From assembly GCF_025264665.1 (NCBI RefSeq), contig NZ_CP073697.1, forward strand, positions 1,798,001 to 1,862,000: DNA of 64,000 nucleotides, read 5' to 3'. The notes beneath the pieces are model-generated. The model saw nothing but the letters and a program-made list of their open reading frames with translations. It did not search any database and was not told the DNA's origin. The position numbers and the translations under genes are program-made. This stretch comes from Edaphobacter flagellatus (GTDB lineage Bacteria > Acidobacteriota > Terriglobia > Terriglobales > Acidobacteriaceae). Below are positions 1-64,000 of this stretch, in pieces (the first letter of the stretch is position 1; each line of letters opens with the position of its first letter).

Positions 1-223
1 ACGCAAGAATTGGCGACAGAAGCGACCTTATATACCCTTTGGTTTCTGCGATTTCCGAGTGGCAAACAAATTGCCATGAGTTATCGCGTGTTGGTGCCGA
101 TCAACACCGAAATTGATGCATTTGGATCCTCCCCCAAGGGCACAGTAGCCGCATCGTCTCCATCCCAGGACGCGGAGACCGCTTCAGCGCTCTCTAATCG
201 AGGACCCAAGCAGAGGTCCATCG
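1..223. other. Intergenic lead-in, no gene recognised
   Basis: An open frame covers part of this stretch on the plus strand, but its product is low-complexity, resembles no family I know, and overlaps the start of the XRE gene in another frame. I see no RNA gene or clear operator here. The segment probably carries the promoter of the XRE regulator. Confidence 0.4.
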
Positions 224-1036
224 ATGAGCGAACTGGGACACAAGCTAAGAATTATCCGACGCCAGCACCGTCTCTCCCTCCGACAGGTGGAACGCCTGAC
301 GATTACCCTGGCCAAAAAATATGGAGACGCTGCCCGCAGAATCTCTGCAAGTTGGCTGGGAAGGCTCGAGAGAGAAGAGCACGCAATTCCTCATAGAACC
401 CTTCAGACACTCGAAGAAGTCTATGAAATCAGCCACGAAGAACTGACAGACGAATCCATCTCCACCGCAGAGGCGTCGCGGACCCTGCACGCGCACCTCC
501 CGGAGTTGCCCGCAGGCGTTCTCAAAGGGCTTACCGATCCCGATGGAGAACACCTGCTGCCCCCTGAAAGCTGGCTGATGTACTTTCCGGAGACCACTCT
601 TCTTCCATCGCTGCCAACGGCACATGGTGATCAGCCTCACGTTCGCAGGCAGTCGAGCATCGCACGATTGTATGGCGTCTTGGGGGCGAATGACCTGACT
701 TTGCTCGGACAGGTACAGCCCGGCGCCGTCCTCGAAATAGACCAGTCCGTGCGGACGATCGATGCCACAAAGATCTACCGCTCCGTCTCAGAGCGGCCGA
801 TCTACTTCCTTCGCTCCCATGATGGATATCACTGCGGCTGGTGTGATCTGGACGCTGAACGGCGATGGCTCACGCTCGTCCCCTCCGCTTTGGCGAAGGC
901 TTCACAACGCAGATGGCGCTACAGTGAGGAGATCGAAGTGATGGGAGTCGTCACCCGCGTCCTTACCAGGCTTCGGTTCTCCAAGGAACTGAAGCTCGAA
1001 CAGGTCAACCGCGACCAACGGTCTAACTCAACCTGA
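224..1036 (+). CDS. XRE-family helix-turn-helix regulator
   Basis: The 270-residue protein begins with an XRE/Cro-type helix-turn-helix at about residues 3-75, opening LGHKLRIIRRQHRLSLRQVE and containing a recognition-helix-like stretch around ISASWLGRLERE. This is the usual layout of a DNA-binding helix bundle. The remaining 190 residues match no sensory domain I can name; they are rich in Trp, Leu and Arg and may be a dimerisation or ligand domain. A LysR-type regulator follows 130 bp downstream on the same strand, so the two may share a transcript. The target is not evident from the sequence. Confidence 0.75.
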   Translation: MSELGHKLRIIRRQHRLSLRQVERLTITLAKKYGDAARRISASWLGRLEREEHAIPHRTLQTLEEVYEISHEELTDESISTAEASRTLHAHLPELPAGVLKGLTDPDGEHLLPPESWLMYFPETTLLPSLPTAHGDQPHVRRQSSIARLYGVLGANDLTLLGQVQPGAVLEIDQSVRTIDATKIYRSVSERPIYFLRSHDGYHCGWCDLDAERRWLTLVPSALAKASQRRWRYSEEIEVMGVVTRVLTRLRFSKELKLEQVNRDQRSNST

Positions 1037-1167
1037 CAGTATTCATCGCCCTTTTCCCCATGCTGCAAAGTTTCTATTCGCAATTCCAGGGGAATCCCCG
1101 TCGCAAAGGAGATGCTGAACTGCTCGAACGCGCGTCAGACGTTTCCCTCCAAACAAGGCAGGTGTTC

Positions 1168-2088
1168 ATGAGTCCGAAGAATCCGCTCGAAATCAACATA
1201 CTGATAGTGATCATCGCCCAGGAAGGAAACTTCATCCGAGCGTCCAAGAAGCTGGGCGTGACACCGCCATCGCTCACCCGTAAGGTGTCTACGCTGGAAA
1301 GGAGTATCGGTGTCAAGCTCTTTGACCGGTCAACGCGCAATGTCCAACTCACGACTGCGGGCAGACTCTTTGTACAAGAGTCCTCGATCGCCCTCAATCA
1401 TGCTGAACGAGCCTGGGACCTGGCGCGTTTTCAGGCGCAGATCGAAACAGGCCCCTATCGCATCGGGTATTCACCATATACCCATAGTGCCTTTCTTCCA
1501 CTCTTGAATGGATTGAGCCCGATACACAGTTCCGGAGACACTCCATCAGTCGTGGTGCTTGAGACCGCCAATACTCTTGAGCTTGTCGAAAGGGTTCTCC
1601 GAGGCAAACTGCATGCCGCATTAGGTGTCGGCCCAATCTCTGATGAGGATCTTTGGGTCCAGCGGGTAGGGCGCGAAGCCTTTTCAGTCTGCCTACCGAG
1701 AAACCACCGTCTCGCGCTTAAGCCAGGCCTCACCGCTCGCGACCTTGACCGTGAGATGGTCTTCTGGATGCCGAGGTCTCTTCAGCCGCGGTTCTATGCC
1801 CGGGTAATGAAGTACATTTCCAGCCTCGGTATTCAACCACTGTTCAAGGAAGTAAAGAGCGAGGCCCACGCACTCGGATTTGCTGCGCATGGATTCGGTA
1901 TTGCCTTGCTACCGCGCTCTGCCTCCCATATCAGTCACGTCGGTACCGTCTTTCGTCCACTTACAGACCGCTACCTGGGCATCGAGACAGTGCTGTTTAT
2001 GCGGCGGGATCAGAGATATGGGGATCTCAAGGATCTGGTGGATGACCTCTTTGCTCGCCTGTTGGCTCTCAAGATCGAAATTAATTGA
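1168..2088 (+). CDS. LysR-family transcriptional regulator
   Basis: This is a 306-residue LysR-type regulator. Residues about 5-64 form the winged helix-turn-helix, with the family pattern F-I-R-A-S-K-K-L-G-V-T-P-P-S-L-T-R-K-V followed by LERSIGVKLFDR. The rest is the periplasmic-binding-protein-like effector domain, with a typical hydrophobic C-terminal part (GFGIALLPRS). I chose the ATG at 1168 because it puts the helix-turn-helix at the usual distance from the N terminus; the frame is open back to 1060, but the extra 36 residues are unlike the family. LysR proteins usually control an adjacent or divergent gene. Here the next genes are a lipoprotein and a DUF3085-like protein, and neither suggests an effector. 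Confidence 0.85.
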   Translation: MSPKNPLEINILIVIIAQEGNFIRASKKLGVTPPSLTRKVSTLERSIGVKLFDRSTRNVQLTTAGRLFVQESSIALNHAERAWDLARFQAQIETGPYRIGYSPYTHSAFLPLLNGLSPIHSSGDTPSVVVLETANTLELVERVLRGKLHAALGVGPISDEDLWVQRVGREAFSVCLPRNHRLALKPGLTARDLDREMVFWMPRSLQPRFYARVMKYISSLGIQPLFKEVKSEAHALGFAAHGFGIALLPRSASHISHVGTVFRPLTDRYLGIETVLFMRRDQRYGDLKDLVDDLFARLLALKIEIN

Positions 2089-2142
2089 GACCTTCACCAC
2101 AGTTAATCGTCTTGGTCACTGAATCGGAATGGAGGACACGCA

Positions 2143-2772
2143 ATGCGCAGATTATGCTTTGCACTATTTACCGGCATCCTGTTTCTCACAGCCTGCAAAA
2201 AATCGCACGAACCGGGCGATGCCGACCTCAGGAAAGCCATCAACCTGTACCTGCAGACGCACGACAAACCCTGCACCTGGATCGGCCAACCGTTTCCGGT
2301 CGACCTCTCCGACTCACAACAGAAGGCCAATTTCGGTATCGCTGCGAAAATGGCAGTTCTGCAACAGGCTGGTCTGGTAGAGTCCACCGCCGCCACTACT
2401 ACCATTACCACTGTTCCCGGGATCTTCGGCGGCAACACCCAGCGCCAGGTGAAACGCTATCAGCCAACCACGGCAGGTAAGCAGTACCTGCAAACAACCC
2501 AGGCAGCACTCGGCCAAAGTGCAGGCTTCTGTTATGGAACCAAAGAGGTCGATTCCATTCTCAATTGGTCCGAACCGACCCCATCGAAACCGGATCCGCA
2601 GACAAAAGTCACATACACCTACAAGATCTCCAATCTGGCGCCGTGGACGCAGAGATCTGATGTTCAGAACCAGTTCAATGACATTCGTACCACCACCACG
2701 GGCATATCAAAGACACATCAAGTGGCCGGGCTCGAACTCACAAACAACGGTTGGGAGGTCCCGGCATACTGA
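2143..2772 (+). CDS. Predicted lipoprotein of unknown function
   Basis: The 209-residue protein starts with a lipoprotein signal: basic MRRL, a hydrophobic stretch, then the lipobox LTAC with the lipidated Cys at residue 18. The mature part is soluble and rich in Thr, Pro and Gln. It contains a stretch like a small helical domain (ADLRKAINLYLQ) and a C-terminal beta-rich segment. I recognise no family. It follows the LysR gene by about 55 bp, so co-transcription is possible. It is expected to be anchored to the outer or inner membrane facing the periplasm. Confidence 0.65.
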   Translation: MRRLCFALFTGILFLTACKKSHEPGDADLRKAINLYLQTHDKPCTWIGQPFPVDLSDSQQKANFGIAAKMAVLQQAGLVESTAATTTITTVPGIFGGNTQRQVKRYQPTTAGKQYLQTTQAALGQSAGFCYGTKEVDSILNWSEPTPSKPDPQTKVTYTYKISNLAPWTQRSDVQNQFNDIRTTTTGISKTHQVAGLELTNNGWEVPAY

Positions 2773-2865
2773 GCCGTTATCTGGTTGGTGATTGCCTGCA
2801 GTCGATACGTACTCACAGATTTCTTCCTTCGTTTGAGCACCCCCTCTTCAACCTCTCGTTTCGCA

Positions 2866-2956
2866 GGGACGGGAGGAACCTGTGCAAGGCTCTTCGCTAC
2901 GCTTCGCCCGCTTGCGCGGCGCCTTGTGGCGGCCTTGACAGGACCGCTCCCGTCCC
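2866..2956. repeat. Long imperfect hairpin, REP-like structured element
   Basis: GGGACGGGAG (2866-2875) pairs perfectly with CTCCCGTCCC (2947-2956). Inside it, CCTGTGCAAGGC (2879-2890) pairs with GCCTTGACAGG (2932-2942) with one bulged base. The loop is a GC-rich stretch of 41 nt. The element lies in a 287-bp gap between two plus-strand genes and encodes no convincing protein. It could be a dispersed palindromic repeat or a structured RNA. It is too far (about 90 nt) from the upstream stop codon and lacks a T-run, so it does not look like an ordinary terminator. Confidence 0.5.
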
Positions 2957-3059
2957 CGCTGGTGAATAGCCCATGAAGCGGGAGCACTCAACGAAAGAAA
3001 TTTTAGGGATCGAGAGGCTGCTCGTCTCATTGCAGGCAAATCACCCACAGGAGAATTCA

Positions 3060-3506
3060 ATGGCACTCAAGTCCAAACTCGTATTCGATGGATCGGCTGT
3101 CCTCGAACTGCTCACTCATGCGAAGGCTGCGCCCACACACACCTCACCCTACGGTCTCACTCCGAATCCCGGCCCTGGCCTGATGCTGGTCAAGGACGAC
3201 GGAATCTACCTCATGTCCAATGGGGAGCCGCATCTGCCCGGCACGGACACGGTGAACAAAGTAGTCTATGCCCACGGGTATGAAGCCCTTCCTACAACCG
3301 CAAGCGTAGAAGAGCGAATGGCTCGTTACGACAAAGTCCGAGATGCTGTGGGAGGAGATGACTTCGCCGAATTCCTTCCAGTGAAGAGCCTCGCCAGGGT
3401 CTCAGCCGATGGCCGACTGGAGATCGAGCTCACCGCCGACAAGATGAGCATCATCATCGGACCCCGAGCAAAACCGCAAGCGCGCGCTTCCACCAAACAA
3501 CTTTGA
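3060..3506 (+). CDS. DUF3085-like hypothetical protein
   Basis: The 148-residue protein resembles the uncharacterised DUF3085 family in the segment YGLTPNPGPGLMLVKDDGIY followed by LMSNG, about residues 33-60. It appears to be a small cytoplasmic protein with no signal or membrane segment. I chose the ATG at 3060 because it has a clear GGAG ribosome site a few bases upstream; the frame is open to 2973, but the added residues come from the hairpin-flanking region. A hairpin terminator follows the stop codon. I assign no function, and the family name rests on remembered similarity. Confidence 0.6.
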   Translation: MALKSKLVFDGSAVLELLTHAKAAPTHTSPYGLTPNPGPGLMLVKDDGIYLMSNGEPHLPGTDTVNKVVYAHGYEALPTTASVEERMARYDKVRDAVGGDDFAEFLPVKSLARVSADGRLEIELTADKMSIIIGPRAKPQARASTKQL

Positions 3507-3515
3507 AACACATTC

Positions 3516-3543
3516 GCGGAGCTTCTCCACGAGGCTCCGCTTT
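3516..3543. terminator. Hairpin terminator between convergent genes
   Basis: GCGGAGC (3516-3522) pairs with GCTCCGC (3534-3540) across an 11-nt loop, followed by TTT. It lies just after the DUF3085-like stop and before the convergent sigma-54 activator's stop, so it probably serves the plus strand. Confidence 0.6.
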
Positions 3544-3579
3544 CATCGTATGTACTCCCACGCCTGAAGTGAATCCAGT

Positions 3580-5472
3580 TCACTCGGACTGTATCTTGAA
3601 TTTCGCCACATCAATCTTAAGTACTCTGATCCGCGCAGAAAGCGTCGACGCCGGCATACCAAGAAGCGTCGCAGCCCCCGAAGGTCCTGAAACGCGTCCA
3701 TGGGTCTCGATCAGAGTACGCTCGATCAAGCCCCGCTCGTACTCCGCCACCTTCGCCTCCAGGGTGCCGCTGTCAGCCTTCCCGACGACCGGGCTCCCAA
3801 ACAGAAGCCCCTCATCAATCACGAGGTCCTCGCCAGGCGAGATGATCACGGAGGTATCGATCACATTGCGCAGCTCGCGGACATTTCCCGGCCAACCATA
3901 GGCGAGCAACATCTCCATCGTCCCCTTTTCGATGCTGCGAATAAGCTTGCCATAACGCGAAGTGGAGACCTGAACAAAATGCTGCACCAGCAGCGGAATA
4001 TCTTCTTTGCGTTCCCGCAGGGGAGGCATCTCAATCCGAAATCCATTGAGACGGAAGAACAGGTCCTGCCTGAACTCTCCTCGCTGCATAGCGGTATGAA
4101 GATCCCGATTCGTTGCAGCGATGATTCGCACATTAGAATTAATCAGCTTTGTGCCGCCGAGTCTCTCGAAACCGCGCTCTTCGAGGACCCGCAGAAGCAT
4201 CGCCTGCGTTTCCACTGGGATCTCGGCGATCTCATCGAGAAACAGAGTGCCGCCACTGGCTAGTTCGAACTGACCTAGCCTGAGTCGCTCGGCACCCGTG
4301 AAGGCCCCCTTCTCATGGCCAAACAACTCGGCGGCCATGAGTGTTGCTGGAAGCGCTGCGCAGTTGATCGCCCGGAACGGCATCCCTGCGCGCTTCGAAT
4401 TCTCATGAATCGCCTGAGCAATCAATTCCTTTCCTGTGCCAGTCTCGCCTGTGATGAGCACGGTAACATCTGTTGCGGAAACCTGCTCCACCTTGTTCAA
4501 TGTGCGGCGGATCGCTGGAGAGTTCCCGATTATCTTCTCGAATCGTGCCCGTTGAATATCAGCGATCTCGCTCCGCAATGCGAGGTTGCGTTCCTGCAAA
4601 GAGATATTCTCTCTCTGCAATCTCTCTTGAAGCGCTCTGATCTCCTCGATCAGCTTTCCATTTGCTTCCAGAGAGGCTCTCAGCTTCACTTCACTCTCTT
4701 TACGTTCAGTGCTATCAAGAATGAAGCCAACCATGCCCGTAAAGTTGCTGCGATCATCATGTAAGGGAATCACCCAGATCGTAGCTGAGAACCGGGAACC
4801 ATCGCGCCGGAGCCGTACAGTCTCATACTCATCGATAGGCTTTCCTACTCGCGCCATCTTCTCAATCTCATTCCAGGTCTCCCATTCATCCTCCGGAAGA
4901 GGAGCTACCCGACCCAACAATTCACCCGAGCTGTACCGGACCATTCTTTCGTATGCTGGATTGCAGCGTTGAATGATCCGGCCTGGTCCAAACAGGACAA
5001 CTCCGAATGGCGCCGCTTCGAGAATGACCCTATATTCTGTATTGATCCGGATGAGCTCAGCGGTCCTCTCCCTTACAGCAACCTCAAGTTCTTGGTTGCT
5101 TCTCAGAACCTGTTCAAGATGCTGACTCGACCGCGCAAAGGACTCAATCCACCAGGCAAGAACCAAGTAGATACAGAGAGTCGGAAGATCATATCGAACA
5201 ACTCGCAGCCACCCATGTGCTGAGGTCACGAGGTTGAGGAGGATGCAAAACGTTGACAGGCAGAAAGCCAGAAGTCCGGGCCCCTTCCCTCCGCGCCAAA
5301 CACTGACCGTGATTGCTACAAGATAGATAAGTATTACTGGGGTCCGTACCAGGAAGTATTGCAGAACTGACACGACAAGAAACGCGGCTGCCACGGCAAC
5401 GATTGCAACCGAATAGCGGGCCACCGCAGATGGAACTGGAAGCTTTTCTGACAAATCGGTGTTTCTCCACAA
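3580..5472 (-). CDS. Membrane-anchored PAS / sigma-54 activator
   Basis: This 630-residue protein fuses sensing and transcription activation in one chain. Residues about 18-112 contain four hydrophobic helices resembling the KdpD-type DUF4118 membrane domain. A PAS domain follows at about 140-255, then a coiled-coil linker (255-305). The AAA+ sigma-54 interaction domain starts near 312, with Walker A GETGTGKE at 342-349 and the sigma-54 contact loop GAFTGA at 389-394. The C terminus carries a Fis-type helix-turn-helix (GAATLLGMPASTLSARIRVL). There is no receiver or kinase domain, so it would act as a one-component membrane-bound enhancer-binding protein. Its target is not identifiable; no convincing -24/-12 promoter lies directly next to it. 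Confidence 0.85.
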   Translation of the reverse strand: MWRNTDLSEKLPVPSAVARYSVAIVAVAAAFLVVSVLQYFLVRTPVILIYLVAITVSVWRGGKGPGLLAFCLSTFCILLNLVTSAHGWLRVVRYDLPTLCIYLVLAWWIESFARSSQHLEQVLRSNQELEVAVRERTAELIRINTEYRVILEAAPFGVVLFGPGRIIQRCNPAYERMVRYSSGELLGRVAPLPEDEWETWNEIEKMARVGKPIDEYETVRLRRDGSRFSATIWVIPLHDDRSNFTGMVGFILDSTERKESEVKLRASLEANGKLIEEIRALQERLQRENISLQERNLALRSEIADIQRARFEKIIGNSPAIRRTLNKVEQVSATDVTVLITGETGTGKELIAQAIHENSKRAGMPFRAINCAALPATLMAAELFGHEKGAFTGAERLRLGQFELASGGTLFLDEIAEIPVETQAMLLRVLEERGFERLGGTKLINSNVRIIAATNRDLHTAMQRGEFRQDLFFRLNGFRIEMPPLRERKEDIPLLVQHFVQVSTSRYGKLIRSIEKGTMEMLLAYGWPGNVRELRNVIDTSVIISPGEDLVIDEGLLFGSPVVGKADSGTLEAKVAEYERGLIERTLIETHGRVSGPSGAATLLGMPASTLSARIRVLKIDVAKFKIQSE

Positions 5473-6019
5473 TTAGCGCCGTTCTGTCGCCTGCGGCGTG
5501 CAGGCCTCTTAGAAAGGCTTTCTCTGTACCTGCCTCTCATCAAATAATTTCGGACACAGTGCATTCTCGCGAGGTCTCGCATGAAAGAATGAAGGCCGAA
5601 ACCTACAGCTCTTATATGTGGGATCAAGAAATTTCACGATCCTCTGCTTGCTCCTGGCGTCATGCTGTACACCACGACGACTAGAAACGGTAACCAGTAC
5701 CTTCCCAATTCTTTCTTGACAGAGCCTCTGCATCTGTCACGCCATCCAAATCCGCGACGTGATTCCTATTGCTGAGCCTCTCGTCGTCATTCTGTTGGCA
5801 TCGATATGTGGAGCACCCACCGCATCCCCGAAAAACATGAAAAGCGCCGAGCCCAGCTAGTGAATATCGAGGGTTCCTTAGGTACATGAACGCCTCCAAT
5901 AGCGACGCCAGGGCTGCAGCTGTCTATGGAAATCATCGAAGTATCCTAGATGCAGCGATACGCGGCTCCTTCATACGCTTCCTGACCTTCCGGAGATAAC
6001 GACGTCACTGGGTTAGTCG
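5473..6019. other. 547-bp gap with no supported gene
   Basis: Short open frames occur on both strands, but none resembles a known family or has a good ribosome site. A small perfect hairpin, GCCTGC/GCAGGC (5489-5505), lies just upstream of the sigma-54 activator. The promoter of that gene is presumably here. I see no copy of the island's LacI-type operator. Confidence 0.4.
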
Positions 6020-6634
6020 TTACTCTGCCAGTTGCTGCCGCGTTTCAGCGAAGTTGTCGCCAAAGAGAAAGCGCTCCACCAGCATGCAAAGAATATGTTC
6101 CAGTGCTAGATGAGACTCTTGAATGTTCATGGTTATTTGGCTCGGAATGACAACAGCCACGTCTGCCAGCTCTGCCATTCTTCCACCGCGATTCCCGGTG
6201 TAGGCAATTGTGTGAAGTTGCATGCCCCGTGCAAGTTCTAACGCTTTGATACAGTTGCTTGCGTTTCCGCTTGTAGATATCGCAAGTAACACGTCGTGTT
6301 TACATCCCAACGCTTCCACCTGCCGCTCAAAGACCCTTTCATAGCTGTAGTCATTTCCGATCGCGGTGAGAATGCTTGTGTCAGTGGTTAGCGCGATCGC
6401 TCGTAGAGCCGACCGATCCACCGTCAGACGCGACACAAATTCCGCTACGAGGTGCTGCGAATCGGCGGCAGATCCTCCATTACCGCAGACGAGGAGCTTG
6501 CCTCCGGCCTTCAATGATCCCGATATAAGGCGCGCAGCTTCTACCACTGCTAAGTGGATGGAGTTCTCATTTAGAACGGAGTTCATCGTGGTAATCGATG
6601 CCGCTAGCTGCCTCCGAACGATTTCAATCATCAA
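6020..6634 (-). CDS. gmhA: SIS-domain isomerase, GmhA-like
   Basis: The 204-residue protein matches the sedoheptulose-7-phosphate isomerase (GmhA) branch of SIS-domain proteins. Visible hallmarks are LLVCGNGGSAADSQHLVAEF at about 48-68, the phosphate-binding STSGNASNCIKAL, and the C-terminal HLALEHILCMLVE. GmhA converts sedoheptulose 7-phosphate to D-glycero-D-manno-heptose 7-phosphate for LPS core. It starts 24 bp after a FucP-type sugar permease, inside the operator-controlled island. It may therefore act on an imported sugar phosphate rather than in LPS synthesis. Fold and family are clear; the substrate is not. Confidence 0.8.
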   Translation of the reverse strand: MMIEIVRRQLAASITTMNSVLNENSIHLAVVEAARLISGSLKAGGKLLVCGNGGSAADSQHLVAEFVSRLTVDRSALRAIALTTDTSILTAIGNDYSYERVFERQVEALGCKHDVLLAISTSGNASNCIKALELARGMQLHTIAYTGNRGGRMAELADVAVVIPSQITMNIQESHLALEHILCMLVERFLFGDNFAETRQQLAE

Positions 6635-6658
6635 ATGAACGCTCCTATCTATGTCACA

Positions 6659-7999
6659 TCAGATTTCGAAAGTTGATACCATCATGCGTTTCGATGAATA
6701 GCCAAACATGTACCGCGCATAGGCTGCTATTCCCAGATTGCCGAAGAGTGGAACCACATAGGCAAGCGCTGTGTTGTGAAGAGACTGCGCGAGAAGGCCC
6801 ATAAGAGGAGTCATCACGGCCCCACCAACAATCGCCATCACGATGAACGACCCGGCAATCTTGGTATTCGGGCCAAGATCCTTCAGACCCAATGCAAAAA
6901 TCGTAGGAAACATCAGCGAGAGGAAGAAGCTTGTCGCAGTGATCGCCCCGAGGCCAAGGCGATTCGGAGAGAGAATCGCAACAACAAGTAAGCTCGCGTT
7001 GACTATGCCATAGACAGCCATGATGAGAACAGGGGCAAACCGACGCATGAGAATAGTGGATGTAAATCGGCCCAAGCCGAATAGCCCAATGGTGCAGGCA
7101 AGAAGTACCCCCGCTACTCTCTCCGATGTACCTGTGTACTCCTTTGCGTACTGAATGAAGTAGCTCCATGTACAAACTGAAGCTCCGCAGTATAGAAACT
7201 GCGCGACAATTGCCAGGAGGAAATGCGGTTTATGCAATAGCTCACGCCAATTGCCAGCGACTTCCGCATCATGATCCCTTGTTTGCATGAAACTCGGTAG
7301 GCGTAGGGATGCAATCATCCCTGCCCAGACCAATGCAAGCACTCCAATAATCAAGTATGGAGCAACGACGCGCATCGTTTCAGCGTGTCGATATGCCAGA
7401 TAGGTTCCGGAGGCTTGCATCGCGGCGATCTGCGAGGGTGAAAGCTCTACTCCTGAGAAGATAAACCTCGTCCCCAAGAGTATTCCGCTGATATATCCCA
7501 ACGGGTTGAACGCCTGGGCGAAATTCAGTCGACGTTCAGAGGTGACCGTCGGCCCTAGCTGCGCAACGAACGGATTCGAGGCGCTCTCAAGAAATGCCAA
7601 CCCGCTTGCAATCACGAATAGCGCGACTAGAAACGCTCCATATCTTCCAGAGTTCGCCGCCGGGAGGAATAGAAAACATCCCGATGAAAACAGAAGCAAG
7701 CCAACAATGAAGCCGAGCTTGTACCCATAATGTTTCATTAGCAGACCCGCGGGAAGTGCTAGAAAGAAATAGCCAAGGAAAAACGCTGATTGGACCAAAC
7801 CGGCCTGGAATCGATTGAGATCCAGCGATTTCATGAACTGGCGGATGAGAACGTCATTTAAGCTGTTCGGGATGCCCCACAGGAAAAAAAGCCCCGTGAC
7901 AATAGCGAAGGGGCGCCTAGTCCCAGCAGGCAAAAGCACTTCAGAGTTACGAAGTTTTACTTTGGCTTCGACGTCACTGGATACTAGGCTTTCTGCCAT
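6659..7999 (-). CDS. FucP-type major facilitator sugar permease
   Basis: This is a 446-residue, 12-helix transporter of the FHS (fucose/glucose/galactose:H+ symporter) branch of the major facilitator superfamily. Recognisable segments are FFLWGIPNSLNDVLIRQF in helix 1, GLAFLESASNPFVAQLGP between helices 4 and 5, and NFAQAFNPLG. I placed the start at 7999: it has a GGGAG ribosome site five bases upstream, and the longer frame to 8071 would run through the LacI-type operator at 8058-8069. The sugar is unknown. The GH31 and SDR genes upstream and the SIS isomerase downstream suggest import of a sugar released by the GH31 enzyme. Confidence 0.85.
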   Translation of the reverse strand: MAESLVSSDVEAKVKLRNSEVLLPAGTRRPFAIVTGLFFLWGIPNSLNDVLIRQFMKSLDLNRFQAGLVQSAFFLGYFFLALPAGLLMKHYGYKLGFIVGLLLFSSGCFLFLPAANSGRYGAFLVALFVIASGLAFLESASNPFVAQLGPTVTSERRLNFAQAFNPLGYISGILLGTRFIFSGVELSPSQIAAMQASGTYLAYRHAETMRVVAPYLIIGVLALVWAGMIASLRLPSFMQTRDHDAEVAGNWRELLHKPHFLLAIVAQFLYCGASVCTWSYFIQYAKEYTGTSERVAGVLLACTIGLFGLGRFTSTILMRRFAPVLIMAVYGIVNASLLVVAILSPNRLGLGAITATSFFLSLMFPTIFALGLKDLGPNTKIAGSFIVMAIVGGAVMTPLMGLLAQSLHNTALAYVVPLFGNLGIAAYARYMFGYSSKRMMVSTFEI

Positions 8000-8057
8000 C
8001 TTGACTCCCGCTGTGCTGTAGCCAACGATTCTTACGTAGTACAGGCTATCATTATTA

Positions 8058-8069
8058 GCAAGCGCTTGC
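8058..8069. promoter_or_regulatory. LacI-type operator before the FucP-like permease
   Basis: A perfect 12-bp palindrome, GCAAGCGCTTGC, lies 58 bp upstream of the permease start codon and after the SDR stop. It is the same sequence found in front of the other island genes. Confidence 0.8.
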
Positions 8070-8140
8070 AATTTTCCCTGTAAAACAACGTAGTAATAAA
8101 ATCCCCGTACGATACTTACTATTGCTATGCAATGGCTAGG

Positions 8141-8926
8141 TTACTGAGCGGTCCAGGCTCCATCTATCGGCAGAGAAGCACCGGTGATATTTGCCGCGGC
8201 ATCAGAACAGAGGAATGCGGCCAGCGCTCCGACTTGCGCCGGAAGCACAAATTCTCCCGATGGCTGTTTGTCGCTCAACAGTCTTTGTTCTGCTGATTCG
8301 CGAGAAATATGTCCCTCTTCCATTCGTTGTAGGATTTGCGCTTCAACAAGCGGTGTGAGAACCCATCCTGGACAGATCGCGTTGCATGTCACGCCACTGC
8401 CTGCAGTTTCGAGGGCCGTCACCTTCGTCAGTCCGACCAAGCCGTGTTTAGCTGCCACATATGCCGCTTTATTGACTGAACCTACAAGGCCATGAACTGA
8501 GGCTATATTGATGATGCGTCCATAGCGTTTCCTACGCATCGATGGCAACAAGCTAGCGATGAGATGGAATGCAGCTGAGAGGTTCACCGCTAGAACTGCA
8601 TCCCATTGCTCTTTCGGGAATTGATCTACTGGCGCAACATGTTGAATGCCTGCGTTATTAATCAGAATGTCTATGCTCCCCAATTCCCTTTGCGCTTGTT
8701 CAGCCAGCATGCGACACTGCTCTCCAATCGAAAGATCAGCAGCGATGTGTATTACGTATACGCCATAATGTTCGTGCAATCTTTGCTTCAGAGCTTCGAT
8801 CTCAATGACCGTGCCAAAGCCGCTCAGTACGATATCGGCACCCTGTTTAGCGATCTCCTCGGCGATACTTAGGCCGATGCCGCTTGTCGCGCCAGTTATC
8901 AGAGCGCGTTTCCCTCCTAACACCAT
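8141..8926 (-). CDS. 3-hydroxybutyrate-dehydrogenase-like SDR
   Basis: The 261-residue protein is a short-chain dehydrogenase closely resembling D-3-hydroxybutyrate dehydrogenase: cofactor motif TGATSGIG (11-18), NNAGIQHVAPV, catalytic Ser143, Tyr156 and Lys160 in NIASVHGLV...YVAAKHG, and the C-terminal DGAWTAQ. Known relatives interconvert 3-hydroxybutyrate and acetoacetate with NAD. It follows the GH31 gene by 14 bp in an operator-controlled sugar cluster. A hydroxyacid or sugar substrate is thus as plausible as ketone-body metabolism. Family membership is firm; the substrate is inferred. Confidence 0.8.
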   Translation of the reverse strand: MVLGGKRALITGATSGIGLSIAEEIAKQGADIVLSGFGTVIEIEALKQRLHEHYGVYVIHIAADLSIGEQCRMLAEQAQRELGSIDILINNAGIQHVAPVDQFPKEQWDAVLAVNLSAAFHLIASLLPSMRRKRYGRIINIASVHGLVGSVNKAAYVAAKHGLVGLTKVTALETAGSGVTCNAICPGWVLTPLVEAQILQRMEEGHISRESAEQRLLSDKQPSGEFVLPAQVGALAAFLCSDAAANITGASLPIDGAWTAQ

Positions 8927-8940
8927 AGCTATATATCCAG

Positions 8941-11373
8941 TCAGTTCACTCTTATTTCAGTAGACTCGGGAATCGGAACAATTACGGTGATCACGGGCCC
9001 AAAGCGGTCCGTACTCTTGTCCCAGCAGAGACGGTTGGTTCCTTCTAGACATTCGGATGTCATTTTCAAGGCTTCGCCATTCGCTGACACTTGCCTTGCC
9101 TCGCCGCTATCAAGATGCAACTTCAACTCAAATGATCTGACAGAAGTCCGCATCAAACCAGTCGGATCATCCACTTTGATGTGGAAAGAGCTTCCGAATC
9201 GCGAAAAGTGGATCGCCTGTCGATAGAACTGCTCCTTTTCGTAGTCGTACGTTTTACCATCATCATCGTAGTAAACGAATGTGCTTTCTTTCTCCGCAGG
9301 GAAAAGATCAATTTGCACGCGATGCACCCGTGGTTCGTCCGTATTCTCGGCATCGTCTTGAGTCGCAACGGCGCCCCCTGCCTTGACGAATAGGGGAATA
9401 TCCGCCCATGTATCGCTATTGATGGAATAGTCAATCGTCCTGCCCCCTTCGTACGTCTGGCCACGGAAGTAGTCGTACCATGTCCCGGCAGGAAGATAGA
9501 CGCGTTGAGCCGTAGCCTTTGGAGACACAACTGGGGACACGAGTAGAGAATCACCAAACATCCACTCTGAAGAAAGATCTCGCGTATTGGCGTCGTCAGG
9601 ATACATCCAGAAGAGCGGACGCACAATGCCGATGCCAGTTTCGGTCATCTGTCGTTCGTTCGAATAAATGTATGGCAGCAAGCGATAGCGAAGACGGATC
9701 GCCTCGGTTGCAACGCGCTCCGCATGTTCACCATAAGCCCACGGCTGGCGCTTCGCATCACGGTCTCCATGAACGCGCATGATTGGCGTAAAGGTTGCAA
9801 ATTGAACCCAGCGAGCATAGTTTTCGGCGGACGCCTGACCGAAAAACCCACCTGTATCCATGCTCCAGAGCGGCTCACCAAGATTGATCGTCGAAAGCAT
9901 ACGTGCACGCTGGTTTGCCATATTGGCAAAGCCTGTGTGGATGTCACCTGACCATTCGGCATAGCCGAATCGTTGCGCCCCAAGGAAATAGTTCCGGTTC
10001 AAAGACCACACACGCTTGTTTGATACGGATCTCTGACCTTCGTACAACATGCGTCCCATGTTGAAGCCTTGCATGCTGCTGAAGTCCCACGTGGTACCGT
10101 CAGGCGCCAGGATATGATCGGCCTCATCGTTCCACCAGCCATCCATTCCAGCGTGAAACGACACCTCCAGATGGCGCCAATACCATTTGCGGACTTCAGG
10201 AATGCGGAAATCGAGGTCACGCGCATAGCGATGTACAGCACCATCGAAAGACTGTGGTTCACCCGGATACCAAAACTGATGAGCTTCTGCATACGCGGCA
10301 GCCTGACTGAGTTCCTGACCTCCTGTGGGCGAGCCTATCAGCACACGCGGCTTAAGGATTCCGGCGAGATGAACCCCTTGCGCCGCGAGGTCAAGTGCTA
10401 ACCGGCCACTTGCTCCATTGGGAAATTTGTTAGGAGCAATGGCTCCCGCCCCGCTGGTACTATTCCAGCGCCACTCACCGTATCCATCTTCACCCCAAGC
10501 CTTCCAGTCGTAATCAAGAATGAAGGCATCGATCGGAATGTGCTTTCTGCGATAGGTTTCCGCCTCGGTACGGAGTTCTGCTTCATCTGGTCCCCATTGG
10601 CTATTGATGAAGCCCAATGTCCATTTAGGTGGAAGCGGAGGGAGGCCAGTCAATCTTTCGATGGAAGACATGACAGCCATGGGTGGACCCACACAAATGA
10701 AGTCCTCCAGCACTTTACGCGACCCGTTACGGAATTGCACGACCCCATCCTCCGTATTGAAAGACCCTCCCGTTGAATCGATCAGGACACCGAACGAACG
10801 GGTGAAGAAAAAGGGGGCACCGCCGTCACCCTGCGCTCCAGCACGCACATCCGCACCAGCATTCCGGAGGATTGTGTTGCTGTTATCGCGAATATCGAGC
10901 CCGTTCATTCCGTATAGGTCTTCGAAAGGCGCATGGGAAAAAAGTGCCTGATGGGCAACTGCACTTTTGAGCGGGTTTCGTTGCCTTACGATTTCTCGTC
11001 CCGAGGGGTCGAGCACAATGACATCACGCTCGTTAAGCGATACAACTACATTGAATCTGTCGTTCTTAAGCACAACTTTTCCCGACTCGAAGGATATTGA
11101 CACCGCATCCTCAGATTTGCTCTCCCCGGCTCCTGCCAGAATATCTGTCGGCGTATCCGCAACACCCTTCGGGCGGGCAATGACATGGATGACAGTGCTC
11201 GAGGTCACACTCACACATAGGGAGCCTTCAGGGAACTCAATCGATATGCCTCCTGGGATGTTCTTAGAGGCTACACTTGGCGGCCTTGTCTGAGCCGTGG
11301 CTTCCAGAACCTGTGCGGTGCAGAGGAGCAACGCTAAGTGGAGCATTAGGGATCGTTTCGTCCAATCATTCAT
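8941..11373 (-). CDS. Secreted GH31 alpha-glycosidase
   Basis: The 810-residue protein has an N-terminal signal peptide (hydrophobic MLHLALLLCTAQVLEATAQ) and the GH31 architecture: an N-terminal beta-sandwich to about 240, a TIM barrel at about 250-600, and C-terminal beta domains with a YYDDDGKTYDYEKE segment. The nucleophile is probably Asp416 in GWWNDEAD and the acid/base Asp477 in EWSGDIHT, both standard GH31 positions. The family includes alpha-glucosidases, alpha-xylosidases and alpha-galactosidases, and the sequence alone does not choose. It heads the GH31-SDR-permease-SIS cluster and is divergent from a TonB receptor, with a LacI-type operator between them. Confidence 0.9.
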   Translation of the reverse strand: MNDWTKRSLMLHLALLLCTAQVLEATAQTRPPSVASKNIPGGISIEFPEGSLCVSVTSSTVIHVIARPKGVADTPTDILAGAGESKSEDAVSISFESGKVVLKNDRFNVVVSLNERDVIVLDPSGREIVRQRNPLKSAVAHQALFSHAPFEDLYGMNGLDIRDNSNTILRNAGADVRAGAQGDGGAPFFFTRSFGVLIDSTGGSFNTEDGVVQFRNGSRKVLEDFICVGPPMAVMSSIERLTGLPPLPPKWTLGFINSQWGPDEAELRTEAETYRRKHIPIDAFILDYDWKAWGEDGYGEWRWNSTSGAGAIAPNKFPNGASGRLALDLAAQGVHLAGILKPRVLIGSPTGGQELSQAAAYAEAHQFWYPGEPQSFDGAVHRYARDLDFRIPEVRKWYWRHLEVSFHAGMDGWWNDEADHILAPDGTTWDFSSMQGFNMGRMLYEGQRSVSNKRVWSLNRNYFLGAQRFGYAEWSGDIHTGFANMANQRARMLSTINLGEPLWSMDTGGFFGQASAENYARWVQFATFTPIMRVHGDRDAKRQPWAYGEHAERVATEAIRLRYRLLPYIYSNERQMTETGIGIVRPLFWMYPDDANTRDLSSEWMFGDSLLVSPVVSPKATAQRVYLPAGTWYDYFRGQTYEGGRTIDYSINSDTWADIPLFVKAGGAVATQDDAENTDEPRVHRVQIDLFPAEKESTFVYYDDDGKTYDYEKEQFYRQAIHFSRFGSSFHIKVDDPTGLMRTSVRSFELKLHLDSGEARQVSANGEALKMTSECLEGTNRLCWDKSTDRFGPVITVIVPIPESTEIRVN

Positions 11374-11498
11374 AAGCGGTGCTATTGCAGCAGTCTCCTA
11401 GTGTTGGCACCAGCGCTCGTACACCAGCGCCGGTACCGGCAGCTTCTGGCGACCATCACATCACATCAGAGTTCGCCGAGCCGGGATAACGATTTGAC

Positions 11499-11528
11499 TT
11501 GACAAAGATACCCGAGACACCAGAATAT
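11499..11528 (+). promoter_or_regulatory. Promoter of the first TonB receptor gene
   Basis: TTGACA at 11499-11504 is followed after 17-18 bp by an AGAATA/GAATAT -10-like box (11522-11528). A LacI-type operator begins two bases later, so a bound repressor would cover the start of transcription. Confidence 0.6.
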
Positions 11529-11529
11529 C

Positions 11530-11541
11530 GCAAGCGCTTGC
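11530..11541. promoter_or_regulatory. LacI-type operator, GH31 / TonB receptor divergence
   Basis: A perfect GCAAGCGCTTGC palindrome, 97 bp upstream of the TonB receptor start and 156 bp upstream of the GH31 start. It directly abuts the -10-like box of the plus-strand promoter. Confidence 0.85.
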
Positions 11542-11638
11542 AACACACCACTCAGACCTGCATTGAAATGGTGTATGTCTTGACGCCACTGAACTGAATT
11601 GCAGATCGAGCGAGAGCACTACTCCCAGGAGGACTACC

Positions 11639-14600
11639 TTGTACCGATTATTCCGAGCGCTAGTCTACGCACTTCTTCTCTCTTCCAATATCTATCTCAC
11701 GGCACAGGTGAGTACAGCTACGTTTCTGGGCACAATAACGGATGTTACCGGTGCGAGCGTGCCTAGGGCCACTATTACCATTACGCAAACTGACACGCAC
11801 GCAGTTCGCACGGTCATCAGTAAAGGAAATGGTTCATACCGCGCGGAGTTTCTTCCGATTGGCCCCTACTCCATCAGCGTTTCGTCGCCTTCGTTCCGAA
11901 CGCTAGTCCGCAGCGGACTTACTCTAAGCGTCGGACAAGAGGCCCAGGTGGATCTTACGTTGGAGGTTGGCACGGCGCAAGAAACCGTCGAAGTTACATC
12001 TGAAGCACCACTTCTGAACACGGCGAATGCAACTCTCGGACGAACGATTGACAATGTAGAGATTGACAATATGCCTCTAGTCGATCGAAATCCCTACGCC
12101 CTGCTCGATCTGATTCCCGGTGTCCAGGCAAACAATTCGATCACGACTACAGGCAACAACGGCCAGGGCACATCTGGCACGATGATCAATCCGCAGGGTT
12201 TCCCAGAACAGCATGTGAAGATCAACGGCTCCACTGACGGTGCAACAGGGCAGATCAGTTATTACCTCGATGGTGGATCGAACATGACCGGCTTGCGCAA
12301 TAGCGGAAACTCATTGCCAAATCCGGACGCTCTCAGCCAGTTCCGCGTAGATACCAATAATTTCTCCGCTCAATTTGGGCGCTCGTCTGGGGGTGTTGTT
12401 TCGGCACTTACCAAGTCAGGGACGAATAGTTTCCATGGGTCGGTGTTCGAGTTCTATCGCAGCCGTAACTTCAACGCCACACAACATCTCATCACAGTCA
12501 AAACGCCTTATAACCAGCACCGTTTCGGCTTTACTTTTGGTGGTCCGATAAAGCATAACAAGCTGTTCTTCTTTGGCTCCTACGCCGGATACCGTTTCGT
12601 CTCGTCAAAGAATCTGTTGACCTATGTGCCGAGTGCAGCCATGCAACGTGGCGACTTCAGCGAAAACTATCCATTAGGCGCGGGTGCGGCGAGCACGACC
12701 GCGCCTCCAGCAAATGCATGCTCACAGACAGCAAGCGCTGCATCTTTCTATGTTTGCGATCCAGTGACGAGGAAGACACCTCCTAGAGATCCCGTGACCG
12801 GGAAATACAATGTCGTCAATCCAGCAATAGCATTCGATCCCGCGATCTACGCAATGATCAAGGCAGGGTTAATCCCAACGCCCGCCCCTACTGCTCTTGA
12901 TACCAGTCCTTATGCACGACGTGACCTTTCGCCGTTCTCGCAGATGACCAACGAGCAGCTCTACAAGATGGACTATCAGATGACAACCAAGCAGCGGCTG
13001 ACATTGAGTTATTTCCATCAATATGGAAGCAATATTTTCGATGCCTCAGGTAATAACATCCTCAACTACTCGAAGCAGAACTTCACCTATAACCAGCACA
13101 ATGCAAACATCCAACATGTCTATGTGTTGAACAGCAACACCGTAAACCAGTTCGTCGTCTCTTTCAGCCGACTGTTCGGAGCACGTATCAACTCGCCGCA
13201 GGAGAGTCTTGCCGCATACGGCTCAAGCTATCGGCAACAGCTAACCAGCTCAACGTATTGCACAGGTACGGGCACGGGTTGCGCGCGGCCTCAATTCGCG
13301 GTTCAAACTTGGTTCACGGCGGGAGACGCCAGCGCCGGCCCTGCGGCAGGTGACAACATCTATCAAGTACGCGATCTTCTTAGCACCACTCACGGCCGCC
13401 ATACCCTCACCTATGGGGGCGAAGTCGCGCAGGAACGCGATTTCGGCAATGGAACTGGCAATAACTATGGCGTCTTCACATTCCAGCAAGCCAATAATAC
13501 GGTCGGCAGAAGCTCTGCTTCCATCACGGACTTCTTCTTCGGTCGGCCAGCGTCCATGGTGCAAAGCGTTCCGACCTACGGAACAGCCACCTATTGGAAT
13601 GTCGGTCTATATTTGCAAGACGACTGGCGCGCACTTCCAAATCTAACCTTCAATCTCGGGATTCGCTACGACATCCAGACAGGTGGACCCGATTCTGCAG
13701 GTCGTATGGTCGGCTTTATTCCAGGACAACAATCCACGGTTATTCCTTCTGCCCCGATCGGCGTTCTCTTCCGCGGCGACAAAGGAGTGTCGAACGGTGG
13801 CGCCTTCACCAAATACAACCATGTCTCTCCGCGGGTCGGTATGGTTTGGGACCCTTACAAAAACGGAAAGACTATCTTTCGTGCAGGTGGTGGAATCTTC
13901 TACGGAACAGTCTCCGGCAGTCTTTACACCGCAGCGTCGAGTTCTGCGCCGTATGGAGGTACTCTGACCTATACCAAAGTGACATCGGTTGCGAATCCAT
14001 ACAGTAACGATCCGTCGGAGTTTCCTGGGGGCGTTTCACCCTTCCCGTACTCTTTCTCAGCGAGCAATCCGACATTCAGCCTCCATCCACTACCGGTAAC
14101 CGCCTTTGATCCAAATTTCACCTGGCCAGCAATCTATCAGTTCAATGTTGGATGGCAGCAGCAACTCGGAAAGTCATTTGCTGTCACAGCGTCGTACGTG
14201 GGAGCTCTAAGCCGAAAGATACCGATGTATCAGGACATCAATGCTCCCATCTATACCCCAGGAGCACCATCCACAGCCCCTGCCGCCGGATCAGCTGCTT
14301 CGCTATCCGGGAAGAACTATCCAAATACAACAACTTACATTGCCAATCGCCGTCCCTTTAATTCGTCGGCATCATTGGGAGGAGGCCCTGGGCTTGCCGG
14401 CAACCCAACTTACGGAGCCGTCTATCGTATTCAGTCATCAGAGAGCGCAAACTATAACGGCCTACAGGTCACTGCGGAAGAGCGACTTTCGAAGAGGTTA
14501 ACGGTTCGCGGGTTTTATATATGGTCGAGGTCGATGCAAAGTCAGCCGTTAGATTCCACGGGGTCTCCTGCTGGCACCAGCCAGTATTACAACCCCGAAG

Positions 14601-15232
14601 ATCCTTACTTGAAATATCTGGATAGGCAGCGGTCGGACTATGACATACGCCACATGGCCACGATCTCCTTTGTTTATCAGTCAAACTTCCAAAGCAGCAA
14701 CTTTCTGCTGCGGCAGCTGGCTGACGGATGGACGGTTTCGGGAATTATCCGAGTGCAGAGCGGTATGCCCTTCTCGGTTCTCACTGGAAACGATGACAAT
14801 CAGGACGGTTTCCAAAATGACAGGCCAAATTTGAGCGGAATCGGGAAGCCTCATTTGACTGATACGGGCGGTTCGCGAACTGCTGCCATGAAGCAGTGGA
14901 TCAGCCCTTCCTATTTCTGCTTGTTCGTTCCTGCTACAAACACTTGCCCCGGCGCAGGCCCAGGCGGAATAGATGGAACAGTCCGCGCCAATGATTTTGA
15001 TGCACCTGGCCGTAGGTCAGTGGATGCATCCCTTTTTCGCGACTTTGCCTTCGAGGGGAATGTGAGGTTCCAGCTGCGCGCCGAGGCCACCAATGTCTTC
15101 AACCTGACGAACCTTCCCGGACCGACCGCGAATGTGAAATCACTGGCATCGTTCGGATCGATCCCAGGAACGATAACTGGCGGCAGCTTCGGAAATCGCG
15201 TTTTGCAGATTGGAGGCCGTGTTCTCTTCTAA
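11639..15232 (+). CDS. Oar-like TonB-dependent receptor
   Basis: A 1197-residue outer-membrane receptor. Residues 1-23 are a signal peptide ending in LTAQ. Residues about 25-105 form a carboxypeptidase-regulatory-like beta domain (ATFLGTITDVTGASVPRATI). The plug follows, with GRSSGGVVSALTKSGTNSFHGSVFEF, and the rest is a large beta-barrel ending in an aromatic-rich QIGGRVLF. The start is TTG at 11639, supported by an AGGAGG box six bases upstream. Acidobacteria use such SusC-like proteins without SusD for oligosaccharide or siderophore uptake. The operator and the divergent GH31 gene argue for a sugar ligand. A strong bidirectional terminator follows. Confidence 0.9.
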   Translation: MYRLFRALVYALLLSSNIYLTAQVSTATFLGTITDVTGASVPRATITITQTDTHAVRTVISKGNGSYRAEFLPIGPYSISVSSPSFRTLVRSGLTLSVGQEAQVDLTLEVGTAQETVEVTSEAPLLNTANATLGRTIDNVEIDNMPLVDRNPYALLDLIPGVQANNSITTTGNNGQGTSGTMINPQGFPEQHVKINGSTDGATGQISYYLDGGSNMTGLRNSGNSLPNPDALSQFRVDTNNFSAQFGRSSGGVVSALTKSGTNSFHGSVFEFYRSRNFNATQHLITVKTPYNQHRFGFTFGGPIKHNKLFFFGSYAGYRFVSSKNLLTYVPSAAMQRGDFSENYPLGAGAASTTAPPANACSQTASAASFYVCDPVTRKTPPRDPVTGKYNVVNPAIAFDPAIYAMIKAGLIPTPAPTALDTSPYARRDLSPFSQMTNEQLYKMDYQMTTKQRLTLSYFHQYGSNIFDASGNNILNYSKQNFTYNQHNANIQHVYVLNSNTVNQFVVSFSRLFGARINSPQESLAAYGSSYRQQLTSSTYCTGTGTGCARPQFAVQTWFTAGDASAGPAAGDNIYQVRDLLSTTHGRHTLTYGGEVAQERDFGNGTGNNYGVFTFQQANNTVGRSSASITDFFFGRPASMVQSVPTYGTATYWNVGLYLQDDWRALPNLTFNLGIRYDIQTGGPDSAGRMVGFIPGQQSTVIPSAPIGVLFRGDKGVSNGGAFTKYNHVSPRVGMVWDPYKNGKTIFRAGGGIFYGTVSGSLYTAASSSAPYGGTLTYTKVTSVANPYSNDPSEFPGGVSPFPYSFSASNPTFSLHPLPVTAFDPNFTWPAIYQFNVGWQQQLGKSFAVTASYVGALSRKIPMYQDINAPIYTPGAPSTAPAAGSAASLSGKNYPNTTTYIANRRPFNSSASLGGGPGLAGNPTYGAVYRIQSSESANYNGLQVTAEERLSKRLTVRGFYIWSRSMQSQPLDSTGSPAGTSQYYNPEDPYLKYLDRQRSDYDIRHMATISFVYQSNFQSSNFLLRQLADGWTVSGIIRVQSGMPFSVLTGNDDNQDGFQNDRPNLSGIGKPHLTDTGGSRTAAMKQWISPSYFCLFVPATNTCPGAGPGGIDGTVRANDFDAPGRRSVDASLFRDFAFEGNVRFQLRAEATNVFNLTNLPGPTANVKSLASFGSIPGTITGGSFGNRVLQIGGRVLF

Positions 15233-15238
15233 AGGCTT

Positions 15239-15283
15239 CTAAAATAAATGGCGAGCGCTAAACGCGCTCGCCATTTATTTTAG
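15239..15283. terminator. Bidirectional terminator with a 19-bp perfect stem
   Basis: The arms 15239-15257 and 15265-15283 are perfectly complementary (CTAAAATAAATGGCGAGCG against its reverse complement) around a 7-nt loop. The A-rich and T-rich outer stem works as a terminator tail in both directions, fitting the position between the convergent TonB receptor and ROK kinase genes. Confidence 0.85.
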
Positions 15284-15320
15284 GTGAGAACTTGTTGTTA
15301 CCAAACCGCATCCGTCCTCA

Positions 15321-16235
15321 TTACAGGCTGAGACCATCTTCGGCCGGCCAGAGCCAGGCGGCTCCTCGCACGCCCGATGAATCTCCGTGTAAGGCTTGGA
15401 CGACAGGGGTATTTGCATTTTTACCAAAGACGGCGTCACGCAGGCGGCGCTCGATACCCGAGTAAATTCGCATAATGTTGGAAAGGCCTCCACCAAGAAC
15501 AATGACGTCTGGGTCCACGACGCCAATCACGACAGCGAGACCACGAGCTGCACGGTCTTCCAGCCGGTCCAACGCCGCAGCCGCTTGGGCATCTCCCAAC
15601 TCGGCCATTTGCGCAATCTCACGTCCAGACCGTTGGATACCTGTAGTTCCCAAAAAGTCATTTTCCAGCCCTGGGCCAGAGATCCATCCCTCGATGCACC
15701 CGTGCCGTCCGCAATAGCATTCGGCACCTGGAAACTCCCTTTGCGACATCCATGGGAGCGGCATATGTCCCCACTCACCAGCGAGTCCGTTCAGCCCTGC
15801 ATAACTGGAGCCTTTGATGGCAACGCCCCCGCCGCATCCTGTTCCCATGATGACTCCAAAGACGACGCCCGCACCACGAGCCGCTCCGTCGGTCGCTTCA
15901 CTCACTGCGAAGCAATTCGCGTCGTTCGCACAACGAACCTCGCGTCCGAGGGCATGACTCAAATCTCCCTCCAGTGGCTTGCCATTGAGCCACGTCGAGT
16001 TCGCATTCTTCACTAAACCACTTTCACGTACAATTGTTCCTGGGATGCCAACGCCTACGGTGCCCTCCACCCCTGTGTCGATCTCCAACTTCATCACAAG
16101 GTCTTTGATAGTGGAGATGGTATCTCTATAGGAGCCCTTGACAGTCGCTACGCGGAGCCGCGCGAGCACTGATCCATGAGCATCTAAGGCAATCGCCTCG
16201 GTCTTCGTGCCGCCAAGGTCAATTCCAATCCTCAT
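15321..16235 (-). CDS. ROK-family fructokinase, Mak-like
   Basis: The 304-residue kinase strongly resembles E. coli Mak. The phosphate-binding DLGGTK is at 6-11, NANSTWLNGKPL at 77-88, the catalytic Asp105 is in CANDANC, and the ROK zinc site comprises His157 and Cys173, Cys175 and Cys180 in GHMPLPWM...CYCGRHGC. Mak phosphorylates fructose and some other hexoses with ATP. Its start codon overlaps the stop of the upstream GH105-like gene by 4 bp, so the two are translationally coupled. It would feed a sugar released by the island's hydrolases into central metabolism. Confidence 0.85.
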   Translation of the reverse strand: MRIGIDLGGTKTEAIALDAHGSVLARLRVATVKGSYRDTISTIKDLVMKLEIDTGVEGTVGVGIPGTIVRESGLVKNANSTWLNGKPLEGDLSHALGREVRCANDANCFAVSEATDGAARGAGVVFGVIMGTGCGGGVAIKGSSYAGLNGLAGEWGHMPLPWMSQREFPGAECYCGRHGCIEGWISGPGLENDFLGTTGIQRSGREIAQMAELGDAQAAAALDRLEDRAARGLAVVIGVVDPDVIVLGGGLSNIMRIYSGIERRLRDAVFGKNANTPVVQALHGDSSGVRGAAWLWPAEDGLSL

Positions 16236-17491
16236 CTCTTGTTCCCCTTCTGATCGTGATGTGGCCGTTGGTCGCGGTCAAGGAGTGTCCGAATCTCCGC
16301 CCCTGCCATCAAGAAGGCGCCTACGCCAAATACATAACTGGATTGCGGCTTGTACCCTCCGGGAGAGCTGCCGATCGGCTGAATGCTACCTAGACGTCCA
16401 TCTGCGTAAATGTGACCTACAAGACCAGCCCACCCCCTGCGGACGGCTGGGAGATAGATCTGCCGTTCAAGAAGACCATGATTAATTCCCCAAGCCATGG
16501 CATACACGTAGAATGCCGAACCGGAAACTTCCGCTAACGGGTATGCGTCTGCGTCCAGGAGTCCCGGCCTCCACAAGCCATCACTTCCCTGTATCTCCCG
16601 TATTCGCGACGCCATCGCCTGAAACTGCTCTACATACCTTCTCCGTGTCGGGTACTTTCTAGGCATATTGTCCAGAACCAGGGTTAAGCCACTCAGTACC
16701 CATCCGTTGCCGCGCGACCAGAAGACCTTCTCGCCATTGGGCTCGCGCTTATCTAGAAATGTGGCATCCCGTGTAAAGAGTCGGTTCTTCGGGTCGTACA
16801 AAAGCTTTGAGGTGACCCACCAGTTCCGGTCCAAGTAGTCGAGATACTCTCGCTTGCCGGTTACGTTTGCGAGCTCCGCCCAAACCGGCGGCGCCATAAA
16901 TAGCGCGTCGCACCACCACCACAATGGTTTCGGCTCTTCCCGTCCATCCGGACCCACGCGGTCGGGCAGGGGACCGTCATGGCAAGATTCGGTGCAAACA
17001 GCCGGCTCCTTCATCAACTCGTCAAACTGCGCCTCAACGGCGGCCAGCATCTCCCGATCATGGAGTCGTCGATACAGTTTTAGATAGATATAACCGATTG
17101 CCTGATCGTCGGCCTCAGTCTGCCGCGAACCGAGCTTCCAATGGAACTGCTTGCCAACGCGGATCAGTGCATCGTCATACTCAGTGTTCTTGAGAGATTC
17201 GGCCGCAGCCAGATAGCCGCGATACAGCGCCGCATCCGTCCAATCTTGTGTGAACCGGTCCTTTGACCTTGCCAATTGCCAGTCCCCCACCAGACGCATT
17301 GCGGCAGCCACCTGGTCCGACTTGAGGTCAGGCGAGAGACCTTTGGCCAACTCACCTGCTTCGACTGGGGTATCGCCATTCAATGCTCTTGGAACGGCCT
17401 GAGCATTTGCCGACCCCACGAAATTGAGCAATAGGGCAACGAGAATTGTCGGGAGCACACAACCTTGGTTGATCATCTTATTCGTCATCAT
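16232..17491 (-). CDS. Secreted GH105/GH88 unsaturated uronyl hydrolase
   Basis: The 419-residue protein has a signal peptide (residues about 6-30, ending SANAQA) and the alpha/alpha-barrel pattern of GH88/GH105 enzymes. Catalytic-type Asp195 lies in WWWCDALFMAPPVWAEL, followed by WSRGNGWVLSGLTLVL and YAMAWGINHGLL. Known members hydrate the vinyl-ether of 4,5-unsaturated galacturonyl or glucuronyl sugars left by polysaccharide lyases, for example in rhamnogalacturonan breakdown. The gene is preceded by a perfect TATAAT (minus strand) and an operator 15 bp before its ATG, and overlaps the downstream ROK kinase. It fits with the island's lyase-like gene and uronate-type permease. Confidence 0.88.
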   Translation of the reverse strand: MMTNKMINQGCVLPTILVALLLNFVGSANAQAVPRALNGDTPVEAGELAKGLSPDLKSDQVAAAMRLVGDWQLARSKDRFTQDWTDAALYRGYLAAAESLKNTEYDDALIRVGKQFHWKLGSRQTEADDQAIGYIYLKLYRRLHDREMLAAVEAQFDELMKEPAVCTESCHDGPLPDRVGPDGREEPKPLWWWCDALFMAPPVWAELANVTGKREYLDYLDRNWWVTSKLLYDPKNRLFTRDATFLDKREPNGEKVFWSRGNGWVLSGLTLVLDNMPRKYPTRRRYVEQFQAMASRIREIQGSDGLWRPGLLDADAYPLAEVSGSAFYVYAMAWGINHGLLERQIYLPAVRRGWAGLVGHIYADGRLGSIQPIGSSPGGYKPQSSYVFGVGAFLMAGAEIRTLLDRDQRPHHDQKGNKR

Positions 17492-17505
17492 TTGGAATCA
17501 ATTCA

Positions 17506-17517
17506 GCAAGCGCTTGC
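17506..17517. promoter_or_regulatory. LacI-type operator before the GH105 gene
   Basis: A perfect GCAAGCGCTTGC palindrome. On the minus strand it follows directly after a consensus TATAAT (17519-17524) and ends 14 bp before the ATG, so the transcript leader would be very short. Confidence 0.85.
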
Positions 17518-17518
17518 A

Positions 17519-17524
17519 ATTATA
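17519..17524 (-). promoter_or_regulatory. Consensus -10 box of the GH105-ROK operon
   Basis: The minus strand reads TATAAT here, followed at once by the operator. A good -35 box at 17 bp is not evident; TTGTTT/TTGTCT-like sequence lies further upstream. Confidence 0.55.
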
Positions 17525-17583
17525 TGGGAGATTGATTCTCTGTGTGAGACAAACAACAATGTCCAAGAAATTTGCCAGTATAT

Positions 17584-17612
17584 TTGACAAACGATGATTC
17601 AATACCTTAAAT
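17584..17612 (+). promoter_or_regulatory. Promoter of the 17.7-23.4 kb operon
   Basis: TTGACA (17584-17589), a 17-bp spacer, then TTAAAT (17607-17612). An operator copy lies 13 bp downstream. The promoter overlaps the first codons of the longer open frame, which supports the later start at 17675. Confidence 0.65.
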
Positions 17613-17625
17613 CTAGTGTGCGCTT

Positions 17626-17637
17626 GCAAGCGCTTCC
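17626..17637. promoter_or_regulatory. Asymmetric LacI-type operator
   Basis: GCAAGCGCTTCC differs from the perfect palindrome at one position. The surrounding TTGCAAGCGCTTCCTATT (17624-17641) is identical over 18 bases to a site at 26852-26869, where it faces its gene in the opposite orientation. Confidence 0.75.
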
Positions 17638-17674
17638 TATTCTGACTATAAAAAGGCCATCGCTTGTGGATTCC

Positions 17675-19855
17675 ATGAACCGCCGTGACATGTTGAAGCT
17701 GTCAGCCCTGACCCTTGGAGCATCTGCAGTGAGTCCCTTGGCAATCGCGCAAAACGCAACACGCTATGCCAATGCGCTAACCGGGAATCGTGAATTAGCA
17801 GAATGGATTCATGGGAATCGCACGCTGATTGCAGAAGCATATAACCCACCCTTCTACCCCGCGTTGGATTACGTGCCTGCCAGAGGCGTAGAGATCGCGA
17901 AAGTGCTGAACTGCGACTCCATGCGGTATCCGGTGGCCTCATACGTTGCTTACTTCCCAACCAAATCGGGCTACCCGATCCATCCGGAGTTGAAGGGCGA
18001 CCCCATGAAGGAGCAGGTTGGTCTTCTGCGGGAAGCAGGAATGCATCCGATCGCCTATATCCCGTTCAATCACCCTTTCATGTTGCACGGGGAAAAGGTG
18101 GAAAGGTACGAAAACTGGAAGAGGCGGCGTCCTGACGGGTCTCCGATGGTCACGAAGCATTACGGCTTCAACCAGCTCGATGAAGGCTGCCTGAACTCAC
18201 CCATTCGCGAGATGATCGTTACGCTCGTCAAGGAGGTGCTGACGTACGGATTCGATGTCATGTACTTCGACGGCCCATATCAGGGCATGGACAACGCGAC
18301 AGAGTGGTGCTACTGCCAGTATTGCAAGACCGCCTACCGCAAACGCTTCGGACACGACATCCCAGTCCAGAAAGAGGCGTCTCTCGATCAACAGATCGAG
18401 TACGTGAACTGGATGCGCGAGGATGTATCGATATCGTTCTTTAAAGAAATACGCGACATGATCCGAAATACACAGGACGTGCCGGTATTGTTCAACAACT
18501 CCGGCCTGCTCTCGCGGGGAGATCAATGGCGAGCTCGTGCCATTCCCGAAGCGGATGGCTTCATGTACGAGGCGGCAGATACACCCGAAGAAAAATTCTT
18601 TAACCTGCAACTTGGAAAGTCTACTGGACGAACAACCTGGACGTATTTGGGCCACCATACACAGTACAACCGGGATCACATGAAGGATAAGAGCGTCCGC
18701 GGATGGTATAGCTATCCGATCGAAGGCGAGGAATTGCTCATGGATGGAGCTATTGCGACGGCCTCAAACGTTGGATGCGTTTACTGGAGTGTCGCTAGAT
18801 TTTTCTACGAGAAGGAGTCGCCGGTACATTTCAAGAGCGGTCAATATGTAAAAGGAATTTTTGATTTTCAAGAAGCGAATGACGGACTGCTTCGCTCTCT
18901 AACGACAAAACCTCAGGTAGGCATTCTTGTCAATGCAGAGGCGATGTCCTGGTACCGCAGCCCAAGTTTCGATCCGGGCACATTCAAAAATTATCATCAT
19001 GGCGCATTCGATTTGATGAAGGCGCTCTCCATTGATGCGGAACCGTTTCTCGACTGGCAAATGAATGGGGAGTCTCTCTTCCGCTATGCAGCCGTATACA
19101 TACCGAACGCTCCATGTCTCAGCGATGAACAATGCGATATGCTCCGCAACTATGTTGAAGGTGGCGGGAACCTGATCGCGACTCATCGTACCTCCATCGC
19201 GGACAAATATGGTCGCCCTCGCAAAGATTTTGGACTCGCCGATCTCTTTGGCGCTTCTCTGTTGAGTCCGGAGCCATGGGAATATCCCGACCTCTACCTC
19301 AAGCCTTCCAGCGGCGATCTAATTCCCCAGGATCCGCAAATCATGCGCGTAAAAAGAACCGACGGCGATGTGCTGGCTACCACCTGGAATCGAGGTCAGC
19401 GCAAGGATGAAGGTCCTGCGATCTTTCGCAAGAAGTTCGGTCGAGGACAATGCTTGTACATCGCTTCTGGTCTGGAAGCGGTTTACGAGGAAACACGTAT
19501 GAATCCTCTATTGGCATACCTTGGGTCCATCATGATGCCGATGCTGGAGGATGCTCAGCTTTACAAAATGGACTATCGGCCGGGGCTTATGGCGCACTAC
19601 ACGGAGGGCGCCGACAAAATTGTGCTCCACATCATCGCGAATATAGCAAATGACGATCCACATCAAAAGGTGCGCCACGCATATTGCTCAGTAGAGAATG
19701 TGCAGGTTCAGCTTCGGACGCCTCGCCCCATTCGCACGGCCTCACTTCTCCGAGCTGGCGAAGCGATCGAAGTTGGCGACCGCAAGGATGGCTGGACGAC
19801 CCTCACAGTGCCTCACGTTCATATCTATGAGGCCATTTTGATCGGTCTGGCCTGA
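17675..19855 (+). CDS. Tat-exported glycosidase-like protein
   Basis: The 726-residue protein starts with a twin-arginine signal (NRRDMLKLSALTLGASAV), ending around AIAQ. The body resembles clan-A-type TIM-barrel glycosidases linked to a GH42-like glutamine-amidotransferase-fold trimerisation domain: barrel at about residues 60-420 (DVMYFDGPYQGM, VLFNNSGLL), then QVGILVNAEAMSWYRSP and RNYVEGGGNLIATHRTS at about 430-520. I cannot assign a GH family or name the two acidic catalytic residues. The ATG at 17675 was chosen because the longer frame contains the promoter and operator. It leads an operon with an ExuT-like permease (10 bp gap) and a GH92 mannosidase. Confidence 0.75.
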   Translation: MNRRDMLKLSALTLGASAVSPLAIAQNATRYANALTGNRELAEWIHGNRTLIAEAYNPPFYPALDYVPARGVEIAKVLNCDSMRYPVASYVAYFPTKSGYPIHPELKGDPMKEQVGLLREAGMHPIAYIPFNHPFMLHGEKVERYENWKRRRPDGSPMVTKHYGFNQLDEGCLNSPIREMIVTLVKEVLTYGFDVMYFDGPYQGMDNATEWCYCQYCKTAYRKRFGHDIPVQKEASLDQQIEYVNWMREDVSISFFKEIRDMIRNTQDVPVLFNNSGLLSRGDQWRARAIPEADGFMYEAADTPEEKFFNLQLGKSTGRTTWTYLGHHTQYNRDHMKDKSVRGWYSYPIEGEELLMDGAIATASNVGCVYWSVARFFYEKESPVHFKSGQYVKGIFDFQEANDGLLRSLTTKPQVGILVNAEAMSWYRSPSFDPGTFKNYHHGAFDLMKALSIDAEPFLDWQMNGESLFRYAAVYIPNAPCLSDEQCDMLRNYVEGGGNLIATHRTSIADKYGRPRKDFGLADLFGASLLSPEPWEYPDLYLKPSSGDLIPQDPQIMRVKRTDGDVLATTWNRGQRKDEGPAIFRKKFGRGQCLYIASGLEAVYEETRMNPLLAYLGSIMMPMLEDAQLYKMDYRPGLMAHYTEGADKIVLHIIANIANDDPHQKVRHAYCSVENVQVQLRTPRPIRTASLLRAGEAIEVGDRKDGWTTLTVPHVHIYEAILIGLA

Positions 19856-19865
19856 GGGCGCGCCC

Positions 19866-21107
19866 ATGAACAAGCACCTTCGCTGGTGGATGCTCGGATT
19901 CGCGTTCACCGCGACCGTCATCAACTACCTCGACCGCCAGGCTCTTTCCGTCGCGGCCCCAGTACTGCGGGCTGAGTTTCACCTGAGAAGTCTCTCTTAT
20001 GCCCACATAGTGTTCGCCTTTCTGCTGGCTTACACATTGATGAACGGGATCTCCGGTCTGCTCATCGACCGCCTTGGTACAAAGATCGGGTACGGCCTGT
20101 TCGTCGCCTGGTGGTCGTTGAGTGCTCTGCTGCATTCCTTCGCGCAGGGGTCGACTTCACTCGGAATGTTTCGTTTTCTGCTCGGACTTGGAGAAGCCGG
20201 CAACTGGCCGGGAGCGGTAAAGATCGTAGCCGAGTGGTTCTCACCGAACGAACGGTCAACGGCTTCAGGGATCTTCAATAGCGGATCAGCTGTCGGCGCG
20301 ATTCTCGCCCCGCCGATCATCGCGTTCATGCTGCTTCACTATGGGTGGCGATCAGCCTTTGCTATTGTCGGCGCGGCAGGCTTCGTCTGGCTTGTGGCGT
20401 GGATCTTTCTCTATCGTTCCCCAGTCTCAGGCAAAGAGATACAGGCCACGCCCTTGCCGTACAAATCTCTATTGCGCTCCAGATTTGTCTGGACCTTTAC
20501 AATCTCCAAAATATTCTTCGATCCTGTCTGGTATTTTTACACCTTTTGGTTTCCCGAATACCTCAGTCATGGCCGCCACTTTGATATGGCATCTATCGGT
20601 CGATATGGCTGGATTCCTTTTTTTATTGCGGGTCTGGGCAGCGCGCTCGGCGGCCTGCTCTCTCGCGGGCTGCTGGCCTGCGGATCGACGATCACCGTTG
20701 CGCGCAAGACCGCTGTTTCCATTGCCGCAATCATGATGCTCGCGGCGATCCCTTCAGTGCTGGTGCAATCAGCTGTAACTTCTATCGCGCTGATCTCGCT
20801 GGCAATGGCCGGATATACAGCCGGGCTCGCCAACATGCTGGCGATGCCGGCAGACGTAGTGCCTCCAGACCGAGTAGCGTTTGTCTATGGCTTCGCCAGC
20901 ATGGGTTCCGGTTTCGGGGGAATGATCTTCACCCTTCTTACAGGGTGGCTAATCGATCACTATTCCTATGCGCCTGCGTTCTTTCTCTTTGGGCTAATCC
21001 CCATCGCATGTTCACTGATTCTGTGGCTTTGGATGGGATCGTTGGAGTCGCAGTCACATAGTACGGCCATCGGGTTAACAACCACGCCCTCCACCGAAAC
21101 AGCATGA
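19866..21107 (+). CDS. ExuT-like hexuronate permease (MFS, ACS branch)
   Basis: This 413-residue, 12-helix major facilitator transporter resembles the anion:cation symporter branch that includes ExuT and related hexuronate or galactonate carriers. Visible segments include ATVINYLDRQALSVAAPVLR in helix 1, RFLLGLGEAGNWPGAVKIVA in helix 4 and the following EWFSPNERSTASGIFNSGSA. Helix 4 with G-E-x-x-N-W-P-G is typical of the branch. It would import a uronic acid or related sugar acid, in line with the upstream unsaturated-uronyl hydrolase. It is 10 bp after the glycosidase-like gene and ends 26 bp before the GH92 start. Confidence 0.85.
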   Translation: MNKHLRWWMLGFAFTATVINYLDRQALSVAAPVLRAEFHLRSLSYAHIVFAFLLAYTLMNGISGLLIDRLGTKIGYGLFVAWWSLSALLHSFAQGSTSLGMFRFLLGLGEAGNWPGAVKIVAEWFSPNERSTASGIFNSGSAVGAILAPPIIAFMLLHYGWRSAFAIVGAAGFVWLVAWIFLYRSPVSGKEIQATPLPYKSLLRSRFVWTFTISKIFFDPVWYFYTFWFPEYLSHGRHFDMASIGRYGWIPFFIAGLGSALGGLLSRGLLACGSTITVARKTAVSIAAIMMLAAIPSVLVQSAVTSIALISLAMAGYTAGLANMLAMPADVVPPDRVAFVYGFASMGSGFGGMIFTLLTGWLIDHYSYAPAFFLFGLIPIACSLILWLWMGSLESQSHSTAIGLTTTPSTETA

Positions 21108-21133
21108 TCTCAAACTCAACTAAAGGGATATTT

Positions 21134-23380
21134 ATGCGCAAGATCGTCTGCCAGAGCTTCACCCGAAAACTCTCGTCGTGGGCCGGCAAGGGAGCAGTTC
21201 TGGCTTCATCATGCTTGTACATGACCTCACATTTGTTGGCTCAAGAGCCCTTTCAAGCAGTACAACTCGTCTCCGGCACCTCAAACTTCGGTCAGACCGC
21301 GCCAATGATCGGGATGCCGTTCGCAATGACCCATTGGGTACCGGAGACACGGGCCAACCAGGACAAATGCACCGCTCCTTACTACTACGACGACAAGAAG
21401 ATCAGCGGGTTTCGGGGCACCCATTGGCTAAGCGGTAGCTGTGCCATCGACTATGGCAGCGTCACAGTGATGCCCACCACAGGCCATCGTTTTGTATCAC
21501 CCAATGCGCGTGCCTCTACGTTTCGTCACGCTGCAGAGGTGATGAATCCTGCCTACTACTCTGTGATGCTTGACCGATACGACACAAAGGTAGAGCTCAC
21601 TGGTGGCACGCGAGCCGGGATGATGCGGGTAACGTTTCCCAGCGGCGAAGCGGGGCGCATCCTCATTGAACCCAACGCTCAGGAAAATGAAGGCTTCATT
21701 GAGATCCATCCAGAGAAGGGCGAGATCGTCGGCTACAATCCGGTGCATCGTTTCTATATTGGCAGAGGCTTGCCTGCCGGATTTAGCGGTTACTTCGTCG
21801 CCCGTTTCTCAGCTCCATTCACTGCTTCCGGAACCTGGTGTGGGCTCGAAATCATTCCTGCCGGTCGCGTTCAGAACGGCGGTTGCAATCGCCTCGGGGG
21901 ATATGCTGAATTTACCTCTTCGACCAAGCCCTTGCTCGTAAAAATCGGAACCTCCTTCACGAGCCTCGATGAGGCAGCACGGAACCTAGATGCAGAAGCA
22001 AGCGGCTGGGACTTCGAAGGCCTCGAAAAAAAGACAGAAGAGGCCTGGAAGAACCACCTAAACCAGATCGAGATCGAAGGCAGTTCTCCGGAACAACGCA
22101 GCATATTCTATACCGCCCTGTATCACTCGCTCCTCGTGCCGCGAATCTCCAGCGATGCCGACGGCACCTATAACGGCTTTGGCGGCGAAGGCAAACTCCA
22201 CAGGATGGAAAGGGGGGACTACTTCGACGACTACTCCACATGGGACACCTTCCGCGCTTTACATCCCTTATTGACAATTCTGGATCCTCGGCTCGAAGAA
22301 GAGATGGTGCGCTCACTGATCGCCAAAGGTGAACAGGGCGGCTATCTTCCGACCTTTCCGCTGCTCAATAACTACACAGCAGCCATGGTTGGCGATCATG
22401 CCGGAGCGATCATCTCCGACGCATACGTCAAAGGGTTACGAGACTTCGATACTCACAAAGCGTATTCATTGATGCTGCAGAATGCCACCCAGACACCGGC
22501 CGAGGAAAAATACAAACTGGGCCAGGGCCGACGCGCATTGCCTTCATACCTTAAATATGGGTATATTCCGCTCGAAGACCAGGTCTTTGACGCGTATCAC
22601 CGTCGCGAGCAGGTTTCACGCACACTCGAATACGCCTATGATGATTTTGCTTTCGCGCAAATGGCCAAAGATCTCGGTTCTCTAAAGGAATACGCAACTC
22701 TGATGGACCGCTCCGAGAATTGGAGAAATGTTTTCGATAAGAACGTCGGCTTTGTCCGCGGTCGCAAAGCTGATGGCGCCTGGATCGAGCCATTCGATCC
22801 CACGAAGCCTGCGACGTATGTGACAGAGGAGACGCCCTATGTGGCGACGTTTTTCGTACCGCAGAACATTCCCGGTTTAATCGAAGCAATGGGTGGTCAC
22901 CAGAAATTCATCTCCTCTCTCGATAGGCTATTTGAGAAAAAGTACTATGACCACGGCAACGAGCCTAGCCACCATATCGCCTATCTCTATGATTATGCCG
23001 GTGCGGCATACAAGACCCAGCATCAGATTCGGTCCATCTTGGCGACTGAGTACCACACTGGAGCGGCTGGCCTCTCCGGAAACGACGATGCAGGTCAGAT
23101 GTCAGCGTGGTATATCTTCAGCGCACTAGGGTTTTATCCCGTGACACCAGGCACCCCGTCCTATGTGATTGGCACTCCACTCTTTTCAAAAGCAATAATT
23201 CATCTTCCGAATGGCCGAATCTTCACGATTGTAGCGAAGCACCAGTCAGCGGCCAATGAATATATCCAGTCGAAGACTCTTAACGGTTTGCCTTTACGCG
23301 GCTTCACGCTATCCCATTCTGACATCGTTCATGGTGGTACGCTTACCTTCGAGATGGGGCCATCTCCGGCAAGAGAGTGA
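21134..23380 (+). CDS. Secreted GH92 alpha-mannosidase
   Basis: The 748-residue protein has a signal peptide and the two-domain GH92 layout: an N-terminal beta-sandwich to about 250 and an alpha/alpha barrel. Diagnostic stretches are GDYFDDYSTWDTFRALHPLL, the helix-rich middle, and GNDDAGQMSAWYIFSALGFY followed by PVTPGTPSYVIGTPLF. Known GH92 enzymes are calcium-dependent exo-alpha-mannosidases (mostly alpha-1,2) acting on N-glycans and mannans. I preferred the ATG at 21134, with AAGGGATAT just upstream, over the frame start at 21104 that overlaps the permease. It is the third gene of the operon and converges on the giant secreted unknown. Confidence 0.9.
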   Translation: MRKIVCQSFTRKLSSWAGKGAVLASSCLYMTSHLLAQEPFQAVQLVSGTSNFGQTAPMIGMPFAMTHWVPETRANQDKCTAPYYYDDKKISGFRGTHWLSGSCAIDYGSVTVMPTTGHRFVSPNARASTFRHAAEVMNPAYYSVMLDRYDTKVELTGGTRAGMMRVTFPSGEAGRILIEPNAQENEGFIEIHPEKGEIVGYNPVHRFYIGRGLPAGFSGYFVARFSAPFTASGTWCGLEIIPAGRVQNGGCNRLGGYAEFTSSTKPLLVKIGTSFTSLDEAARNLDAEASGWDFEGLEKKTEEAWKNHLNQIEIEGSSPEQRSIFYTALYHSLLVPRISSDADGTYNGFGGEGKLHRMERGDYFDDYSTWDTFRALHPLLTILDPRLEEEMVRSLIAKGEQGGYLPTFPLLNNYTAAMVGDHAGAIISDAYVKGLRDFDTHKAYSLMLQNATQTPAEEKYKLGQGRRALPSYLKYGYIPLEDQVFDAYHRREQVSRTLEYAYDDFAFAQMAKDLGSLKEYATLMDRSENWRNVFDKNVGFVRGRKADGAWIEPFDPTKPATYVTEETPYVATFFVPQNIPGLIEAMGGHQKFISSLDRLFEKKYYDHGNEPSHHIAYLYDYAGAAYKTQHQIRSILATEYHTGAAGLSGNDDAGQMSAWYIFSALGFYPVTPGTPSYVIGTPLFSKAIIHLPNGRIFTIVAKHQSAANEYIQSKTLNGLPLRGFTLSHSDIVHGGTLTFEMGPSPARE

Positions 23381-23382
23381 AT

Positions 23383-26010
23383 CTAGTTCATGCACCCGAA
23401 TTGAACGTTCACTGCATGACCTATAGGTGCGATGCCCAGGCTGATAGTGATACTCCTCCCCGGCGTTTTCTCACTGATATACGGCGGCAACATTGTGCCG
23501 ATGTTTTCCGGCGGAGAGATCCCTGTAACGTCGTACGTAAACCAGCACCCTGTCGACTCCTTGAAGGCGGTACTCTGAATCACTAACGACCTGCCTGACG
23601 CAGCTACCTGCACTTTCCCCGCAACAGATGAACCACACTGTGCCGGAGATGCTGTGCTGGTGCACGTGCTTTCCGTGGCATACGACCCGCTCTTTACTCC
23701 ACACGGAGATGCCAAGCTGTTACCAAAGGAATACGTGCAGTTAGGAGCACCACCGTCGGGCTGCGTCGCACCAGAGGTAATTGTCCATACGGCAGAGACG
23801 GGATTATAGGAGACGACATCGCCACCAGCCCGCGAATTGCGTGACTCCAGAAAGTTGAATCCCTTGGTATACGACGAACAGGGATGTGCGTGGCACCACA
23901 CATAGACGACAGCCGATCCCTGATTGTTGAACACCCTACCAAATGGGGGATCATCCATCACCAGCCCAGCGCTGAATGGACCGCGCAACCGATGGCCCAT
24001 TGGAGGATTGATCTGGGACCTGCCCGGTATCCAGGGTTGCGACTGCGGTGAGCCGGCATAGGCAACATTCTGGCTTAGGTTCGAAAAGAGTGATGCCTGA
24101 TCCGTACCAGTAAGCACTCCGCCCATGAAGTAAACGAGTCCTGTGTTGCCCGTCTGTGTCGCTGGGAAGAGAGTCCCAATCTGGTTGTAGCTGCCTTTTG
24201 TGTTTTGCAGATAGAAATGAGGCTGCTCTATTTGATCGTTCACTCTAAAGCTGCCGGATGATGGGTTGGTCCAGAAGGTGCCGTCTACGGAACCCTTTGA
24301 CGTATTGTAAACCTGCCACACTTTTGCAGACGGGTATATGTCATACGCATTTACAGGTGCCACTATCGCATTCACCGATGTGATGCCCGAACCTTGCGCA
24401 TCGACAATACAACTAGCAAGTGTTCCGCCCCGTATGCTCCCTATATGGATCGCAGGAGGTGAGACCCATGTACCTCGCAGCATGACTTGCGGAGGCGCTA
24501 TAGGATTTCCATAGCTATCCTTGGAATCTGAATAACCACTACCACCGTTCGCTGTGCATGCAGTAACCAGACCTTCAGAGACAGTCACCTCAACGATTCC
24601 TCCTAGTCCCATCTGAGAATAGGCACGCGTGACGTATGGTTCACCGGTTCCAGGCATGAATGAACGCCCCGCAAATAGCGTTACGACATCACCCAAGGAA
24701 TTCATGACGATCGGTTGCGCTAAGCGAACAACCGACTTCGCACCTGTGTTCGGCGCGGCGCGAATCCCGTTGGACTGCTGCGGGTCGAAACGGTCAGCCT
24801 CGTTTTCCCAGGCATATCCTGTCAGCCCTCCGGTAACGATCCAACTCTTCACCTGATGCGGCATTCGGATGATCGCAAATGTCAAATGCGTATTATCTGG
24901 AACTGCACTTACGAGCTCGCATTCGTAGTCATAATCGAAGATGCAGGCCACCTTGCCCGCCGAAAACGATGCCGATGACTCGACCGGAACGGTAACGTCC
25001 TTTTTGGGAAAGGTGTTCACCTCAGATGTTCCGTTACCAAGCGCGGTAAGTAGAATTGTTTTCGTTGAGACTCCATACTTTGCTTCCAGCGAGCATCCGC
25101 CACATGTAATCTCAATTGCCTTGGACTTCGTTTGATCGCCGCTTTGGACCCGAGCAACATACCCAATGTTGTATTTCTGAGTTAGATCAATCAATAATCG
25201 CCCTTCGCCCTGCGTGCCAGCATTCACGGCATTCTTCGTCACAATCTCAAGAGAACCGTCGATGCCTTTCTCTAGACGGTCTATATTGGCGCCAAACACA
25301 GCTCCGCCCTGGACGGCAATGTAGCGCATCGACTCGGTAGCCTCATCACCGTTAGCATTGGGGCCACCATAGCTGAATGTTTCAATTTGATGCCCGACGC
25401 AATCGCCGTTACCGTAACAACGCGCAAACTGCGCAATCTGACCAGTATCCTGCGTCTGCGTGTATTTGTATGAGTTCATCAGGAAAGTGTTGAAGTTTGT
25501 CTTATCGCCAAGGCCTGGCAGCAGATTCGTGAAGTTTCTCCCGCCCATATATGCCGCACTCATTAAGTGGAGGGCAGTCCCTCCCCAGGACTCCCGACGC
25601 TGCCCATATCCCGTATTGTTCATTACAAATTCTGGTGCACTGAGTTCGCCATTTTTCTCCGGGAAGGACCCGCTGAAGAGCCAATGAGGAACACCCCACC
25701 TCATGTCCAGAACGCCGGTAGTCCTCTCATTCATTTTGGGTCCTATCGGGCGAACAATTTTACCGCGATCAACAGGATAAAGGTTGAAAAGCCCACCGAA
25801 CGGTTGAGGCTCATCTTGCGAATAGCCGCCTGGGATATACGTGAAACACGGAACGGATTCCGATGCACAATAGCTGATTGCCTTCGCAATACCGTTTGGA
25901 CCAGTTGCAGTTCGCCAACCGTCCAAAGGAGTAGATGTTTGCGAAACTGAAGTCGATCCCGACAACGTGAGTGCGCTTGATAGCATCAACGAAACTACAA
26001 TTCGACCCAC
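23383..26010 (-). CDS. Large secreted protein of unknown function
   Basis: The protein of about 875 residues has a signal-like N terminus (IVVSLMLSSALTLSGSTSVS). I place the start at a GTG at 26010, preceded by GAGAGG; the frame stays open to 26130 but would then overlap the SDR gene. The body is rich in Gly, Ser, Thr and Asn with several Cys, and looks beta-structured (GGVVxxVTVSEGLVTACTANG, GTWVSPPAIHIGSIRGGTL). I recognise no catalytic family. The C-terminal third contains Cys-rich segments (TYSFGNSLASPCGVKSG). It may bind or cleave a polysaccharide, since it follows an operator-controlled SDR by 55 bp in the island. This is inference from position only. Confidence 0.7.
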   Translation of the reverse strand: MGRIVVSLMLSSALTLSGSTSVSQTSTPLDGWRTATGPNGIAKAISYCASESVPCFTYIPGGYSQDEPQPFGGLFNLYPVDRGKIVRPIGPKMNERTTGVLDMRWGVPHWLFSGSFPEKNGELSAPEFVMNNTGYGQRRESWGGTALHLMSAAYMGGRNFTNLLPGLGDKTNFNTFLMNSYKYTQTQDTGQIAQFARCYGNGDCVGHQIETFSYGGPNANGDEATESMRYIAVQGGAVFGANIDRLEKGIDGSLEIVTKNAVNAGTQGEGRLLIDLTQKYNIGYVARVQSGDQTKSKAIEITCGGCSLEAKYGVSTKTILLTALGNGTSEVNTFPKKDVTVPVESSASFSAGKVACIFDYDYECELVSAVPDNTHLTFAIIRMPHQVKSWIVTGGLTGYAWENEADRFDPQQSNGIRAAPNTGAKSVVRLAQPIVMNSLGDVVTLFAGRSFMPGTGEPYVTRAYSQMGLGGIVEVTVSEGLVTACTANGGSGYSDSKDSYGNPIAPPQVMLRGTWVSPPAIHIGSIRGGTLASCIVDAQGSGITSVNAIVAPVNAYDIYPSAKVWQVYNTSKGSVDGTFWTNPSSGSFRVNDQIEQPHFYLQNTKGSYNQIGTLFPATQTGNTGLVYFMGGVLTGTDQASLFSNLSQNVAYAGSPQSQPWIPGRSQINPPMGHRLRGPFSAGLVMDDPPFGRVFNNQGSAVVYVWCHAHPCSSYTKGFNFLESRNSRAGGDVVSYNPVSAVWTITSGATQPDGGAPNCTYSFGNSLASPCGVKSGSYATESTCTSTASPAQCGSSVAGKVQVAASGRSLVIQSTAFKESTGCWFTYDVTGISPPENIGTMLPPYISEKTPGRSITISLGIAPIGHAVNVQFGCMN

Positions 26011-26065
26011 AGCAACCTCTCGTTCTTCAAGTTCTCTGAAATAGCCAGGTCTATAGGTTGCTTTG

Positions 26066-26842
26066 CTATGCCATGAAAAACCCGCCGTTGACCTCAATGA
26101 CCTGCCCATGAACGAAGCTGGCCTCGTCACTGCATAGGAACATCACGACACCGGCAATCTCCGCACTTGTTCCCAATTTACCCGTGGGCGTCGCCGCGCG
26201 GACGGCATCCAACCCCTCGGTCGTCGAAAACGAATGATGATAGTTCGTCTCAATCGTCCCAGGAGATACAGCATTGACTCGGACACCAGCGGCAGCGAAC
26301 TCCTTTGCGAGCCCTTTTGTCATTGTCGAAACCCCTGCCTTCGCAGACGAATAAGCAAGTGCTCCCACACCTCCACCGAACCTTGCCGCCACCGAGGAGA
26401 TGTTGACGATAAATCCCCGCTTTTGCTCAATCATGTACGGAAGTACTGCCTTCGCAAGAAAAAACGAGCTCGTATAGTTCAGCATCATGACCTTGTCCCA
26501 CAACTCCTCCGTAAAATCCAGGACTCGTGTCCGTGCAATCAATGAGCCAGCATTATTCACGAGAATGTCAATCTTATGAGCGGCAGCAAACGCAGCTAGT
26601 TCTCTCATGCCCACCGCGGTCGCCAAGTCCGCTTGCACCACCTCCGTCAGAACACCGTGCGCAGCAGCACTTTGCGCCACCGCCTCAGCATCTTCGAGCT
26701 TTGAGTTAAAGTGCACAATGACATTCGCTCCCGCCTCCGCAAGTGCCTTAACGGTGGCTGCACCGATACCACTACTCGCTCCTGTCACAAGTGCTGTCAA
26801 TCCGTTCAGCGTTTTATCATTGCCGTTCACTTTGTTCTCCAT
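26066..26842 (-). CDS. FabG-like short-chain dehydrogenase
   Basis: This is a classical short-chain dehydrogenase of about 258 residues. The cofactor motif is TGASSGIG near residue 20, followed by DILVNNAGSL, NISSVAARFGGG, the catalytic YSSAK and the C-terminal VNGGFF. Relatives include 3-oxoacyl-ACP reductases and many sugar or polyol dehydrogenases. I prefer the ATG at 26842 to the TTG at 26848. The operator at 26854-26865 ends just 11 bp before this ATG, so the mRNA leader must be very short. Its location in the island suggests oxidation or reduction of a sugar-derived compound. Confidence 0.8.
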   Translation of the reverse strand: MENKVNGNDKTLNGLTALVTGASSGIGAATVKALAEAGANVIVHFNSKLEDAEAVAQSAAAHGVLTEVVQADLATAVGMRELAAFAAAHKIDILVNNAGSLIARTRVLDFTEELWDKVMMLNYTSSFFLAKAVLPYMIEQKRGFIVNISSVAARFGGGVGALAYSSAKAGVSTMTKGLAKEFAAAGVRVNAVSPGTIETNYHHSFSTTEGLDAVRAATPTGKLGTSAEIAGVVMFLCSDEASFVHGQVIEVNGGFFMA

Positions 26843-26853
26843 TTTCAATTATT

Positions 26854-26865
26854 GCAAGCGCTTCC
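26854..26865. promoter_or_regulatory. Asymmetric LacI-type operator before the SDR gene
   Basis: The plus strand reads GCAAGCGCTTCC; relative to the SDR gene this is GGAAGCGCTTGC, the same orientation as the tannase operator. A TTGACG and CTACAA pair with a 17-bp spacer lies directly upstream on the minus strand. Confidence 0.75.
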
Positions 26866-26920
26866 TATTTTTGTTGTAGCAGTAATCAGACGGCGGCGTC
26901 AATCACCGTCTGTATGTTGC

Positions 26921-28015
26921 TCACACAACCCTAATTGGCTTGCATGACTGACGTTCAACCAACTCCACGCCGAAGGTGATGTGCTCCGGCTCCTTGACGC
27001 CAGAGGATACCCTGCGGAGGAGCATCTGAAGCGCTGTAGCACCGATCTGATATTTTGGCTGGCTCATGGTTGTCAATGGTGGATGAACTCGGCCAGCCAA
27101 CTCTACATCGTCAAAGCCGACTAATGATAGATCATCCGGAATGGAGACACCGAAATCCATCGCAGCACGAATCACGCCAAAGGCCATGGCGTCATTCGCA
27201 GTAAAAATCCCCGTAGGCCAATTTCTGGAAGGCCGGCTGAACAGATACCGTGCCAACTCATACCCACCCTCACTGGTACGTTCCGCGGAGAGAGTCGTCA
27301 CTTCAGCATCGATACCAAGCTTCTGGATCCGCTTGATGAAGCCCTTTGCCCGCAACTTGAGATTTGCATGTTCCCTCGGACCTGTAAAGTGCATGAGTCT
27401 GCGATGCCCATTTGCTAGCAGATATTCTGCTGCGATTCGCCCTCCTTGTTCATTGTCCGCACATACCGTAGAAAAAAGCGATCTCTGACTATGCGGGTTC
27501 AGAAGCACGATCTGCATGCCGCAGTCGAGAATATAGGACTGCTCCCGCCGTGAAAGGGCAGAGACAGAGTTCATAACAATGCCTTTCGCCCGCTTCTCAA
27601 TAAGCGAGTCGATGTAGCTCATCTGGCGTTGAGCCTTGAGATCGCTATTGCAGAGCATAACGTCACATCCTGCGGCATAAGCGGCGTCCTCAACACCGCG
27701 TGTCACTTCGGCAAAGTAGGGATTGCGGATATCACTTATGATCAACCCAACCATATTGGAAATCCCCGTTGCCAATCCGCGTGCCATGCGGTTTGGCCGG
27801 TAACCGAGGCGATGCGCGCACTCCATCACGCGAGCACGTGTATCGAAATGAACGCCATAAGCGTGATTGAGAGAGCGGGATGCCGTCGAGATCGTGACCC
27901 CAGCCGCTACCGCAACCTCCTGAAGTGTCACGGGGGGTAATCGCATCGACGATTTAGAGCGAATATCCTCCTCACCAGTGGTCGTTCTATTCTTCTGATT
28001 CGACCGTCGAAGCAT
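26921..28015 (-). CDS. LacI-family regulator 1
   Basis: This is a 364-residue LacI-family repressor. The N-terminal helix-turn-helix lies at about residues 29-75 (VTLQEVAVAAGVTISTASRS), with the hinge RPNRMARGLATG, then the sugar-binding-protein core (VGLIISDIRNPYFAEVTRGV; SLVGFDDVELAGRVHPPLTT). The start is uncertain: 28015 gives a 28-residue basic extension, and an ATG at 27946 would remove most of it. It is a close paralogue of the second LacI gene 1 kb away. Either one could read the ten operators; the helix-turn-helix reading heads are nearly identical, which suggests overlapping targets. No operator copy lies directly in front of this gene. Confidence 0.88.
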   Translation of the reverse strand: MLRRSNQKNRTTTGEEDIRSKSSMRLPPVTLQEVAVAAGVTISTASRSLNHAYGVHFDTRARVMECAHRLGYRPNRMARGLATGISNMVGLIISDIRNPYFAEVTRGVEDAAYAAGCDVMLCNSDLKAQRQMSYIDSLIEKRAKGIVMNSVSALSRREQSYILDCGMQIVLLNPHSQRSLFSTVCADNEQGGRIAAEYLLANGHRRLMHFTGPREHANLKLRAKGFIKRIQKLGIDAEVTTLSAERTSEGGYELARYLFSRPSRNWPTGIFTANDAMAFGVIRAAMDFGVSIPDDLSLVGFDDVELAGRVHPPLTTMSQPKYQIGATALQMLLRRVSSGVKEPEHITFGVELVERQSCKPIRVV

Positions 28016-28077
28016 CTAAATACAGCACCCAGAATTACTTCTCTTCGAGACGTCTCGTCCCGAGATTGTGTTGCCCA

Positions 28078-28911
28078 CTACCGCGCTGTCGATGGTCCGA
28101 GGGCAGATGCAATAGCTCTTTCAACCATTGGCTGCATGATGTCGTACCCTTCCACATTGGGATGGAGACAGTCATGACTGATCGATTCTCGCAACTGTCC
28201 TGTTTTCGAATCAAGCATCGCAGGATAGTAGTCAAGCAATTGAATGTTGTGGCCCTTTGCATAGCCCGCAATCCATTGGTTGAGCTGCAAAATGTCGTCG
28301 GGGGATCGCTTAGCGAGTTGTGCACCGCACACCGGCAGAAGAGTCGCCAGAACAACCTTGATACCGTTCGCCCGCGCGAGTTGATCCATTGATGTCAGGT
28401 TGTTCTCGACCGCCTCAAGAACACCGGCTCTTCCTTTCCGGTTCGCGATATCGTTCGTACCAGCCAGGATAACGACCACAGCAGGCTTAAGATCGATGAC
28501 GTCGGCGCGGAAGCGCACAAGCATCTGCGCGGTCGTCTGGCCCTTGATTCCACGGTTTACATAAGGTTTCCCAGGGAAAAAATTCTTCGGGCTACGGCGC
28601 CAGTCGTCTGTAATTGAATCGCCAAACATCACAACGCGCCGCTCATTGGCCGCGGCCGCCGGTAGTTCCGCATTCTCGATTCGATAACGGCTCAGCTCCG
28701 CAAAATCTCCAAGCTTCGCCTTGTAGCTGTCGATCTCCGCATGCAACTTGGCAGGATCGTCACTGTCCGGCCCAGGCTGCGCCGGAACAGACGACGTTGA
28801 AGCCGGAGACTGAGACCACAACTGCACGGCAGAGAGTGCCGCGGCAACAAGCGCACATCGAAGGCACCACTGTATCCATCTTGAAGGCTTTGCCATAACG
28901 CGGTTCAGCAT
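28078..28911 (-). CDS. Exported GDSL/SGNH esterase
   Basis: The 277-residue protein has an N-terminal hydrophobic signal (LRCALVAAALSAVQLW) and the four SGNH blocks: block I VMFGDSITDDW with nucleophile Ser99, block II NRGIKGQTT, block III ILAGTNDIA, and block V DCLHPNVEGY with the catalytic His. Relatives deacetylate xylan, rhamnogalacturonan or peptidoglycan-type sugars, or act as lysophospholipases. An operator lies 12 bp upstream of the start. The LacI gene 1 follows after 62 bp on the same strand, so it may be co-transcribed. Carbohydrate deacetylation fits the surrounding island. Confidence 0.85.
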   Translation of the reverse strand: MLNRVMAKPSRWIQWCLRCALVAAALSAVQLWSQSPASTSSVPAQPGPDSDDPAKLHAEIDSYKAKLGDFAELSRYRIENAELPAAAANERRVVMFGDSITDDWRRSPKNFFPGKPYVNRGIKGQTTAQMLVRFRADVIDLKPAVVVILAGTNDIANRKGRAGVLEAVENNLTSMDQLARANGIKVVLATLLPVCGAQLAKRSPDDILQLNQWIAGYAKGHNIQLLDYYPAMLDSKTGQLRESISHDCLHPNVEGYDIMQPMVERAIASALGPSTAR

Positions 28912-28922
28912 ATCTTAAAGTG

Positions 28923-28934
28923 GCAAGCGCTTGC
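28923..28934. promoter_or_regulatory. LacI-type operator before the GDSL esterase
   Basis: A perfect GCAAGCGCTTGC. On the minus strand, TTGATA followed at 16-17 bp by TTTATT/TTATTG comes directly before it, and the ATG follows 11 bp after. Confidence 0.8.
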
Positions 28935-28979
28935 AATAAATAAGGCGAACATTAACTATCAACCCGCGGAGACTAAGAG

Positions 28980-29978
28980 TTACTTAAGGGGGGCGCACGA
29001 AGATCGCTCCTTTAGGCTGACATCGAGCATACGATTCCCACCAGTAGCGGGTGGACCTCCAGCAATCTGCGAAAGGAGCAGTTCAACCGCAGATGCACCG
29101 ACTTCATAGCTTGGCTGATGAATCGTAGTTAGCGAGGGGTTCACGATGGCACCGACGGAGACATCGTCGAATCCGATCAAGGATACATCGCGTGGAATGC
29201 GGATGTTGACCTCTTCCGCGGCGCGAATCACGCCGAACGCCATCACGTCGTTTCCTGTCGAGATAGCTGTAAACTCGCGATCCTTGCTGAACAGATCCCG
29301 CGCCAGTTCATACCCTCCCGATTCCGTATGCTGGCCATGGAGCACCATAGGCGCCTTTAGGCGAGAGGCCTCATATTGATCAACGAAACCCCTGGCTCGA
29401 TCACGGAGATTGCTGTGGTTTTGCGGACCCGATAGGTGGATTACGCGCTTGTGTCCAAGCTCTATCAGGTATTTTGCTGCCAGTCGTCCACCTTTATAGT
29501 TGTCAACCGAAACAGTCGAGAGCTTTCGCAGTTTGGAACGGTTCAGGAGAACTATCGGAACTGTAATAGTGGACAGTCGCCGCATCTGCTCCGCCCCCAA
29601 AGGGGCGACGGAGTTCATAATGATCCCCTCCACCTGCTTTTCGAGAAGGGAGTCGATATAGCGAACCTGTTTTTCCGGATTCAGGTCTGTATTGCAAAGG
29701 ATCAGATCGAGACCGGCCCGATAGGCGGCGTCCTCCGCTCCGCGAGCAATATCGGCAAAAAAGGGATTCCGGATATCGCTGACGATCAATCCGAGAGATT
29801 TGGAATGCCCCGTTGCAAGAACCTGTGCAACCCGATTCGGTCGATATTCCAGCTTACGCGCGATCTCAAGAACCTTCGCCCGGGTTTTAGGATGCACACC
29901 GTAAGCACCACTCAAAGATCGCGAGGCGGTAGACAGATTTACACCAGCCTTGGCCGCAATATCACTCAAGGTAACCAT
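28980..29978 (-). CDS. LacI-family regulator 2
   Basis: A 332-residue LacI-family repressor from the ATG at 29978, which gives the canonical N terminus MVTLSDIAAKAGVNLSTASR; the open frame extends to 30080 with an atypical basic leader. The ligand-binding core has LGLIVSDIRNPFFADIARGA and LIGFDDVSVGAIVNPSLTT. It closely resembles LacI 1, including the SIDSLLEK-type segment, indicating gene duplication. It is divergent from the tannase gene, and an operator lies between them next to the tannase start. I infer that one or both LacI proteins bind the island operators; the inducing sugar cannot be read from the sequence. Confidence 0.88.
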   Translation of the reverse strand: MVTLSDIAAKAGVNLSTASRSLSGAYGVHPKTRAKVLEIARKLEYRPNRVAQVLATGHSKSLGLIVSDIRNPFFADIARGAEDAAYRAGLDLILCNTDLNPEKQVRYIDSLLEKQVEGIIMNSVAPLGAEQMRRLSTITVPIVLLNRSKLRKLSTVSVDNYKGGRLAAKYLIELGHKRVIHLSGPQNHSNLRDRARGFVDQYEASRLKAPMVLHGQHTESGGYELARDLFSKDREFTAISTGNDVMAFGVIRAAEEVNIRIPRDVSLIGFDDVSVGAIVNPSLTTIHQPSYEVGASAVELLLSQIAGGPPATGGNRMLDVSLKERSSCAPLK

Positions 29979-30134
29979 AAGCTCACAGCGTGAAGCAAAC
30001 ACCTTTCGTACACTTTGTTTACGCTCATACCTTATCACTCTTCGCAGACCGAATTGCCCGAGAGGCATTTTGGTAATCAAAAACTGAATAACAAAATATC
30101 TTGCTAGATTTCCAGAACTGTTCTACTCCATACT

Positions 30135-30146
30135 GGAAGCGCTTGC
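30135..30146. promoter_or_regulatory. Asymmetric LacI-type operator before the tannase
   Basis: GGAAGCGCTTGC, one mismatch from the palindrome, 22 bp before the tannase ATG and 156 bp from the LacI 2 start. It may serve the tannase gene, LacI autoregulation, or both. Confidence 0.75.
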
Positions 30147-30168
30147 AACAGTTAGCGACAACCCAAGT

Positions 30169-31641
30169 ATGAACTTCAAAATTCTGACTGTAGTCTTTCT
30201 CTTCTCGCTTCCAGCTTTGGCACAGTCAAACTGCGCCAAAATGCAGCAGATCTCTATCCCACAAACTGACATTGTGCACGTCGAAGAAGTACCGTCTGGG
30301 AAGTTTGTGAATCCGGCTGGCACTCCCCTTGCCTCCATGCAAGCCTTTTGCCGTGTGCAGCTATCCGCACACCCAAGACCCGACGCGCACATTGGTATCG
30401 AAGTCTGGCTACCAATCGAAAGATGGAATGGACGCCTATTGGGCACGGGCAATGGCGGCTTCGGTGGACACATTCAATATTCGCAGCTTGCCAACGGAGT
30501 CCATACCGGGTATGCCACTGCCAACACGGATCTGGGCACGAACGAGAAACAACACTTCTTTTCTTCCTCAACTGAAGTCCTCGGGGATTGGGCATCACGC
30601 AGTACTCATCTGATGACCGTGGCCGCACAGGCGCTGATCACCGCATTTTATGGGCAATCCGCCAAGCACCGAACTTTCCTCGGCTGCTCCAGCGGTGGCC
30701 AGGAAGGCATCACTGAAGCTGAACAATATCCCAATGATTACGATGGTATCGTCTCCGGCGCTCCCGCGAACGATCGTGTTGACCTGCATATAGCTATTCT
30801 TTGGAACTGGCTCGCATTGCACCATGACGGCGTTCCCCTCCTTTCCCAACCCGAGCTCGAAAGTCTTTCTTCAGCTGCCGCTTCAGCCTGTTCTTCAGTA
30901 GACGGCGTTGTGACAGATCCTTCCACCTGCAAGTTCGATCCCGCAGTCCTTGCATGCAAACAGGGAGAGGAGAGTTCGCGTTGCTTGAGTGATACGCAGA
31001 TAGCTGCTGTCAAGCGCGTCTATTCAGGCCCGGTCACCAGCACAGGCAAACAAATCTTCCCCGGCCTTGCACCTGGGGGTGAAACCCAATGGGGATATTT
31101 TCTAAAACCATCAAGGAATGACCTTCATGTTCCTTATGAAGAGCTTTTCGTGCTCGGACTTGGCGAACACTGGTCTGGTGCGCACAACTTCAAGGTAGAT
31201 CAAGATACAGAGATGATGGAGTCGAAGCTTTCCTCGATTGTCGATGCCACGACAGCGAACCTCGATGCCTTTAAGGCTCACGGAGGCAAAATGATCGTGA
31301 TGCATGGATGGGAAGACCCGATAATCTCGCCCTTCAGCACAGTCCACTACTTCAACAAGATTCGCCAGAAATATGGCGCCGCAAGCGACACATTTACCCG
31401 TCTTTATCTCGTCCCCGGAGTCGCTCACTGTGGCGGAGGTCCCGGACCCGCGGCTTATGATTGGGCCAGCAACATCGTCGGCTGGGTTGAATCAAACAAA
31501 GCGCCGGAGGGCATCAGATTCGTGAACGGCAAAGGCCTAAAAGAAGCGCTTGCATGCCCCTATCCCAAGAAAGCTGTTTACAAGGGGACGGGAGCAGAGG
31601 ACGAAGCCGCAAATTACACTTGCGCGCCCCTGAAAAACTAA
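30169..31641 (+). CDS. Secreted tannase/feruloyl-esterase family protein
   Basis: The 490-residue protein has a signal peptide (ending LPALAQS) and the tannase fold. The nucleophile Ser174 lies in the G-C-S-S-G-G motif (172-177). The catalytic Asp is in HGWEDPIISPFSTVHYF and the His in VPGVAHCGGGPGP; Cys173 and the Cys after that His are placed for the characteristic disulfide. Family members release gallate, ferulate or similar aromatic acids from plant esters, although bacterial members are often uncharacterised. The operator ends 22 bp before the ATG, and I see no strong ribosome site. It would remove phenolic esters from pectin or xylan-type material. Confidence 0.85.
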   Translation: MNFKILTVVFLFSLPALAQSNCAKMQQISIPQTDIVHVEEVPSGKFVNPAGTPLASMQAFCRVQLSAHPRPDAHIGIEVWLPIERWNGRLLGTGNGGFGGHIQYSQLANGVHTGYATANTDLGTNEKQHFFSSSTEVLGDWASRSTHLMTVAAQALITAFYGQSAKHRTFLGCSSGGQEGITEAEQYPNDYDGIVSGAPANDRVDLHIAILWNWLALHHDGVPLLSQPELESLSSAAASACSSVDGVVTDPSTCKFDPAVLACKQGEESSRCLSDTQIAAVKRVYSGPVTSTGKQIFPGLAPGGETQWGYFLKPSRNDLHVPYEELFVLGLGEHWSGAHNFKVDQDTEMMESKLSSIVDATTANLDAFKAHGGKMIVMHGWEDPIISPFSTVHYFNKIRQKYGAASDTFTRLYLVPGVAHCGGGPGPAAYDWASNIVGWVESNKAPEGIRFVNGKGLKEALACPYPKKAVYKGTGAEDEAANYTCAPLKN

Positions 31642-32001
31642 CCTGCCCTTGGCCAGTTTCCAGATCTTGCCAGGGGCAACTTGATCAACTCTTTTTACTA
31701 ATGGGGAATCGAGCTCTCATACGGGCGCTGTCATTTGGCATGACGTACTTCCGTGCAATAGTACTTTGATGCCTGTAGTTTCGCGCTTTCGAGGGTTGCG
31801 CCACAGTGAAATCCACGGCACGACGCAACGTATTCCTCACAGCAGCGGGAAGAGCCGGGTACCCCGCCCTCAGGGTCAAATTGATGAAGCCTACTTCTGC
31901 GCGTAGTTTCTGACGGGGCCATCTGACGATGGCTATCCCACCGAACGGTCTTCGCCATTAACCTCGATCGTTGGTTCTCGAACATTCTGCGAAGAAACGT
32001 C
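31642..32001. other. Gap after the tannase, no supported gene
   Basis: A weak imperfect hairpin (31644-31653 with 31669-31678, one mismatch) follows the tannase stop and may terminate transcription, although its T-run is displaced. Short open frames on both strands resemble nothing known. The promoter and operator of the next gene lie at its right edge. Confidence 0.35.
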
Positions 32002-32030
32002 TTGACAAGCAGCCAAGTCAAGTGACATAT
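32002..32030 (+). promoter_or_regulatory. Promoter of the multidomain SGNH gene
   Basis: TTGACA (32002-32007), a 17-bp spacer and ACATAT (32025-32030), with an operator starting two bases later. Same layout as the promoters at 11.5 and 36.8 kb. Confidence 0.65.
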
Positions 32031-32031
32031 T

Positions 32032-32043
32032 GCAAGCGCTTGC
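32032..32043. promoter_or_regulatory. LacI-type operator before the multidomain SGNH gene
   Basis: A perfect GCAAGCGCTTGC palindrome immediately downstream of the -10-like box, 147 bp before the start codon. Confidence 0.85.
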
Positions 32044-32190
32044 TAAAGGTTGCTCTGAGCTCTTGGACAAGGTTGCCCTGGGTTCACGAAGGACAACCAC
32101 ACAACATATATGCCGGCCGAAGAAAGAGAATCCTTCTACCTGCATCTAGTTCAAAGGCCCTTGTCCATACTTTAGAAAGGTAGCGACCAC

Positions 32191-34359
32191 ATGATGAATA
32201 CACTCTTCGTGATTCCAAATGCTCTCATGGCGGCGTTCGCCGGCCTCATACTCTTCTCACCCAATGCCCACGCGAAGGTAATCGCCTCGGATTCCTTTGA
32301 TTATGCGACCGGAACCCTTGTCAACACCGACAATGGTGGCACTGGTTTTAGCGCAGGATGGGTACCAGGCAGTACTGCCTATGGGGGTGGTTACACCATT
32401 GTAGTCGGGTCTCTCTCCGTTCCATCCAACTATAGCCTTGGCACATCGGACGGCAAATATCTTGCCTTGACGGCCGGAACAATAACGACCACAACAACGC
32501 GTAACCTCGCAAGCAGCATCGATACCAATGCTCCTGCTACCTATTATTTCAGTGCGCTGGTTTCGCTAACGAGTGGTCTAGCAACCGGAGATTCCCAGAT
32601 CAGATTTGTTGATGCCGCAGGATACGATGTGGCGGGCTTCGGTGCAAGCAGCGCAAGCGGTAAACTTCGTTTTAATAGTGCCTATGGTGGCATTGCCACC
32701 GTCACTGGAACAACTTCCAATGCATTTACTGTGGGAACCCAATATTTGCTCGTTGGGAAAATGACATTCAACGCGGCTGGTACGAATGATGTCTTCAGCT
32801 TCTCGCTTATTCCCTCATCAGGCGCTATTCCTTTGACCGAACCCACCACATGGGGTCTGACCGCCAATGGCGACTTGAGCAACATCATCACCGGAATTCA
32901 GATTTATACATCCGCAAACACAGGCACCTGGAATGTCGATAATTTTTATCTCGGAGACACATACTCCTCTGTCGTAGCGGAGTCCTCGTGGAGGCTGGCA
33001 CGTCTCGTCAATGTATCGTCCTTGGGAGATAGCCTCTCTGCTATGGGAAACACGGACACCTTGGGAACAGGCACTGTTGGTTATCCTCATAGTCGCACTC
33101 GCCTTACGAGGGGTTATCTGTCGTGGGTAGAGCTGAATCTCGGATGGAACTACAGGTCCATTCACAACTATGCGCTAGGCGGCTCAACGCTGCAGCAGCA
33201 GCTGGACTTTATCAGCAACCCAAACGATATTACGGCCGCTACTCAGGCCTGGGGCCCAATGAACACACTTAGTCCCCCTCCGGATTTGGTCTTTGCCGAG
33301 GGCGGAGGAGCTAACCTTGGAGGGAACACGGTTGCACAGATCGAGACCGCCAAGCAGGCAACCATTGACGCACTCCAGGCACTTTCACCCGATACGCATG
33401 TTCTTAGCCTCGCTATATGGCCACTTGGGAATTCGGCCGTTATATATGATGGCGACCGAAAAACGGTCAATGCCTGGATGGCTTCCAGTTACTCCTCCGG
33501 CCAGGTCCGCAACCTTGATTCCGACAGCCTTCTTGAAGATCCTGCGAACCCGGACCACATTCTTCCTGCGTATACCTCTGACGGCGTCCATACGACCGCG
33601 ATTGGAGCCAAGGCCGAAGGGGACTTTGTCGTCTCCCAACTCGCCGGATTGAATCTCCTCCCTGCTCCAATCATTTACCCTGAAACGCTTGATGCCGCTG
33701 ACGATCCGAGCAATCTTCTACGGGATTTCGGTTCAGACAATAGTCAACTGCAAAAATTGGGAGGCACAATTACGAATCTCGCCAATTTTGCGCCAGGATC
33801 TGTTTCTCCGTCCGGGTGGATGGCAACCGCCAACGCAGAATGGCAGACCTCGGCTGGGTCCTTGCCAACAATGTCTACTCTGGCCGAGGGGAACAATCTG
33901 AACGCCGTCTCGGTAACGATCCCGAATGGCATCGCACCATCGACAACAGCAAACACGGTGATTGGCCTTGGAACTACGGGAACTGGCATTTCTGCTGCAC
34001 GGGCCTCTGGCAAAGGAGTTGTCGGGGGATCCTCTTTCCGCGCCGGGGTCAGGATCGACGGAATCCAGATCCAGAACCTCATCTACATTTATCTCCTCAT
34101 CCGATATCAAATTGATGGGGTGAAGTACTCAGTCACTTCTGGCTTCCCTTATGCGAGCGGGAGTGCCGACGTGCTGCCCTCGGACTTTTCGGCTGATGTC
34201 CTCAGCCCCGAGTTCAGCTTTCCTCCATCAACCTCCACGGCGGTTATATCAGGCATGACAGTCTATTTAGGCTTTGTACCAGGCACGCCAGTTGGAGGAA
34301 CGGTAAGAATTTCACGTCCCTATATTCGGCCATATACCTATATTCCATCCTGGCCTTAA
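32191..34359 (+). CDS. Secreted multidomain SGNH hydrolase
   Basis: The 722-residue protein has a signal peptide (ending NAHAK). Residues about 30-260 form a beta-rich, Gly/Ser/Thr-rich module that is closely related to the C-terminal module of the lyase-like protein 4 kb downstream. An SGNH hydrolase domain follows at about 275-480: block I SSLGDSLSAMGN, block II GGSTLQQQ, and block V SDGVHTTAIGAKAEG with the catalytic His. A further beta-rich domain occupies 500-722. By analogy the flanking domains may bind polysaccharide while the SGNH domain removes acetyl or other ester groups; the ligand and substrate are unknown. Confidence 0.75.
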   Translation: MMNTLFVIPNALMAAFAGLILFSPNAHAKVIASDSFDYATGTLVNTDNGGTGFSAGWVPGSTAYGGGYTIVVGSLSVPSNYSLGTSDGKYLALTAGTITTTTTRNLASSIDTNAPATYYFSALVSLTSGLATGDSQIRFVDAAGYDVAGFGASSASGKLRFNSAYGGIATVTGTTSNAFTVGTQYLLVGKMTFNAAGTNDVFSFSLIPSSGAIPLTEPTTWGLTANGDLSNIITGIQIYTSANTGTWNVDNFYLGDTYSSVVAESSWRLARLVNVSSLGDSLSAMGNTDTLGTGTVGYPHSRTRLTRGYLSWVELNLGWNYRSIHNYALGGSTLQQQLDFISNPNDITAATQAWGPMNTLSPPPDLVFAEGGGANLGGNTVAQIETAKQATIDALQALSPDTHVLSLAIWPLGNSAVIYDGDRKTVNAWMASSYSSGQVRNLDSDSLLEDPANPDHILPAYTSDGVHTTAIGAKAEGDFVVSQLAGLNLLPAPIIYPETLDAADDPSNLLRDFGSDNSQLQKLGGTITNLANFAPGSVSPSGWMATANAEWQTSAGSLPTMSTLAEGNNLNAVSVTIPNGIAPSTTANTVIGLGTTGTGISAARASGKGVVGGSSFRAGVRIDGIQIQNLIYIYLLIRYQIDGVKYSVTSGFPYASGSADVLPSDFSADVLSPEFSFPPSTSTAVISGMTVYLGFVPGTPVGGTVRISRPYIRPYTYIPSWP

Positions 34360-34515
34360 CTCGTCCAACCGATCATAACCATCGTTATTCAAGGGCATCG
34401 TGCGCCGGCCTGTTCCTCGGTTCGGGTGTTCCCGCATACAGACATCAGTCAATGATGTGTATGCAGAAACAGGAGATCAATCACCCCAGTGTTGCCAGGG
34501 CAGCTTGCTAGTTGG

Positions 34516-36310
34516 CTAATTTGGAACTTGGCGAAGCAACCAGCGCACCATGTCAATTCCGCCACCGAGGTTGTCATACTCACGCGGTAACTTCCTGCCA
34601 TCTGTGTATTCGTTATAGAGCCATGGATCCGCGACAGCGAGGACAGTACCTTTTCCATACTTTGCGGTAGCGATGAGAACCTGGCCTTGATCTCGTAGCA
34701 ATGGAAGTGTCGATCCGCTCAAAGAGATTGTGCAGGTATCCTTAAAATAGAGAATGTGCGATCGGCGGAAGAATCTGGGATCGGCAGCCACGGAAAGCCT
34801 CCCCATCGGGAAGGTATCCCCTATCACGTGATGACTGAGTACGTTGTTGAAGTGGAGTCCAAAGCGATCCATCAAGAGGTTCAATCCTTCGATATCAGTA
34901 TTCGGTCCATCGTTTGCCATCACGATGAGCACCCCTCCCTGTTTCACCCAGAAAGTGATCTGTTCAGCATCCTTATCCTGTAGTGCGTTTGGATGGGGAT
35001 TCTTCAGCAACGTATCAGGCGAGACAATCATATAAAATTGCGCATCCTTTAGAGCCTCGATCGTAGGAGCGGTATTGAGCATTTCGGTCGAGACACCGTA
35101 CCTTCTAAAGATATTCCCGAAAAAGGAGTAGCCGAGATCACTCAGGTCGTCCCATTTGTAGTGAAACGGCTCCATCTGTCCTGCCGCGTTTTTCCTTTTC
35201 GCGCTGGTAAACCAACCATCAAGAAGAATCCTTTCTCCGCGGCCAAGCAAAGCGGTAGAAGCCATGTCCAACTCATCGGCAGCTAACAGAAATGCACCTA
35301 TCGGGCCGGACCTCTCATTACTTAGAGAGGTTGCCGAAGCAATGCGGTTATGGACACTCTTCCACGCTGCCGCTACTCGTCCGTCGTTTCGTGGCAAGTA
35401 TCCTAGCCTGGCACCCTTTGCTATGGCGTAAATCAGCATATAGTCGCCGACCAAGTCCAAGGAGCAGGGACGCACATCGATTTCGCACCAAAGGCCCGTC
35501 TTCTGGTCCTGGCGCTCATACAGAAAACTCGTCACACGGGAAAATGCTCTCGCAATAACCGCGCGATCTGGATCATCTCGCTGGTAATGAGGCAGCGTAT
35601 CCACGAGAGCCATCAGATACCAGCCCATGGACGCTATGGACGGGTTACAAGAATCTCCCGATCTATCACCGTCGCTGACGCCGCACTGGCGCCAGAGTTA
35701 GCCTCTTCCGAGATTTCATTTGCGTAAGCGGGTTCGTAATCGATGCAAACTTTTCAGACTGCTGAAAAACCGCCGCGTACTCAGCCAGGAAAGGTTTCGT
35801 CTCGTACAGCCTTCTCATCGCTGCCTTGTCCGCGCATCCGTTGCTATTGCGATCTGCCTCGCTTTCGTTGGATGCTCCCTCAGTAAGCTTATGTTCCAGC
35901 AGTGTTGCGGCACGATGGTACTTCTGCTCTCGGGTAACCCTGTAGAGAAGCAGTGCCTCTCTCCCCGGAGGAGTGTTACTTGACAGTTGATCGACAGTTG
36001 AGCAGCTACGCATCGTGCCATCAGGCTGAAGAAGTTGATCAACATTCCTCCTCACGTACTAGAAATAAGCTCGATTGGCAGTCTCGTACCAGAACGCACT
36101 TATGCCCGTCAGGAACATATTCGTATCGCTAGCCTGTGACATGCCGCAAGCATCAGGCCAGCGACTCATAGCCACATCTGCCAATTGCTCGGCTGACCCC
36201 ACCGTCTGTGTATAACCTACGTTTGGCGTTCCAAGCAGCAGTGCAACTGAAACCACGCTTGCGGCAACCTTACACGCTAGATGAGCATTGAATTCCCATC
36301 CTATGTTCAT
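34516..36310 (-). pseudogene. Broken GH105-like hydrolase with C-terminal domain
   Basis: Read on the minus strand, this is a GH88/GH105-type gene with a signal peptide (36310 onward, ending VGYTQ), then QLADVAMSRWPD and FWYETANRAYF. A TAG at 36059-36061 interrupts it. The same frame then continues with RRNVDQLLQPDGTMRS and PPGREALLLYRVTREQKYHRA until it shifts frame near 35700. The third part resumes with SMGWYLMALVDTLPH and continues into a C-terminal domain resembling a glutamine-amidotransferase-like fold (FWVKQGGVLIVMANDGPNTD). One nonsense codon, at least one frameshift and missing core residues make it non-functional as a full enzyme, although the last 370-codon frame is still open. 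Confidence 0.8.
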
Positions 36311-36357
36311 CTCATCTACCCCTCATACTTGCCTCGTGACAGCACCTAATGTCCGCT

Positions 36358-36612
36358 TCAGCGGCTGATTGCGGCATTCATGATAGGGCCGTTGATGGCG
36401 GCAGCAAGCCCAACTGTCGCGATCTTCCCCATCTGCACTGCAATGCCTGAGGCAAGACCTCCATTCTGCATCCCCACCTCTATTGAAATCGTCCGGCAGT
36501 TATCTTCCGGTAACCTGCAAAGCTTGGCCCCGAGATATCCCAGAAGACAACCACAGGTCATATGCAGAAACATCGCGAACACTAGGATCAAACGCTTGAT
36601 GTTTTTCAACTC
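36358..36612 (-). pseudogene. Remnant of a BASS-family sodium symporter
   Basis: A short frame of about 80 codons encodes only the C-terminal part of a bile-acid:sodium-symporter (BASS) family transporter: a hydrophobic helix, GYLGAKLCRLPEDNCRTISI and EVGMQNGGLASGIAVQMGK, then GPIMN near the end. Normal members are about 300 residues with ten helices, so roughly the first three quarters are gone. The remnant begins directly after an intact operator and promoter, which implies a deletion that joined the regulatory region to the 3' end of the gene. The frame extends upstream to 36663 only by running through the -35 box. Confidence 0.65.
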
Positions 36613-36620
36613 TGAATTTG

Positions 36621-36632
36621 GCAAGCGCTTGC
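36621..36632. promoter_or_regulatory. LacI-type operator before the decayed locus
   Basis: A perfect GCAAGCGCTTGC palindrome in front of the transporter remnant and GH105 pseudogene. It is unmutated although both genes it served are broken. Confidence 0.85.
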
Positions 36633-36634
36633 TA

Positions 36635-36663
36635 TATTGCTCTACGGATACCATTATTGTCAA
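36635..36663 (-). promoter_or_regulatory. Promoter of the decayed locus
   Basis: On the minus strand TTGACA (36658-36663) is followed after 17 bp by GCAATA (or CAATAT at 18 bp) and then the operator, matching the layout of the other island promoters. Confidence 0.55.
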
Positions 36664-36776
36664 GACAATGTTCCGGGGTCTCGATACGCGGTACAGGCTC
36701 GGGTATAAGAGATAATCTGATTTTTGTTATTTATGGAGGCAATCTATCGTAGAAATGCCCCTTGGAAATTCGGGGC

Positions 36777-36805
36777 TTGACAAAACTAAATAGGCCATGA
36801 ATTAT
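36777..36805 (+). promoter_or_regulatory. Promoter of the heparinase-II-like gene
   Basis: TTGACA (36777-36782), a 17-bp spacer and AATTAT (36800-36805), with the operator starting two bases later. Confidence 0.65.
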
Positions 36806-36806
36806 T

Positions 36807-36818
36807 GCAAGCGCTTGT
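36807..36818. promoter_or_regulatory. LacI-type operator before the lyase-like gene
   Basis: GCAAGCGCTTGT, one mismatch from the palindrome, at the same distance from the -10-like box as in the 11.5 and 32.0 kb promoters. Confidence 0.75.
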
Positions 36819-36919
36819 GAAGCGGTCCCCAACAACTAGATGGGCACACCTGCTTCTCTTCTGTGGTGGACACGAATAAAACCGCTTCCAATTTCAACAT
36901 CAACGACGAGGTTGCCACT

Positions 36920-39900
36920 ATGATCGCGAAGAATTCCAAGATTCTTGCATGGGTACGACGGTCTTTGGGATATGCAATATGTATTCTGACTTTGGCGTGT
37001 GGGAGCGGGACGGTTTTTTGCCAATCCTACACCATCAACACAACGACCCTAAGCTCCTACAGCGCTGTGCATCCAAAACTGTACATTGATCCCACCAGAC
37101 TTGCTCAATTGCAGAGCAAAATGTCTAGCCCTCCGGCTGGTACACGATGGAGTTGGATCAACGGGACTTTCTATAGCAAAACAAATGGTTTCCAGTCGAA
37201 GACCCCACAACCTGCAGGTTATAGCAACGGAGATCTGTCCGAAGCCTGGCAGCAGATCAATGGCCAAGCAATGTTTGCTGATGCCATGGCTTATAAGCTC
37301 ACAGGCAACTCGGTGTATCTCACAGACGCGCTACGCTGGGCTAGAGCATCGATTAGCTATACGACTTGGGGTAAGGATTCCTCCGGCAAACAGGCATATG
37401 ATTTGACTGCAGCCTACGAACTACACGGTATGGCGGTTCTTTACGATTGGGCTTACTCCGATCTGGCATCTCTCTATCCGACCGATTTCGCAAACATCCA
37501 AAGCACTCTGGCCTCGCGTACGCAGGGTATGTATGAAGCTGCCTCTGGTACAAACCCTACAGTAACGACTCCTCAATGGTGGGGCGTCGAGTGGGAACAG
37601 AACCACCTCTGGATCTGCGAAACGGCCTTGGCAGCTGCAGCGTTAGCCTTGTATGGTGACTCTGGCGCGCCGAGTACGACAACTCTCACAACGTGGCTGC
37701 AGGATGGTCTGAATCGCTGGAACAATACTTTCACGTATCGCGGCACAGATGGAGCCGATCTTGAAGGTCCAGGTTATTGGCGCTACGGGATGGAATGGAC
37801 GCTTCGCTATTTTGATTTTGCTTACAAGATCTTAGGTATCAATGTGTGGAGCGACTCATGGATGCAGGCTACAGGTACTTACCGCGCCTACTTCTCAACT
37901 GCGTCTAATTATTGGTACAATACTACGTTAGCAACAACCACAGATTACGTCGATTTTGCCGATGCTGACCGAACAGATGGCTCATCATATATCTTAAGAA
38001 AATTTGCCTCCCAATATAGCGATTCCACTCTGCAATGGATGGCCACGCAAATGGACACCGCTGGCGGAGCTGGGTACAGCAAGATCGACCCAAGTCCACG
38101 TGACCCCGCACTATATGTGCTTTGGTACGACGATACTGTATCTGAGGTTTCCCCGACGACCGCTGGATACCCAGTCAATAAACTTTTCAGCGATCTTGGC
38201 TTTGAAGTGTCACGCTCCGACTGGGGAGGAAATGAGTCAGTGATTGCTTTTCAGTCCGGGCCACCCATGGGGCACGTTGTGCGGGCCTCAAGTGGCACTT
38301 TTGACGCTCGTAGTGCTCCTCATCCTCACCCCGCAGCAAACAACTTCTCAGTTTTTGGAGACGGCGAATGGCTGCTGCGAAACGATGGTTATACTGGCCA
38401 AAAATCGACAGGCCAGCTGAACTCGCTACTTGTTAATGGGTCGGGACAACTAGGTCAGCAAAATCCTCTGTATACCTGGTTCAATATGGCGTTGGCGCGA
38501 TACAGCAACGCCAACATCGATACATCGGTAAGCTTTTCGTCTTCTGCGCTCGATTACCTTGTCGGCGACGCAACTAGCACATACGATTCGAGCCTTGGAC
38601 TGACCAAGTTCCGCCGGCGTCTGATCTACCTAAGACCTGACGTCCTCGTTGTCCTGGATACAATCACACAGAACAATTCCCAACCGCTCGAACTGCGCTT
38701 TTTCCCTGAACAGCAGACATACTCGGGAGGGTCGCCGCTTTATACAACCACCGGCAATACCTCAAAGCTACAGTTTGGGCTATTGAGTGCTTCTTCCAGT
38801 TCGATAACTTCGACAACAGTGGCGATGAAGAATCAGAGTGGAAGTCCCATTTCAAGGCTCGCGTACAGCGTCACACCTTCAGGTGGCGCTACAACAAACT
38901 GGGAAAACGCCGTTGGTTTGACTTGGTCATCCAATACGGGGACGCCCAAGAATGTCTCTGAGGTCACAACGGATCCCTCAAACTGGATGTTTCTTGTCAC
39001 TGGCGGAGCGCAACCGGAAATGATCCTCATCAATAAGGCCAGTGAAGCAGTGTCAGTGGTTGTTGGCCTCCCAGCATTTCCCACGGGGCTAATGGCTACA
39101 ACCGGCAATGCACAGGTCGCACTCAGTTGGACGGCATCATCTGGCGCTAGCAGTTATACAGTTGAACGTGCGACCGTTAGCGGTGGACCCTATATAACGA
39201 TTGCTTCGGGTATTACGACCACAAGCTATACCGACACTAGTGTAACCAACGGAACCACCTATTATTATGTGATCACCGGAGACAATGTCATTGGTTCAAG
39301 CACTCTGTCCGCGGAAGTCACTTCAACACCGAAATTCCTTGGTGAACCATTTGCTTATACGGCCGGAGCACTTTCCAGTAGCGACAATGCAGGGTATGGC
39401 TTTGGCGGTGGCTGGATACCGGGTAGCGCAAGCAATGGTCGCAGCTACACAATCACTTCCGGAAACTTCTCTGTTCCCAGCAATTACACACTCAGTGTGA
39501 GTGACGGAAATTACCTCGCGGTACATGCCGGGACAGTAACAACAACGACATACCGAAATCTTGCGAGCAGTATCGATACCAACGTACCGGCAACCTATTA
39601 TGTGAGTGCGCTGATCGAACTCATTGCCGGTTCAGGGACAGGTGATTCACAAATCAGGTTTGTTGACTCAGGTGGCTATAGCGTCATCGGATTCGGTGGT
39701 AGTAGTACCACCAATAAACTGCGTATCAACAGCGCCTATGGCGGTATCGGCTCCGTTACCGGATCAACCGCAGGAGCATTTGTTGCAGGCACTCAGTACC
39801 TGCTTATTGGCAAGCTGGTATTGAACTCGGCCGGCACGAACGATGTCTTTAGCTTTTCTCTTTTCCCATGTTCAAGCGGTGTTCCTACGACTGAACCTAC

Positions 39901-40039
39901 TACTTGGGGTCTATCAGCAAGCGGCGACCTTAGCAATGTAATCACCGGCATTCAGGTCTACACAGGAGCAAACACGGGAACCTGGAACGTGGATAACCTG
40001 GAGTTAGGACCGACCTATGCATCTGTGATTAACTACTGA
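36920..40039 (+). CDS. Secreted heparinase II/III-like lyase with FN3
   Basis: The protein of 1039 residues starts at ATG 36920 with a GAGG site nearby and a signal peptide (ILTLACGSGTVFCQ). Residues about 30-330 form an alpha/alpha-toroid like alginate/heparinase II-type lyases (LAQLQSKM, LTAAYELHGMAVLYDWAYSD, WEQNHLWICETALAAAALAL). A beta-sandwich lyase part follows to about 700 (HVVRASSGTFDARSAPHPHP, NNFSVFGDGEWLLRNDGYTG). Then come a fibronectin type III domain (about 716-803) and a C-terminal module (806-1039) shared with the SGNH protein upstream. It probably cleaves a uronic-acid-containing polysaccharide, generating substrates for the GH105 enzyme. The exact PL family and substrate are unassigned. 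Confidence 0.8.
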   Translation: MIAKNSKILAWVRRSLGYAICILTLACGSGTVFCQSYTINTTTLSSYSAVHPKLYIDPTRLAQLQSKMSSPPAGTRWSWINGTFYSKTNGFQSKTPQPAGYSNGDLSEAWQQINGQAMFADAMAYKLTGNSVYLTDALRWARASISYTTWGKDSSGKQAYDLTAAYELHGMAVLYDWAYSDLASLYPTDFANIQSTLASRTQGMYEAASGTNPTVTTPQWWGVEWEQNHLWICETALAAAALALYGDSGAPSTTTLTTWLQDGLNRWNNTFTYRGTDGADLEGPGYWRYGMEWTLRYFDFAYKILGINVWSDSWMQATGTYRAYFSTASNYWYNTTLATTTDYVDFADADRTDGSSYILRKFASQYSDSTLQWMATQMDTAGGAGYSKIDPSPRDPALYVLWYDDTVSEVSPTTAGYPVNKLFSDLGFEVSRSDWGGNESVIAFQSGPPMGHVVRASSGTFDARSAPHPHPAANNFSVFGDGEWLLRNDGYTGQKSTGQLNSLLVNGSGQLGQQNPLYTWFNMALARYSNANIDTSVSFSSSALDYLVGDATSTYDSSLGLTKFRRRLIYLRPDVLVVLDTITQNNSQPLELRFFPEQQTYSGGSPLYTTTGNTSKLQFGLLSASSSSITSTTVAMKNQSGSPISRLAYSVTPSGGATTNWENAVGLTWSSNTGTPKNVSEVTTDPSNWMFLVTGGAQPEMILINKASEAVSVVVGLPAFPTGLMATTGNAQVALSWTASSGASSYTVERATVSGGPYITIASGITTTSYTDTSVTNGTTYYYVITGDNVIGSSTLSAEVTSTPKFLGEPFAYTAGALSSSDNAGYGFGGGWIPGSASNGRSYTITSGNFSVPSNYTLSVSDGNYLAVHAGTVTTTTYRNLASSIDTNVPATYYVSALIELIAGSGTGDSQIRFVDSGGYSVIGFGGSSTTNKLRINSAYGGIGSVTGSTAGAFVAGTQYLLIGKLVLNSAGTNDVFSFSLFPCSSGVPTTEPTTWGLSASGDLSNVITGIQVYTGANTGTWNVDNLELGPTYASVINY

Positions 40040-40514
40040 CCGGCATCACCGTACTGGACCGGCTACAGCGCATCGCTGGAGCCCTCTCCCCAGAAAGGCT
40101 CTAGGCATTTGTGTAATGCGAACATGCAAGCTATCGATGTGAGTCATGCGGATCTTACGCAATAGAAACTGAGAGTACCGATAAATCGCGGGTTAAGCGG
40201 TTAAGCTGCACCCTCGTCGTCCATTCAATGCAAACAGCGTCCTGTGCCGCTAGATCCGAACGGCGTTGATTGGGCGGCGCAGCAAATACGGCATCAGGAC
40301 CGTAACGAAATCCCACGAAGAGGTCAGGTTGCCTCGTTCCCTCCCCGACCAGCCTTTCTTTGGATACGCCGTCACGGGCTTGTACCGAAGGGCAATGAAG
40401 AACCGTCGCGCAGAAATCGCCAAGCACTTACCGTACCGGCAGGACGCATACACGGCACCGAATTACCCATCGCTCTCGACGCATACCCGAGGCTGACGCA
40501 ATTGATTACGGCCC
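40040..40514. other. 475-bp gap between convergent genes
   Basis: No supported gene. One plus-strand frame contains a stretch faintly like part of a nucleotidyltransferase (FGYAVTGLY), but it is too short and isolated to call. I see no operator copy and no strong hairpin. Confidence 0.4.
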
Positions 40515-40961
40515 TTACCACCGCTTATAGGGCAAAAACTTACCGTTGTACGTGATCTTCACGCGGTCTCCTGCCGAGTCGGAAATCCGTTCTATGTCCA
40601 TCGTGAAGTCGATCGCACTCATGATTCCGTCTCCAAACATCTCATGTATAAGAGCCTTGATGGTTGTTCCATAGATCTGATTGATCTCGTGAAATCGATA
40701 GAGAAGAGGGTCTACGGGTACGGGCGCAGAGAGGGAACCCTTTGAAGGTATTTGCTGGAGCGCTATGGCCACATCCTCCCCAAGGTCAAGCATTTTGATC
40801 AATCTCTCACTTTGTTCAGCATGGAATGTTCCTTGTCCGAGAAGCGTCGCCGTTACAAAGACAGGATGCATGCCAACATCATTTGCAATCTCGCGAAATG
40901 TAAGCTGCTTTTCCTGTTTCGCTTCAAGAATCCTCTGCGTTGCCTCTTGCCGGGTTATCAT
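40515..40961 (-). CDS. cynS: Cyanase (cyanate hydratase)
   Basis: The 148-residue protein matches cyanase over its whole length. It has an N-terminal helix-turn-helix-like domain (LTFREIANDVGMHPVFVTAT; LLGQGTF) and the C-terminal catalytic domain with Arg89, Glu92 and Ser115 in YRFHEINQIYGTTIKALIHE and FGDGIMSAIDF, the decameric active-site residues. Cyanase converts cyanate and bicarbonate to ammonia and CO2 in the cytoplasm. A GAGGAG box precedes the ATG. It is the last gene of a minus-strand cluster (41 bp after the NHL gene). The usual partners CynT and the ABC transporter are absent; its neighbours are a nitrilase-family protein and glycoside genes. Confidence 0.92.
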   Translation of the reverse strand: MITRQEATQRILEAKQEKQLTFREIANDVGMHPVFVTATLLGQGTFHAEQSERLIKMLDLGEDVAIALQQIPSKGSLSAPVPVDPLLYRFHEINQIYGTTIKALIHEMFGDGIMSAIDFTMDIERISDSAGDRVKITYNGKFLPYKRW

Positions 40962-41002
40962 CCCTCATCTCCTCGTTTAAATCGCTGTCAGTGTACAAAT
41001 AC

Positions 41003-42145
41003 TCAACGCCTGATGCTTCCACCACCGCGTGTAACCCCAAGGATGTCACTGGCATCTACCAAAGTCGCAATTTTGCCGGTTGCGCTGTCGATTCTTCGAA
41101 TACAGTCGTTACCGGTATCAGCAATGTAAAGGTTGCCTTCATCGTCGAGAGCAACGCCCATTGGGCCTCTCAGAGCGGCTTTACTTGCTGGGCCTTCATC
41201 ACCGGAGTGAACTGGTTCTCCAGTACCTGCCACTGTCGCAATCATGCCTCGTCTAAAATCGACAACACGTATTCGGTTGTTGCCAGTATCCGCAATATAG
41301 AGTTTGCGATCTTTGCCAATAGCTAGTCCTTCAGGGAAACAAAGCTTCGCGTCGAGAGCCGGGCCGCCGTCGCCGCTAAAGCCACATATTGCGCTACCTG
41401 CGATACGGTGTACTGCACCGGTGCTTTCATTCAGAAAGGAAACTGCGTTACGGCTCGGATCGGAATAATAAATTTCGCCATCATCACTCGCCGCAACCCA
41501 GAAAGGACCAGCTGCAGGCTCACCAACAGACTGGACTCCAGGTAAACCGGCACCTAGAACCTTGCTGACGATCCCGGTAATCGCATTTATGCGACGAATT
41601 CCAATGGAGGTTGTGCCGCCAATCAAAAGATCTTCGCGAGAATCCATGGCAATTGAAATCGGCTCGTAGAGCCCTGTCGCTATAGCTGGCGTATTCGTCC
41701 GTCCCCCCATAGTGCCGTCCCCTGCTATGGTTCGTATTGTGCCAGCAGGATCAATTTGACGAACACGATTATTGCCCATATCGGCAACGAAGAGGTCGCC
41801 GGCTCTAGCAATAGCTAGTCCGACGGGTTCCGCAAGAGCCGCCCGTGTTGCAAGAGTTCCATCACCTGAGAACCCCCTTACTCCATCACCTGCAACAACA
41901 CGAATCCTACCGTCAGCAGAAATACGAAATACTTGATTCAGGGTTCTTGAACTGACATATACATTGTGCTGATCGTCCACCGCAATCGCTGAAAGTTCAA
42001 GAGTAGGCGGCCCTCCATGGAGGGTAACTTCTACTGACTGCTTCCGGTTCAACCACAGCACGATGCTCCCCATCACCATCGCGAAGAGGATGCCTGCAAA
42101 AACAGCGTATCTCCCTTCTGGCAATGGCTTTCGCAAGCTAGTCAT
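41003..42145 (-). CDS. Membrane-anchored NHL-repeat protein
   Basis: The 380-residue protein has an N-terminal membrane anchor (about residues 14-32) and then a series of NHL beta-propeller repeats. Examples are DLFVADMGNNRVRQIDPAG, KLYIADTGNNRIRVVDF and NLYIADTGNDCIRRIDS, with GDGTxGxxG-type connecting loops. Such propellers usually bind proteins or ligands outside the cytoplasm and have no catalytic signature. Its start overlaps the stop of the CehA-like gene by 8 bp, so it is translationally coupled to it. Its role in the cluster is unknown; it may be a binding or scaffold component. Confidence 0.82.
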   Translation of the reverse strand: MTSLRKPLPEGRYAVFAGILFAMVMGSIVLWLNRKQSVEVTLHGGPPTLELSAIAVDDQHNVYVSSRTLNQVFRISADGRIRVVAGDGVRGFSGDGTLATRAALAEPVGLAIARAGDLFVADMGNNRVRQIDPAGTIRTIAGDGTMGGRTNTPAIATGLYEPISIAMDSREDLLIGGTTSIGIRRINAITGIVSKVLGAGLPGVQSVGEPAAGPFWVAASDDGEIYYSDPSRNAVSFLNESTGAVHRIAGSAICGFSGDGGPALDAKLCFPEGLAIGKDRKLYIADTGNNRIRVVDFRRGMIATVAGTGEPVHSGDEGPASKAALRGPMGVALDDEGNLYIADTGNDCIRRIDSATGKIATLVDASDILGVTRGGGSIRR

Positions 42146-44423
42146 TGGCGCTCTCAGTGGCTAATTGACGGTAGACCTGACGTGCATGTTCGTAGGCTTG
42201 TTTTGCCTCCTGCAATTCTTGAGGCGAGATGAGACGGGACTTCTGTTTCCACGCTTCGTCGACACCTTTCAAACACCAGATGGCGCTGCGACGAGAGGCA
42301 CGGATCGGCTTTCCATCCACAAGAGCAAAGATCGGATCGGTATGTGACGAAGGAAGGATACGCACAGCCATCCAGCTACTTTTCTTTAGCGGAACCGCAA
42401 ACTTAAGTTTGTGCATCGATCCGTCAGCGACAATCTCCTGCTTCGCAACGGGTTGTCCGTTGACGATTAGTTCGACTGGGACTTTGCGAGTTGTTCCAAT
42501 TCTTGCGCGCTCTAGGCTCCAATACGGACGTTGGTTATAGGGAAGTTCATCGATGGCAGAGTTGGACTGCTCTGGCAACATGGCGGTAGCAAGCACCTCT
42601 ACGTTTACTGTTTGAGGACCTTCAATGTTGATCTGGCTGTTGTGCGTTCCAACTTCGACGCCGTTGACGGCAAAGTTCATCAGGTGACTTCTGCCGTCAG
42701 AGACATACGCAGCTCCATCTTTCACAGCATTCACAAAGCTTGTGAACGATAGCGGCCTCCGCAGCTTGGCGTAAGTTCTTCCCTGGCCAACACGTTCATC
42801 GTAGATACAGGGAAAGTCCGTCTCCCCTGATAATCGGGTGCGGAACCCAACATTCAACGTGTGATACCAGATGTTCAACTCCCATACGTACGGTGTGTCA
42901 CCCGCAGAGATAAAGTCGACGAGTCCAGGCTGCGTGACGTCCACGATATATTCGTTTGCTCCGATACCGTCGAATGGTGGTATTTCATAGTTCGGCAGCG
43001 TATCTGAATGTACTTGCAGACCCCATCCCGAATGAGCGAATCCAGTTGCGGCGTTCTGTGACTTAGCCCAGCGCAGCACAGGCAGATCCCACGTTGGCCA
43101 TTGCTCAATACGCTCAGTTTTGCGGAACGTCAGGCTCTGAAGATTCAACAGGACGAGATGCCCCGCATGGCTTGACGGAAACCCAGATACTTCGAGGTCA
43201 TAATGCAAGAGAGAGTCCAGCGTGGACGAAGGATCGTCCGATCGTCCGCGGAAGAATTGCTTTTGATAGTAGAAACACGGTCCCCACACCAGGACGGCTC
43301 CAAAATTGAGGTGCTCTCCCTGGACCTGGCGATCCATAGATCTGGGGTCCACACCCTGAGTGGGATTTTCATAGTGGGAACAACCTGCAGGGTGAATATG
43401 ATCGTCACCGGAAAACCATCCGAGCGCTGCCGGATCGATCCAGCGCTCGAGACGAATAGGCAGATCCATGCGCGAAACATTAGCGACGTGCAACTTCTGC
43501 GTGGCTGTTCTGTATTCAGGTCCCCCAGTGGAAGTAATCGTATAGTCTCCTGGTGGAAGGAGAAGGTTTTCTCCATCGTGGCGATATACCTGCGGCTGAA
43601 AATAAAAGTCAGGAGCCAGTCTTTTGGCCTGGCTTGGAAAGATCCGTCCTTTCTCGTCCTGAACGATCAAGGACGCCGTTGTAGGCTCACCATCGCTATC
43701 CAGAATGTGGAGATCAATCTGTGTCGCTGGTGTGACACGAAAAGGAATCGTGAGTGCCTTGATGCTTGAGTCCAATGGCCTGTCGCCAACAGCAAAACTC
43801 AACTTCGCTGTACGATAACCCGCATCTCGACTCGATATGACGAGGACGGCATATTCCAAGGGCGATCCCGAGAGATGGCTAGACATTGGTGGTGCATTGA
43901 ACAAGGAGATGTCTGCCCAACGTTCGCTCACATCCTGAGCGGTCAATTGGCTCTTCGGTTCGGCAGCAAACGTTGATGGAATATAGACAGGTCCACTATT
44001 TGGACTGGCCACCGAAAGACTCGAAGTGGTTCCAGCACGATTATTGATCTGGACCAGAAACACGCTTGCGCCGCCTTGTACCAACGATGGTTGAGCAGTT
44101 CCAATTCTCAGATCGACTTGACTCTCCGCATTGATATCGACTGAGGCGATGACATCTTTCTCAAGAATCCTTGCAACCTCACGCTGAACCATGTCCGGCT
44201 GAGAACCGCCCAGCGCGTTCTGGATATGAGCCTTGTCTCGCAGATCCAATGGCTGCCCTAGAAGTTCTAGAGTGGTCTCCAGGCAGCGAATATGTTCGGC
44301 GAACGGCTGCAATGCATTCGAGGAATCGTCTGCGGAGCTAACATGTGGCTGCCGGATGCGAGAGCACCCGGCGGCAATCAACAATAGCGGTGTGACAGAC
44401 AGCAGCCAAGTTCGCCGGAGCAT
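42138..44423 (-). CDS. CehA/McbA-like metallohydrolase lipoprotein
   Basis: The 761-residue protein carries a lipobox (IAAGC, lipidated Cys20). After beta-rich N-terminal domains it has a PHP-like CehA/McbA domain at about 335-590. The metal-binding pattern includes D340-D341-H342-I-H344 in WFSGDDHIHPAGC, a later His in GFAHSGWG, and Glu/Asp in LSGETDFPC. CehA and McbA are known as carbaryl hydrolases, but most relatives have no known substrate. It lies 2 bp after the nitrilase-family gene and overlaps the NHL gene. A periplasmic or outer-membrane phosphoesterase- or amidase-like role is possible. Confidence 0.78.
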   Translation of the reverse strand: MLRRTWLLSVTPLLLIAAGCSRIRQPHVSSADDSSNALQPFAEHIRCLETTLELLGQPLDLRDKAHIQNALGGSQPDMVQREVARILEKDVIASVDINAESQVDLRIGTAQPSLVQGGASVFLVQINNRAGTTSSLSVASPNSGPVYIPSTFAAEPKSQLTAQDVSERWADISLFNAPPMSSHLSGSPLEYAVLVISSRDAGYRTAKLSFAVGDRPLDSSIKALTIPFRVTPATQIDLHILDSDGEPTTASLIVQDEKGRIFPSQAKRLAPDFYFQPQVYRHDGENLLLPPGDYTITSTGGPEYRTATQKLHVANVSRMDLPIRLERWIDPAALGWFSGDDHIHPAGCSHYENPTQGVDPRSMDRQVQGEHLNFGAVLVWGPCFYYQKQFFRGRSDDPSSTLDSLLHYDLEVSGFPSSHAGHLVLLNLQSLTFRKTERIEQWPTWDLPVLRWAKSQNAATGFAHSGWGLQVHSDTLPNYEIPPFDGIGANEYIVDVTQPGLVDFISAGDTPYVWELNIWYHTLNVGFRTRLSGETDFPCIYDERVGQGRTYAKLRRPLSFTSFVNAVKDGAAYVSDGRSHLMNFAVNGVEVGTHNSQINIEGPQTVNVEVLATAMLPEQSNSAIDELPYNQRPYWSLERARIGTTRKVPVELIVNGQPVAKQEIVADGSMHKLKFAVPLKKSSWMAVRILPSSHTDPIFALVDGKPIRASRRSAIWCLKGVDEAWKQKSRLISPQELQEAKQAYEHARQVYRQLATESAND

Positions 44424-44425
44424 TC

Positions 44426-45340
44426 TTATCGATTCTCCTTGCCAGCAACGCCCTTCTCATCCTTCGTTGACTTCATCCTCGTGGGCAATTCGATCGCAAC
44501 CGTTCGGACTTCAACGTCTCGATCACGAAGCATGGCGATGACCTTACCCTTCGACGAAACGACAAGGCTGGCTCCGCCGTAGGTCTCTCCAGCCCACGGA
44601 CCATGTGTCATCTGACCAACGAGATCAGTACCGACTGTTGGCGCAGACCATTCTCTGGCGCGACGCGTAACAAGGTCTTCGAGATCACGCTCGTGCTGTG
44701 GCCATCGGATAGGAGCTGCCGCCCAACCATACGGGACAATCATCAGGTCGGGCTTCAATTCTGTCACCCTCTTTGCATACTCATCGCCAAACGTGTCCGC
44801 ACAGATTACCAGACCGACACGGCCGAACTCCGTGTCAACGACTCCAATCCCGGCGGGGTCGCCCACGGCATAGGGTGGATTCATAAGCTCAGGCAGTACC
44901 CGGAGCTTGCGATATTTCCAGAGCAACTTGCCTTCTTTATCGACTAGAATCGCGGAGTCATAAAGGGTTGCCTGTACGCGCTCATCCATACCGATGGCAA
45001 TCATGATGTGGTACTTCCGAGCAAGCTCTGCGATGCGATTGCTATCTTCCCCCGGAATAGGTGTTGCAAGTTGGTAAGCATCCGGATTTTCCCATCCAAG
45101 AATAGAGGATTCCGGAAATGTAGCTATGTCGGCACGCTGATCGTGCGCTGTCTGCAGAGCATATTCAATTCGCTTGAAGTTTCCCTCTTTGTCTCCATCG
45201 ATTACGAGAATCTGGCAAACCGCAATACGTACTCTTCTGGTTTGTTCAAGCGCAGAGCATGGAACCCGAGCGCCAGCAACAACAAGACAAACGACGATTC
45301 CTTCGACAACTCTACGGCGCACACGATTGGCAAAGCTCAT
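44426..45340 (-). CDS. Nitrilase-superfamily carbon-nitrogen hydrolase
   Basis: The 304-residue protein has the nitrilase-superfamily Glu-Lys-Cys triad: Glu77 in TFPESSILGWE, Lys145 in WKYRKLRVLPE and Cys180 in GLVICADTFGDE. Superfamily members hydrolyse nitriles, amides or carbamoyl compounds. Unusually, about 35 residues precede the domain: RRR and a hydrophobic stretch ending near AGARVPCSA resemble a signal peptide, so the enzyme may work in the periplasm. Most relatives are cytoplasmic. It lies 49 bp after the GH2-like gene and 2 bp before the CehA-like gene. Whether it acts as nitrilase or amidase cannot be read from the sequence. Confidence 0.82.
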   Translation of the reverse strand: MSFANRVRRRVVEGIVVCLVVAGARVPCSALEQTRRVRIAVCQILVIDGDKEGNFKRIEYALQTAHDQRADIATFPESSILGWENPDAYQLATPIPGEDSNRIAELARKYHIMIAIGMDERVQATLYDSAILVDKEGKLLWKYRKLRVLPELMNPPYAVGDPAGIGVVDTEFGRVGLVICADTFGDEYAKRVTELKPDLMIVPYGWAAAPIRWPQHERDLEDLVTRRAREWSAPTVGTDLVGQMTHGPWAGETYGGASLVVSSKGKVIAMLRDRDVEVRTVAIELPTRMKSTKDEKGVAGKENR

Positions 45341-45389
45341 CCTTATTCTCCTCTCAAAATCAGTCTTAGACTTTGCAATGTTTGCAGCT

Positions 45390-47555
45390 CTAGCGATTCC
45401 TTATTGCTGCATGTGCCTGGCTATGCTTGCATAACAAATCCTGAGAGACATGGAGATGCTGCACGGCAGAATATCCAGGCTTCACTGGAGCGGTTATAGA
45501 AACCACGATTGGAACAAGACTGCGCTGACAGTGAAGAACGTACTCCCCTGGAAAAATATCCTTAATCCACGCTGTGCCATCTCCGCTAACTCGCAGGCCG
45601 ACCGGTTCACATCTGCCGGGTTTGCTCGGCATCAACACGACAAATTCGTTAGGAATCAGCCCAGAGAAGAGAACCTCGCCCTGCTGTTTTTTTTCGGTGG
45701 CTTGAGGCTTTCGCCTTAGAAACTGCGTATACAACTCCGAGAATAGTCTGCTGTAGACGGAGGGTGTCCAGATAGGCTGTCGTGAATCGCACCAATTCGG
45801 CAGATTTTCCTGATCCATGTCTGATCCCGCGTCCCGGTTCCCATAGCCACTCTCGCTTAGCCACGAAAGATGAAACTTATTCTCTCGATCAATCAAAGGA
45901 ATGTGCTGGACAATCACCCCTGCCCCTCCCCCTCTGTATGCCTTTTCATAGAAAAGCCGCAGGAAGGAACTCACCTCGCAAACATTCGAAAAGTTCGTAT
46001 AAATCTCTTTGGTAAGGAATGGCTTGTTCGTCGAAGCCATCACCTCAGCCATATACGAGCCGTCATCATAAATTCCCGGCACTGACTGGTCTTTGAGCGA
46101 TCCCTGTGCCCAGGATTGAATATCAGTGTCATCTGCAAGTGGCCGGGAGGTATCCAACTTTCGGACCTGCTTTGCCATGCGCGAGTAAAAGGCCACTGTT
46201 TCGCCCGGTTTGTCCCACAGATTCTCTGGGATTACATCGGTCGGTCGCCAGATCACAATGGAAGGATGATTGCGGACGGTACGCACCCAGTCGAAGCAGG
46301 TGGATTCCATCCAGCCCTCCCAGTCTGAATCGGCATCGGATTGGATATCAGGTCGACCGTCACAAAAGAAGCCCGCCATGACCAACATTCCCTGCTCATC
46401 GCATCGATTGAGCCATGGCGTTCCAAGACAATCCCAATGACCATGCAAGAGATTTAGGCCCGACTGCTGCATGATGGAAAGCATGAGGGACTGGGAGTGA
46501 GAATCGTTAAGATAACGGAGCGCCGAGAGCTTATTGAAATAAGTTCCGGAGACCCAAAGCTTCTTGCCATTCAAGAACAACGTACGATCTTCGATCCACA
46601 CCTCCCGAAAGCCAAAGCGGGTGAGTAGACGGTCTATAACGAGGCCGTTGCTTCGCAACTCGGTGTATACCGAATAGAGTTTCGGCTGACCGTACGGCTC
46701 CGGCCCCCAAAGTATCGGTCTATGCCAGTCTGCCTGGGTACGGACTGGAGCGACCAAACTCGCAGATCGCTCCGGCAATTCGAGTACGACCCTGTCGCCA
46801 TCCAGCACAGTTGTGTGGATCATCATTCCAGCACCAGGACGACCAGGCCCTGCAGTGCTTGTCTCAACTTCAAGCTTGCCTTCACGTACGGATGGAATCA
46901 CGTAGACATTGGATATATGAGTACTGGGCCGCCATCCTAGCGTGATATCACCAACGATGCCAGTCCAATTACGGTCACTTTCATGGATGACTGCGCCACG
47001 ATATGCACGCCCTTGCTTTTGAGTGCTTATCTTTCCACCGGGACGTGCATAAGGCCCAGATGCATCGTGCACGTATACAACAACTTCATTGGCAACGCCG
47101 GGAACGAGGTGTCCTGTTATATCGGCTTCGAAGGGAGAATACTGTCCGAAGTGATCGGATATGCGCTTTCCATTCCAATACAGCACAGCATAATGCCCTA
47201 ACTTTTCTATTCGAAAGAAATAGGTTCGATCTGCACCCGCCCAGTCAGGCGGTATGACCAAGTTGCAGCGGTACCAATGTGCTTTGTTTGGCTGTTCTCG
47301 AACTATGGGTGGCCGTGCGGGTGCGCGCAACGAGATCCATCCCTGCGAAGGCACGCGACTCTCAGAATCGTCTAGCGAAATCTCCCATCTTCCGTTGATA
47401 CAGAACTCCATACGAGGAAGGACTTCCGGTGCTCCTGGCCGTCCATGGCTACTGAGCACGAGATCTGCTGCTGAGAGTTTCACGGGGAGAAACAACTGAC
47501 GCGACAGGAAGCCAGAGAACAGTCCTCCTATCGCACCTCTTCTGCTTATATTCAT
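45390..47555 (-). CDS. GH2-like protein, acid/base glutamate missing
   Basis: The 721-residue protein starts at ATG 47555 with a twin-arginine-like signal (NISRRGAIGGLFSGFLSRQ). It has the GH2 order: sugar-binding jelly roll (about 50-195), immunoglobulin-like domain and a TIM barrel from about 320 (DRTLFLNGKKLWVSGTYFNK). At the position where GH2 enzymes have Asn-Glu after HPSIVLW, it has HPSIVIWRPTD with Asp440-Val441 instead. A candidate nucleophile Glu517 is in KPFLTKEIYTN. It may be inactive, use another acid, or be a binding protein. It follows the TonB receptor by 95 bp and precedes the nitrilase-family gene by 49 bp. Confidence 0.8.
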   Translation of the reverse strand: MNISRRGAIGGLFSGFLSRQLFLPVKLSAADLVLSSHGRPGAPEVLPRMEFCINGRWEISLDDSESRVPSQGWISLRAPARPPIVREQPNKAHWYRCNLVIPPDWAGADRTYFFRIEKLGHYAVLYWNGKRISDHFGQYSPFEADITGHLVPGVANEVVVYVHDASGPYARPGGKISTQKQGRAYRGAVIHESDRNWTGIVGDITLGWRPSTHISNVYVIPSVREGKLEVETSTAGPGRPGAGMMIHTTVLDGDRVVLELPERSASLVAPVRTQADWHRPILWGPEPYGQPKLYSVYTELRSNGLVIDRLLTRFGFREVWIEDRTLFLNGKKLWVSGTYFNKLSALRYLNDSHSQSLMLSIMQQSGLNLLHGHWDCLGTPWLNRCDEQGMLVMAGFFCDGRPDIQSDADSDWEGWMESTCFDWVRTVRNHPSIVIWRPTDVIPENLWDKPGETVAFYSRMAKQVRKLDTSRPLADDTDIQSWAQGSLKDQSVPGIYDDGSYMAEVMASTNKPFLTKEIYTNFSNVCEVSSFLRLFYEKAYRGGGAGVIVQHIPLIDRENKFHLSWLSESGYGNRDAGSDMDQENLPNWCDSRQPIWTPSVYSRLFSELYTQFLRRKPQATEKKQQGEVLFSGLIPNEFVVLMPSKPGRCEPVGLRVSGDGTAWIKDIFPGEYVLHCQRSLVPIVVSITAPVKPGYSAVQHLHVSQDLLCKHSQAHAAIRNR

Positions 47556-47650
47556 AGACGTCAACACTCCATGTCTCGGCATTGGGCTCCGGATAACAAA
47601 TCGGCATCCGGAGCCCCATGCCAGCTGCGTCAAATACGAAGACCTTATCG

Positions 47651-50600
47651 CTAGAACGCCAATCTCGCGCCGAGTTGAAGCACTCGTCCAGAGATCTGAG
47701 TGCTTGTAATTGTGCCGGCAGATGGTGTTCCTATATTTGCGTTGGGGTTGGCGAAGACGGTGTGATTGAAAGCATTGAACGCATCCATGCGAACCTGAAG
47801 GTTGAGCGGCGAATCCTTCCGCAACGAAAAGTTCTTCCCAACAGAGAGATTTACTGTCGTGAACCGCGGACCGCGCAGGGAATTTCTGCGAGCATTGCCG
47901 AAAGTATATGCAGCTGGAATAGCAAAGGCGGAAGGATTGAACCACTGTTGAACCGTAGGATTATTCAGATGTGGATTCCCTACAACATTTGGAAACCAGT
48001 TTCCCCCCTGGGCGCCTGTCTGGTTGGCTGTACCCACAAGAGCTGTAAACGGCGTACCCGACTGAATGTTCACAACAGAAGAGAGCTGCCACCCACCGAA
48101 TGGAATATCCCAGAGGCGGCTGCGGTTGAGCCACTGTTGCCCCGCTCCAAAAGGCAGCCGATAGACTGCATAACCTTTCAGCATGTGGGTGATGTCGTAG
48201 TTTGAAGGTCCGTAGTTCGCACCGGGATCGTAGGAACTCTGGTAGGCCTGCGTGCCTGCCTGCCCTCCCCAGCCGGAAGAGTCCTGATTGTCGAGCAACC
48301 TCGAATACGTGTAATTGACGTTGTAGGTCAATCCGTTGTGGAAACTCTTCTCAACGTAGGTTTGCAACGAATTGTAATTTGAGCTGGCGTTATAGTTGTC
48401 GCCGTTGATATTCAGGAACTGAGGATAGGGACGCCGAGCCTGAGCGTTTCCTGGGCCGAGCTGAGCCTGCGGCACTTGGTTGATATTGACGGGGAACGAG
48501 AGATGCGTCGCGTGGCTTCCGACGTAGGCTACCTGCCATACCAGGCCATCGGCCAGCAGCTTCTGAATACTCAGGGAGTATTGATCTACAATCGACACCG
48601 GAGTATCGACGGGATAGTAGTTAACCGATTGGCCGTTATAACCTCCGGGATTGCGAGTAGGAGCTGTGTAGTTCAATGTCGGATTCGTTGCCGAAAGGAG
48701 GACCACGGGATTGATTTGATTTGAATCCGACATGGAACCCGTGCTTCCGGCTCCAAGACTACGGCCGCCGGATCCGTAAAGGTCTCCGCTCCAAAGATAG
48801 GCATACCTGCCATACCCTGCGCGAACGACTATCGAGCGATTTGCTGCCCACGAGAATCCAACACGTGGAAGAAAGCTATTGACTCCGTTCTGGATCTTTG
48901 ATCGTCCATTGTTACCAGCAAACCAGATCGCTCCGAGAGTATTTGTTACGGGATTCGTCAGCGCAGGGTCAAATAAGCCAAGACGATTCTGCGTCTCAGA
49001 CCATCCTCCTTGATGCTGATAGCGAAGGCCAAGATTGAGCGTCAAGTGAGGAAAGGGCTTCCAATCATCCTGCAAGAAGACCTGTGGAATTTTGCTCCGG
49101 AGGTAGATGGTTGGCGTGTTCGTGGCACTCCACGATTGGGCCTGCCCGAGAAGGAAGTCTGCATAGCTTTGCCCGCTTCCACTGGCATAAGGGTTCTTTT
49201 GCGTATAGTAACCAGCAAAGGTAAAGTTGCCGGAAACGATGTTGCCCCAGGGGCTTGTATTCGATTGCAGCATGGGTAACGTTCCGCCAAACGTGAGAAT
49301 ATGCTTGCCCGAGACAAACGTAACGACATCGGAGGGTTCATACGAGTTCTGATTAATATGAGAGTTGGCTCCGCTACCGATGCTTGTGCCGCCAAATCCA
49401 GTTGATCCAGAGATTGTAATATTCGGGAAAATATCGGCCTTTGCGTAAGCAAGCCCAATCTTGCTTGGATAGCCCTGGTTGAGGTTGGGTGGCGAGAACT
49501 GGTTCCCCTGCCCTAGATATGCCATGCGGAACTCATTAACGACTCGTGGACTAAGAGTCCAGACATCCGTGAGTTGGGCCAAATAGAAGCGGCCGTTATT
49601 GTTTTGACAGTCCATCGGACAGTCCGGTGAAGGATTGAAACTGTCGTTCGTTGTCACGAACGTCGTTCCGGTTAGCCGGTTTTTCTCACTGATGTTGTAG
49701 TCAAAACGTCCGAAATATCGATTGTTGGGATTGATGCTTGTCAATGCGCCATGCCAGTTATTTGTCGTACCGGGAAGATTCGGCATCGGCATATAGGATT
49801 GAATCGCTACGGCAACCGGATCGAGGCGGCTCTTAGGAATCACGTTCCCAGCAAAAGCCTGACGCGTGCCCCCTGAATAGGTCGCAGGATCATAGATGGG
49901 AGTAAATACTGCGCTGGAGAAATCGCCATCCCGCATCTGCTGGGTTGGGTATGTCGCGTACCTGTAGGAAGTTGACGTATTGTGCGTCCGGTCGTAGTTG
50001 AAGTAGAAGAAGAGTTTATTCTTCAGAACGGGCCCACCAATCGATCCGCCCCAGTTATTGAAGCGAAGGTTGGGAACAGCTGAGGCGAAGTACGTAGTCG
50101 CGTTGAAGAAATCGTTCTGAACGTATTCGTAAACAGCTCCATGAAAGCTATTCGTCCCGCTCTTGGTAATCTGATTGAATATGGCTCCGCCGCTTCCGTA
50201 TTGCGCACCGAAGTTCGATGTATCAATCTTTACCTCGGAGATGGTCTCTTGCACACCGGTGAAAGGATCGGCGCTTTGTGGATGCGTAATGGTCCCCCCG
50301 TCCGACAACCAGTTGCCTTGATAGCGCATATTTCCATTGACCGAGACCGAGGTTCCTGTCCCAGAAACACCAGGAAGAGTTTGCGTGAAGTTCGTCCAGC
50401 TCAATCCGACGTTAGGAAGCTCCGTCATGGTTTCTGCTTTGAGGGTGGCTGACTGCTCAGCGTTCTCCGTCTTGAGTTGCACTTCCTCCGCGTCTACGCT
50501 CACCGTTTCACTGTTGGCACCGATGACCAATGTCGCATTGAGAGTTATGGCGCCAGTGTCGAGAGTTATATCGGAGTTAACAACCTTCTTAAAACCTGGC

Positions 50601-50905
50601 TTGGAGAAGGTAACGGCATACGTACCTGGAAGGATCGAGACCGCGTCGTATAGTCCTGCGCCATTCGTCTCAAGACGCTTCGTTACGCCGGTTCGAATCT
50701 CATGAATAGTCACCTCCACCCCGATCACCGCGGCGCCTGTCGGATCAGTCACCGTACCTCGAATGTCACTGGTGGCCGAGTTCTGCCCGAACGTCGGGAC
50801 AATATAGAGGAGCAGACAAACAAAAGCCATGATCAGACGCCTTGGTGCAAGGGCCAGCTGCCGATCTCGGCAACCAAATCGTAGACATAAATCGTGCATC
50901 CTCAT
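47651..50905 (-). CDS. Oar-like TonB-dependent receptor 2
   Basis: The 1084-residue outer-membrane receptor has a signal peptide (hydrophobic IMAFVCLLLYIVPTFGQ), a carboxypeptidase-regulatory-like domain (TSDIRGTVTDPTGAAVIGVE, about residues 46-130), a plug with YGSGGAIFNQITKSGTNSFH and a long beta-barrel ending VLQLGARLAF. The start codon has a GGAAGGGG site about eight bases upstream. It heads the minus-strand cluster with GH2, nitrilase, CehA, NHL and cyanase genes, suggesting it imports the substrate of that pathway. It has no SusD partner, as is usual in acidobacteria. Its promoter is not obvious. Confidence 0.9.
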   Translation of the reverse strand: MRMHDLCLRFGCRDRQLALAPRRLIMAFVCLLLYIVPTFGQNSATSDIRGTVTDPTGAAVIGVEVTIHEIRTGVTKRLETNGAGLYDAVSILPGTYAVTFSKPGFKKVVNSDITLDTGAITLNATLVIGANSETVSVDAEEVQLKTENAEQSATLKAETMTELPNVGLSWTNFTQTLPGVSGTGTSVSVNGNMRYQGNWLSDGGTITHPQSADPFTGVQETISEVKIDTSNFGAQYGSGGAIFNQITKSGTNSFHGAVYEYVQNDFFNATTYFASAVPNLRFNNWGGSIGGPVLKNKLFFYFNYDRTHNTSTSYRYATYPTQQMRDGDFSSAVFTPIYDPATYSGGTRQAFAGNVIPKSRLDPVAVAIQSYMPMPNLPGTTNNWHGALTSINPNNRYFGRFDYNISEKNRLTGTTFVTTNDSFNPSPDCPMDCQNNNGRFYLAQLTDVWTLSPRVVNEFRMAYLGQGNQFSPPNLNQGYPSKIGLAYAKADIFPNITISGSTGFGGTSIGSGANSHINQNSYEPSDVVTFVSGKHILTFGGTLPMLQSNTSPWGNIVSGNFTFAGYYTQKNPYASGSGQSYADFLLGQAQSWSATNTPTIYLRSKIPQVFLQDDWKPFPHLTLNLGLRYQHQGGWSETQNRLGLFDPALTNPVTNTLGAIWFAGNNGRSKIQNGVNSFLPRVGFSWAANRSIVVRAGYGRYAYLWSGDLYGSGGRSLGAGSTGSMSDSNQINPVVLLSATNPTLNYTAPTRNPGGYNGQSVNYYPVDTPVSIVDQYSLSIQKLLADGLVWQVAYVGSHATHLSFPVNINQVPQAQLGPGNAQARRPYPQFLNINGDNYNASSNYNSLQTYVEKSFHNGLTYNVNYTYSRLLDNQDSSGWGGQAGTQAYQSSYDPGANYGPSNYDITHMLKGYAVYRLPFGAGQQWLNRSRLWDIPFGGWQLSSVVNIQSGTPFTALVGTANQTGAQGGNWFPNVVGNPHLNNPTVQQWFNPSAFAIPAAYTFGNARRNSLRGPRFTTVNLSVGKNFSLRKDSPLNLQVRMDAFNAFNHTVFANPNANIGTPSAGTITSTQISGRVLQLGARLAF

Positions 50906-51273
50906 ATATCGTTACCCCTTCCTGTGTTAACCAACTAGCTAATCGCTCAACGAGCTGAAATGGATCTGAACCCCGGTCATAACACTGGAGGAGACCGTAA
51001 CCGTGGAGTAGGTCTGTGCCCAGCGCCTCTGTTTATCAAGGCGATGGATGATCGACCAGGAGATTGTTATTAGCTTGTGAACGATTTTAGGGAGCACGAT
51101 TATCGCAACGAAGGCTATTACGGTATTTCTTCTGGAGGGGTCGTTGGACAGATTCAAATGCCCGTCAAACTACTGATAACAATTGGCTTACAACATGCAC
51201 TACGAGTCCCGACGTCATCAAAACTGACCGTATGATACGGTAATAGCCATCACCGAAAATTGAGAGATCCTCT
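50906..51273. other. Divergent promoter region, 368 bp
   Basis: This region separates the second TonB receptor (minus) from the 51.3-kb membrane protein (plus). Apart from one perfect palindrome near its right end, I see no gene, no island operator and no clear -35/-10 pair. Confidence 0.4.
51227..51241. promoter_or_regulatory. Perfect 7-1-7 palindrome, candidate operator
   Basis: ACCGTATGATACGGT is a perfect inverted repeat around one central G, 32 bp before the ATG of the 51.3-kb gene. It is unlike the island operator. It may bind a regulator of this gene. Confidence 0.55.
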
Positions 51274-52512
51274 ATGGCGAACGTGGAACAGGCCACGGAA
51301 AAGTCATCAGTCCAGGAAGTGCCGACTCAAGCGGTTGCTGAGCAACTTGACCGGATGCTCGATGATCCTCTGTTTCGGAATGGAAAGCGCTATGCTCCTT
51401 TTCTCCGTTATGTGGTTGAGAAAACGCTGAGCGGTATGGGAGATCAACTCAAAGAGAGAACCCTCGGAATCGAAGTCTTCAAAAGACCAGCCGATTACGA
51501 CTCCAACTCGGATCCAGTTGTCAGGGTGATCGCCGGTGAAGTTCGGAAACGCATAGCCCAGTATTATGTTCAGTCCGGACACCAGCACGAAATTCGGATC
51601 GAAATACCCCTTGGCACCTACATTCCGAACTTTCGGATGCCGGAACAGGAAGTTCCCCACACCAGAATCACAATGCCAGGAGCGCTAGTCGAACAGCCTA
51701 TCCTTACAGGATCCGATCGGCCCTGGTGGAGGACAAAGCTGCTTTTCGGAGCAGTATCTCTTGTTTCAGCGACAGTTTCGGTTCTATGGTATGCGATAGG
51801 ATCCACCAGCACTCCCCTTAAGAAGTTTTGGGCTCCCATCACTTCGGCCGAGGGGACGACGCTCGTTTGTGTATCTGTCCAAGACGACTACCCACCGAGT
51901 GCTCGGCCCGCAGCTTTAGCAAACGAGAAGCCTGAGCTTCTTTCATATCAAAAGGACCGTTGGGTAAATCGCCTCGGACTTGCTGACGCAACTGCGCTTG
52001 CTCAGATGGCTGGAGTGCTTTATTCGCGTGGTAAAGACTACCAAGTGGCGGGCGCCCAGTCTGTGGGATTGAACCAGTTGCGTCATGGTCCAGTAGTCTT
52101 GATTGGCGCCTTCAATAATGATTGGACGCTGCGCATGACGCGCGATCTGCGTTTTGGCTTTTCAAACGACCAAACGACTGGTCAACATTGGATCGTAGAT
52201 AGAGTGAGACATAACCGACTCGATCTCGAGATCAACAGTAAAACTCCCTACAAAAACATCGTCGTCGACTATGGGTTGGTCAGCCGATTCAATGATCCCG
52301 TCTGTGGCTGTACTGTTGTGATCGCTGCCGGGCTGGGCGAGTATGGGACCATTGCGGCAGGAGAGTTCTTGAGCCATGACGAGTATTTCAAGCAAATTTT
52401 GGGACGTGCTCCTAGGCGGTGGGAAAAAATGAACATGGAGATTGTCATTGCGACCAAAGTGGTCAATGGCGACTCTGGCCCACCATATGTCGTGGATACC
52501 CATTTCTGGTAA
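51274..52512 (+). CDS. Membrane protein with acidobacterial N-terminal domain
   Basis: The 412-residue protein has a helical N-terminal domain (about residues 18-120) of a kind I associate with many acidobacterial regulators and cyclase-like proteins: FLRYVVEKTLSGMGDQLKER, EVFKRPADYD, SDPVVRVIAGEVRKRIAQYY, IEIPLGTYIPNF. A single membrane helix follows at about 156-175. The C-terminal 230 residues contain no named domain; they include GPVVLIGAFNNDWT, DRVRHNRLDLEI and an aromatic end. The domain order suggests transmembrane signalling with the N-terminal domain in the cytoplasm. No catalytic motif is visible. The gene is preceded by a perfect palindrome. Confidence 0.7.
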   Translation: MANVEQATEKSSVQEVPTQAVAEQLDRMLDDPLFRNGKRYAPFLRYVVEKTLSGMGDQLKERTLGIEVFKRPADYDSNSDPVVRVIAGEVRKRIAQYYVQSGHQHEIRIEIPLGTYIPNFRMPEQEVPHTRITMPGALVEQPILTGSDRPWWRTKLLFGAVSLVSATVSVLWYAIGSTSTPLKKFWAPITSAEGTTLVCVSVQDDYPPSARPAALANEKPELLSYQKDRWVNRLGLADATALAQMAGVLYSRGKDYQVAGAQSVGLNQLRHGPVVLIGAFNNDWTLRMTRDLRFGFSNDQTTGQHWIVDRVRHNRLDLEINSKTPYKNIVVDYGLVSRFNDPVCGCTVVIAAGLGEYGTIAAGEFLSHDEYFKQILGRAPRRWEKMNMEIVIATKVVNGDSGPPYVVDTHFW

Positions 52513-52700
52513 ATCTTTGAACGTGAGCGTTCCACAACCACTGGCTACAAAAAGATCTCGGTCCAACATCGACCGATCATAATTCGCATTCTGCGCCAAA
52601 TATCTTTTCCTTGATCGTATCGCTATCGGCTAGCGTCAGCGAGCGTCCCCGCCGGCCCTAGCCACGCCGCCATTGGTTTCCAAGACGATAAATGAGCTTG

Positions 52701-53372
52701 TCACGGTTTGATAGCGGGCACCGCTATTAGCTCCCTGCTCACGGTTGTTTCGACGTCGAGATCCACCATTCTGTCCACGCGAAGAATGAATGTGCTTGGA
52801 TCTTTCATCCCCCAATCGACGTAGGGCACAACAAAATGTGTCTGTACTGTGATTTCGTTCCCCCGTGGATGGAGATTAATACGCAGTTGGAGTGGATGGT
52901 CTGCACCATGGATACGAAAGATTCCTTCCGCTGTGACGACCTCATCGCTAGCCGCCATGGCTTCCCCAATGATACGTGTGGGACGAAAACTGATAACCGG
53001 GTAGCGATCGCTCTCCAAAACATTCTTGTGCATGCGCCCATCTCGGGCGGCGCTTCCACTCTCTCCACTAGCTGCATCCACTTCGATCAGTCCTTCGGCA
53101 GAGCCGTCATCGAGATTGAGGCTGACAACTCCTCGCGTAAGCTTGAACGTTCCATGGACCGTGTGAATAGGATCAGAAAGAGTCCAGTGGATTGAGGTCT
53201 TCTCCGGATGGAGAGTGACCGTCATTTTATGTAAGCTTTTATCCGCTGCGAGAGCGACTGAGACATGTAGAAAGGAGAATGCGAGACCAAGGAACAGATG
53301 CACAGTAGCATAGCGCAATTCTGTCTGAGATAGAGTTTCGCGAGTCTTATGTATGAGCATGGTTATCCTCAT
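52701..53372 (-). CDS. YceI-family periplasmic protein
   Basis: The 223-residue protein has a signal peptide (hydrophobic stretch ending FLHVSVALAADK). The beta-barrel YceI-like domain has the typical strands TSIHWTLSDPIHTVHGTFKL, VDAASGESGSAARDGRMHK and ESDRYPVISFRPTRI. YceI proteins form lipocalin-like barrels that bind long isoprenoid chains. It begins 3 bp after the FAD-dependent reductase gene, so it is translationally coupled to it. With the reductase and aminotransferase this suggests isoprenoid or lipid handling, which is inference. Confidence 0.85.
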   Translation of the reverse strand: MRITMLIHKTRETLSQTELRYATVHLFLGLAFSFLHVSVALAADKSLHKMTVTLHPEKTSIHWTLSDPIHTVHGTFKLTRGVVSLNLDDGSAEGLIEVDAASGESGSAARDGRMHKNVLESDRYPVISFRPTRIIGEAMAASDEVVTAEGIFRIHGADHPLQLRINLHPRGNEITVQTHFVVPYVDWGMKDPSTFILRVDRMVDLDVETTVSRELIAVPAIKP

Positions 53373-53375
53373 GAT

Positions 53376-54509
53376 CTAACCGTGGTTGGTAAGGAGTCGC
53401 CATCCGAGTTGCGGTCCACGCCGAAGTGCAAAAGATGGAAGATTCTCTAGTCCCATGTGGACCGACAAGAGTTCCGGAAAGAACGGTGTATCAGAAGCTA
53501 ATGCTCTCATTCCTCGCCTCTCCAAGGCCGGCCAGCGATCCATGGCAAGCATTAGTTTCGCCATGGAATCGGGACGTTTCCCAATTAGGTGATGTGCTTT
53601 GCGGTAGTCGCTCAGATCGCCTCGTTCGATTGAAGCGGCGAGTGCGATAGCCTGCCGGAAGGATAATGCCAATCCCTCTCCTGTGATCGAATCTGCAGAA
53701 CCAGAAGCGTCGCCGATTAGAGCGACCGACTCATTCGCAACCCGTTTCAACTTTCTGGTTACTGAGACGGCGCCTCGTTTCGGAGTCACAATCTGTGCGC
53801 CCTTAAGTCTTAGTGCGACCTCGGGAAACCCACTAAGGAAGTCGTTGCCGCCTTTACCATTGCGCGTAATCAGCACTACACATACACAGTCATGAGCAAT
53901 TGGTGTGATGTATACCTGCCCCATTAACCCCCAATGCACCTCTACGCACTCGCTCCAGGGGCCGACTTGGTAATGACGTCGAAAGCCGAAGCGCTGGCTG
54001 AAGGTCTTCTCCTCGCTAAGTCCTGCCCACCTGCGTATCCGCGACGTCGCGCCATCCGCTCCAATCAACCATCGGAAGTTCGTCTGTACCCCGTTTATCA
54101 ATAACTCCCTACTGTTTTGCATGGTTGCACGGCTACTCCATGCCAGGATCACACCAACTTCACGTGCACGATCACTCATTCTCTGATGCAGACGCGTGCG
54201 ACGAACTCCCATCCCGATTCCATTCGGGAAATATCCGTGAACTCGATGTGCACTGTTCGCGAATCGGATTCCTCTGAAGGGATATCCGTCCTCTTCGCTA
54301 ATCTCAACACCCAGGGTCTTGAGCGATTGGATGGCATCGGGCATCAAACCTTCTCCACATCCTTTATCGATGGGTGGTTCGAGCGCTTCTACTACCATGC
54401 ACTCGATGCCTTTCTCCCGCAACGCGATTGCAGCAGCCAGGCCAGCGGGACCACCGCCGATAATCACTACCTCAGCACTAACTTGCTTTTGAGACGGAAC
54501 CCAAACCAT
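53376..54509 (-). CDS. FAD-dependent oxidoreductase, GG-reductase-like
   Basis: The 377-residue flavoprotein has the dinucleotide-binding GGGPAG at residues 18-23 (EVVIIGGGPAGLAAAIALRE) and the second FAD signature ALIGDASGSADSITGEGLAL in the C-terminal half. The overall pattern resembles geranylgeranyl-reductase-like enzymes, which saturate isoprenoid double bonds, but the wider family also includes hydroxylases and halogenases. It starts 45 bp after the aminotransferase gene and ends 3 bp before YceI. The combination of a lipid-type reductase and an isoprenoid-binding protein supports a lipid substrate. Confidence 0.8.
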   Translation of the reverse strand: MVWVPSQKQVSAEVVIIGGGPAGLAAAIALREKGIECMVVEALEPPIDKGCGEGLMPDAIQSLKTLGVEISEEDGYPFRGIRFANSAHRVHGYFPNGIGMGVRRTRLHQRMSDRAREVGVILAWSSRATMQNSRELLINGVQTNFRWLIGADGATSRIRRWAGLSEEKTFSQRFGFRRHYQVGPWSECVEVHWGLMGQVYITPIAHDCVCVVLITRNGKGGNDFLSGFPEVALRLKGAQIVTPKRGAVSVTRKLKRVANESVALIGDASGSADSITGEGLALSFRQAIALAASIERGDLSDYRKAHHLIGKRPDSMAKLMLAMDRWPALERRGMRALASDTPFFPELLSVHMGLENLPSFALRRGPQLGWRLLTNHG

Positions 54510-54554
54510 AACTCAACTAAATCCTGACCAGATGTTTGGTGATGACAAGTCACA

Positions 54555-55949
54555 TTAGAGAGACATCGCCCGGCGCCCGAGATTGAGGGCATCCACCCAG
54601 AAGACAGACGAAGAATGTACTGTCTCGATCACGCTACGTATCGACTCCACACAATATTTCAGTTGTGACTCAGTCACCGTCAGAGGTGGTGCAACCTTTA
54701 GCACCATGAAGTTGTTTCCGCAGATCTGAGCCAAAATATCTTTGTCGTTGAACATTCGCATTACCAAGACCTGCCCGAATAGGCCCGGATGGACGGCTTT
54801 GAATGCTTCAAAAGAAATTCTCATAGAAAGACTACGCGGGGCGCGGAACTCAATTCCCGTCAACATGCCTTCGCCGCGCACCTCTTTCACCATTTCATAT
54901 GGGCCGAGTGCTGTACGCAGTTGGTCTCGAAATTCCATTCCGAGGCTATTCGCACGCTCAATCAATCCTTCATTCTGTAGGACCTCTACCGTAGCTATAC
55001 CTGCGCACATAGCCAACGAATTTTCGCTGAAGGTAGAAGTATGAATGAATGCTCTCCGCAAGGAATGAAAGACCGATTTGTAGATCTCCTCCGTCATCAG
55101 CACGGAGGCGCACGGAACTAGGCCCCCACTGAGAGCTTTCGCCATGACAATCATGTCTGGCGCTACGCCATACCGTTGTCCTGCGAGGAACGTACCGGTG
55201 CGTCCCATTCCGGTCTGTACTTCATCCAGAACAAAGAGTGCCCCATGCTTCTGACAGAGTTTCTGAACCCCGGGGAGGTAATCCGCAGGCGGAAGAAGAA
55301 TTCCCGCCTCGGCCTGAATAGGCTCGAGGATGACGGCGGCAATCTTCTTCGTCACGAGTAACTTCTCAATCGCCGAAAGATCTCCAAATGGTACCTCGTG
55401 AGTTCCGTCTAGCATCGGCCCGAAGCTCTCACGCCAGAAATCACTTCCCATCAGCGAAAGCGCTCCGCAAGTCAATCCGTGGAATGCACCGGCAGCGTAT
55501 ATGAGATCTGTCCTGCCAGTATGTGCGCGAGCGAACTTAATGACAGCTTCGATTCCTTCGCTTCCGGAACTACAGAAAAAAGCCTTGGAGACTTTCCCGC
55601 TCGCGTTCTCGCAAAGAATTCGAGCAAGCGCCCCAGCTTTTTCTACTACATTGCTTTGGAGCATAGCCGGGCTTTGGCTTTGCAGCTCAGCCACCAGCTC
55701 GGCGACGACGTGGGGATGATTGTGACCGACGTTGTGGACACAATACCCAGACAGGCAGTCGAGAATCGTTCGGCCATCTCTTGTGTAAAGCTCCGACCCG
55801 CTGCAATGTGTATATTGCACGTTCATCCCGAGCGCGTCCAATAGCTTAACCCAGATCGGATTAACGTGCTGCGCATAGGATCGCTGCTGTTCGGACTGCG
55901 AGAAGAGCTGTCTCCTGTCATAATTCGCGTAGGTGAGTGAAGATGCCAT
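54555..55949 (-). CDS. Class III PLP-dependent aminotransferase
   Basis: The 464-residue enzyme has the class III pattern: SGSEGIEAVIKFARAHTGR, DEVQTGMGRTG with the pyridoxal-contacting Asp, and the Schiff-base Lys271 in VMAKALSGGLVP. Relatives include acetylornithine, 4-aminobutyrate and putrescine aminotransferases, as well as amine-forming enzymes in secondary metabolism. The ribosome site GGAGG precedes the ATG. It is followed by a FAD-dependent reductase and YceI. Its upstream neighbour on the same strand is a VIT1-family gene 75 bp away. An ordinary amino-acid role is possible, but the operon context suggests amination of a lipid or other carbonyl compound. Confidence 0.85.
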   Translation of the reverse strand: MASSLTYANYDRRQLFSQSEQQRSYAQHVNPIWVKLLDALGMNVQYTHCSGSELYTRDGRTILDCLSGYCVHNVGHNHPHVVAELVAELQSQSPAMLQSNVVEKAGALARILCENASGKVSKAFFCSSGSEGIEAVIKFARAHTGRTDLIYAAGAFHGLTCGALSLMGSDFWRESFGPMLDGTHEVPFGDLSAIEKLLVTKKIAAVILEPIQAEAGILLPPADYLPGVQKLCQKHGALFVLDEVQTGMGRTGTFLAGQRYGVAPDMIVMAKALSGGLVPCASVLMTEEIYKSVFHSLRRAFIHTSTFSENSLAMCAGIATVEVLQNEGLIERANSLGMEFRDQLRTALGPYEMVKEVRGEGMLTGIEFRAPRSLSMRISFEAFKAVHPGLFGQVLVMRMFNDKDILAQICGNNFMVLKVAPPLTVTESQLKYCVESIRSVIETVHSSSVFWVDALNLGRRAMSL

Positions 55950-56024
55950 ATGTATCCTCCAGAGGATGGTTCGGGCCGGATGAGTTTCGATGAGAATGGG
56001 TATTGAAACGCAACGTTTGTAGCC

Positions 56025-56720
56025 TCACGGATTTGTTCCAAAGAGTGCGCCAACGCCTGCTGTGACCGCCATGGCCAGCGCTCCCCAGAATGTGACACGT
56101 ATGGCTCCGGCGCCAACGCTTGCGCCGCCAGCCTTTGCGGCGAGACTGCCCAGAAGCGCAAGAAAAAGCAGAGAGGTTCCAGCTACAAGAGGGACCAGAA
56201 GTGCATGCGATGCAATCGTCGCAACGATAAGAGGTAAGACCGCACCCGCGGCGAAGCTGGCAGCAGAGGACAACGCGGCCTGGATCGGACGGGCAATCAG
56301 AGCCTCGGATATTCCGAGTTCATCGCGCGCATGAGCCCCCAATGCATCATGGTCCATCAACTGCTGTGCAACACGTTCAGCGAGCAAAGGCTCAAGTCCA
56401 CGGGAGACATATATCGATGCTAACTCTCTATGCTCTCCCTCATTGTCAGTTCCTAGTTCTTCGCGTTCGAGCTTAAGAGCAGCCTGTTCAGTGTCTGCCT
56501 GAGAATGTACTGAGACGTATTCGCCAGCGGCCATCGACATAGCGCCAGCCACTAATCCGGCGACTCCAGCAACCAGAGTGTTGCGACGGCTCCCATGCGC
56601 AGCTGCGACCCCAAGCACGAGACTTGCGGTGGAGAGTATCCCATCATTTGCGCCCAAAACCGCAGCTCGCAGCCACCCAATGCGTTCTGTGCGATGTTGC
56701 TCCATATGATGGACAGTCAT
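56025..56720 (-). CDS. VIT1/CCC1-family metal transporter
   Basis: The 231-residue membrane protein has the VIT1/CCC1 pattern: RTERIGWLRAAVLGANDGIL in helix 1, then GAMSMAAGEYVSVHSQADTE in helix 2, a long cytoplasmic helical stretch (AALKLEREEL...) and three C-terminal helices. Family members move iron or manganese out of the cytoplasm into vacuoles or the outside. In bacteria they probably export metal ions. The neighbouring haem proteins and the RND efflux genes suggest a metal or redox stress theme, although this gene has no sigma-54 promoter I can see. Confidence 0.85.
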   Translation of the reverse strand: MTVHHMEQHRTERIGWLRAAVLGANDGILSTASLVLGVAAAHGSRRNTLVAGVAGLVAGAMSMAAGEYVSVHSQADTEQAALKLEREELGTDNEGEHRELASIYVSRGLEPLLAERVAQQLMDHDALGAHARDELGISEALIARPIQAALSSAASFAAGAVLPLIVATIASHALLVPLVAGTSLLFLALLGSLAAKAGGASVGAGAIRVTFWGALAMAVTAGVGALFGTNP

Positions 56721-56868
56721 GTTGTTCCCCCTGTGGCAAATGCGGTGGCGACTGGAAGACTATTTGTCGGCGCAATGGTTGAGGCTTCGCTTCCTGCGCT
56801 ATGTTGACCTGCCGATGCACCGTCTTGGACCCAAGACATCGACCTAATTATGAAGTCCTGTTTGTCCA

Positions 56869-57333
56869 TCATTCCGGCAGTCCCTTCACCCAATCGCAGA
56901 AGTGTTGAACTTCCCGCGAGGAGACTCCAGACATAGGGTGGAAAGGGCGGTAGTACCAGAGAGGCATCTTATCCTGACTCATCATGACGCATGCATCGTT
57001 CAAGCGTATCTTTGACATCTCCGGGCTCAGGCGGTCCCACTCGGAGAAATTGAGCCGCGCCGATCCTGTCTGTCGGTCAGCAGTCACGAACGAGGAGATG
57101 GGCCACACACCCGCATACCATGGATTTTCCGGATTGTTGGAATGGCAGGCATAACATGCACGATGGATTGTGGCTCGTACCTCCGCGTCGGGACGGAGTT
57201 GCGCCTCCATGCTCGCGCTTACGGGGCTATGAGGTTGGGGCGACGCCGATGTTGGGCCGGAGAACATACGCACAAAAGAGAAAATCAGGAGGACGATTCC
57301 CACGCCACCAACAATGAAAAAGGCTTTTTTCAC
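56869..57333 (-). CDS. Haem-binding domain protein
   Basis: The 154-residue protein has an N-terminal membrane or signal helix (about residues 5-24) and a c-type haem site C60-Y-A-C63-H64 (RACYACHSNNPENPWYAGVW), followed by PLWYYRPFHPMSG. It resembles the small haem-binding domain proteins often found beside cytochrome c peroxidases. It lies 15 bp after the di-haem peroxidase stop and is likely co-transcribed with it from the sigma-54-type promoter at 58.45 kb. It may pass electrons to the peroxidase in the periplasm. Confidence 0.8.
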   Translation of the reverse strand: MKKAFFIVGGVGIVLLIFSFVRMFSGPTSASPQPHSPVSASMEAQLRPDAEVRATIHRACYACHSNNPENPWYAGVWPISSFVTADRQTGSARLNFSEWDRLSPEMSKIRLNDACVMMSQDKMPLWYYRPFHPMSGVSSREVQHFCDWVKGLPE

Positions 57334-57348
57334 GAATTCATCCTCACT

Positions 57349-58401
57349 TCAGTTACCCGCGGGAGGTACTTTGGACATGTGTGCTCTCTCCGTATCGAGC
57401 GGAAGCGAGATATATTGCTGTGGCAGAGCGCCCGTGAGCGATTTAAGAAAGGCAACGACAAACGCCACATCTTTGTCGGTGAGGTTCTTGCCGCACTGGT
57501 TTTCGCCCATGAGTCTGACAGCATCGTCTAGGGAAGCGACCTTGCCATCGTGGAAGTATGGACCTGTCTTTTCGATATTTCTGAGGGTCGGCACCTTGAA
57601 GACAAGCCGATCGCGATCAAGAGTTGTAACTTGATACCGGCCAGGATCATGTTGATCGGGCCACGGGTGTGTGTAACCCACTTTTTGGAAGGAGTTGCCT
57701 CCTAGCCCCTGCCCCGCATGGCAGGATGCACATCCGGTCTTCAGAAAAACTTGTAATCCGATCTTTTCTGTTGCACTAAGGGCGTTCTCGTCTCCCAGGA
57801 GGTAGCCGTCCCATCGTGCTGGAGTCCTCAGACCGCCTTCAAAGGCAGCGACTGCGTCTGCAAAATGGTCAAAGGTGACGGGCTCGGTAGATCCGGGAAA
57901 TGCAGCCTTAAATGGATCAGTGTAGCCGGGAAGGGTTTTTATTCGCGCGACTACCGCATCGCCACTCGGCATTCCCATCTCCACGGGGTTCAAGATCGGG
58001 CCTTTTGCCTGTGCAGCGAGATTGGCGGCCCGTCCGTCCCAGAACTGAACGAAATTGAGTGCTGCGTTGTATACAGTCGGTGCATTGCGTCCGCCTAGCC
58101 GTCCATCGTGACCGGTCGACAGTCTGTGCCCGTCAACTCCGTAGGCATTAAGGAGATGGCAGGAGTTGCACGAGGTATTGTTGCCTGCAGAGAGCCTCTC
58201 GTCGTAGTAAAGTTTCCGGCCCAGGTCGATGAGGGCCTGCGACGAAGGCAGGCCGGGAGCAGGCACCGCAAGCGGAGTGAATTGACGGCGCAGGGCGGTC
58301 GGCGAAATATCAGCATCCGGGTTGGGATCGAAGGCTCTCATGCTACATCCTGTGGTCAAAAGCAGGAAGCCAAGTCCCAATCCCATCACAATCGATTGAT
58401 T
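57349..58401 (-). CDS. Di-haem cytochrome c peroxidase, lipoprotein
   Basis: The 350-residue protein starts at ATG 58401 with a lipobox (LLTTGC, Cys20). It has two c-type haem motifs typical of CcpA/MauG proteins: C79-N-S-C82-H83 and C225-A-S-C228-H229. Conserved stretches include GRLGGRNAPTVYNAALN and KVPTLRNIEKTGPYFHDGKV. Such enzymes reduce periplasmic hydrogen peroxide or oxidise protein side chains. The longer frame to 58434 places the start in the promoter region. It is divergent from the histidine kinase, with two sigma-54-type promoters and a perfect inverted repeat between. Confidence 0.88.
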   Translation of the reverse strand, partial: NQSIVMGLGLGFLLLTTGCSMRAFDPNPDADISPTALRRQFTPLAVPAPGLPSSQALIDLGRKLYYDERLSAGNNTSCNSCHLLNAYGVDGHRLSTGHDGRLGGRNAPTVYNAALNFVQFWDGRAANLAAQAKGPILNPVEMGMPSGDAVVARIKTLPGYTDPFKAAFPGSTEPVTFDHFADAVAAFEGGLRTPARWDGYLLGDENALSATEKIGLQVFLKTGCASCHAGQGLGGNSFQKVGYTHPWPDQHDPGRYQVTTLDRDRLVFKVPTLRNIEKTGPYFHDGKVASLDDAVRLMGENQCGKNLTDKDVAFVVAFLKSLTGALPQQYISLPLDTERAHMSKVPPAGN

Positions 58402-58450
58402 CATCCCGATCCCTCGCAGGCAGCCACAAAACACATCTGAAAGCAGAGAG

Positions 58451-58465
58451 GCAACCAGGGGGCCA
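58451..58465 (-). promoter_or_regulatory. Sigma-54 promoter of the peroxidase operon
   Basis: The minus strand reads TGGCCCCCTGGTTGC, fitting TGGCMC-N5-TTGC with GG and GC ten bases apart. Transcription would start about 12 bases further, near 58440, and run into the peroxidase gene. Confidence 0.6.
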
Positions 58466-58523
58466 TTCAGGTATGGCCGAAAATATGGAAGAAATGGTTA
58501 GGGGAGTCGCATCGAAAGCAACT

Positions 58524-58564
58524 CAGTTCAAAGATTCAAACTTTAAGTACGAATCTTTGAACTG
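58524..58564. promoter_or_regulatory. Perfect 14-bp inverted repeat, candidate enhancer
   Basis: CAGTTCAAAGATTC (58524-58537) is repeated inverted at 58551-58564 (GAATCTTTGAACTG) after a 13-nt spacer. It lies between two divergent sigma-54-type promoters, about 60-110 bp from one and 35-75 bp from the other, at typical enhancer distance. A hairpin terminator is less likely, since no gene ends here. Confidence 0.7.
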
Positions 58565-58599
58565 AAGCGGCATATAAGGCCTCTATCGCCATTGGGGCG

Positions 58600-58615
58600 T
58601 GGCACTCGGCGTGCT
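58600..58615 (+). promoter_or_regulatory. Sigma-54 promoter of the kinase operon
   Basis: TGGCACTCGGCGTGCT matches the consensus TGGCAC-N5-TTGCW except for one base. Transcription would begin near 58626, about 45 bp before the kinase start. Confidence 0.75.
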
Positions 58616-58672
58616 ATACGATCCAGATAGTAATTCTGTAATTCGCAGGTCAATCAAGAGCGTGTGTGTCCA

Positions 58673-59977
58673 ATGCCTCATCGTCTTTCACTTACCGCTA
58701 CCATCGTCAACCGCTCGGTTATCGGAACCGTATATCTTGCCGTACTTCTCATTTTTTTCGGAGCACAGATTGTTTTCACTACTTTCATGGCCCTACCTCC
58801 GCTATCTGTCTTTTTTCTGGTTGCGCTTGGAAGTAGCCTTCGGCTCATAGAAATTGTTTACGCCAAACATCTGACTGGCCGAGACGGATCGACTGGCATA
58901 TGGTTGGCAGTCCCCTCGATTATCTGGGCATTGGTGCTGGCGCTTCTGCTCGCCATGCTAACCCGGCAGGCTGATACGCATTATTTCGGAATGCTGATCT
59001 TGCCGATCCTTGAGGCGGCAATCTATTTTTCACTTGTAGCAACATTGGTCGTCGCTACCGCGGCGTCAATGATCTCCCTCTTTTGGGTCGCATATGTAGC
59101 GGGCTTTCGCTCTCCGTTCGAGGGAGGCGAAATACTGGAGGCTAGCACCCTGGTGCTGGTGTACTTCATCGTAGGTTGCCTGGTATGGCTGCTCGTGCAT
59201 ATGCTGCGTGATCGCGAAGAGCAACTCCGTCAGAAACTAGGCGACCTGGAAACAACGCGAAGTAAACTCATCGAAGAAGAGAAATTGGCGGCAATGGGAC
59301 GCCTGGCCAGCGCCGTCGCTCACGAAATCAGAAATCCTGTCGCCATCATCGCCAGCTCCCTTGAGATAGCGGCATCAAAGGCGTTTGCCTCGGATGAGCG
59401 AGAAGAAATGTCGCATATAGCCGCTCTCGAAGCGAAACGGCTGGAAAAACTCACAACAGATTTTCTCTCATATGCGCGACCTGGAGGAGCTCCATTCCAA
59501 CCTCTCGATGCAACAATCCTCATTGGCTATATCGTTTCGATTGTTCAACCACAGATCCTCCAAAAGGGACTGCAAATCAGTGTAGCGATGTGCAGCAGAT
59601 GCGCTATCGACGGTGATGAGAGCCAGTTACAACAGGCGCTCCTAAACCTAATGCGCAACGCCATTGAAGCTTCGCCGCAGAACGGTCGCATCCTTGTTAG
59701 CGTCGACCAGCCTTCGGAGGTGGATTTACGGATCAGGATCGAAAATGGGGGGCCTGCGCTTCCCCAGCGCATCGCACGGCATATGTTTGAACCGTTCTTT
59801 ACCGCAAAAGAAGGTGGCACAGGGCTAGGTCTTGCGATTGCCAGAAGCATTATCGATAGGCATCACGGTGAACTCTACTTGGCTCGAAATGAGGAGAATC
59901 ATATCGTTTTTGCGATCTCTCTTCCGCTGGTAAAGAAGAACGCAATAAGAGAAGCGCAACCCGCGGTGGAGTTCTAA
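58673..59977 (+). CDS. Membrane sensor histidine kinase
   Basis: The protein of about 434 residues has five or six hydrophobic helices in its first 180 residues. The HisKA domain follows, with the phospho-acceptor His in MGRLASAVAHEIRNPVAIIA (about residue 217), and then the HATPase domain (LMRNAIEASPQNG, EGGTGLGLAIARSII). There is no large periplasmic sensor, so the membrane region itself may sense the signal. I prefer the ATG at 673 of this kilobase (58673) to a GTG at 58664. The NtrC-like regulator starts 2 bp after its stop, so they form a two-component pair, ZraS/ZraR-like in layout. Confidence 0.88.
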   Translation: MPHRLSLTATIVNRSVIGTVYLAVLLIFFGAQIVFTTFMALPPLSVFFLVALGSSLRLIEIVYAKHLTGRDGSTGIWLAVPSIIWALVLALLLAMLTRQADTHYFGMLILPILEAAIYFSLVATLVVATAASMISLFWVAYVAGFRSPFEGGEILEASTLVLVYFIVGCLVWLLVHMLRDREEQLRQKLGDLETTRSKLIEEEKLAAMGRLASAVAHEIRNPVAIIASSLEIAASKAFASDEREEMSHIAALEAKRLEKLTTDFLSYARPGGAPFQPLDATILIGYIVSIVQPQILQKGLQISVAMCSRCAIDGDESQLQQALLNLMRNAIEASPQNGRILVSVDQPSEVDLRIRIENGGPALPQRIARHMFEPFFTAKEGGTGLGLAIARSIIDRHHGELYLARNEENHIVFAISLPLVKKNAIREAQPAVEF

Positions 59978-59979
59978 CG

Positions 59980-61350
59980 ATGGCAAGAGTCCTTATTGTC
60001 GAAGACGAACCGAATATGCGGAAGGTCCTTTCCACCAACCTTCGTCAGGACGGTCATTCTCTGGTGGAAGCTTCCACTGTGAAAGAAGGGCTACAGGCGG
60101 TATACGGCAACGATTTCGATGTTGCCCTGTTGGACCAGAAATTGCCCGACGGAGAAGGCTCCGAGGTGCTGCAAGCTATCCAGCAGGCCGAGCCTTCTAC
60201 TGCAGTCGTTGTCTTGACCGCTTTTGGTACCGTCGAACTTGCAGTAGAGGCAATGCGTAACGGCGTGTTTGACTTCTTAACCAAGCCTTTCTCAGCGGAC
60301 AATCTGCGCGCAGTCGTTCGGCGTGCTGCTGAACGGGCGGTGCTAAGTCGTGAAAATGATCTGTTGCGCAACACCGTAGACAGACTTGAGGGGCAATCGG
60401 AGATACGTGGCAGCAGTGTGGCAATTGTGAAATTGCGAGAGCTGATTTCGCGGGTCGGCCCAACTGACGCGACAGTGCTGATTACCGGGGAGACCGGAAC
60501 CGGCAAAGAGCTGGTGGCACGAGCTATTCACAAGAGCAGTGATCGCTCGACGAAACCGCTCATCAGCGTCAATTGCGCCGCCTTCTCCGACACGCTGCTC
60601 GAAAGTGAACTGTTTGGCCATGAGCGAGGAGCTTTTACAGGAGCAGATAAGACACGCTACGGCCTTTTTGAAGCCGCTCACCAGGGAACGCTGTTTCTGG
60701 ACGAGGCTGGAGAGATGTCCGCTGCTGCACAGGCCAAGCTCCTGCGCGTTCTCGCGGAGGGAAAGATTACGCGTGTTGGCTCCACAGCAGCACGCGACGT
60801 CGACGTCCGTGTCCTGGTCGCTACGCATCGCGATCTTAGAAAGGAAGTTGTCAATGGAACCTTTCGCCAGGATCTTTACTATCGGCTTGCTATCGTGCCT
60901 ATTGAGGTACCTCCTCTCCGCCACCGAACCGCAGATATCCCTGAGATAGCAGGGCATCTCCTTCGCCAGATAGCAAGCGATTTGAAGACCACGACTCGGA
61001 CTCTTCATCCAGATGCAATGCAGCAATTAAGGTCCTACAGCTTCCCCGGAAATGTGCGAGAGTTACGCAATCTGCTCGAGCGTGCCTGCATATTAGCAAG
61101 CGGCCCGGAGTTACTCTGGATCGACTTGCCGGAGGTAGTTCAGAGCACAGACGCAAGTCCTGGCCTGCCCATCTTCAACGGCACATCGCTGCCTGAAGAG
61201 TTCCATCTTCGGAGTGCATTGGCCTCCTGGGAACGAGGCATTATTGAACAGACACTCACGAAGACGAATGGATCAAAGACGGAGGCGGCTCGTAGGCTGG
61301 GCATCTCAAAAAGCGATCTGAGCTATAAGCTATCGAAGTACGGCCTGTGA
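59980..61350 (+). CDS. NtrC-family sigma-54 response regulator
   Basis: The 456-residue protein has the full NtrC/ZraR order: a receiver domain (1-118) with phospho-acceptor Asp52 in VALLDQKLPDGEG, a sigma-54 AAA+ domain (about 140-370) with Walker A GETGTGKE (170-177), the sigma-54 loop GAFTGA (217-222) and Walker B LFLDE, and a C-terminal Fis-type helix-turn-helix (EAARRLGISKSDLSYKLSKY). It is co-transcribed with the kinase. The local -24/-12 promoters and GTTCAAA-type repeats make it the likely activator of the peroxidase, kinase and efflux operons. Confidence 0.92.
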   Translation: MARVLIVEDEPNMRKVLSTNLRQDGHSLVEASTVKEGLQAVYGNDFDVALLDQKLPDGEGSEVLQAIQQAEPSTAVVVLTAFGTVELAVEAMRNGVFDFLTKPFSADNLRAVVRRAAERAVLSRENDLLRNTVDRLEGQSEIRGSSVAIVKLRELISRVGPTDATVLITGETGTGKELVARAIHKSSDRSTKPLISVNCAAFSDTLLESELFGHERGAFTGADKTRYGLFEAAHQGTLFLDEAGEMSAAAQAKLLRVLAEGKITRVGSTAARDVDVRVLVATHRDLRKEVVNGTFRQDLYYRLAIVPIEVPPLRHRTADIPEIAGHLLRQIASDLKTTTRTLHPDAMQQLRSYSFPGNVRELRNLLERACILASGPELLWIDLPEVVQSTDASPGLPIFNGTSLPEEFHLRSALASWERGIIEQTLTKTNGSKTEAARRLGISKSDLSYKLSKYGL

Positions 61351-61439
61351 TCCTGATTATTAAGCGTCTCCCCTAAGCTTTAATGCGCGACATTAAGTGC
61401 CAATTTGGCAGCATAGTGCCTGTTGCTGCGTTTGGATCC

Positions 61440-61455
61440 GTTCAAAAATTTGAAC
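61440..61455. promoter_or_regulatory. Candidate enhancer before the TolC gene
   Basis: GTTCAAAAATTTGAAC is a perfect inverted repeat (7-bp arms, 2-bp spacer). Its half-site GTTCAAA is the same as in the 58.5-kb repeat, and it lies about 82-97 bp upstream of the -24 box. Confidence 0.55.
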
Positions 61456-61537
61456 ACGAATTTGAATTGTTACCCCTTCTTTAGCCTTCCTCGTTGTCAT
61501 TGTCCATTGTTTCGCGGTCTTTTCGCATAATTCGGTC

Positions 61538-61552
61538 TGGCCCTTGACATGC
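61538..61552 (+). promoter_or_regulatory. Sigma-54 promoter of the efflux operon
   Basis: TGGCCCTTGACATGC has GG and GC ten bases apart and fits TGGCMC-N5-TTGC with one mismatch. It overlaps the first in-frame ATG at 61549, so the real TolC-family start must be further downstream. Confidence 0.65.
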
Positions 61553-61569
61553 CTTATGGATTGCAGCGT

Positions 61570-62829
61570 ATGAAGCAACCGGCCGTATCGACATCCCACA
61601 TTCATCTCACAGCCGTTAGGATGATTGTTCTATCGTTGTGCTTTACTTCCGCCTCCGCTCAGGGACCACAGTTCCAAGACCTATCTCTCCGCGATGCGAT
61701 CCAATCGGCCTTGAACAAAAGGGCCGAGCTGCGGGCCGCCGCGCAGACTCAGGAATCCGCCATCCAGCTGCGTCGGCAGGCCCGCTTTATTCCGAACCCT
61801 CGGCTCTTTTATCAATCTGAGAATCTGCGCCCCGGTGTCGATTTCCTGCAAGGTGTCGATACCTATGCCTACGCCAGTGAGGTGCTGGAAGTGTCCGGGC
61901 GGCGGGGTACTCGTATCGCAGCAGCCGATAGCGCTGTTCATCGCGCTCAGCTTACCTTGGAACAACAACGGCGGATCATCGAGCTTCGCGTAGCCCAGGC
62001 CTACTGGGAAGCGCTGCGGCTGCAATACCTGCGAACGCTGGCGGATCAGAGCGTCGGATTCTATCGCGAGATCCTCGACTATCACCAGAAGCGGTTCAAC
62101 GAAGGCAAGATTGCCGCGGTCGATCTGCTTCGCGTACGGCTGGAGGAGGCGCGGGCCGAGGCGAGCGCCGACTCCAGCAGACTCGCCGAGGCTCAGGCAA
62201 AGCAGAGACTGGCCCGCGAGATGGGCTTAATCATTACGAACAACTGGAGGCTTACCGAATCCTTCGATGTGCTCAATTCACCAAAGGAGCCTGTTTCTAC
62301 AAACGATCCACAGGATGAGCGTATCGAAGTGAGCCTAGCCAGACAGGCAATCGATGCAGCCCGCGCCAACCTGATGACACAAAAAGCCCAAGGTAGGCCA
62401 GATATCGACGCGCTCTTTGGGTACAAACGTACGGCGGGTTTCGACACAATGATTGCTGGCTTTCAATTGAACCTGCCAGTCTTTGACCGCAATCAAGGGG
62501 CAGCATCCGCCGCACGATTCGACGTCGAAGCCAGTCAGTCTATGCTTGCCGCAGCGCGGCAGCAGAGCGCGAGCGATCTGGCTCTTGCGCGAATGTCCTA
62601 CGATACGTGGCGGCGTCAGGTCTCGGAGCGCTACCGTCCGCTGCTGGATCAGGCCGTCGACATTGCGAATATCTCGCGGGCAGCCTACCGCGAGGGAGGC
62701 ACGGACCTGCTCCGCCTGCTGGACTCGGAGCGACTGCGTGTGGACACGCAGAGTGCCTGGGTGGAAGCGCTGGGCAACTATCACCAGAGCGTCCTTTCTC
62801 TGGAATACGCCGAGGGTCTTGAGCCATGA
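61570..62829 (+). CDS. TolC-family outer-membrane channel (CzcC-like)
   Basis: The protein of about 419 residues has a signal peptide (MIVLSLCFTSASAQG region) and the repeated helical pattern of TolC-family channels: SLRDAIQSALNKRAELRAAA, then a long coiled coil and the second repeat VSLARQAIDAARANLMTQKA followed by FQLNLPVFDRNQGA. Three in-frame starts exist. The ATG at 61549 overlaps the sigma-54 promoter and is unlikely; 61570 is possible; 61621 begins directly at the signal core and is also possible. Its stop overlaps the next gene's start (ATGA). It is the outer-membrane part of a tripartite efflux pump. Confidence 0.85.
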   Translation: MKQPAVSTSHIHLTAVRMIVLSLCFTSASAQGPQFQDLSLRDAIQSALNKRAELRAAAQTQESAIQLRRQARFIPNPRLFYQSENLRPGVDFLQGVDTYAYASEVLEVSGRRGTRIAAADSAVHRAQLTLEQQRRIIELRVAQAYWEALRLQYLRTLADQSVGFYREILDYHQKRFNEGKIAAVDLLRVRLEEARAEASADSSRLAEAQAKQRLAREMGLIITNNWRLTESFDVLNSPKEPVSTNDPQDERIEVSLARQAIDAARANLMTQKAQGRPDIDALFGYKRTAGFDTMIAGFQLNLPVFDRNQGAASAARFDVEASQSMLAAARQQSASDLALARMSYDTWRRQVSERYRPLLDQAVDIANISRAAYREGGTDLLRLLDSERLRVDTQSAWVEALGNYHQSVLSLEYAEGLEP

Positions 62830-64000
62830 ACATGGAAACCGGTTTGGAACGAAGACAGATGAGATTGCGAGTCGAACGACAGAGACCTTTACGCTCTTCC
62901 AACGCGATGCTGACGCTCGCGACGCTGGTCGTCATGACAGGCTTTGCAAGCGGTTGCCGCAGCTCGGCTCCAGCTGGAGCCAATGCGCAGCCGAATGCAT
63001 CGAGCGAGCCTGCCGCATCGAAGAGCGCATCGGACGGCGCGGAGATTGTTCTGCCCGCCGCAGAGCAGCGAGGGGTTATCACCACGACGACGCTCGCCGT
63101 CCAACAAGAGCCGTCGCTGCTGCAGTTCGCGGGAAGGATCGTGCTGCCCGACAACGAGAGCTGGCACGTCGGCGTGCTGACGACAGGCCGCATCGAGCGC
63201 GTCTACGCCAACCTGGGCAACTACGTGCACAAAGGTGAGGTGCTGGCGCGCATGCACAGCCACGATGTGCACGAAGCGCGGGCCGCATATGCCATGGCTC
63301 TTGCAGAAAGGAACCGTTTACAGTCAGCGGAGTCTCTCGCGCAGGTGAACTACGATCGCATGCAGCGCCTCTATGCTCTCCGCGCGGCATCAGTCGAGCA
63401 GACGGAGCAGGCACGTCAAGAGCTGGTTAATGCCAAAACCTCTCTTGCAAACGGGATAACCGACGTAGTTCGCAGCAAAACGCATCTGGAAGAGAATCTT
63501 GGTATCCCCGCAGACCTGCCTGCAAATGAAAATAGTGAGATCGCAGAGCTGATTCCGATCATCGCGCCTGCGAGCGGATATGTTCTCCAAAAAAACGCAA
63601 CACCCGGTACGACCGTAGCGCCCGCCACCGACATCTTCGTCCTCGGGGACACACGGCATCTATGGATGCTCGCCTCTGTTGGACAGGAACTCCTTGGTCA
63701 ACTCAAGGTTGGGCAAAGCGCATGGGTCACGCTTCCCGGAGTTCCCGGACAACGGTTTACCGGACGAATCAGCAACCTCGGGCAAGAGTTCGATCCGACT
63801 ACGCGGCGTCTTCAGGTCCGCATCGATCTTGAGCATCCTGGCACCATTCTGCGTCCTGAGATGCTGGCAACCGCGGAGATAGCCGTCGGTGAGACACATC
63901 CGCTCATCGTCGTCCCCCCTGAGGCTGTGCAGCAGGTCAACGGACAGGATGTCGTCTTTGTGCGCAAGTCCTCTGACCGCTTCACGCTCCGGCCGGTACG
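62826..64000 (+). CDS. RND efflux periplasmic adaptor (partial, CusB/CzcB-like)
   Basis: The first 391 codons of a gene continuing past the window edge. A signal with lipobox-like FASGC precedes the membrane-fusion-protein domains: a lipoyl-type segment (VLTTGRIERVYANLGNYVHK; GEVLARM), a helical hairpin (RMQRLYALRAASVEQTEQAR) and a beta-barrel domain (WMLASVGQELLGQLKVGQSA, GRISNLGQEFDPTTRRLQVR). This is the CusB/CzcB-type adaptor that couples the TolC channel to an RND pump. The ATG overlaps the TolC-family stop by 4 bp. The RND pump gene presumably follows beyond the edge. Heavy-metal efflux is the likely role, but the ion cannot be told. Confidence 0.85.
   Translation, partial: MNMETGLERRQMRLRVERQRPLRSSNAMLTLATLVVMTGFASGCRSSAPAGANAQPNASSEPAASKSASDGAEIVLPAAEQRGVITTTTLAVQQEPSLLQFAGRIVLPDNESWHVGVLTTGRIERVYANLGNYVHKGEVLARMHSHDVHEARAAYAMALAERNRLQSAESLAQVNYDRMQRLYALRAASVEQTEQARQELVNAKTSLANGITDVVRSKTHLEENLGIPADLPANENSEIAELIPIIAPASGYVLQKNATPGTTVAPATDIFVLGDTRHLWMLASVGQELLGQLKVGQSAWVTLPGVPGQRFTGRISNLGQEFDPTTRRLQVRIDLEHPGTILRPEMLATAEIAVGETHPLIVVPPEAVQQVNGQDVVFVRKSSDRFTLRPV

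What the first reader, a model, noticed from the sequence alone, without database searches (positions are those of the whole stretch)
8058..36818. Ten-site LacI-type operator regulon over a polysaccharide island
The 12-mer GCAAGCGCTTGC or a one-base variant occurs in front of genes at 8058, 11530, 17506, 17626, 26854, 28923, 30135, 32032, 36621 and 36807. Each copy lies in an intergenic region beside a sugar-active gene. Two closely similar LacI repressors lie in the middle. The dispersed genes (GH31, GH105, GH92, esterases, lyase, two permeases, ROK kinase, TonB receptor) thus look like one coordinated pathway for a complex uronic-acid or mannose-containing glycan.
Basis: partly seen in the sequence, partly recalled or inferred. 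Interest (0 to 1): 0.75.

Follow-up and report, generated by a model that had tools for sequence, protein, structure and literature searches.

The report
LacI regulon over a glycan-degrading island
In an acidobacterium, ten copies of one short DNA palindrome sit at or near the starts of the genes of a sugar-polymer-digesting island, most likely as binding sites of two related LacI-type repressors encoded in the same island; it is a real and unusually clean switch, but of a well-known general kind.

Summary
Confirmed. All ten sites are at the stated places. In the 4.45 Mb genome the exact 12-mer occurs six times, all six here. Six of the ten sites directly follow a near-consensus -35/-10 pair, so a bound repressor would cover the transcription start. 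The sites can be assigned to the local LacI proteins: their subfamily in other Acidobacteriota carries the same kind of palindrome (GCAARCGYTTGC, up to 1 mismatch) upstream of its own lacI genes in 20 of 29 loci, against 0 of 51 more distant lacI loci, with the same promoter layout. The conserved target is a TonB receptor/LacI/GHL6-GH42M enzyme/MFS/SDR module. Here the control covers about ten transcription units, including a lyase-like enzyme, GH88/GH105, GH92, esterases, a fucose-type permease and a ROK kinase. One unit (site 36621) now drives only gene relics. The glycan and the inducer are not settled. The kind is known (local LacI regulon, perhaps with isorepressors); this regulon did not appear in the seven literature searches made.

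The parts
8058..8069 (.). Operator 1 (exact), 58 bp upstream of the FucP-like MFS start taken here (7999); promoter score 7 of 12
11530..11541 (.). Operator 2 (exact), 3 bases after the -10 of the TonB receptor promoter (TTGACA-16-CAGAAT); also 156 bp upstream of GH31
17506..17517 (.). Operator 3 (exact), one base after TATAAT of the GH105-ROK promoter (minus strand)
17626..17637 (.). Operator 4 (1 mismatch), 37 bp upstream of the GHL6-GH42M start taken here (17675); promoter score only 5 of 12
26854..26865 (.). Operator 5 (1 mismatch), 5 bp upstream of SDR2, with the 23383 gene behind it (minus strand); promoter score only 6 of 12
28923..28934 (.). Operator 6 (exact), 11 bp upstream of GDSL esterase 1 and, same strand, LacI-1
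30135..30146 (.). Operator 7 (1 mismatch), between divergent LacI-2 (54 bp) and tannase-family (22 bp) genes; promoter score 7 of 12
32032..32043 (.). Operator 8 (exact), TTGACA-18-CATATT directly before it; 147 bp upstream of GDSL esterase 2
36621..36632 (.). Operator 9 (exact), with TTGACA-18-CAATAT on the minus strand, now in front of relics
36807..36818 (.). Operator 10 (1 mismatch), TTGACA-17-AATTAT directly before it; 44 bp upstream of the lyase gene
26921..28015 (-). LacI-1 repressor (recognition helix STASRSL); groups with the LacI of a GHL6-MFS-SDR module (L070)
28980..30080 (-). LacI-2 repressor, 50-51% identical to LacI-1, recognition helix STASRSL
6659..7999 (-). L-fucose:H+ symporter-type permease (FucP; the ORF reaches 8071)
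   Evidence: TIGR00885, 352.4 bits, cut-off 280.4
8141..8926 (-). SDR dehydrogenase 1; over the NCBIfam cut-off for 3-hydroxybutyrate dehydrogenase
8941..11373 (-). GH31 glycosidase
11639..15232 (+). TonB-type outer-membrane receptor (CarboxypepD_reg + OMP_b-brl_4)
15321..16235 (-). ROK sugar kinase; best NCBIfam model fructokinase (414.5 bits, cut-off 443), nearest solved relatives N-acetylglucosamine kinases
16232..17491 (-). GH88/GH105 unsaturated-uronyl-hydrolase-type enzyme (PF07470); best solved match 4ce7
17675..19855 (+). GHL6 + GH42M enzyme with a Tat-like N-terminus; conserved neighbour of this LacI subfamily
19866..21107 (+). MFS permease, nearest model D-galactonate transporter (below cut-off)
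21104..23380 (+). GH92 alpha-mannosidase-type enzyme
23383..25995 (-). Large protein of no known family (12 hits, its own entry included)
26066..26848 (-). SDR dehydrogenase 2, related to the SDR of the LacI-GHL6-MFS-SDR module
28078..28911 (-). GDSL esterase 1
30169..31641 (+). Tannase/feruloyl-esterase-family protein
32191..34359 (+). GDSL esterase 2 with an N-terminal domain (32275-32973) shared with the lyase
34516..36310 (-). Relic: GH88-DUF4350 piece (34516-35628) preceded by two open pieces (35666-36055, 36059-36310) that match no family and are taken, by place and strand, as its broken front part
36358..36663 (-). Relic: C-terminal fragment of a BASS/PanS-type transporter (profile 216-275 of 299)
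36863..40039 (+). DUF4962/heparinase II-III-like lyase (or epimerase) + Fn3 + C-terminal domain (39332-40036) shared with GDSL2

Best explanation
The ten palindromes are operators of the LacI-family repressors encoded at 26921-30080. Without inducer, a repressor dimer sits on the palindrome, which in six of ten units directly follows a near-consensus -35/-10 pair and so would cover the transcription start and block initiation (position shown; binding inferred). A sugar or sugar acid from the degraded glycan binds the repressor and frees about ten transcription units together: receptor, enzymes, permeases, kinase, and the repressors themselves. The two LacIs act as isorepressors on one operator set, like GalR/GalS in E. 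coli (recalled), because their recognition helices agree in STASRSL and most residues at the expected ligand-pocket positions match (inferred). The system grew from a smaller conserved acidobacterial module (TonB receptor, LacI, GHL6-GH42M enzyme, MFS, SDR). The substrate is most likely an acylated heteropolysaccharide with uronate-type and alpha-mannose units and perhaps L-fucose (inferred, low confidence, about 0.3).
For: Exclusive clustering: 6 of 6 exact sites and 10 of 11 16-mer sites of the genome. All ten intergenic under my starts. Promoter placement: scores 7,10,10,5,6,9,7,10,9,10 of 12, sum 83 against 54.8 +- 3.9, 0 of 20,000 random draws; 59 on the opposite strand. TTGACA 23-26 bases before the exact 12-mer: 3 found, 0 in 100 shuffles. 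Assignment to the LacIs: 20 of 29 subfamily lacI loci have the palindrome (up to 1 mismatch) in a 380-base stretch around and upstream of the start, 26 sites in 11,020 bases against 13 in 373,890 elsewhere in the same loci; 0 of 51 distant lacI loci. Same promoter layout at 23 such sites, mean 9.2 against 5.8 +- 0.2, 0 of 200. Only the two island LacIs among nine carry STASRSL. Module conservation. LacI-1 groups with the LacI of such a module (L070) at 99/97.
Against: No binding or expression data. Four units fit the promoter model less well (7, 5, 6 and 7 at sites 8058, 17626, 26854, 30135). Nine of 29 subfamily lacI loci lack an upstream match within one mismatch, among them L069 and L070, which share TASRSL (L070 has three 2-mismatch sites upstream of its receptor, LacI and GHL6 genes, but four more elsewhere in its 12.5 kb). 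Most relatives carry GCAAACGTTTGC, not GCAAGCGCTTGC. L082 has TASRSL with GCAAACGTTTGC. It is not shown that both LacIs, rather than one, bind. Starts of two genes were my choice. L059/L060 and L073/L074 are near-duplicates, so the 20 of 29 are fewer independent cases. SDR1 and the ROK kinase may not act on the glycan sugars proposed.
Confidence: 0.88

Rival explanations
1. Only one of the two LacIs controls these operators; the other has drifted to another target or is left from a merged island.
For: The tree does not make the two sister proteins: LacI-1 groups with L070, LacI-2 is placed apart on a long branch in an open fork. LacI-2 has a changed hinge (VAQVLATG against MARGLATG).
Against: Both recognition helices hold STASRSL, and both genes lie in the island beside operators. 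A second palindrome family was not searched for.
Confidence: 0.3
2. The sites belong to a global CcpA-like catabolite regulator rather than to the local LacIs.
For: The centre AAGCGCTT resembles CcpA cre sites (recalled), and the nearest solved relatives of LacI-2 are CcpA proteins.
Against: A global regulator would have sites genome-wide; outside the island the counts are near control. The other seven LacI-family matches have different recognition helices.
Confidence: 0.04
3. The palindromes are something other than operators, such as a mobile repeat or a transcription-terminator hairpin.
For: One copy scores as a terminator-like stem.
Against: Position behind -35/-10 pairs at six of ten sites, and a matching element with the same layout in front of relatives' lacI genes.
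Confidence: 0.02
4. The regulon is real, but it is a merger of two or more sugar pathways under one switch, not one glycan pathway.
For: The conserved module (GHL6, MFS, SDR, TonB) occurs in 29 relatives' loci (3.5-21 kb each) without a match to the lyase, GH92 or GH105; the lyase was found in 1 of 398 family genomes at E <= 1e-40; FucP, GH31 and SDR1 need not share a substrate with GH92/GH105.
Against: All are under one operator type, and GDSL2 and the lyase share a 67% identical domain, which suggests one substrate for these two.
Confidence: 0.4

Closest known systems
Local LacI-family sugar regulons (Ravcheev et al. 2014, PMC4052901; 12 passages read)
   Same: Even palindrome with central CG, autoregulation (72% of the regulators there), carbohydrate genes
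   Different: That survey covers 7 phyla and the word Acidobacteria does not occur in its main text. There more than 75% of sites lie 140-30 bp upstream of the start; here 4 of the 9 sites with a live gene do (58, 97, 37, 44), four are closer (14, 5, 11, 22) and one is at 147
GalR/GalS isorepressors of E. coli (recalled; listings only)
   Same: Two paralogous LacI-family repressors expected to share operators
   Different: Here both genes lie inside the island they control; different operator; shared binding and ligand not shown
CcpA and its cre sites (cre recalled; solved relatives)
   Same: Palindrome core AAGCGCTT; LacI fold
   Different: No genome-wide distribution, so not a global regulator
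Bacteroidota polysaccharide utilization loci (recalled)
   Same: Outer-membrane TonB receptor, lyase/GH/esterase set, coordinated control
   Different: No SusD-type family among the 19 island ORFs scanned; receptor is of the CarboxypepD_reg/OMP_b-brl_4 type; control by LacI repressors
Oligoalginate lyase (3afl) / dermatan-sulfate epimerase (6hzn) fold group
   Same: Residues 66-613 of the lyase align to both (E about 1e-8)
   Different: Remote similarity; substrate unknown; carries Fn3 and a domain without family match

Membership tests
LacI-family transcription factor | LacI HTH plus periplasmic-binding-protein-like ligand domain | tested here: met
   PF00356 and PF13377/PF00532 over cut-off in both proteins
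LacI-family transcription factor | Even palindromic operator with central CG | tested here: met
   GC/GG-AAG-CG-CTT in all ten sites; rule from PMC4052901 passages
Local LacI regulon | Sites confined to a few units and to the regulator's own gene | tested here: met
   10 of 11 16-mer sites in 28.8 kb; a site lies upstream of GDSL1-LacI-1 and another between LacI-2 and the tannase gene
Local LacI regulon | Protein binds the sites and releases them with an inducer | not testable with these tools
   needs purified protein
Isorepressor pair (GalR/GalS type) | Near-identical DNA-reading residues | tested here: met
   STASRSL in both; neighbouring residues differ (VTI/VNL before it, NH/SG after it)
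Isorepressor pair (GalR/GalS type) | Both bind the same operators and similar inducers | not testable with these tools
   residues at the expected pocket positions are largely shared (positions recalled from LacI), suggestive only
Bacteroidota PUL | SusC/SusD pair | tested here: not met
   no SusD family hit in the 19 island ORFs scanned
Polysaccharide lyase of the oligoalginate-lyase fold group | Sequence similarity over the catalytic domains | tested here: met
   3afl 68-613, 6hzn 66-611, E about 1e-8
Polysaccharide lyase of the oligoalginate-lyase fold group | Conserved catalytic residues | not tested
   alignments printed; no residue-by-residue check against the known catalytic residues was made

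The most novel reading that the evidence does not exclude
Two LacI paralogs with one reading head occupy the same ten promoters and together act as an AND gate: transcription starts only when both are released, each by a different breakdown product of a so far undescribed fucose-, mannose- and uronate-containing glycan. That glycan is attacked by a new lyase/esterase pair sharing an unrecognised binding domain, by a GHL6-GH42M enzyme of unknown activity, and with help from an orphan protein family (23383-25995).
Probability: 0.15. Interest if true: 0.65.

Novelty: new member of a known kind. Interest (0 to 1): 0.42.

Why it matters
Acidobacteriota are abundant soil bacteria (abstract of PMC5259719) and gene control in them is little known (my judgement). 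This gives a motif, two regulators and a list of co-controlled genes that can be tested directly, and a regulator-operator pair traceable through relatives. It also places several uncharacterised proteins (the GHL6-GH42M enzyme, the 23383-25995 protein, the domain shared by GDSL2 and the lyase) in a glycan-degrading regulon, which suggests what to assay them on.

Tried and rejected
Global CcpA-like control: rejected because sites outside the island are near control level. Site 62946 (one mismatch) and the seven two-mismatch window sites: not counted as operators; 31542 (AGAAGCGCTTGC) lies inside the tannase-family gene. The genomic 16-mer hit at 1008808: inside an 801-aa ORF. Base composition as a sign of recent transfer: island 52.6% GC and a sample of 21 loci elsewhere in the genome 57.1%, whole window 53.0%; not decisive, because the flanks in the window are also low. 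A strict code linking recognition-helix residues to the centre of the operator: relatives do not follow it. Structure predictions for the 23383-25995 protein (pLDDT 35) and for the domain shared by GDSL2 and the lyase (pLDDT 46) were too poor, so no fold search was run. A homologous full island: GHL6 was found in 4 of 398 family genomes, own included (E <= 1e-60), the lyase in 1 of 398 (E <= 1e-40). In the stretches fetched, G163 holds GHL6 and MFS, G330 holds LacI, GHL6, MFS and SDR2 with a TonB fragment, G238 holds GHL6 alone on a 7,150-base contig; none had the operator at up to 1 mismatch beside these genes. The three protein searches scored only the roughly 8,000 candidates sharing most words, so absence of relatives there is not proof. 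The scan for LacI relatives kept the best 80 of 306.

Literature: seven searches. The 12-mer as a string was found in one paper, on CcpA in group A Streptococcus (listing only). No paper on this regulon appeared in the listings. PMC4052901: 12 passages read. PMC5259719: abstract, start of the introduction and outline read. Other papers: listings only.


Full report
The observation. All ten are present: six exact and four with one mismatch. A genome search shows how special they are. The genome (one contig, 4,445,627 bases) holds six exact copies, all in this island. At up to one mismatch there are 33 sites (24 for the reversed control pattern); 11 of them are in the window and the 22 outside are about the control number. 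At three mismatches 27 more sites appear (one of them again 62946), against 17 control sites at up to three mismatches. If positions were random, the chance that all six exact copies fall in one 28.8 kb stretch is about 1e-11; that stretch was chosen after seeing the sites, so the figure is only indicative. In 150 genomes of the family the exact 12-mer occurs in 82; the largest count is six, here and in one genome (G051) where the copies lie on five contigs.

That it is an acidobacterium follows from relatives: contigs G029:C47 and G330:C117, of genomes given as same order and same family, have the lengths (89,644 and 32,326) of named Acidobacteria MAG contigs found with the same LacI.

Gene starts. 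In two cases the longest ORF runs over a site: the FucP-like gene (ORF to 8071) and the GHL6 gene (ORF from 17594). I took the starts as 7999 and 17675. For GHL6 this fits the Tat-like start MNRRDMLK and relatives whose similarity begins at the second residue of the shorter form. For FucP the family match begins only at residue 54 of the long form, so the start is a choice. Site 36621 overlaps a 101-aa ORF with a TTG start that is a relic. With these starts all ten sites are intergenic, in a stretch that is 92% coding.

Position in promoters. Oriented towards their genes, several sites follow a near-consensus -35/-10 pair within three bases: TonB TTGACA-16-CAGAAT, GH105 CTCACA-18-TATAAT, GDSL1 TTGATA-16-TTTATT, GDSL2 TTGACA-18-CATATT, lyase TTGACA-17-AATTAT, and the relic unit TTGACA-18-CAATAT. 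Scored at that fixed place, six of ten sites reach 9 or 10 of 12; the others have 7, 5, 6 and 7. The sum is 83, against 54.8 +- 3.9 for random intergenic positions of the same island; none of 20,000 draws reached it, and the opposite strand scored 59. A repressor on such a site would cover the region just after the -10 and the start point. The two close pairs (17506/17626 and 36621/36807) lie between divergent genes, one site for each direction; for 17626 the promoter is weak.

Which protein binds. The genome has nine LacI HTH matches; only the two in the island carry the recognition helix STASRSL. They are 50-51% identical to each other; the five other own-genome LacIs in the printed list are 30-32% identical to LacI-2. 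A scan of the species-genome collection found 306 stretches encoding a relative and kept the best 80 loci, of which 29 (L057-L085) form a close group at 46-56% identity: Acidobacteriota plus two Opitutaceae MAGs. In 20 of the 29 the palindrome GCAARCGYTTGC (up to one mismatch) lies in a 380-base stretch that ends 30 bases past the expected lacI start: 26 sites in 11,020 bases, against 13 in 373,890 bases elsewhere in those loci. In the other 51, more distant lacI loci the count is 0 of 51. I gave 19 of the 29 loci to a promoter test; 18 yielded 23 upstream sites, with the same -35/-10 placement in the better of the two directions (mean 9.2 against 5.8 +- 0.2 for random places scored the same way, 0 of 200 draws). 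In L066, L071 and L080 one site suits lacI and another the divergent TonB gene. Against this, nine of the 29 loci lack such a site, L059/L060 and L073/L074 are near-duplicates, and most relatives have a different centre (ACGT instead of GCGC).

What the regulator originally controls. I compared 23 window proteins with the 29 loci at E <= 1e-20. The MFS was found in 12 (10 of them at 55% identity or more), the GHL6-GH42M enzyme in 9 (8 at 46% or more, one of these partial) and SDR2 in 5; TonB receptors were found in about half (15 for one query, 14 for the other). In the 51 distant loci MFS and GHL6 were found in none, and SDR2 in 5. In L070 the order is LacI, GHL6, MFS, SDR2, with a TonB fragment upstream in the same contig, and its LacI groups with LacI-1 at 99/97. 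None of the lyase, GH92, GH105, GH31, ROK or esterase proteins was found in the 29 loci; these are only 3.5 to 21 kb long. I read this as a small ancestral module whose control was extended, in this genome, to a larger glycan-degrading set. The two LacIs are not each other's sisters in the tree, although several branches there are long or open.

The island's chemistry. HMM and structure-sequence matches give: an L-fucose symporter-type permease over its curated cut-off; a GH88/GH105 protein with best solved match 4ce7, an unsaturated 3S-rhamnoglycuronyl hydrolase; GH92, matched to alpha-1,2-mannosidases; GH31, best solved match an alpha-glucosidase; a ROK kinase just below the fructokinase cut-off, whose nearest solved relatives include N-acetylglucosamine kinases; SDR1, over the cut-off for 3-hydroxybutyrate dehydrogenase; two GDSL esterases and a tannase-family protein; and a lyase-like protein with remote similarity to oligoalginate lyase and dermatan-sulfate epimerase. 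GDSL2 and the lyase share a domain of about 233 residues, 67% identical, without a family match. The 23383-25995 protein has 12 hits, its own entry included, in a search that scored 7,996 candidates from about 5.8 billion sequences; five of its longer relatives also match no Pfam family. A working guess is an acylated uronate- and alpha-mannose-containing heteropolysaccharide, perhaps with L-fucose: lyase first, then GH105 and GH92, mannose to the ROK kinase (E. coli has a related manno/fructokinase, recalled), and fucose and uronate through the two permeases. This is inference from family names, and SDR1 and the ROK matches do not speak for it. [quoted passage not shown]

A dead unit. Site 36621 has a good promoter on the minus strand but drives a C-terminal fragment of a BASS/PanS-type transporter, followed by pieces taken as a broken GH88-DUF4350 gene: the last piece matches GH88 (DUF4350 just under cut-off), the two front pieces match no family and are assigned by place and strand. 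The operator thus marks a former member of the regulon.

Verdict. The regulon is real as a sequence pattern and can be assigned to the local LacI subfamily with high confidence; binding is untested. It is a local, perhaps isorepressor-controlled LacI regulon, a known kind. What is new, as far as the searches here show, is its presence in this phylum with a traceable operator, its size, and the uncharacterised proteins it groups together. In the LacI regulon survey read in passages, Acidobacteria is not mentioned in the main text.

Noticed in passing
window 32275-32973 and 39332-40036: A domain of about 233 residues without Pfam match is 67% identical between GDSL esterase 2 and the lyase; a third copy (P0136, 63%) is in a metagenome protein with Fn3. 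Possibly a new carbohydrate-binding module.
   Followed up: partly
window 23383-25995: 870-residue predicted protein with no Pfam or NCBIfam match and only 12 hits, own entry included, in the protein search; predicted fold of low confidence.
   Followed up: partly
window 34516-36663: Decayed genes under a well-preserved operator and promoter: GH88-DUF4350 pieces and a BASS/PanS transporter fragment.
   Followed up: yes
window 41003-50905: A neighbouring set with NHL-repeat protein, CehA/McbA-type metallohydrolase, carbon-nitrogen hydrolase, GH2 and a second OMP_b-brl_4 TonB receptor, without the operator at up to one mismatch.
   Followed up: no
L065, L067, L070, L076, L078, L080: LacI - GHL6/GH42M - MFS gene order in other Acidobacteriota, with SDR2 as the next gene in five of the six; the GHL6-GH42M family has at least 406 members at E <= 1e-30 among 7,998 scored candidates.
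   Followed up: partly
window 40515-40961: Cyanate lyase (cyanase) gene directly downstream of the island, on the opposite strand.
   Followed up: no
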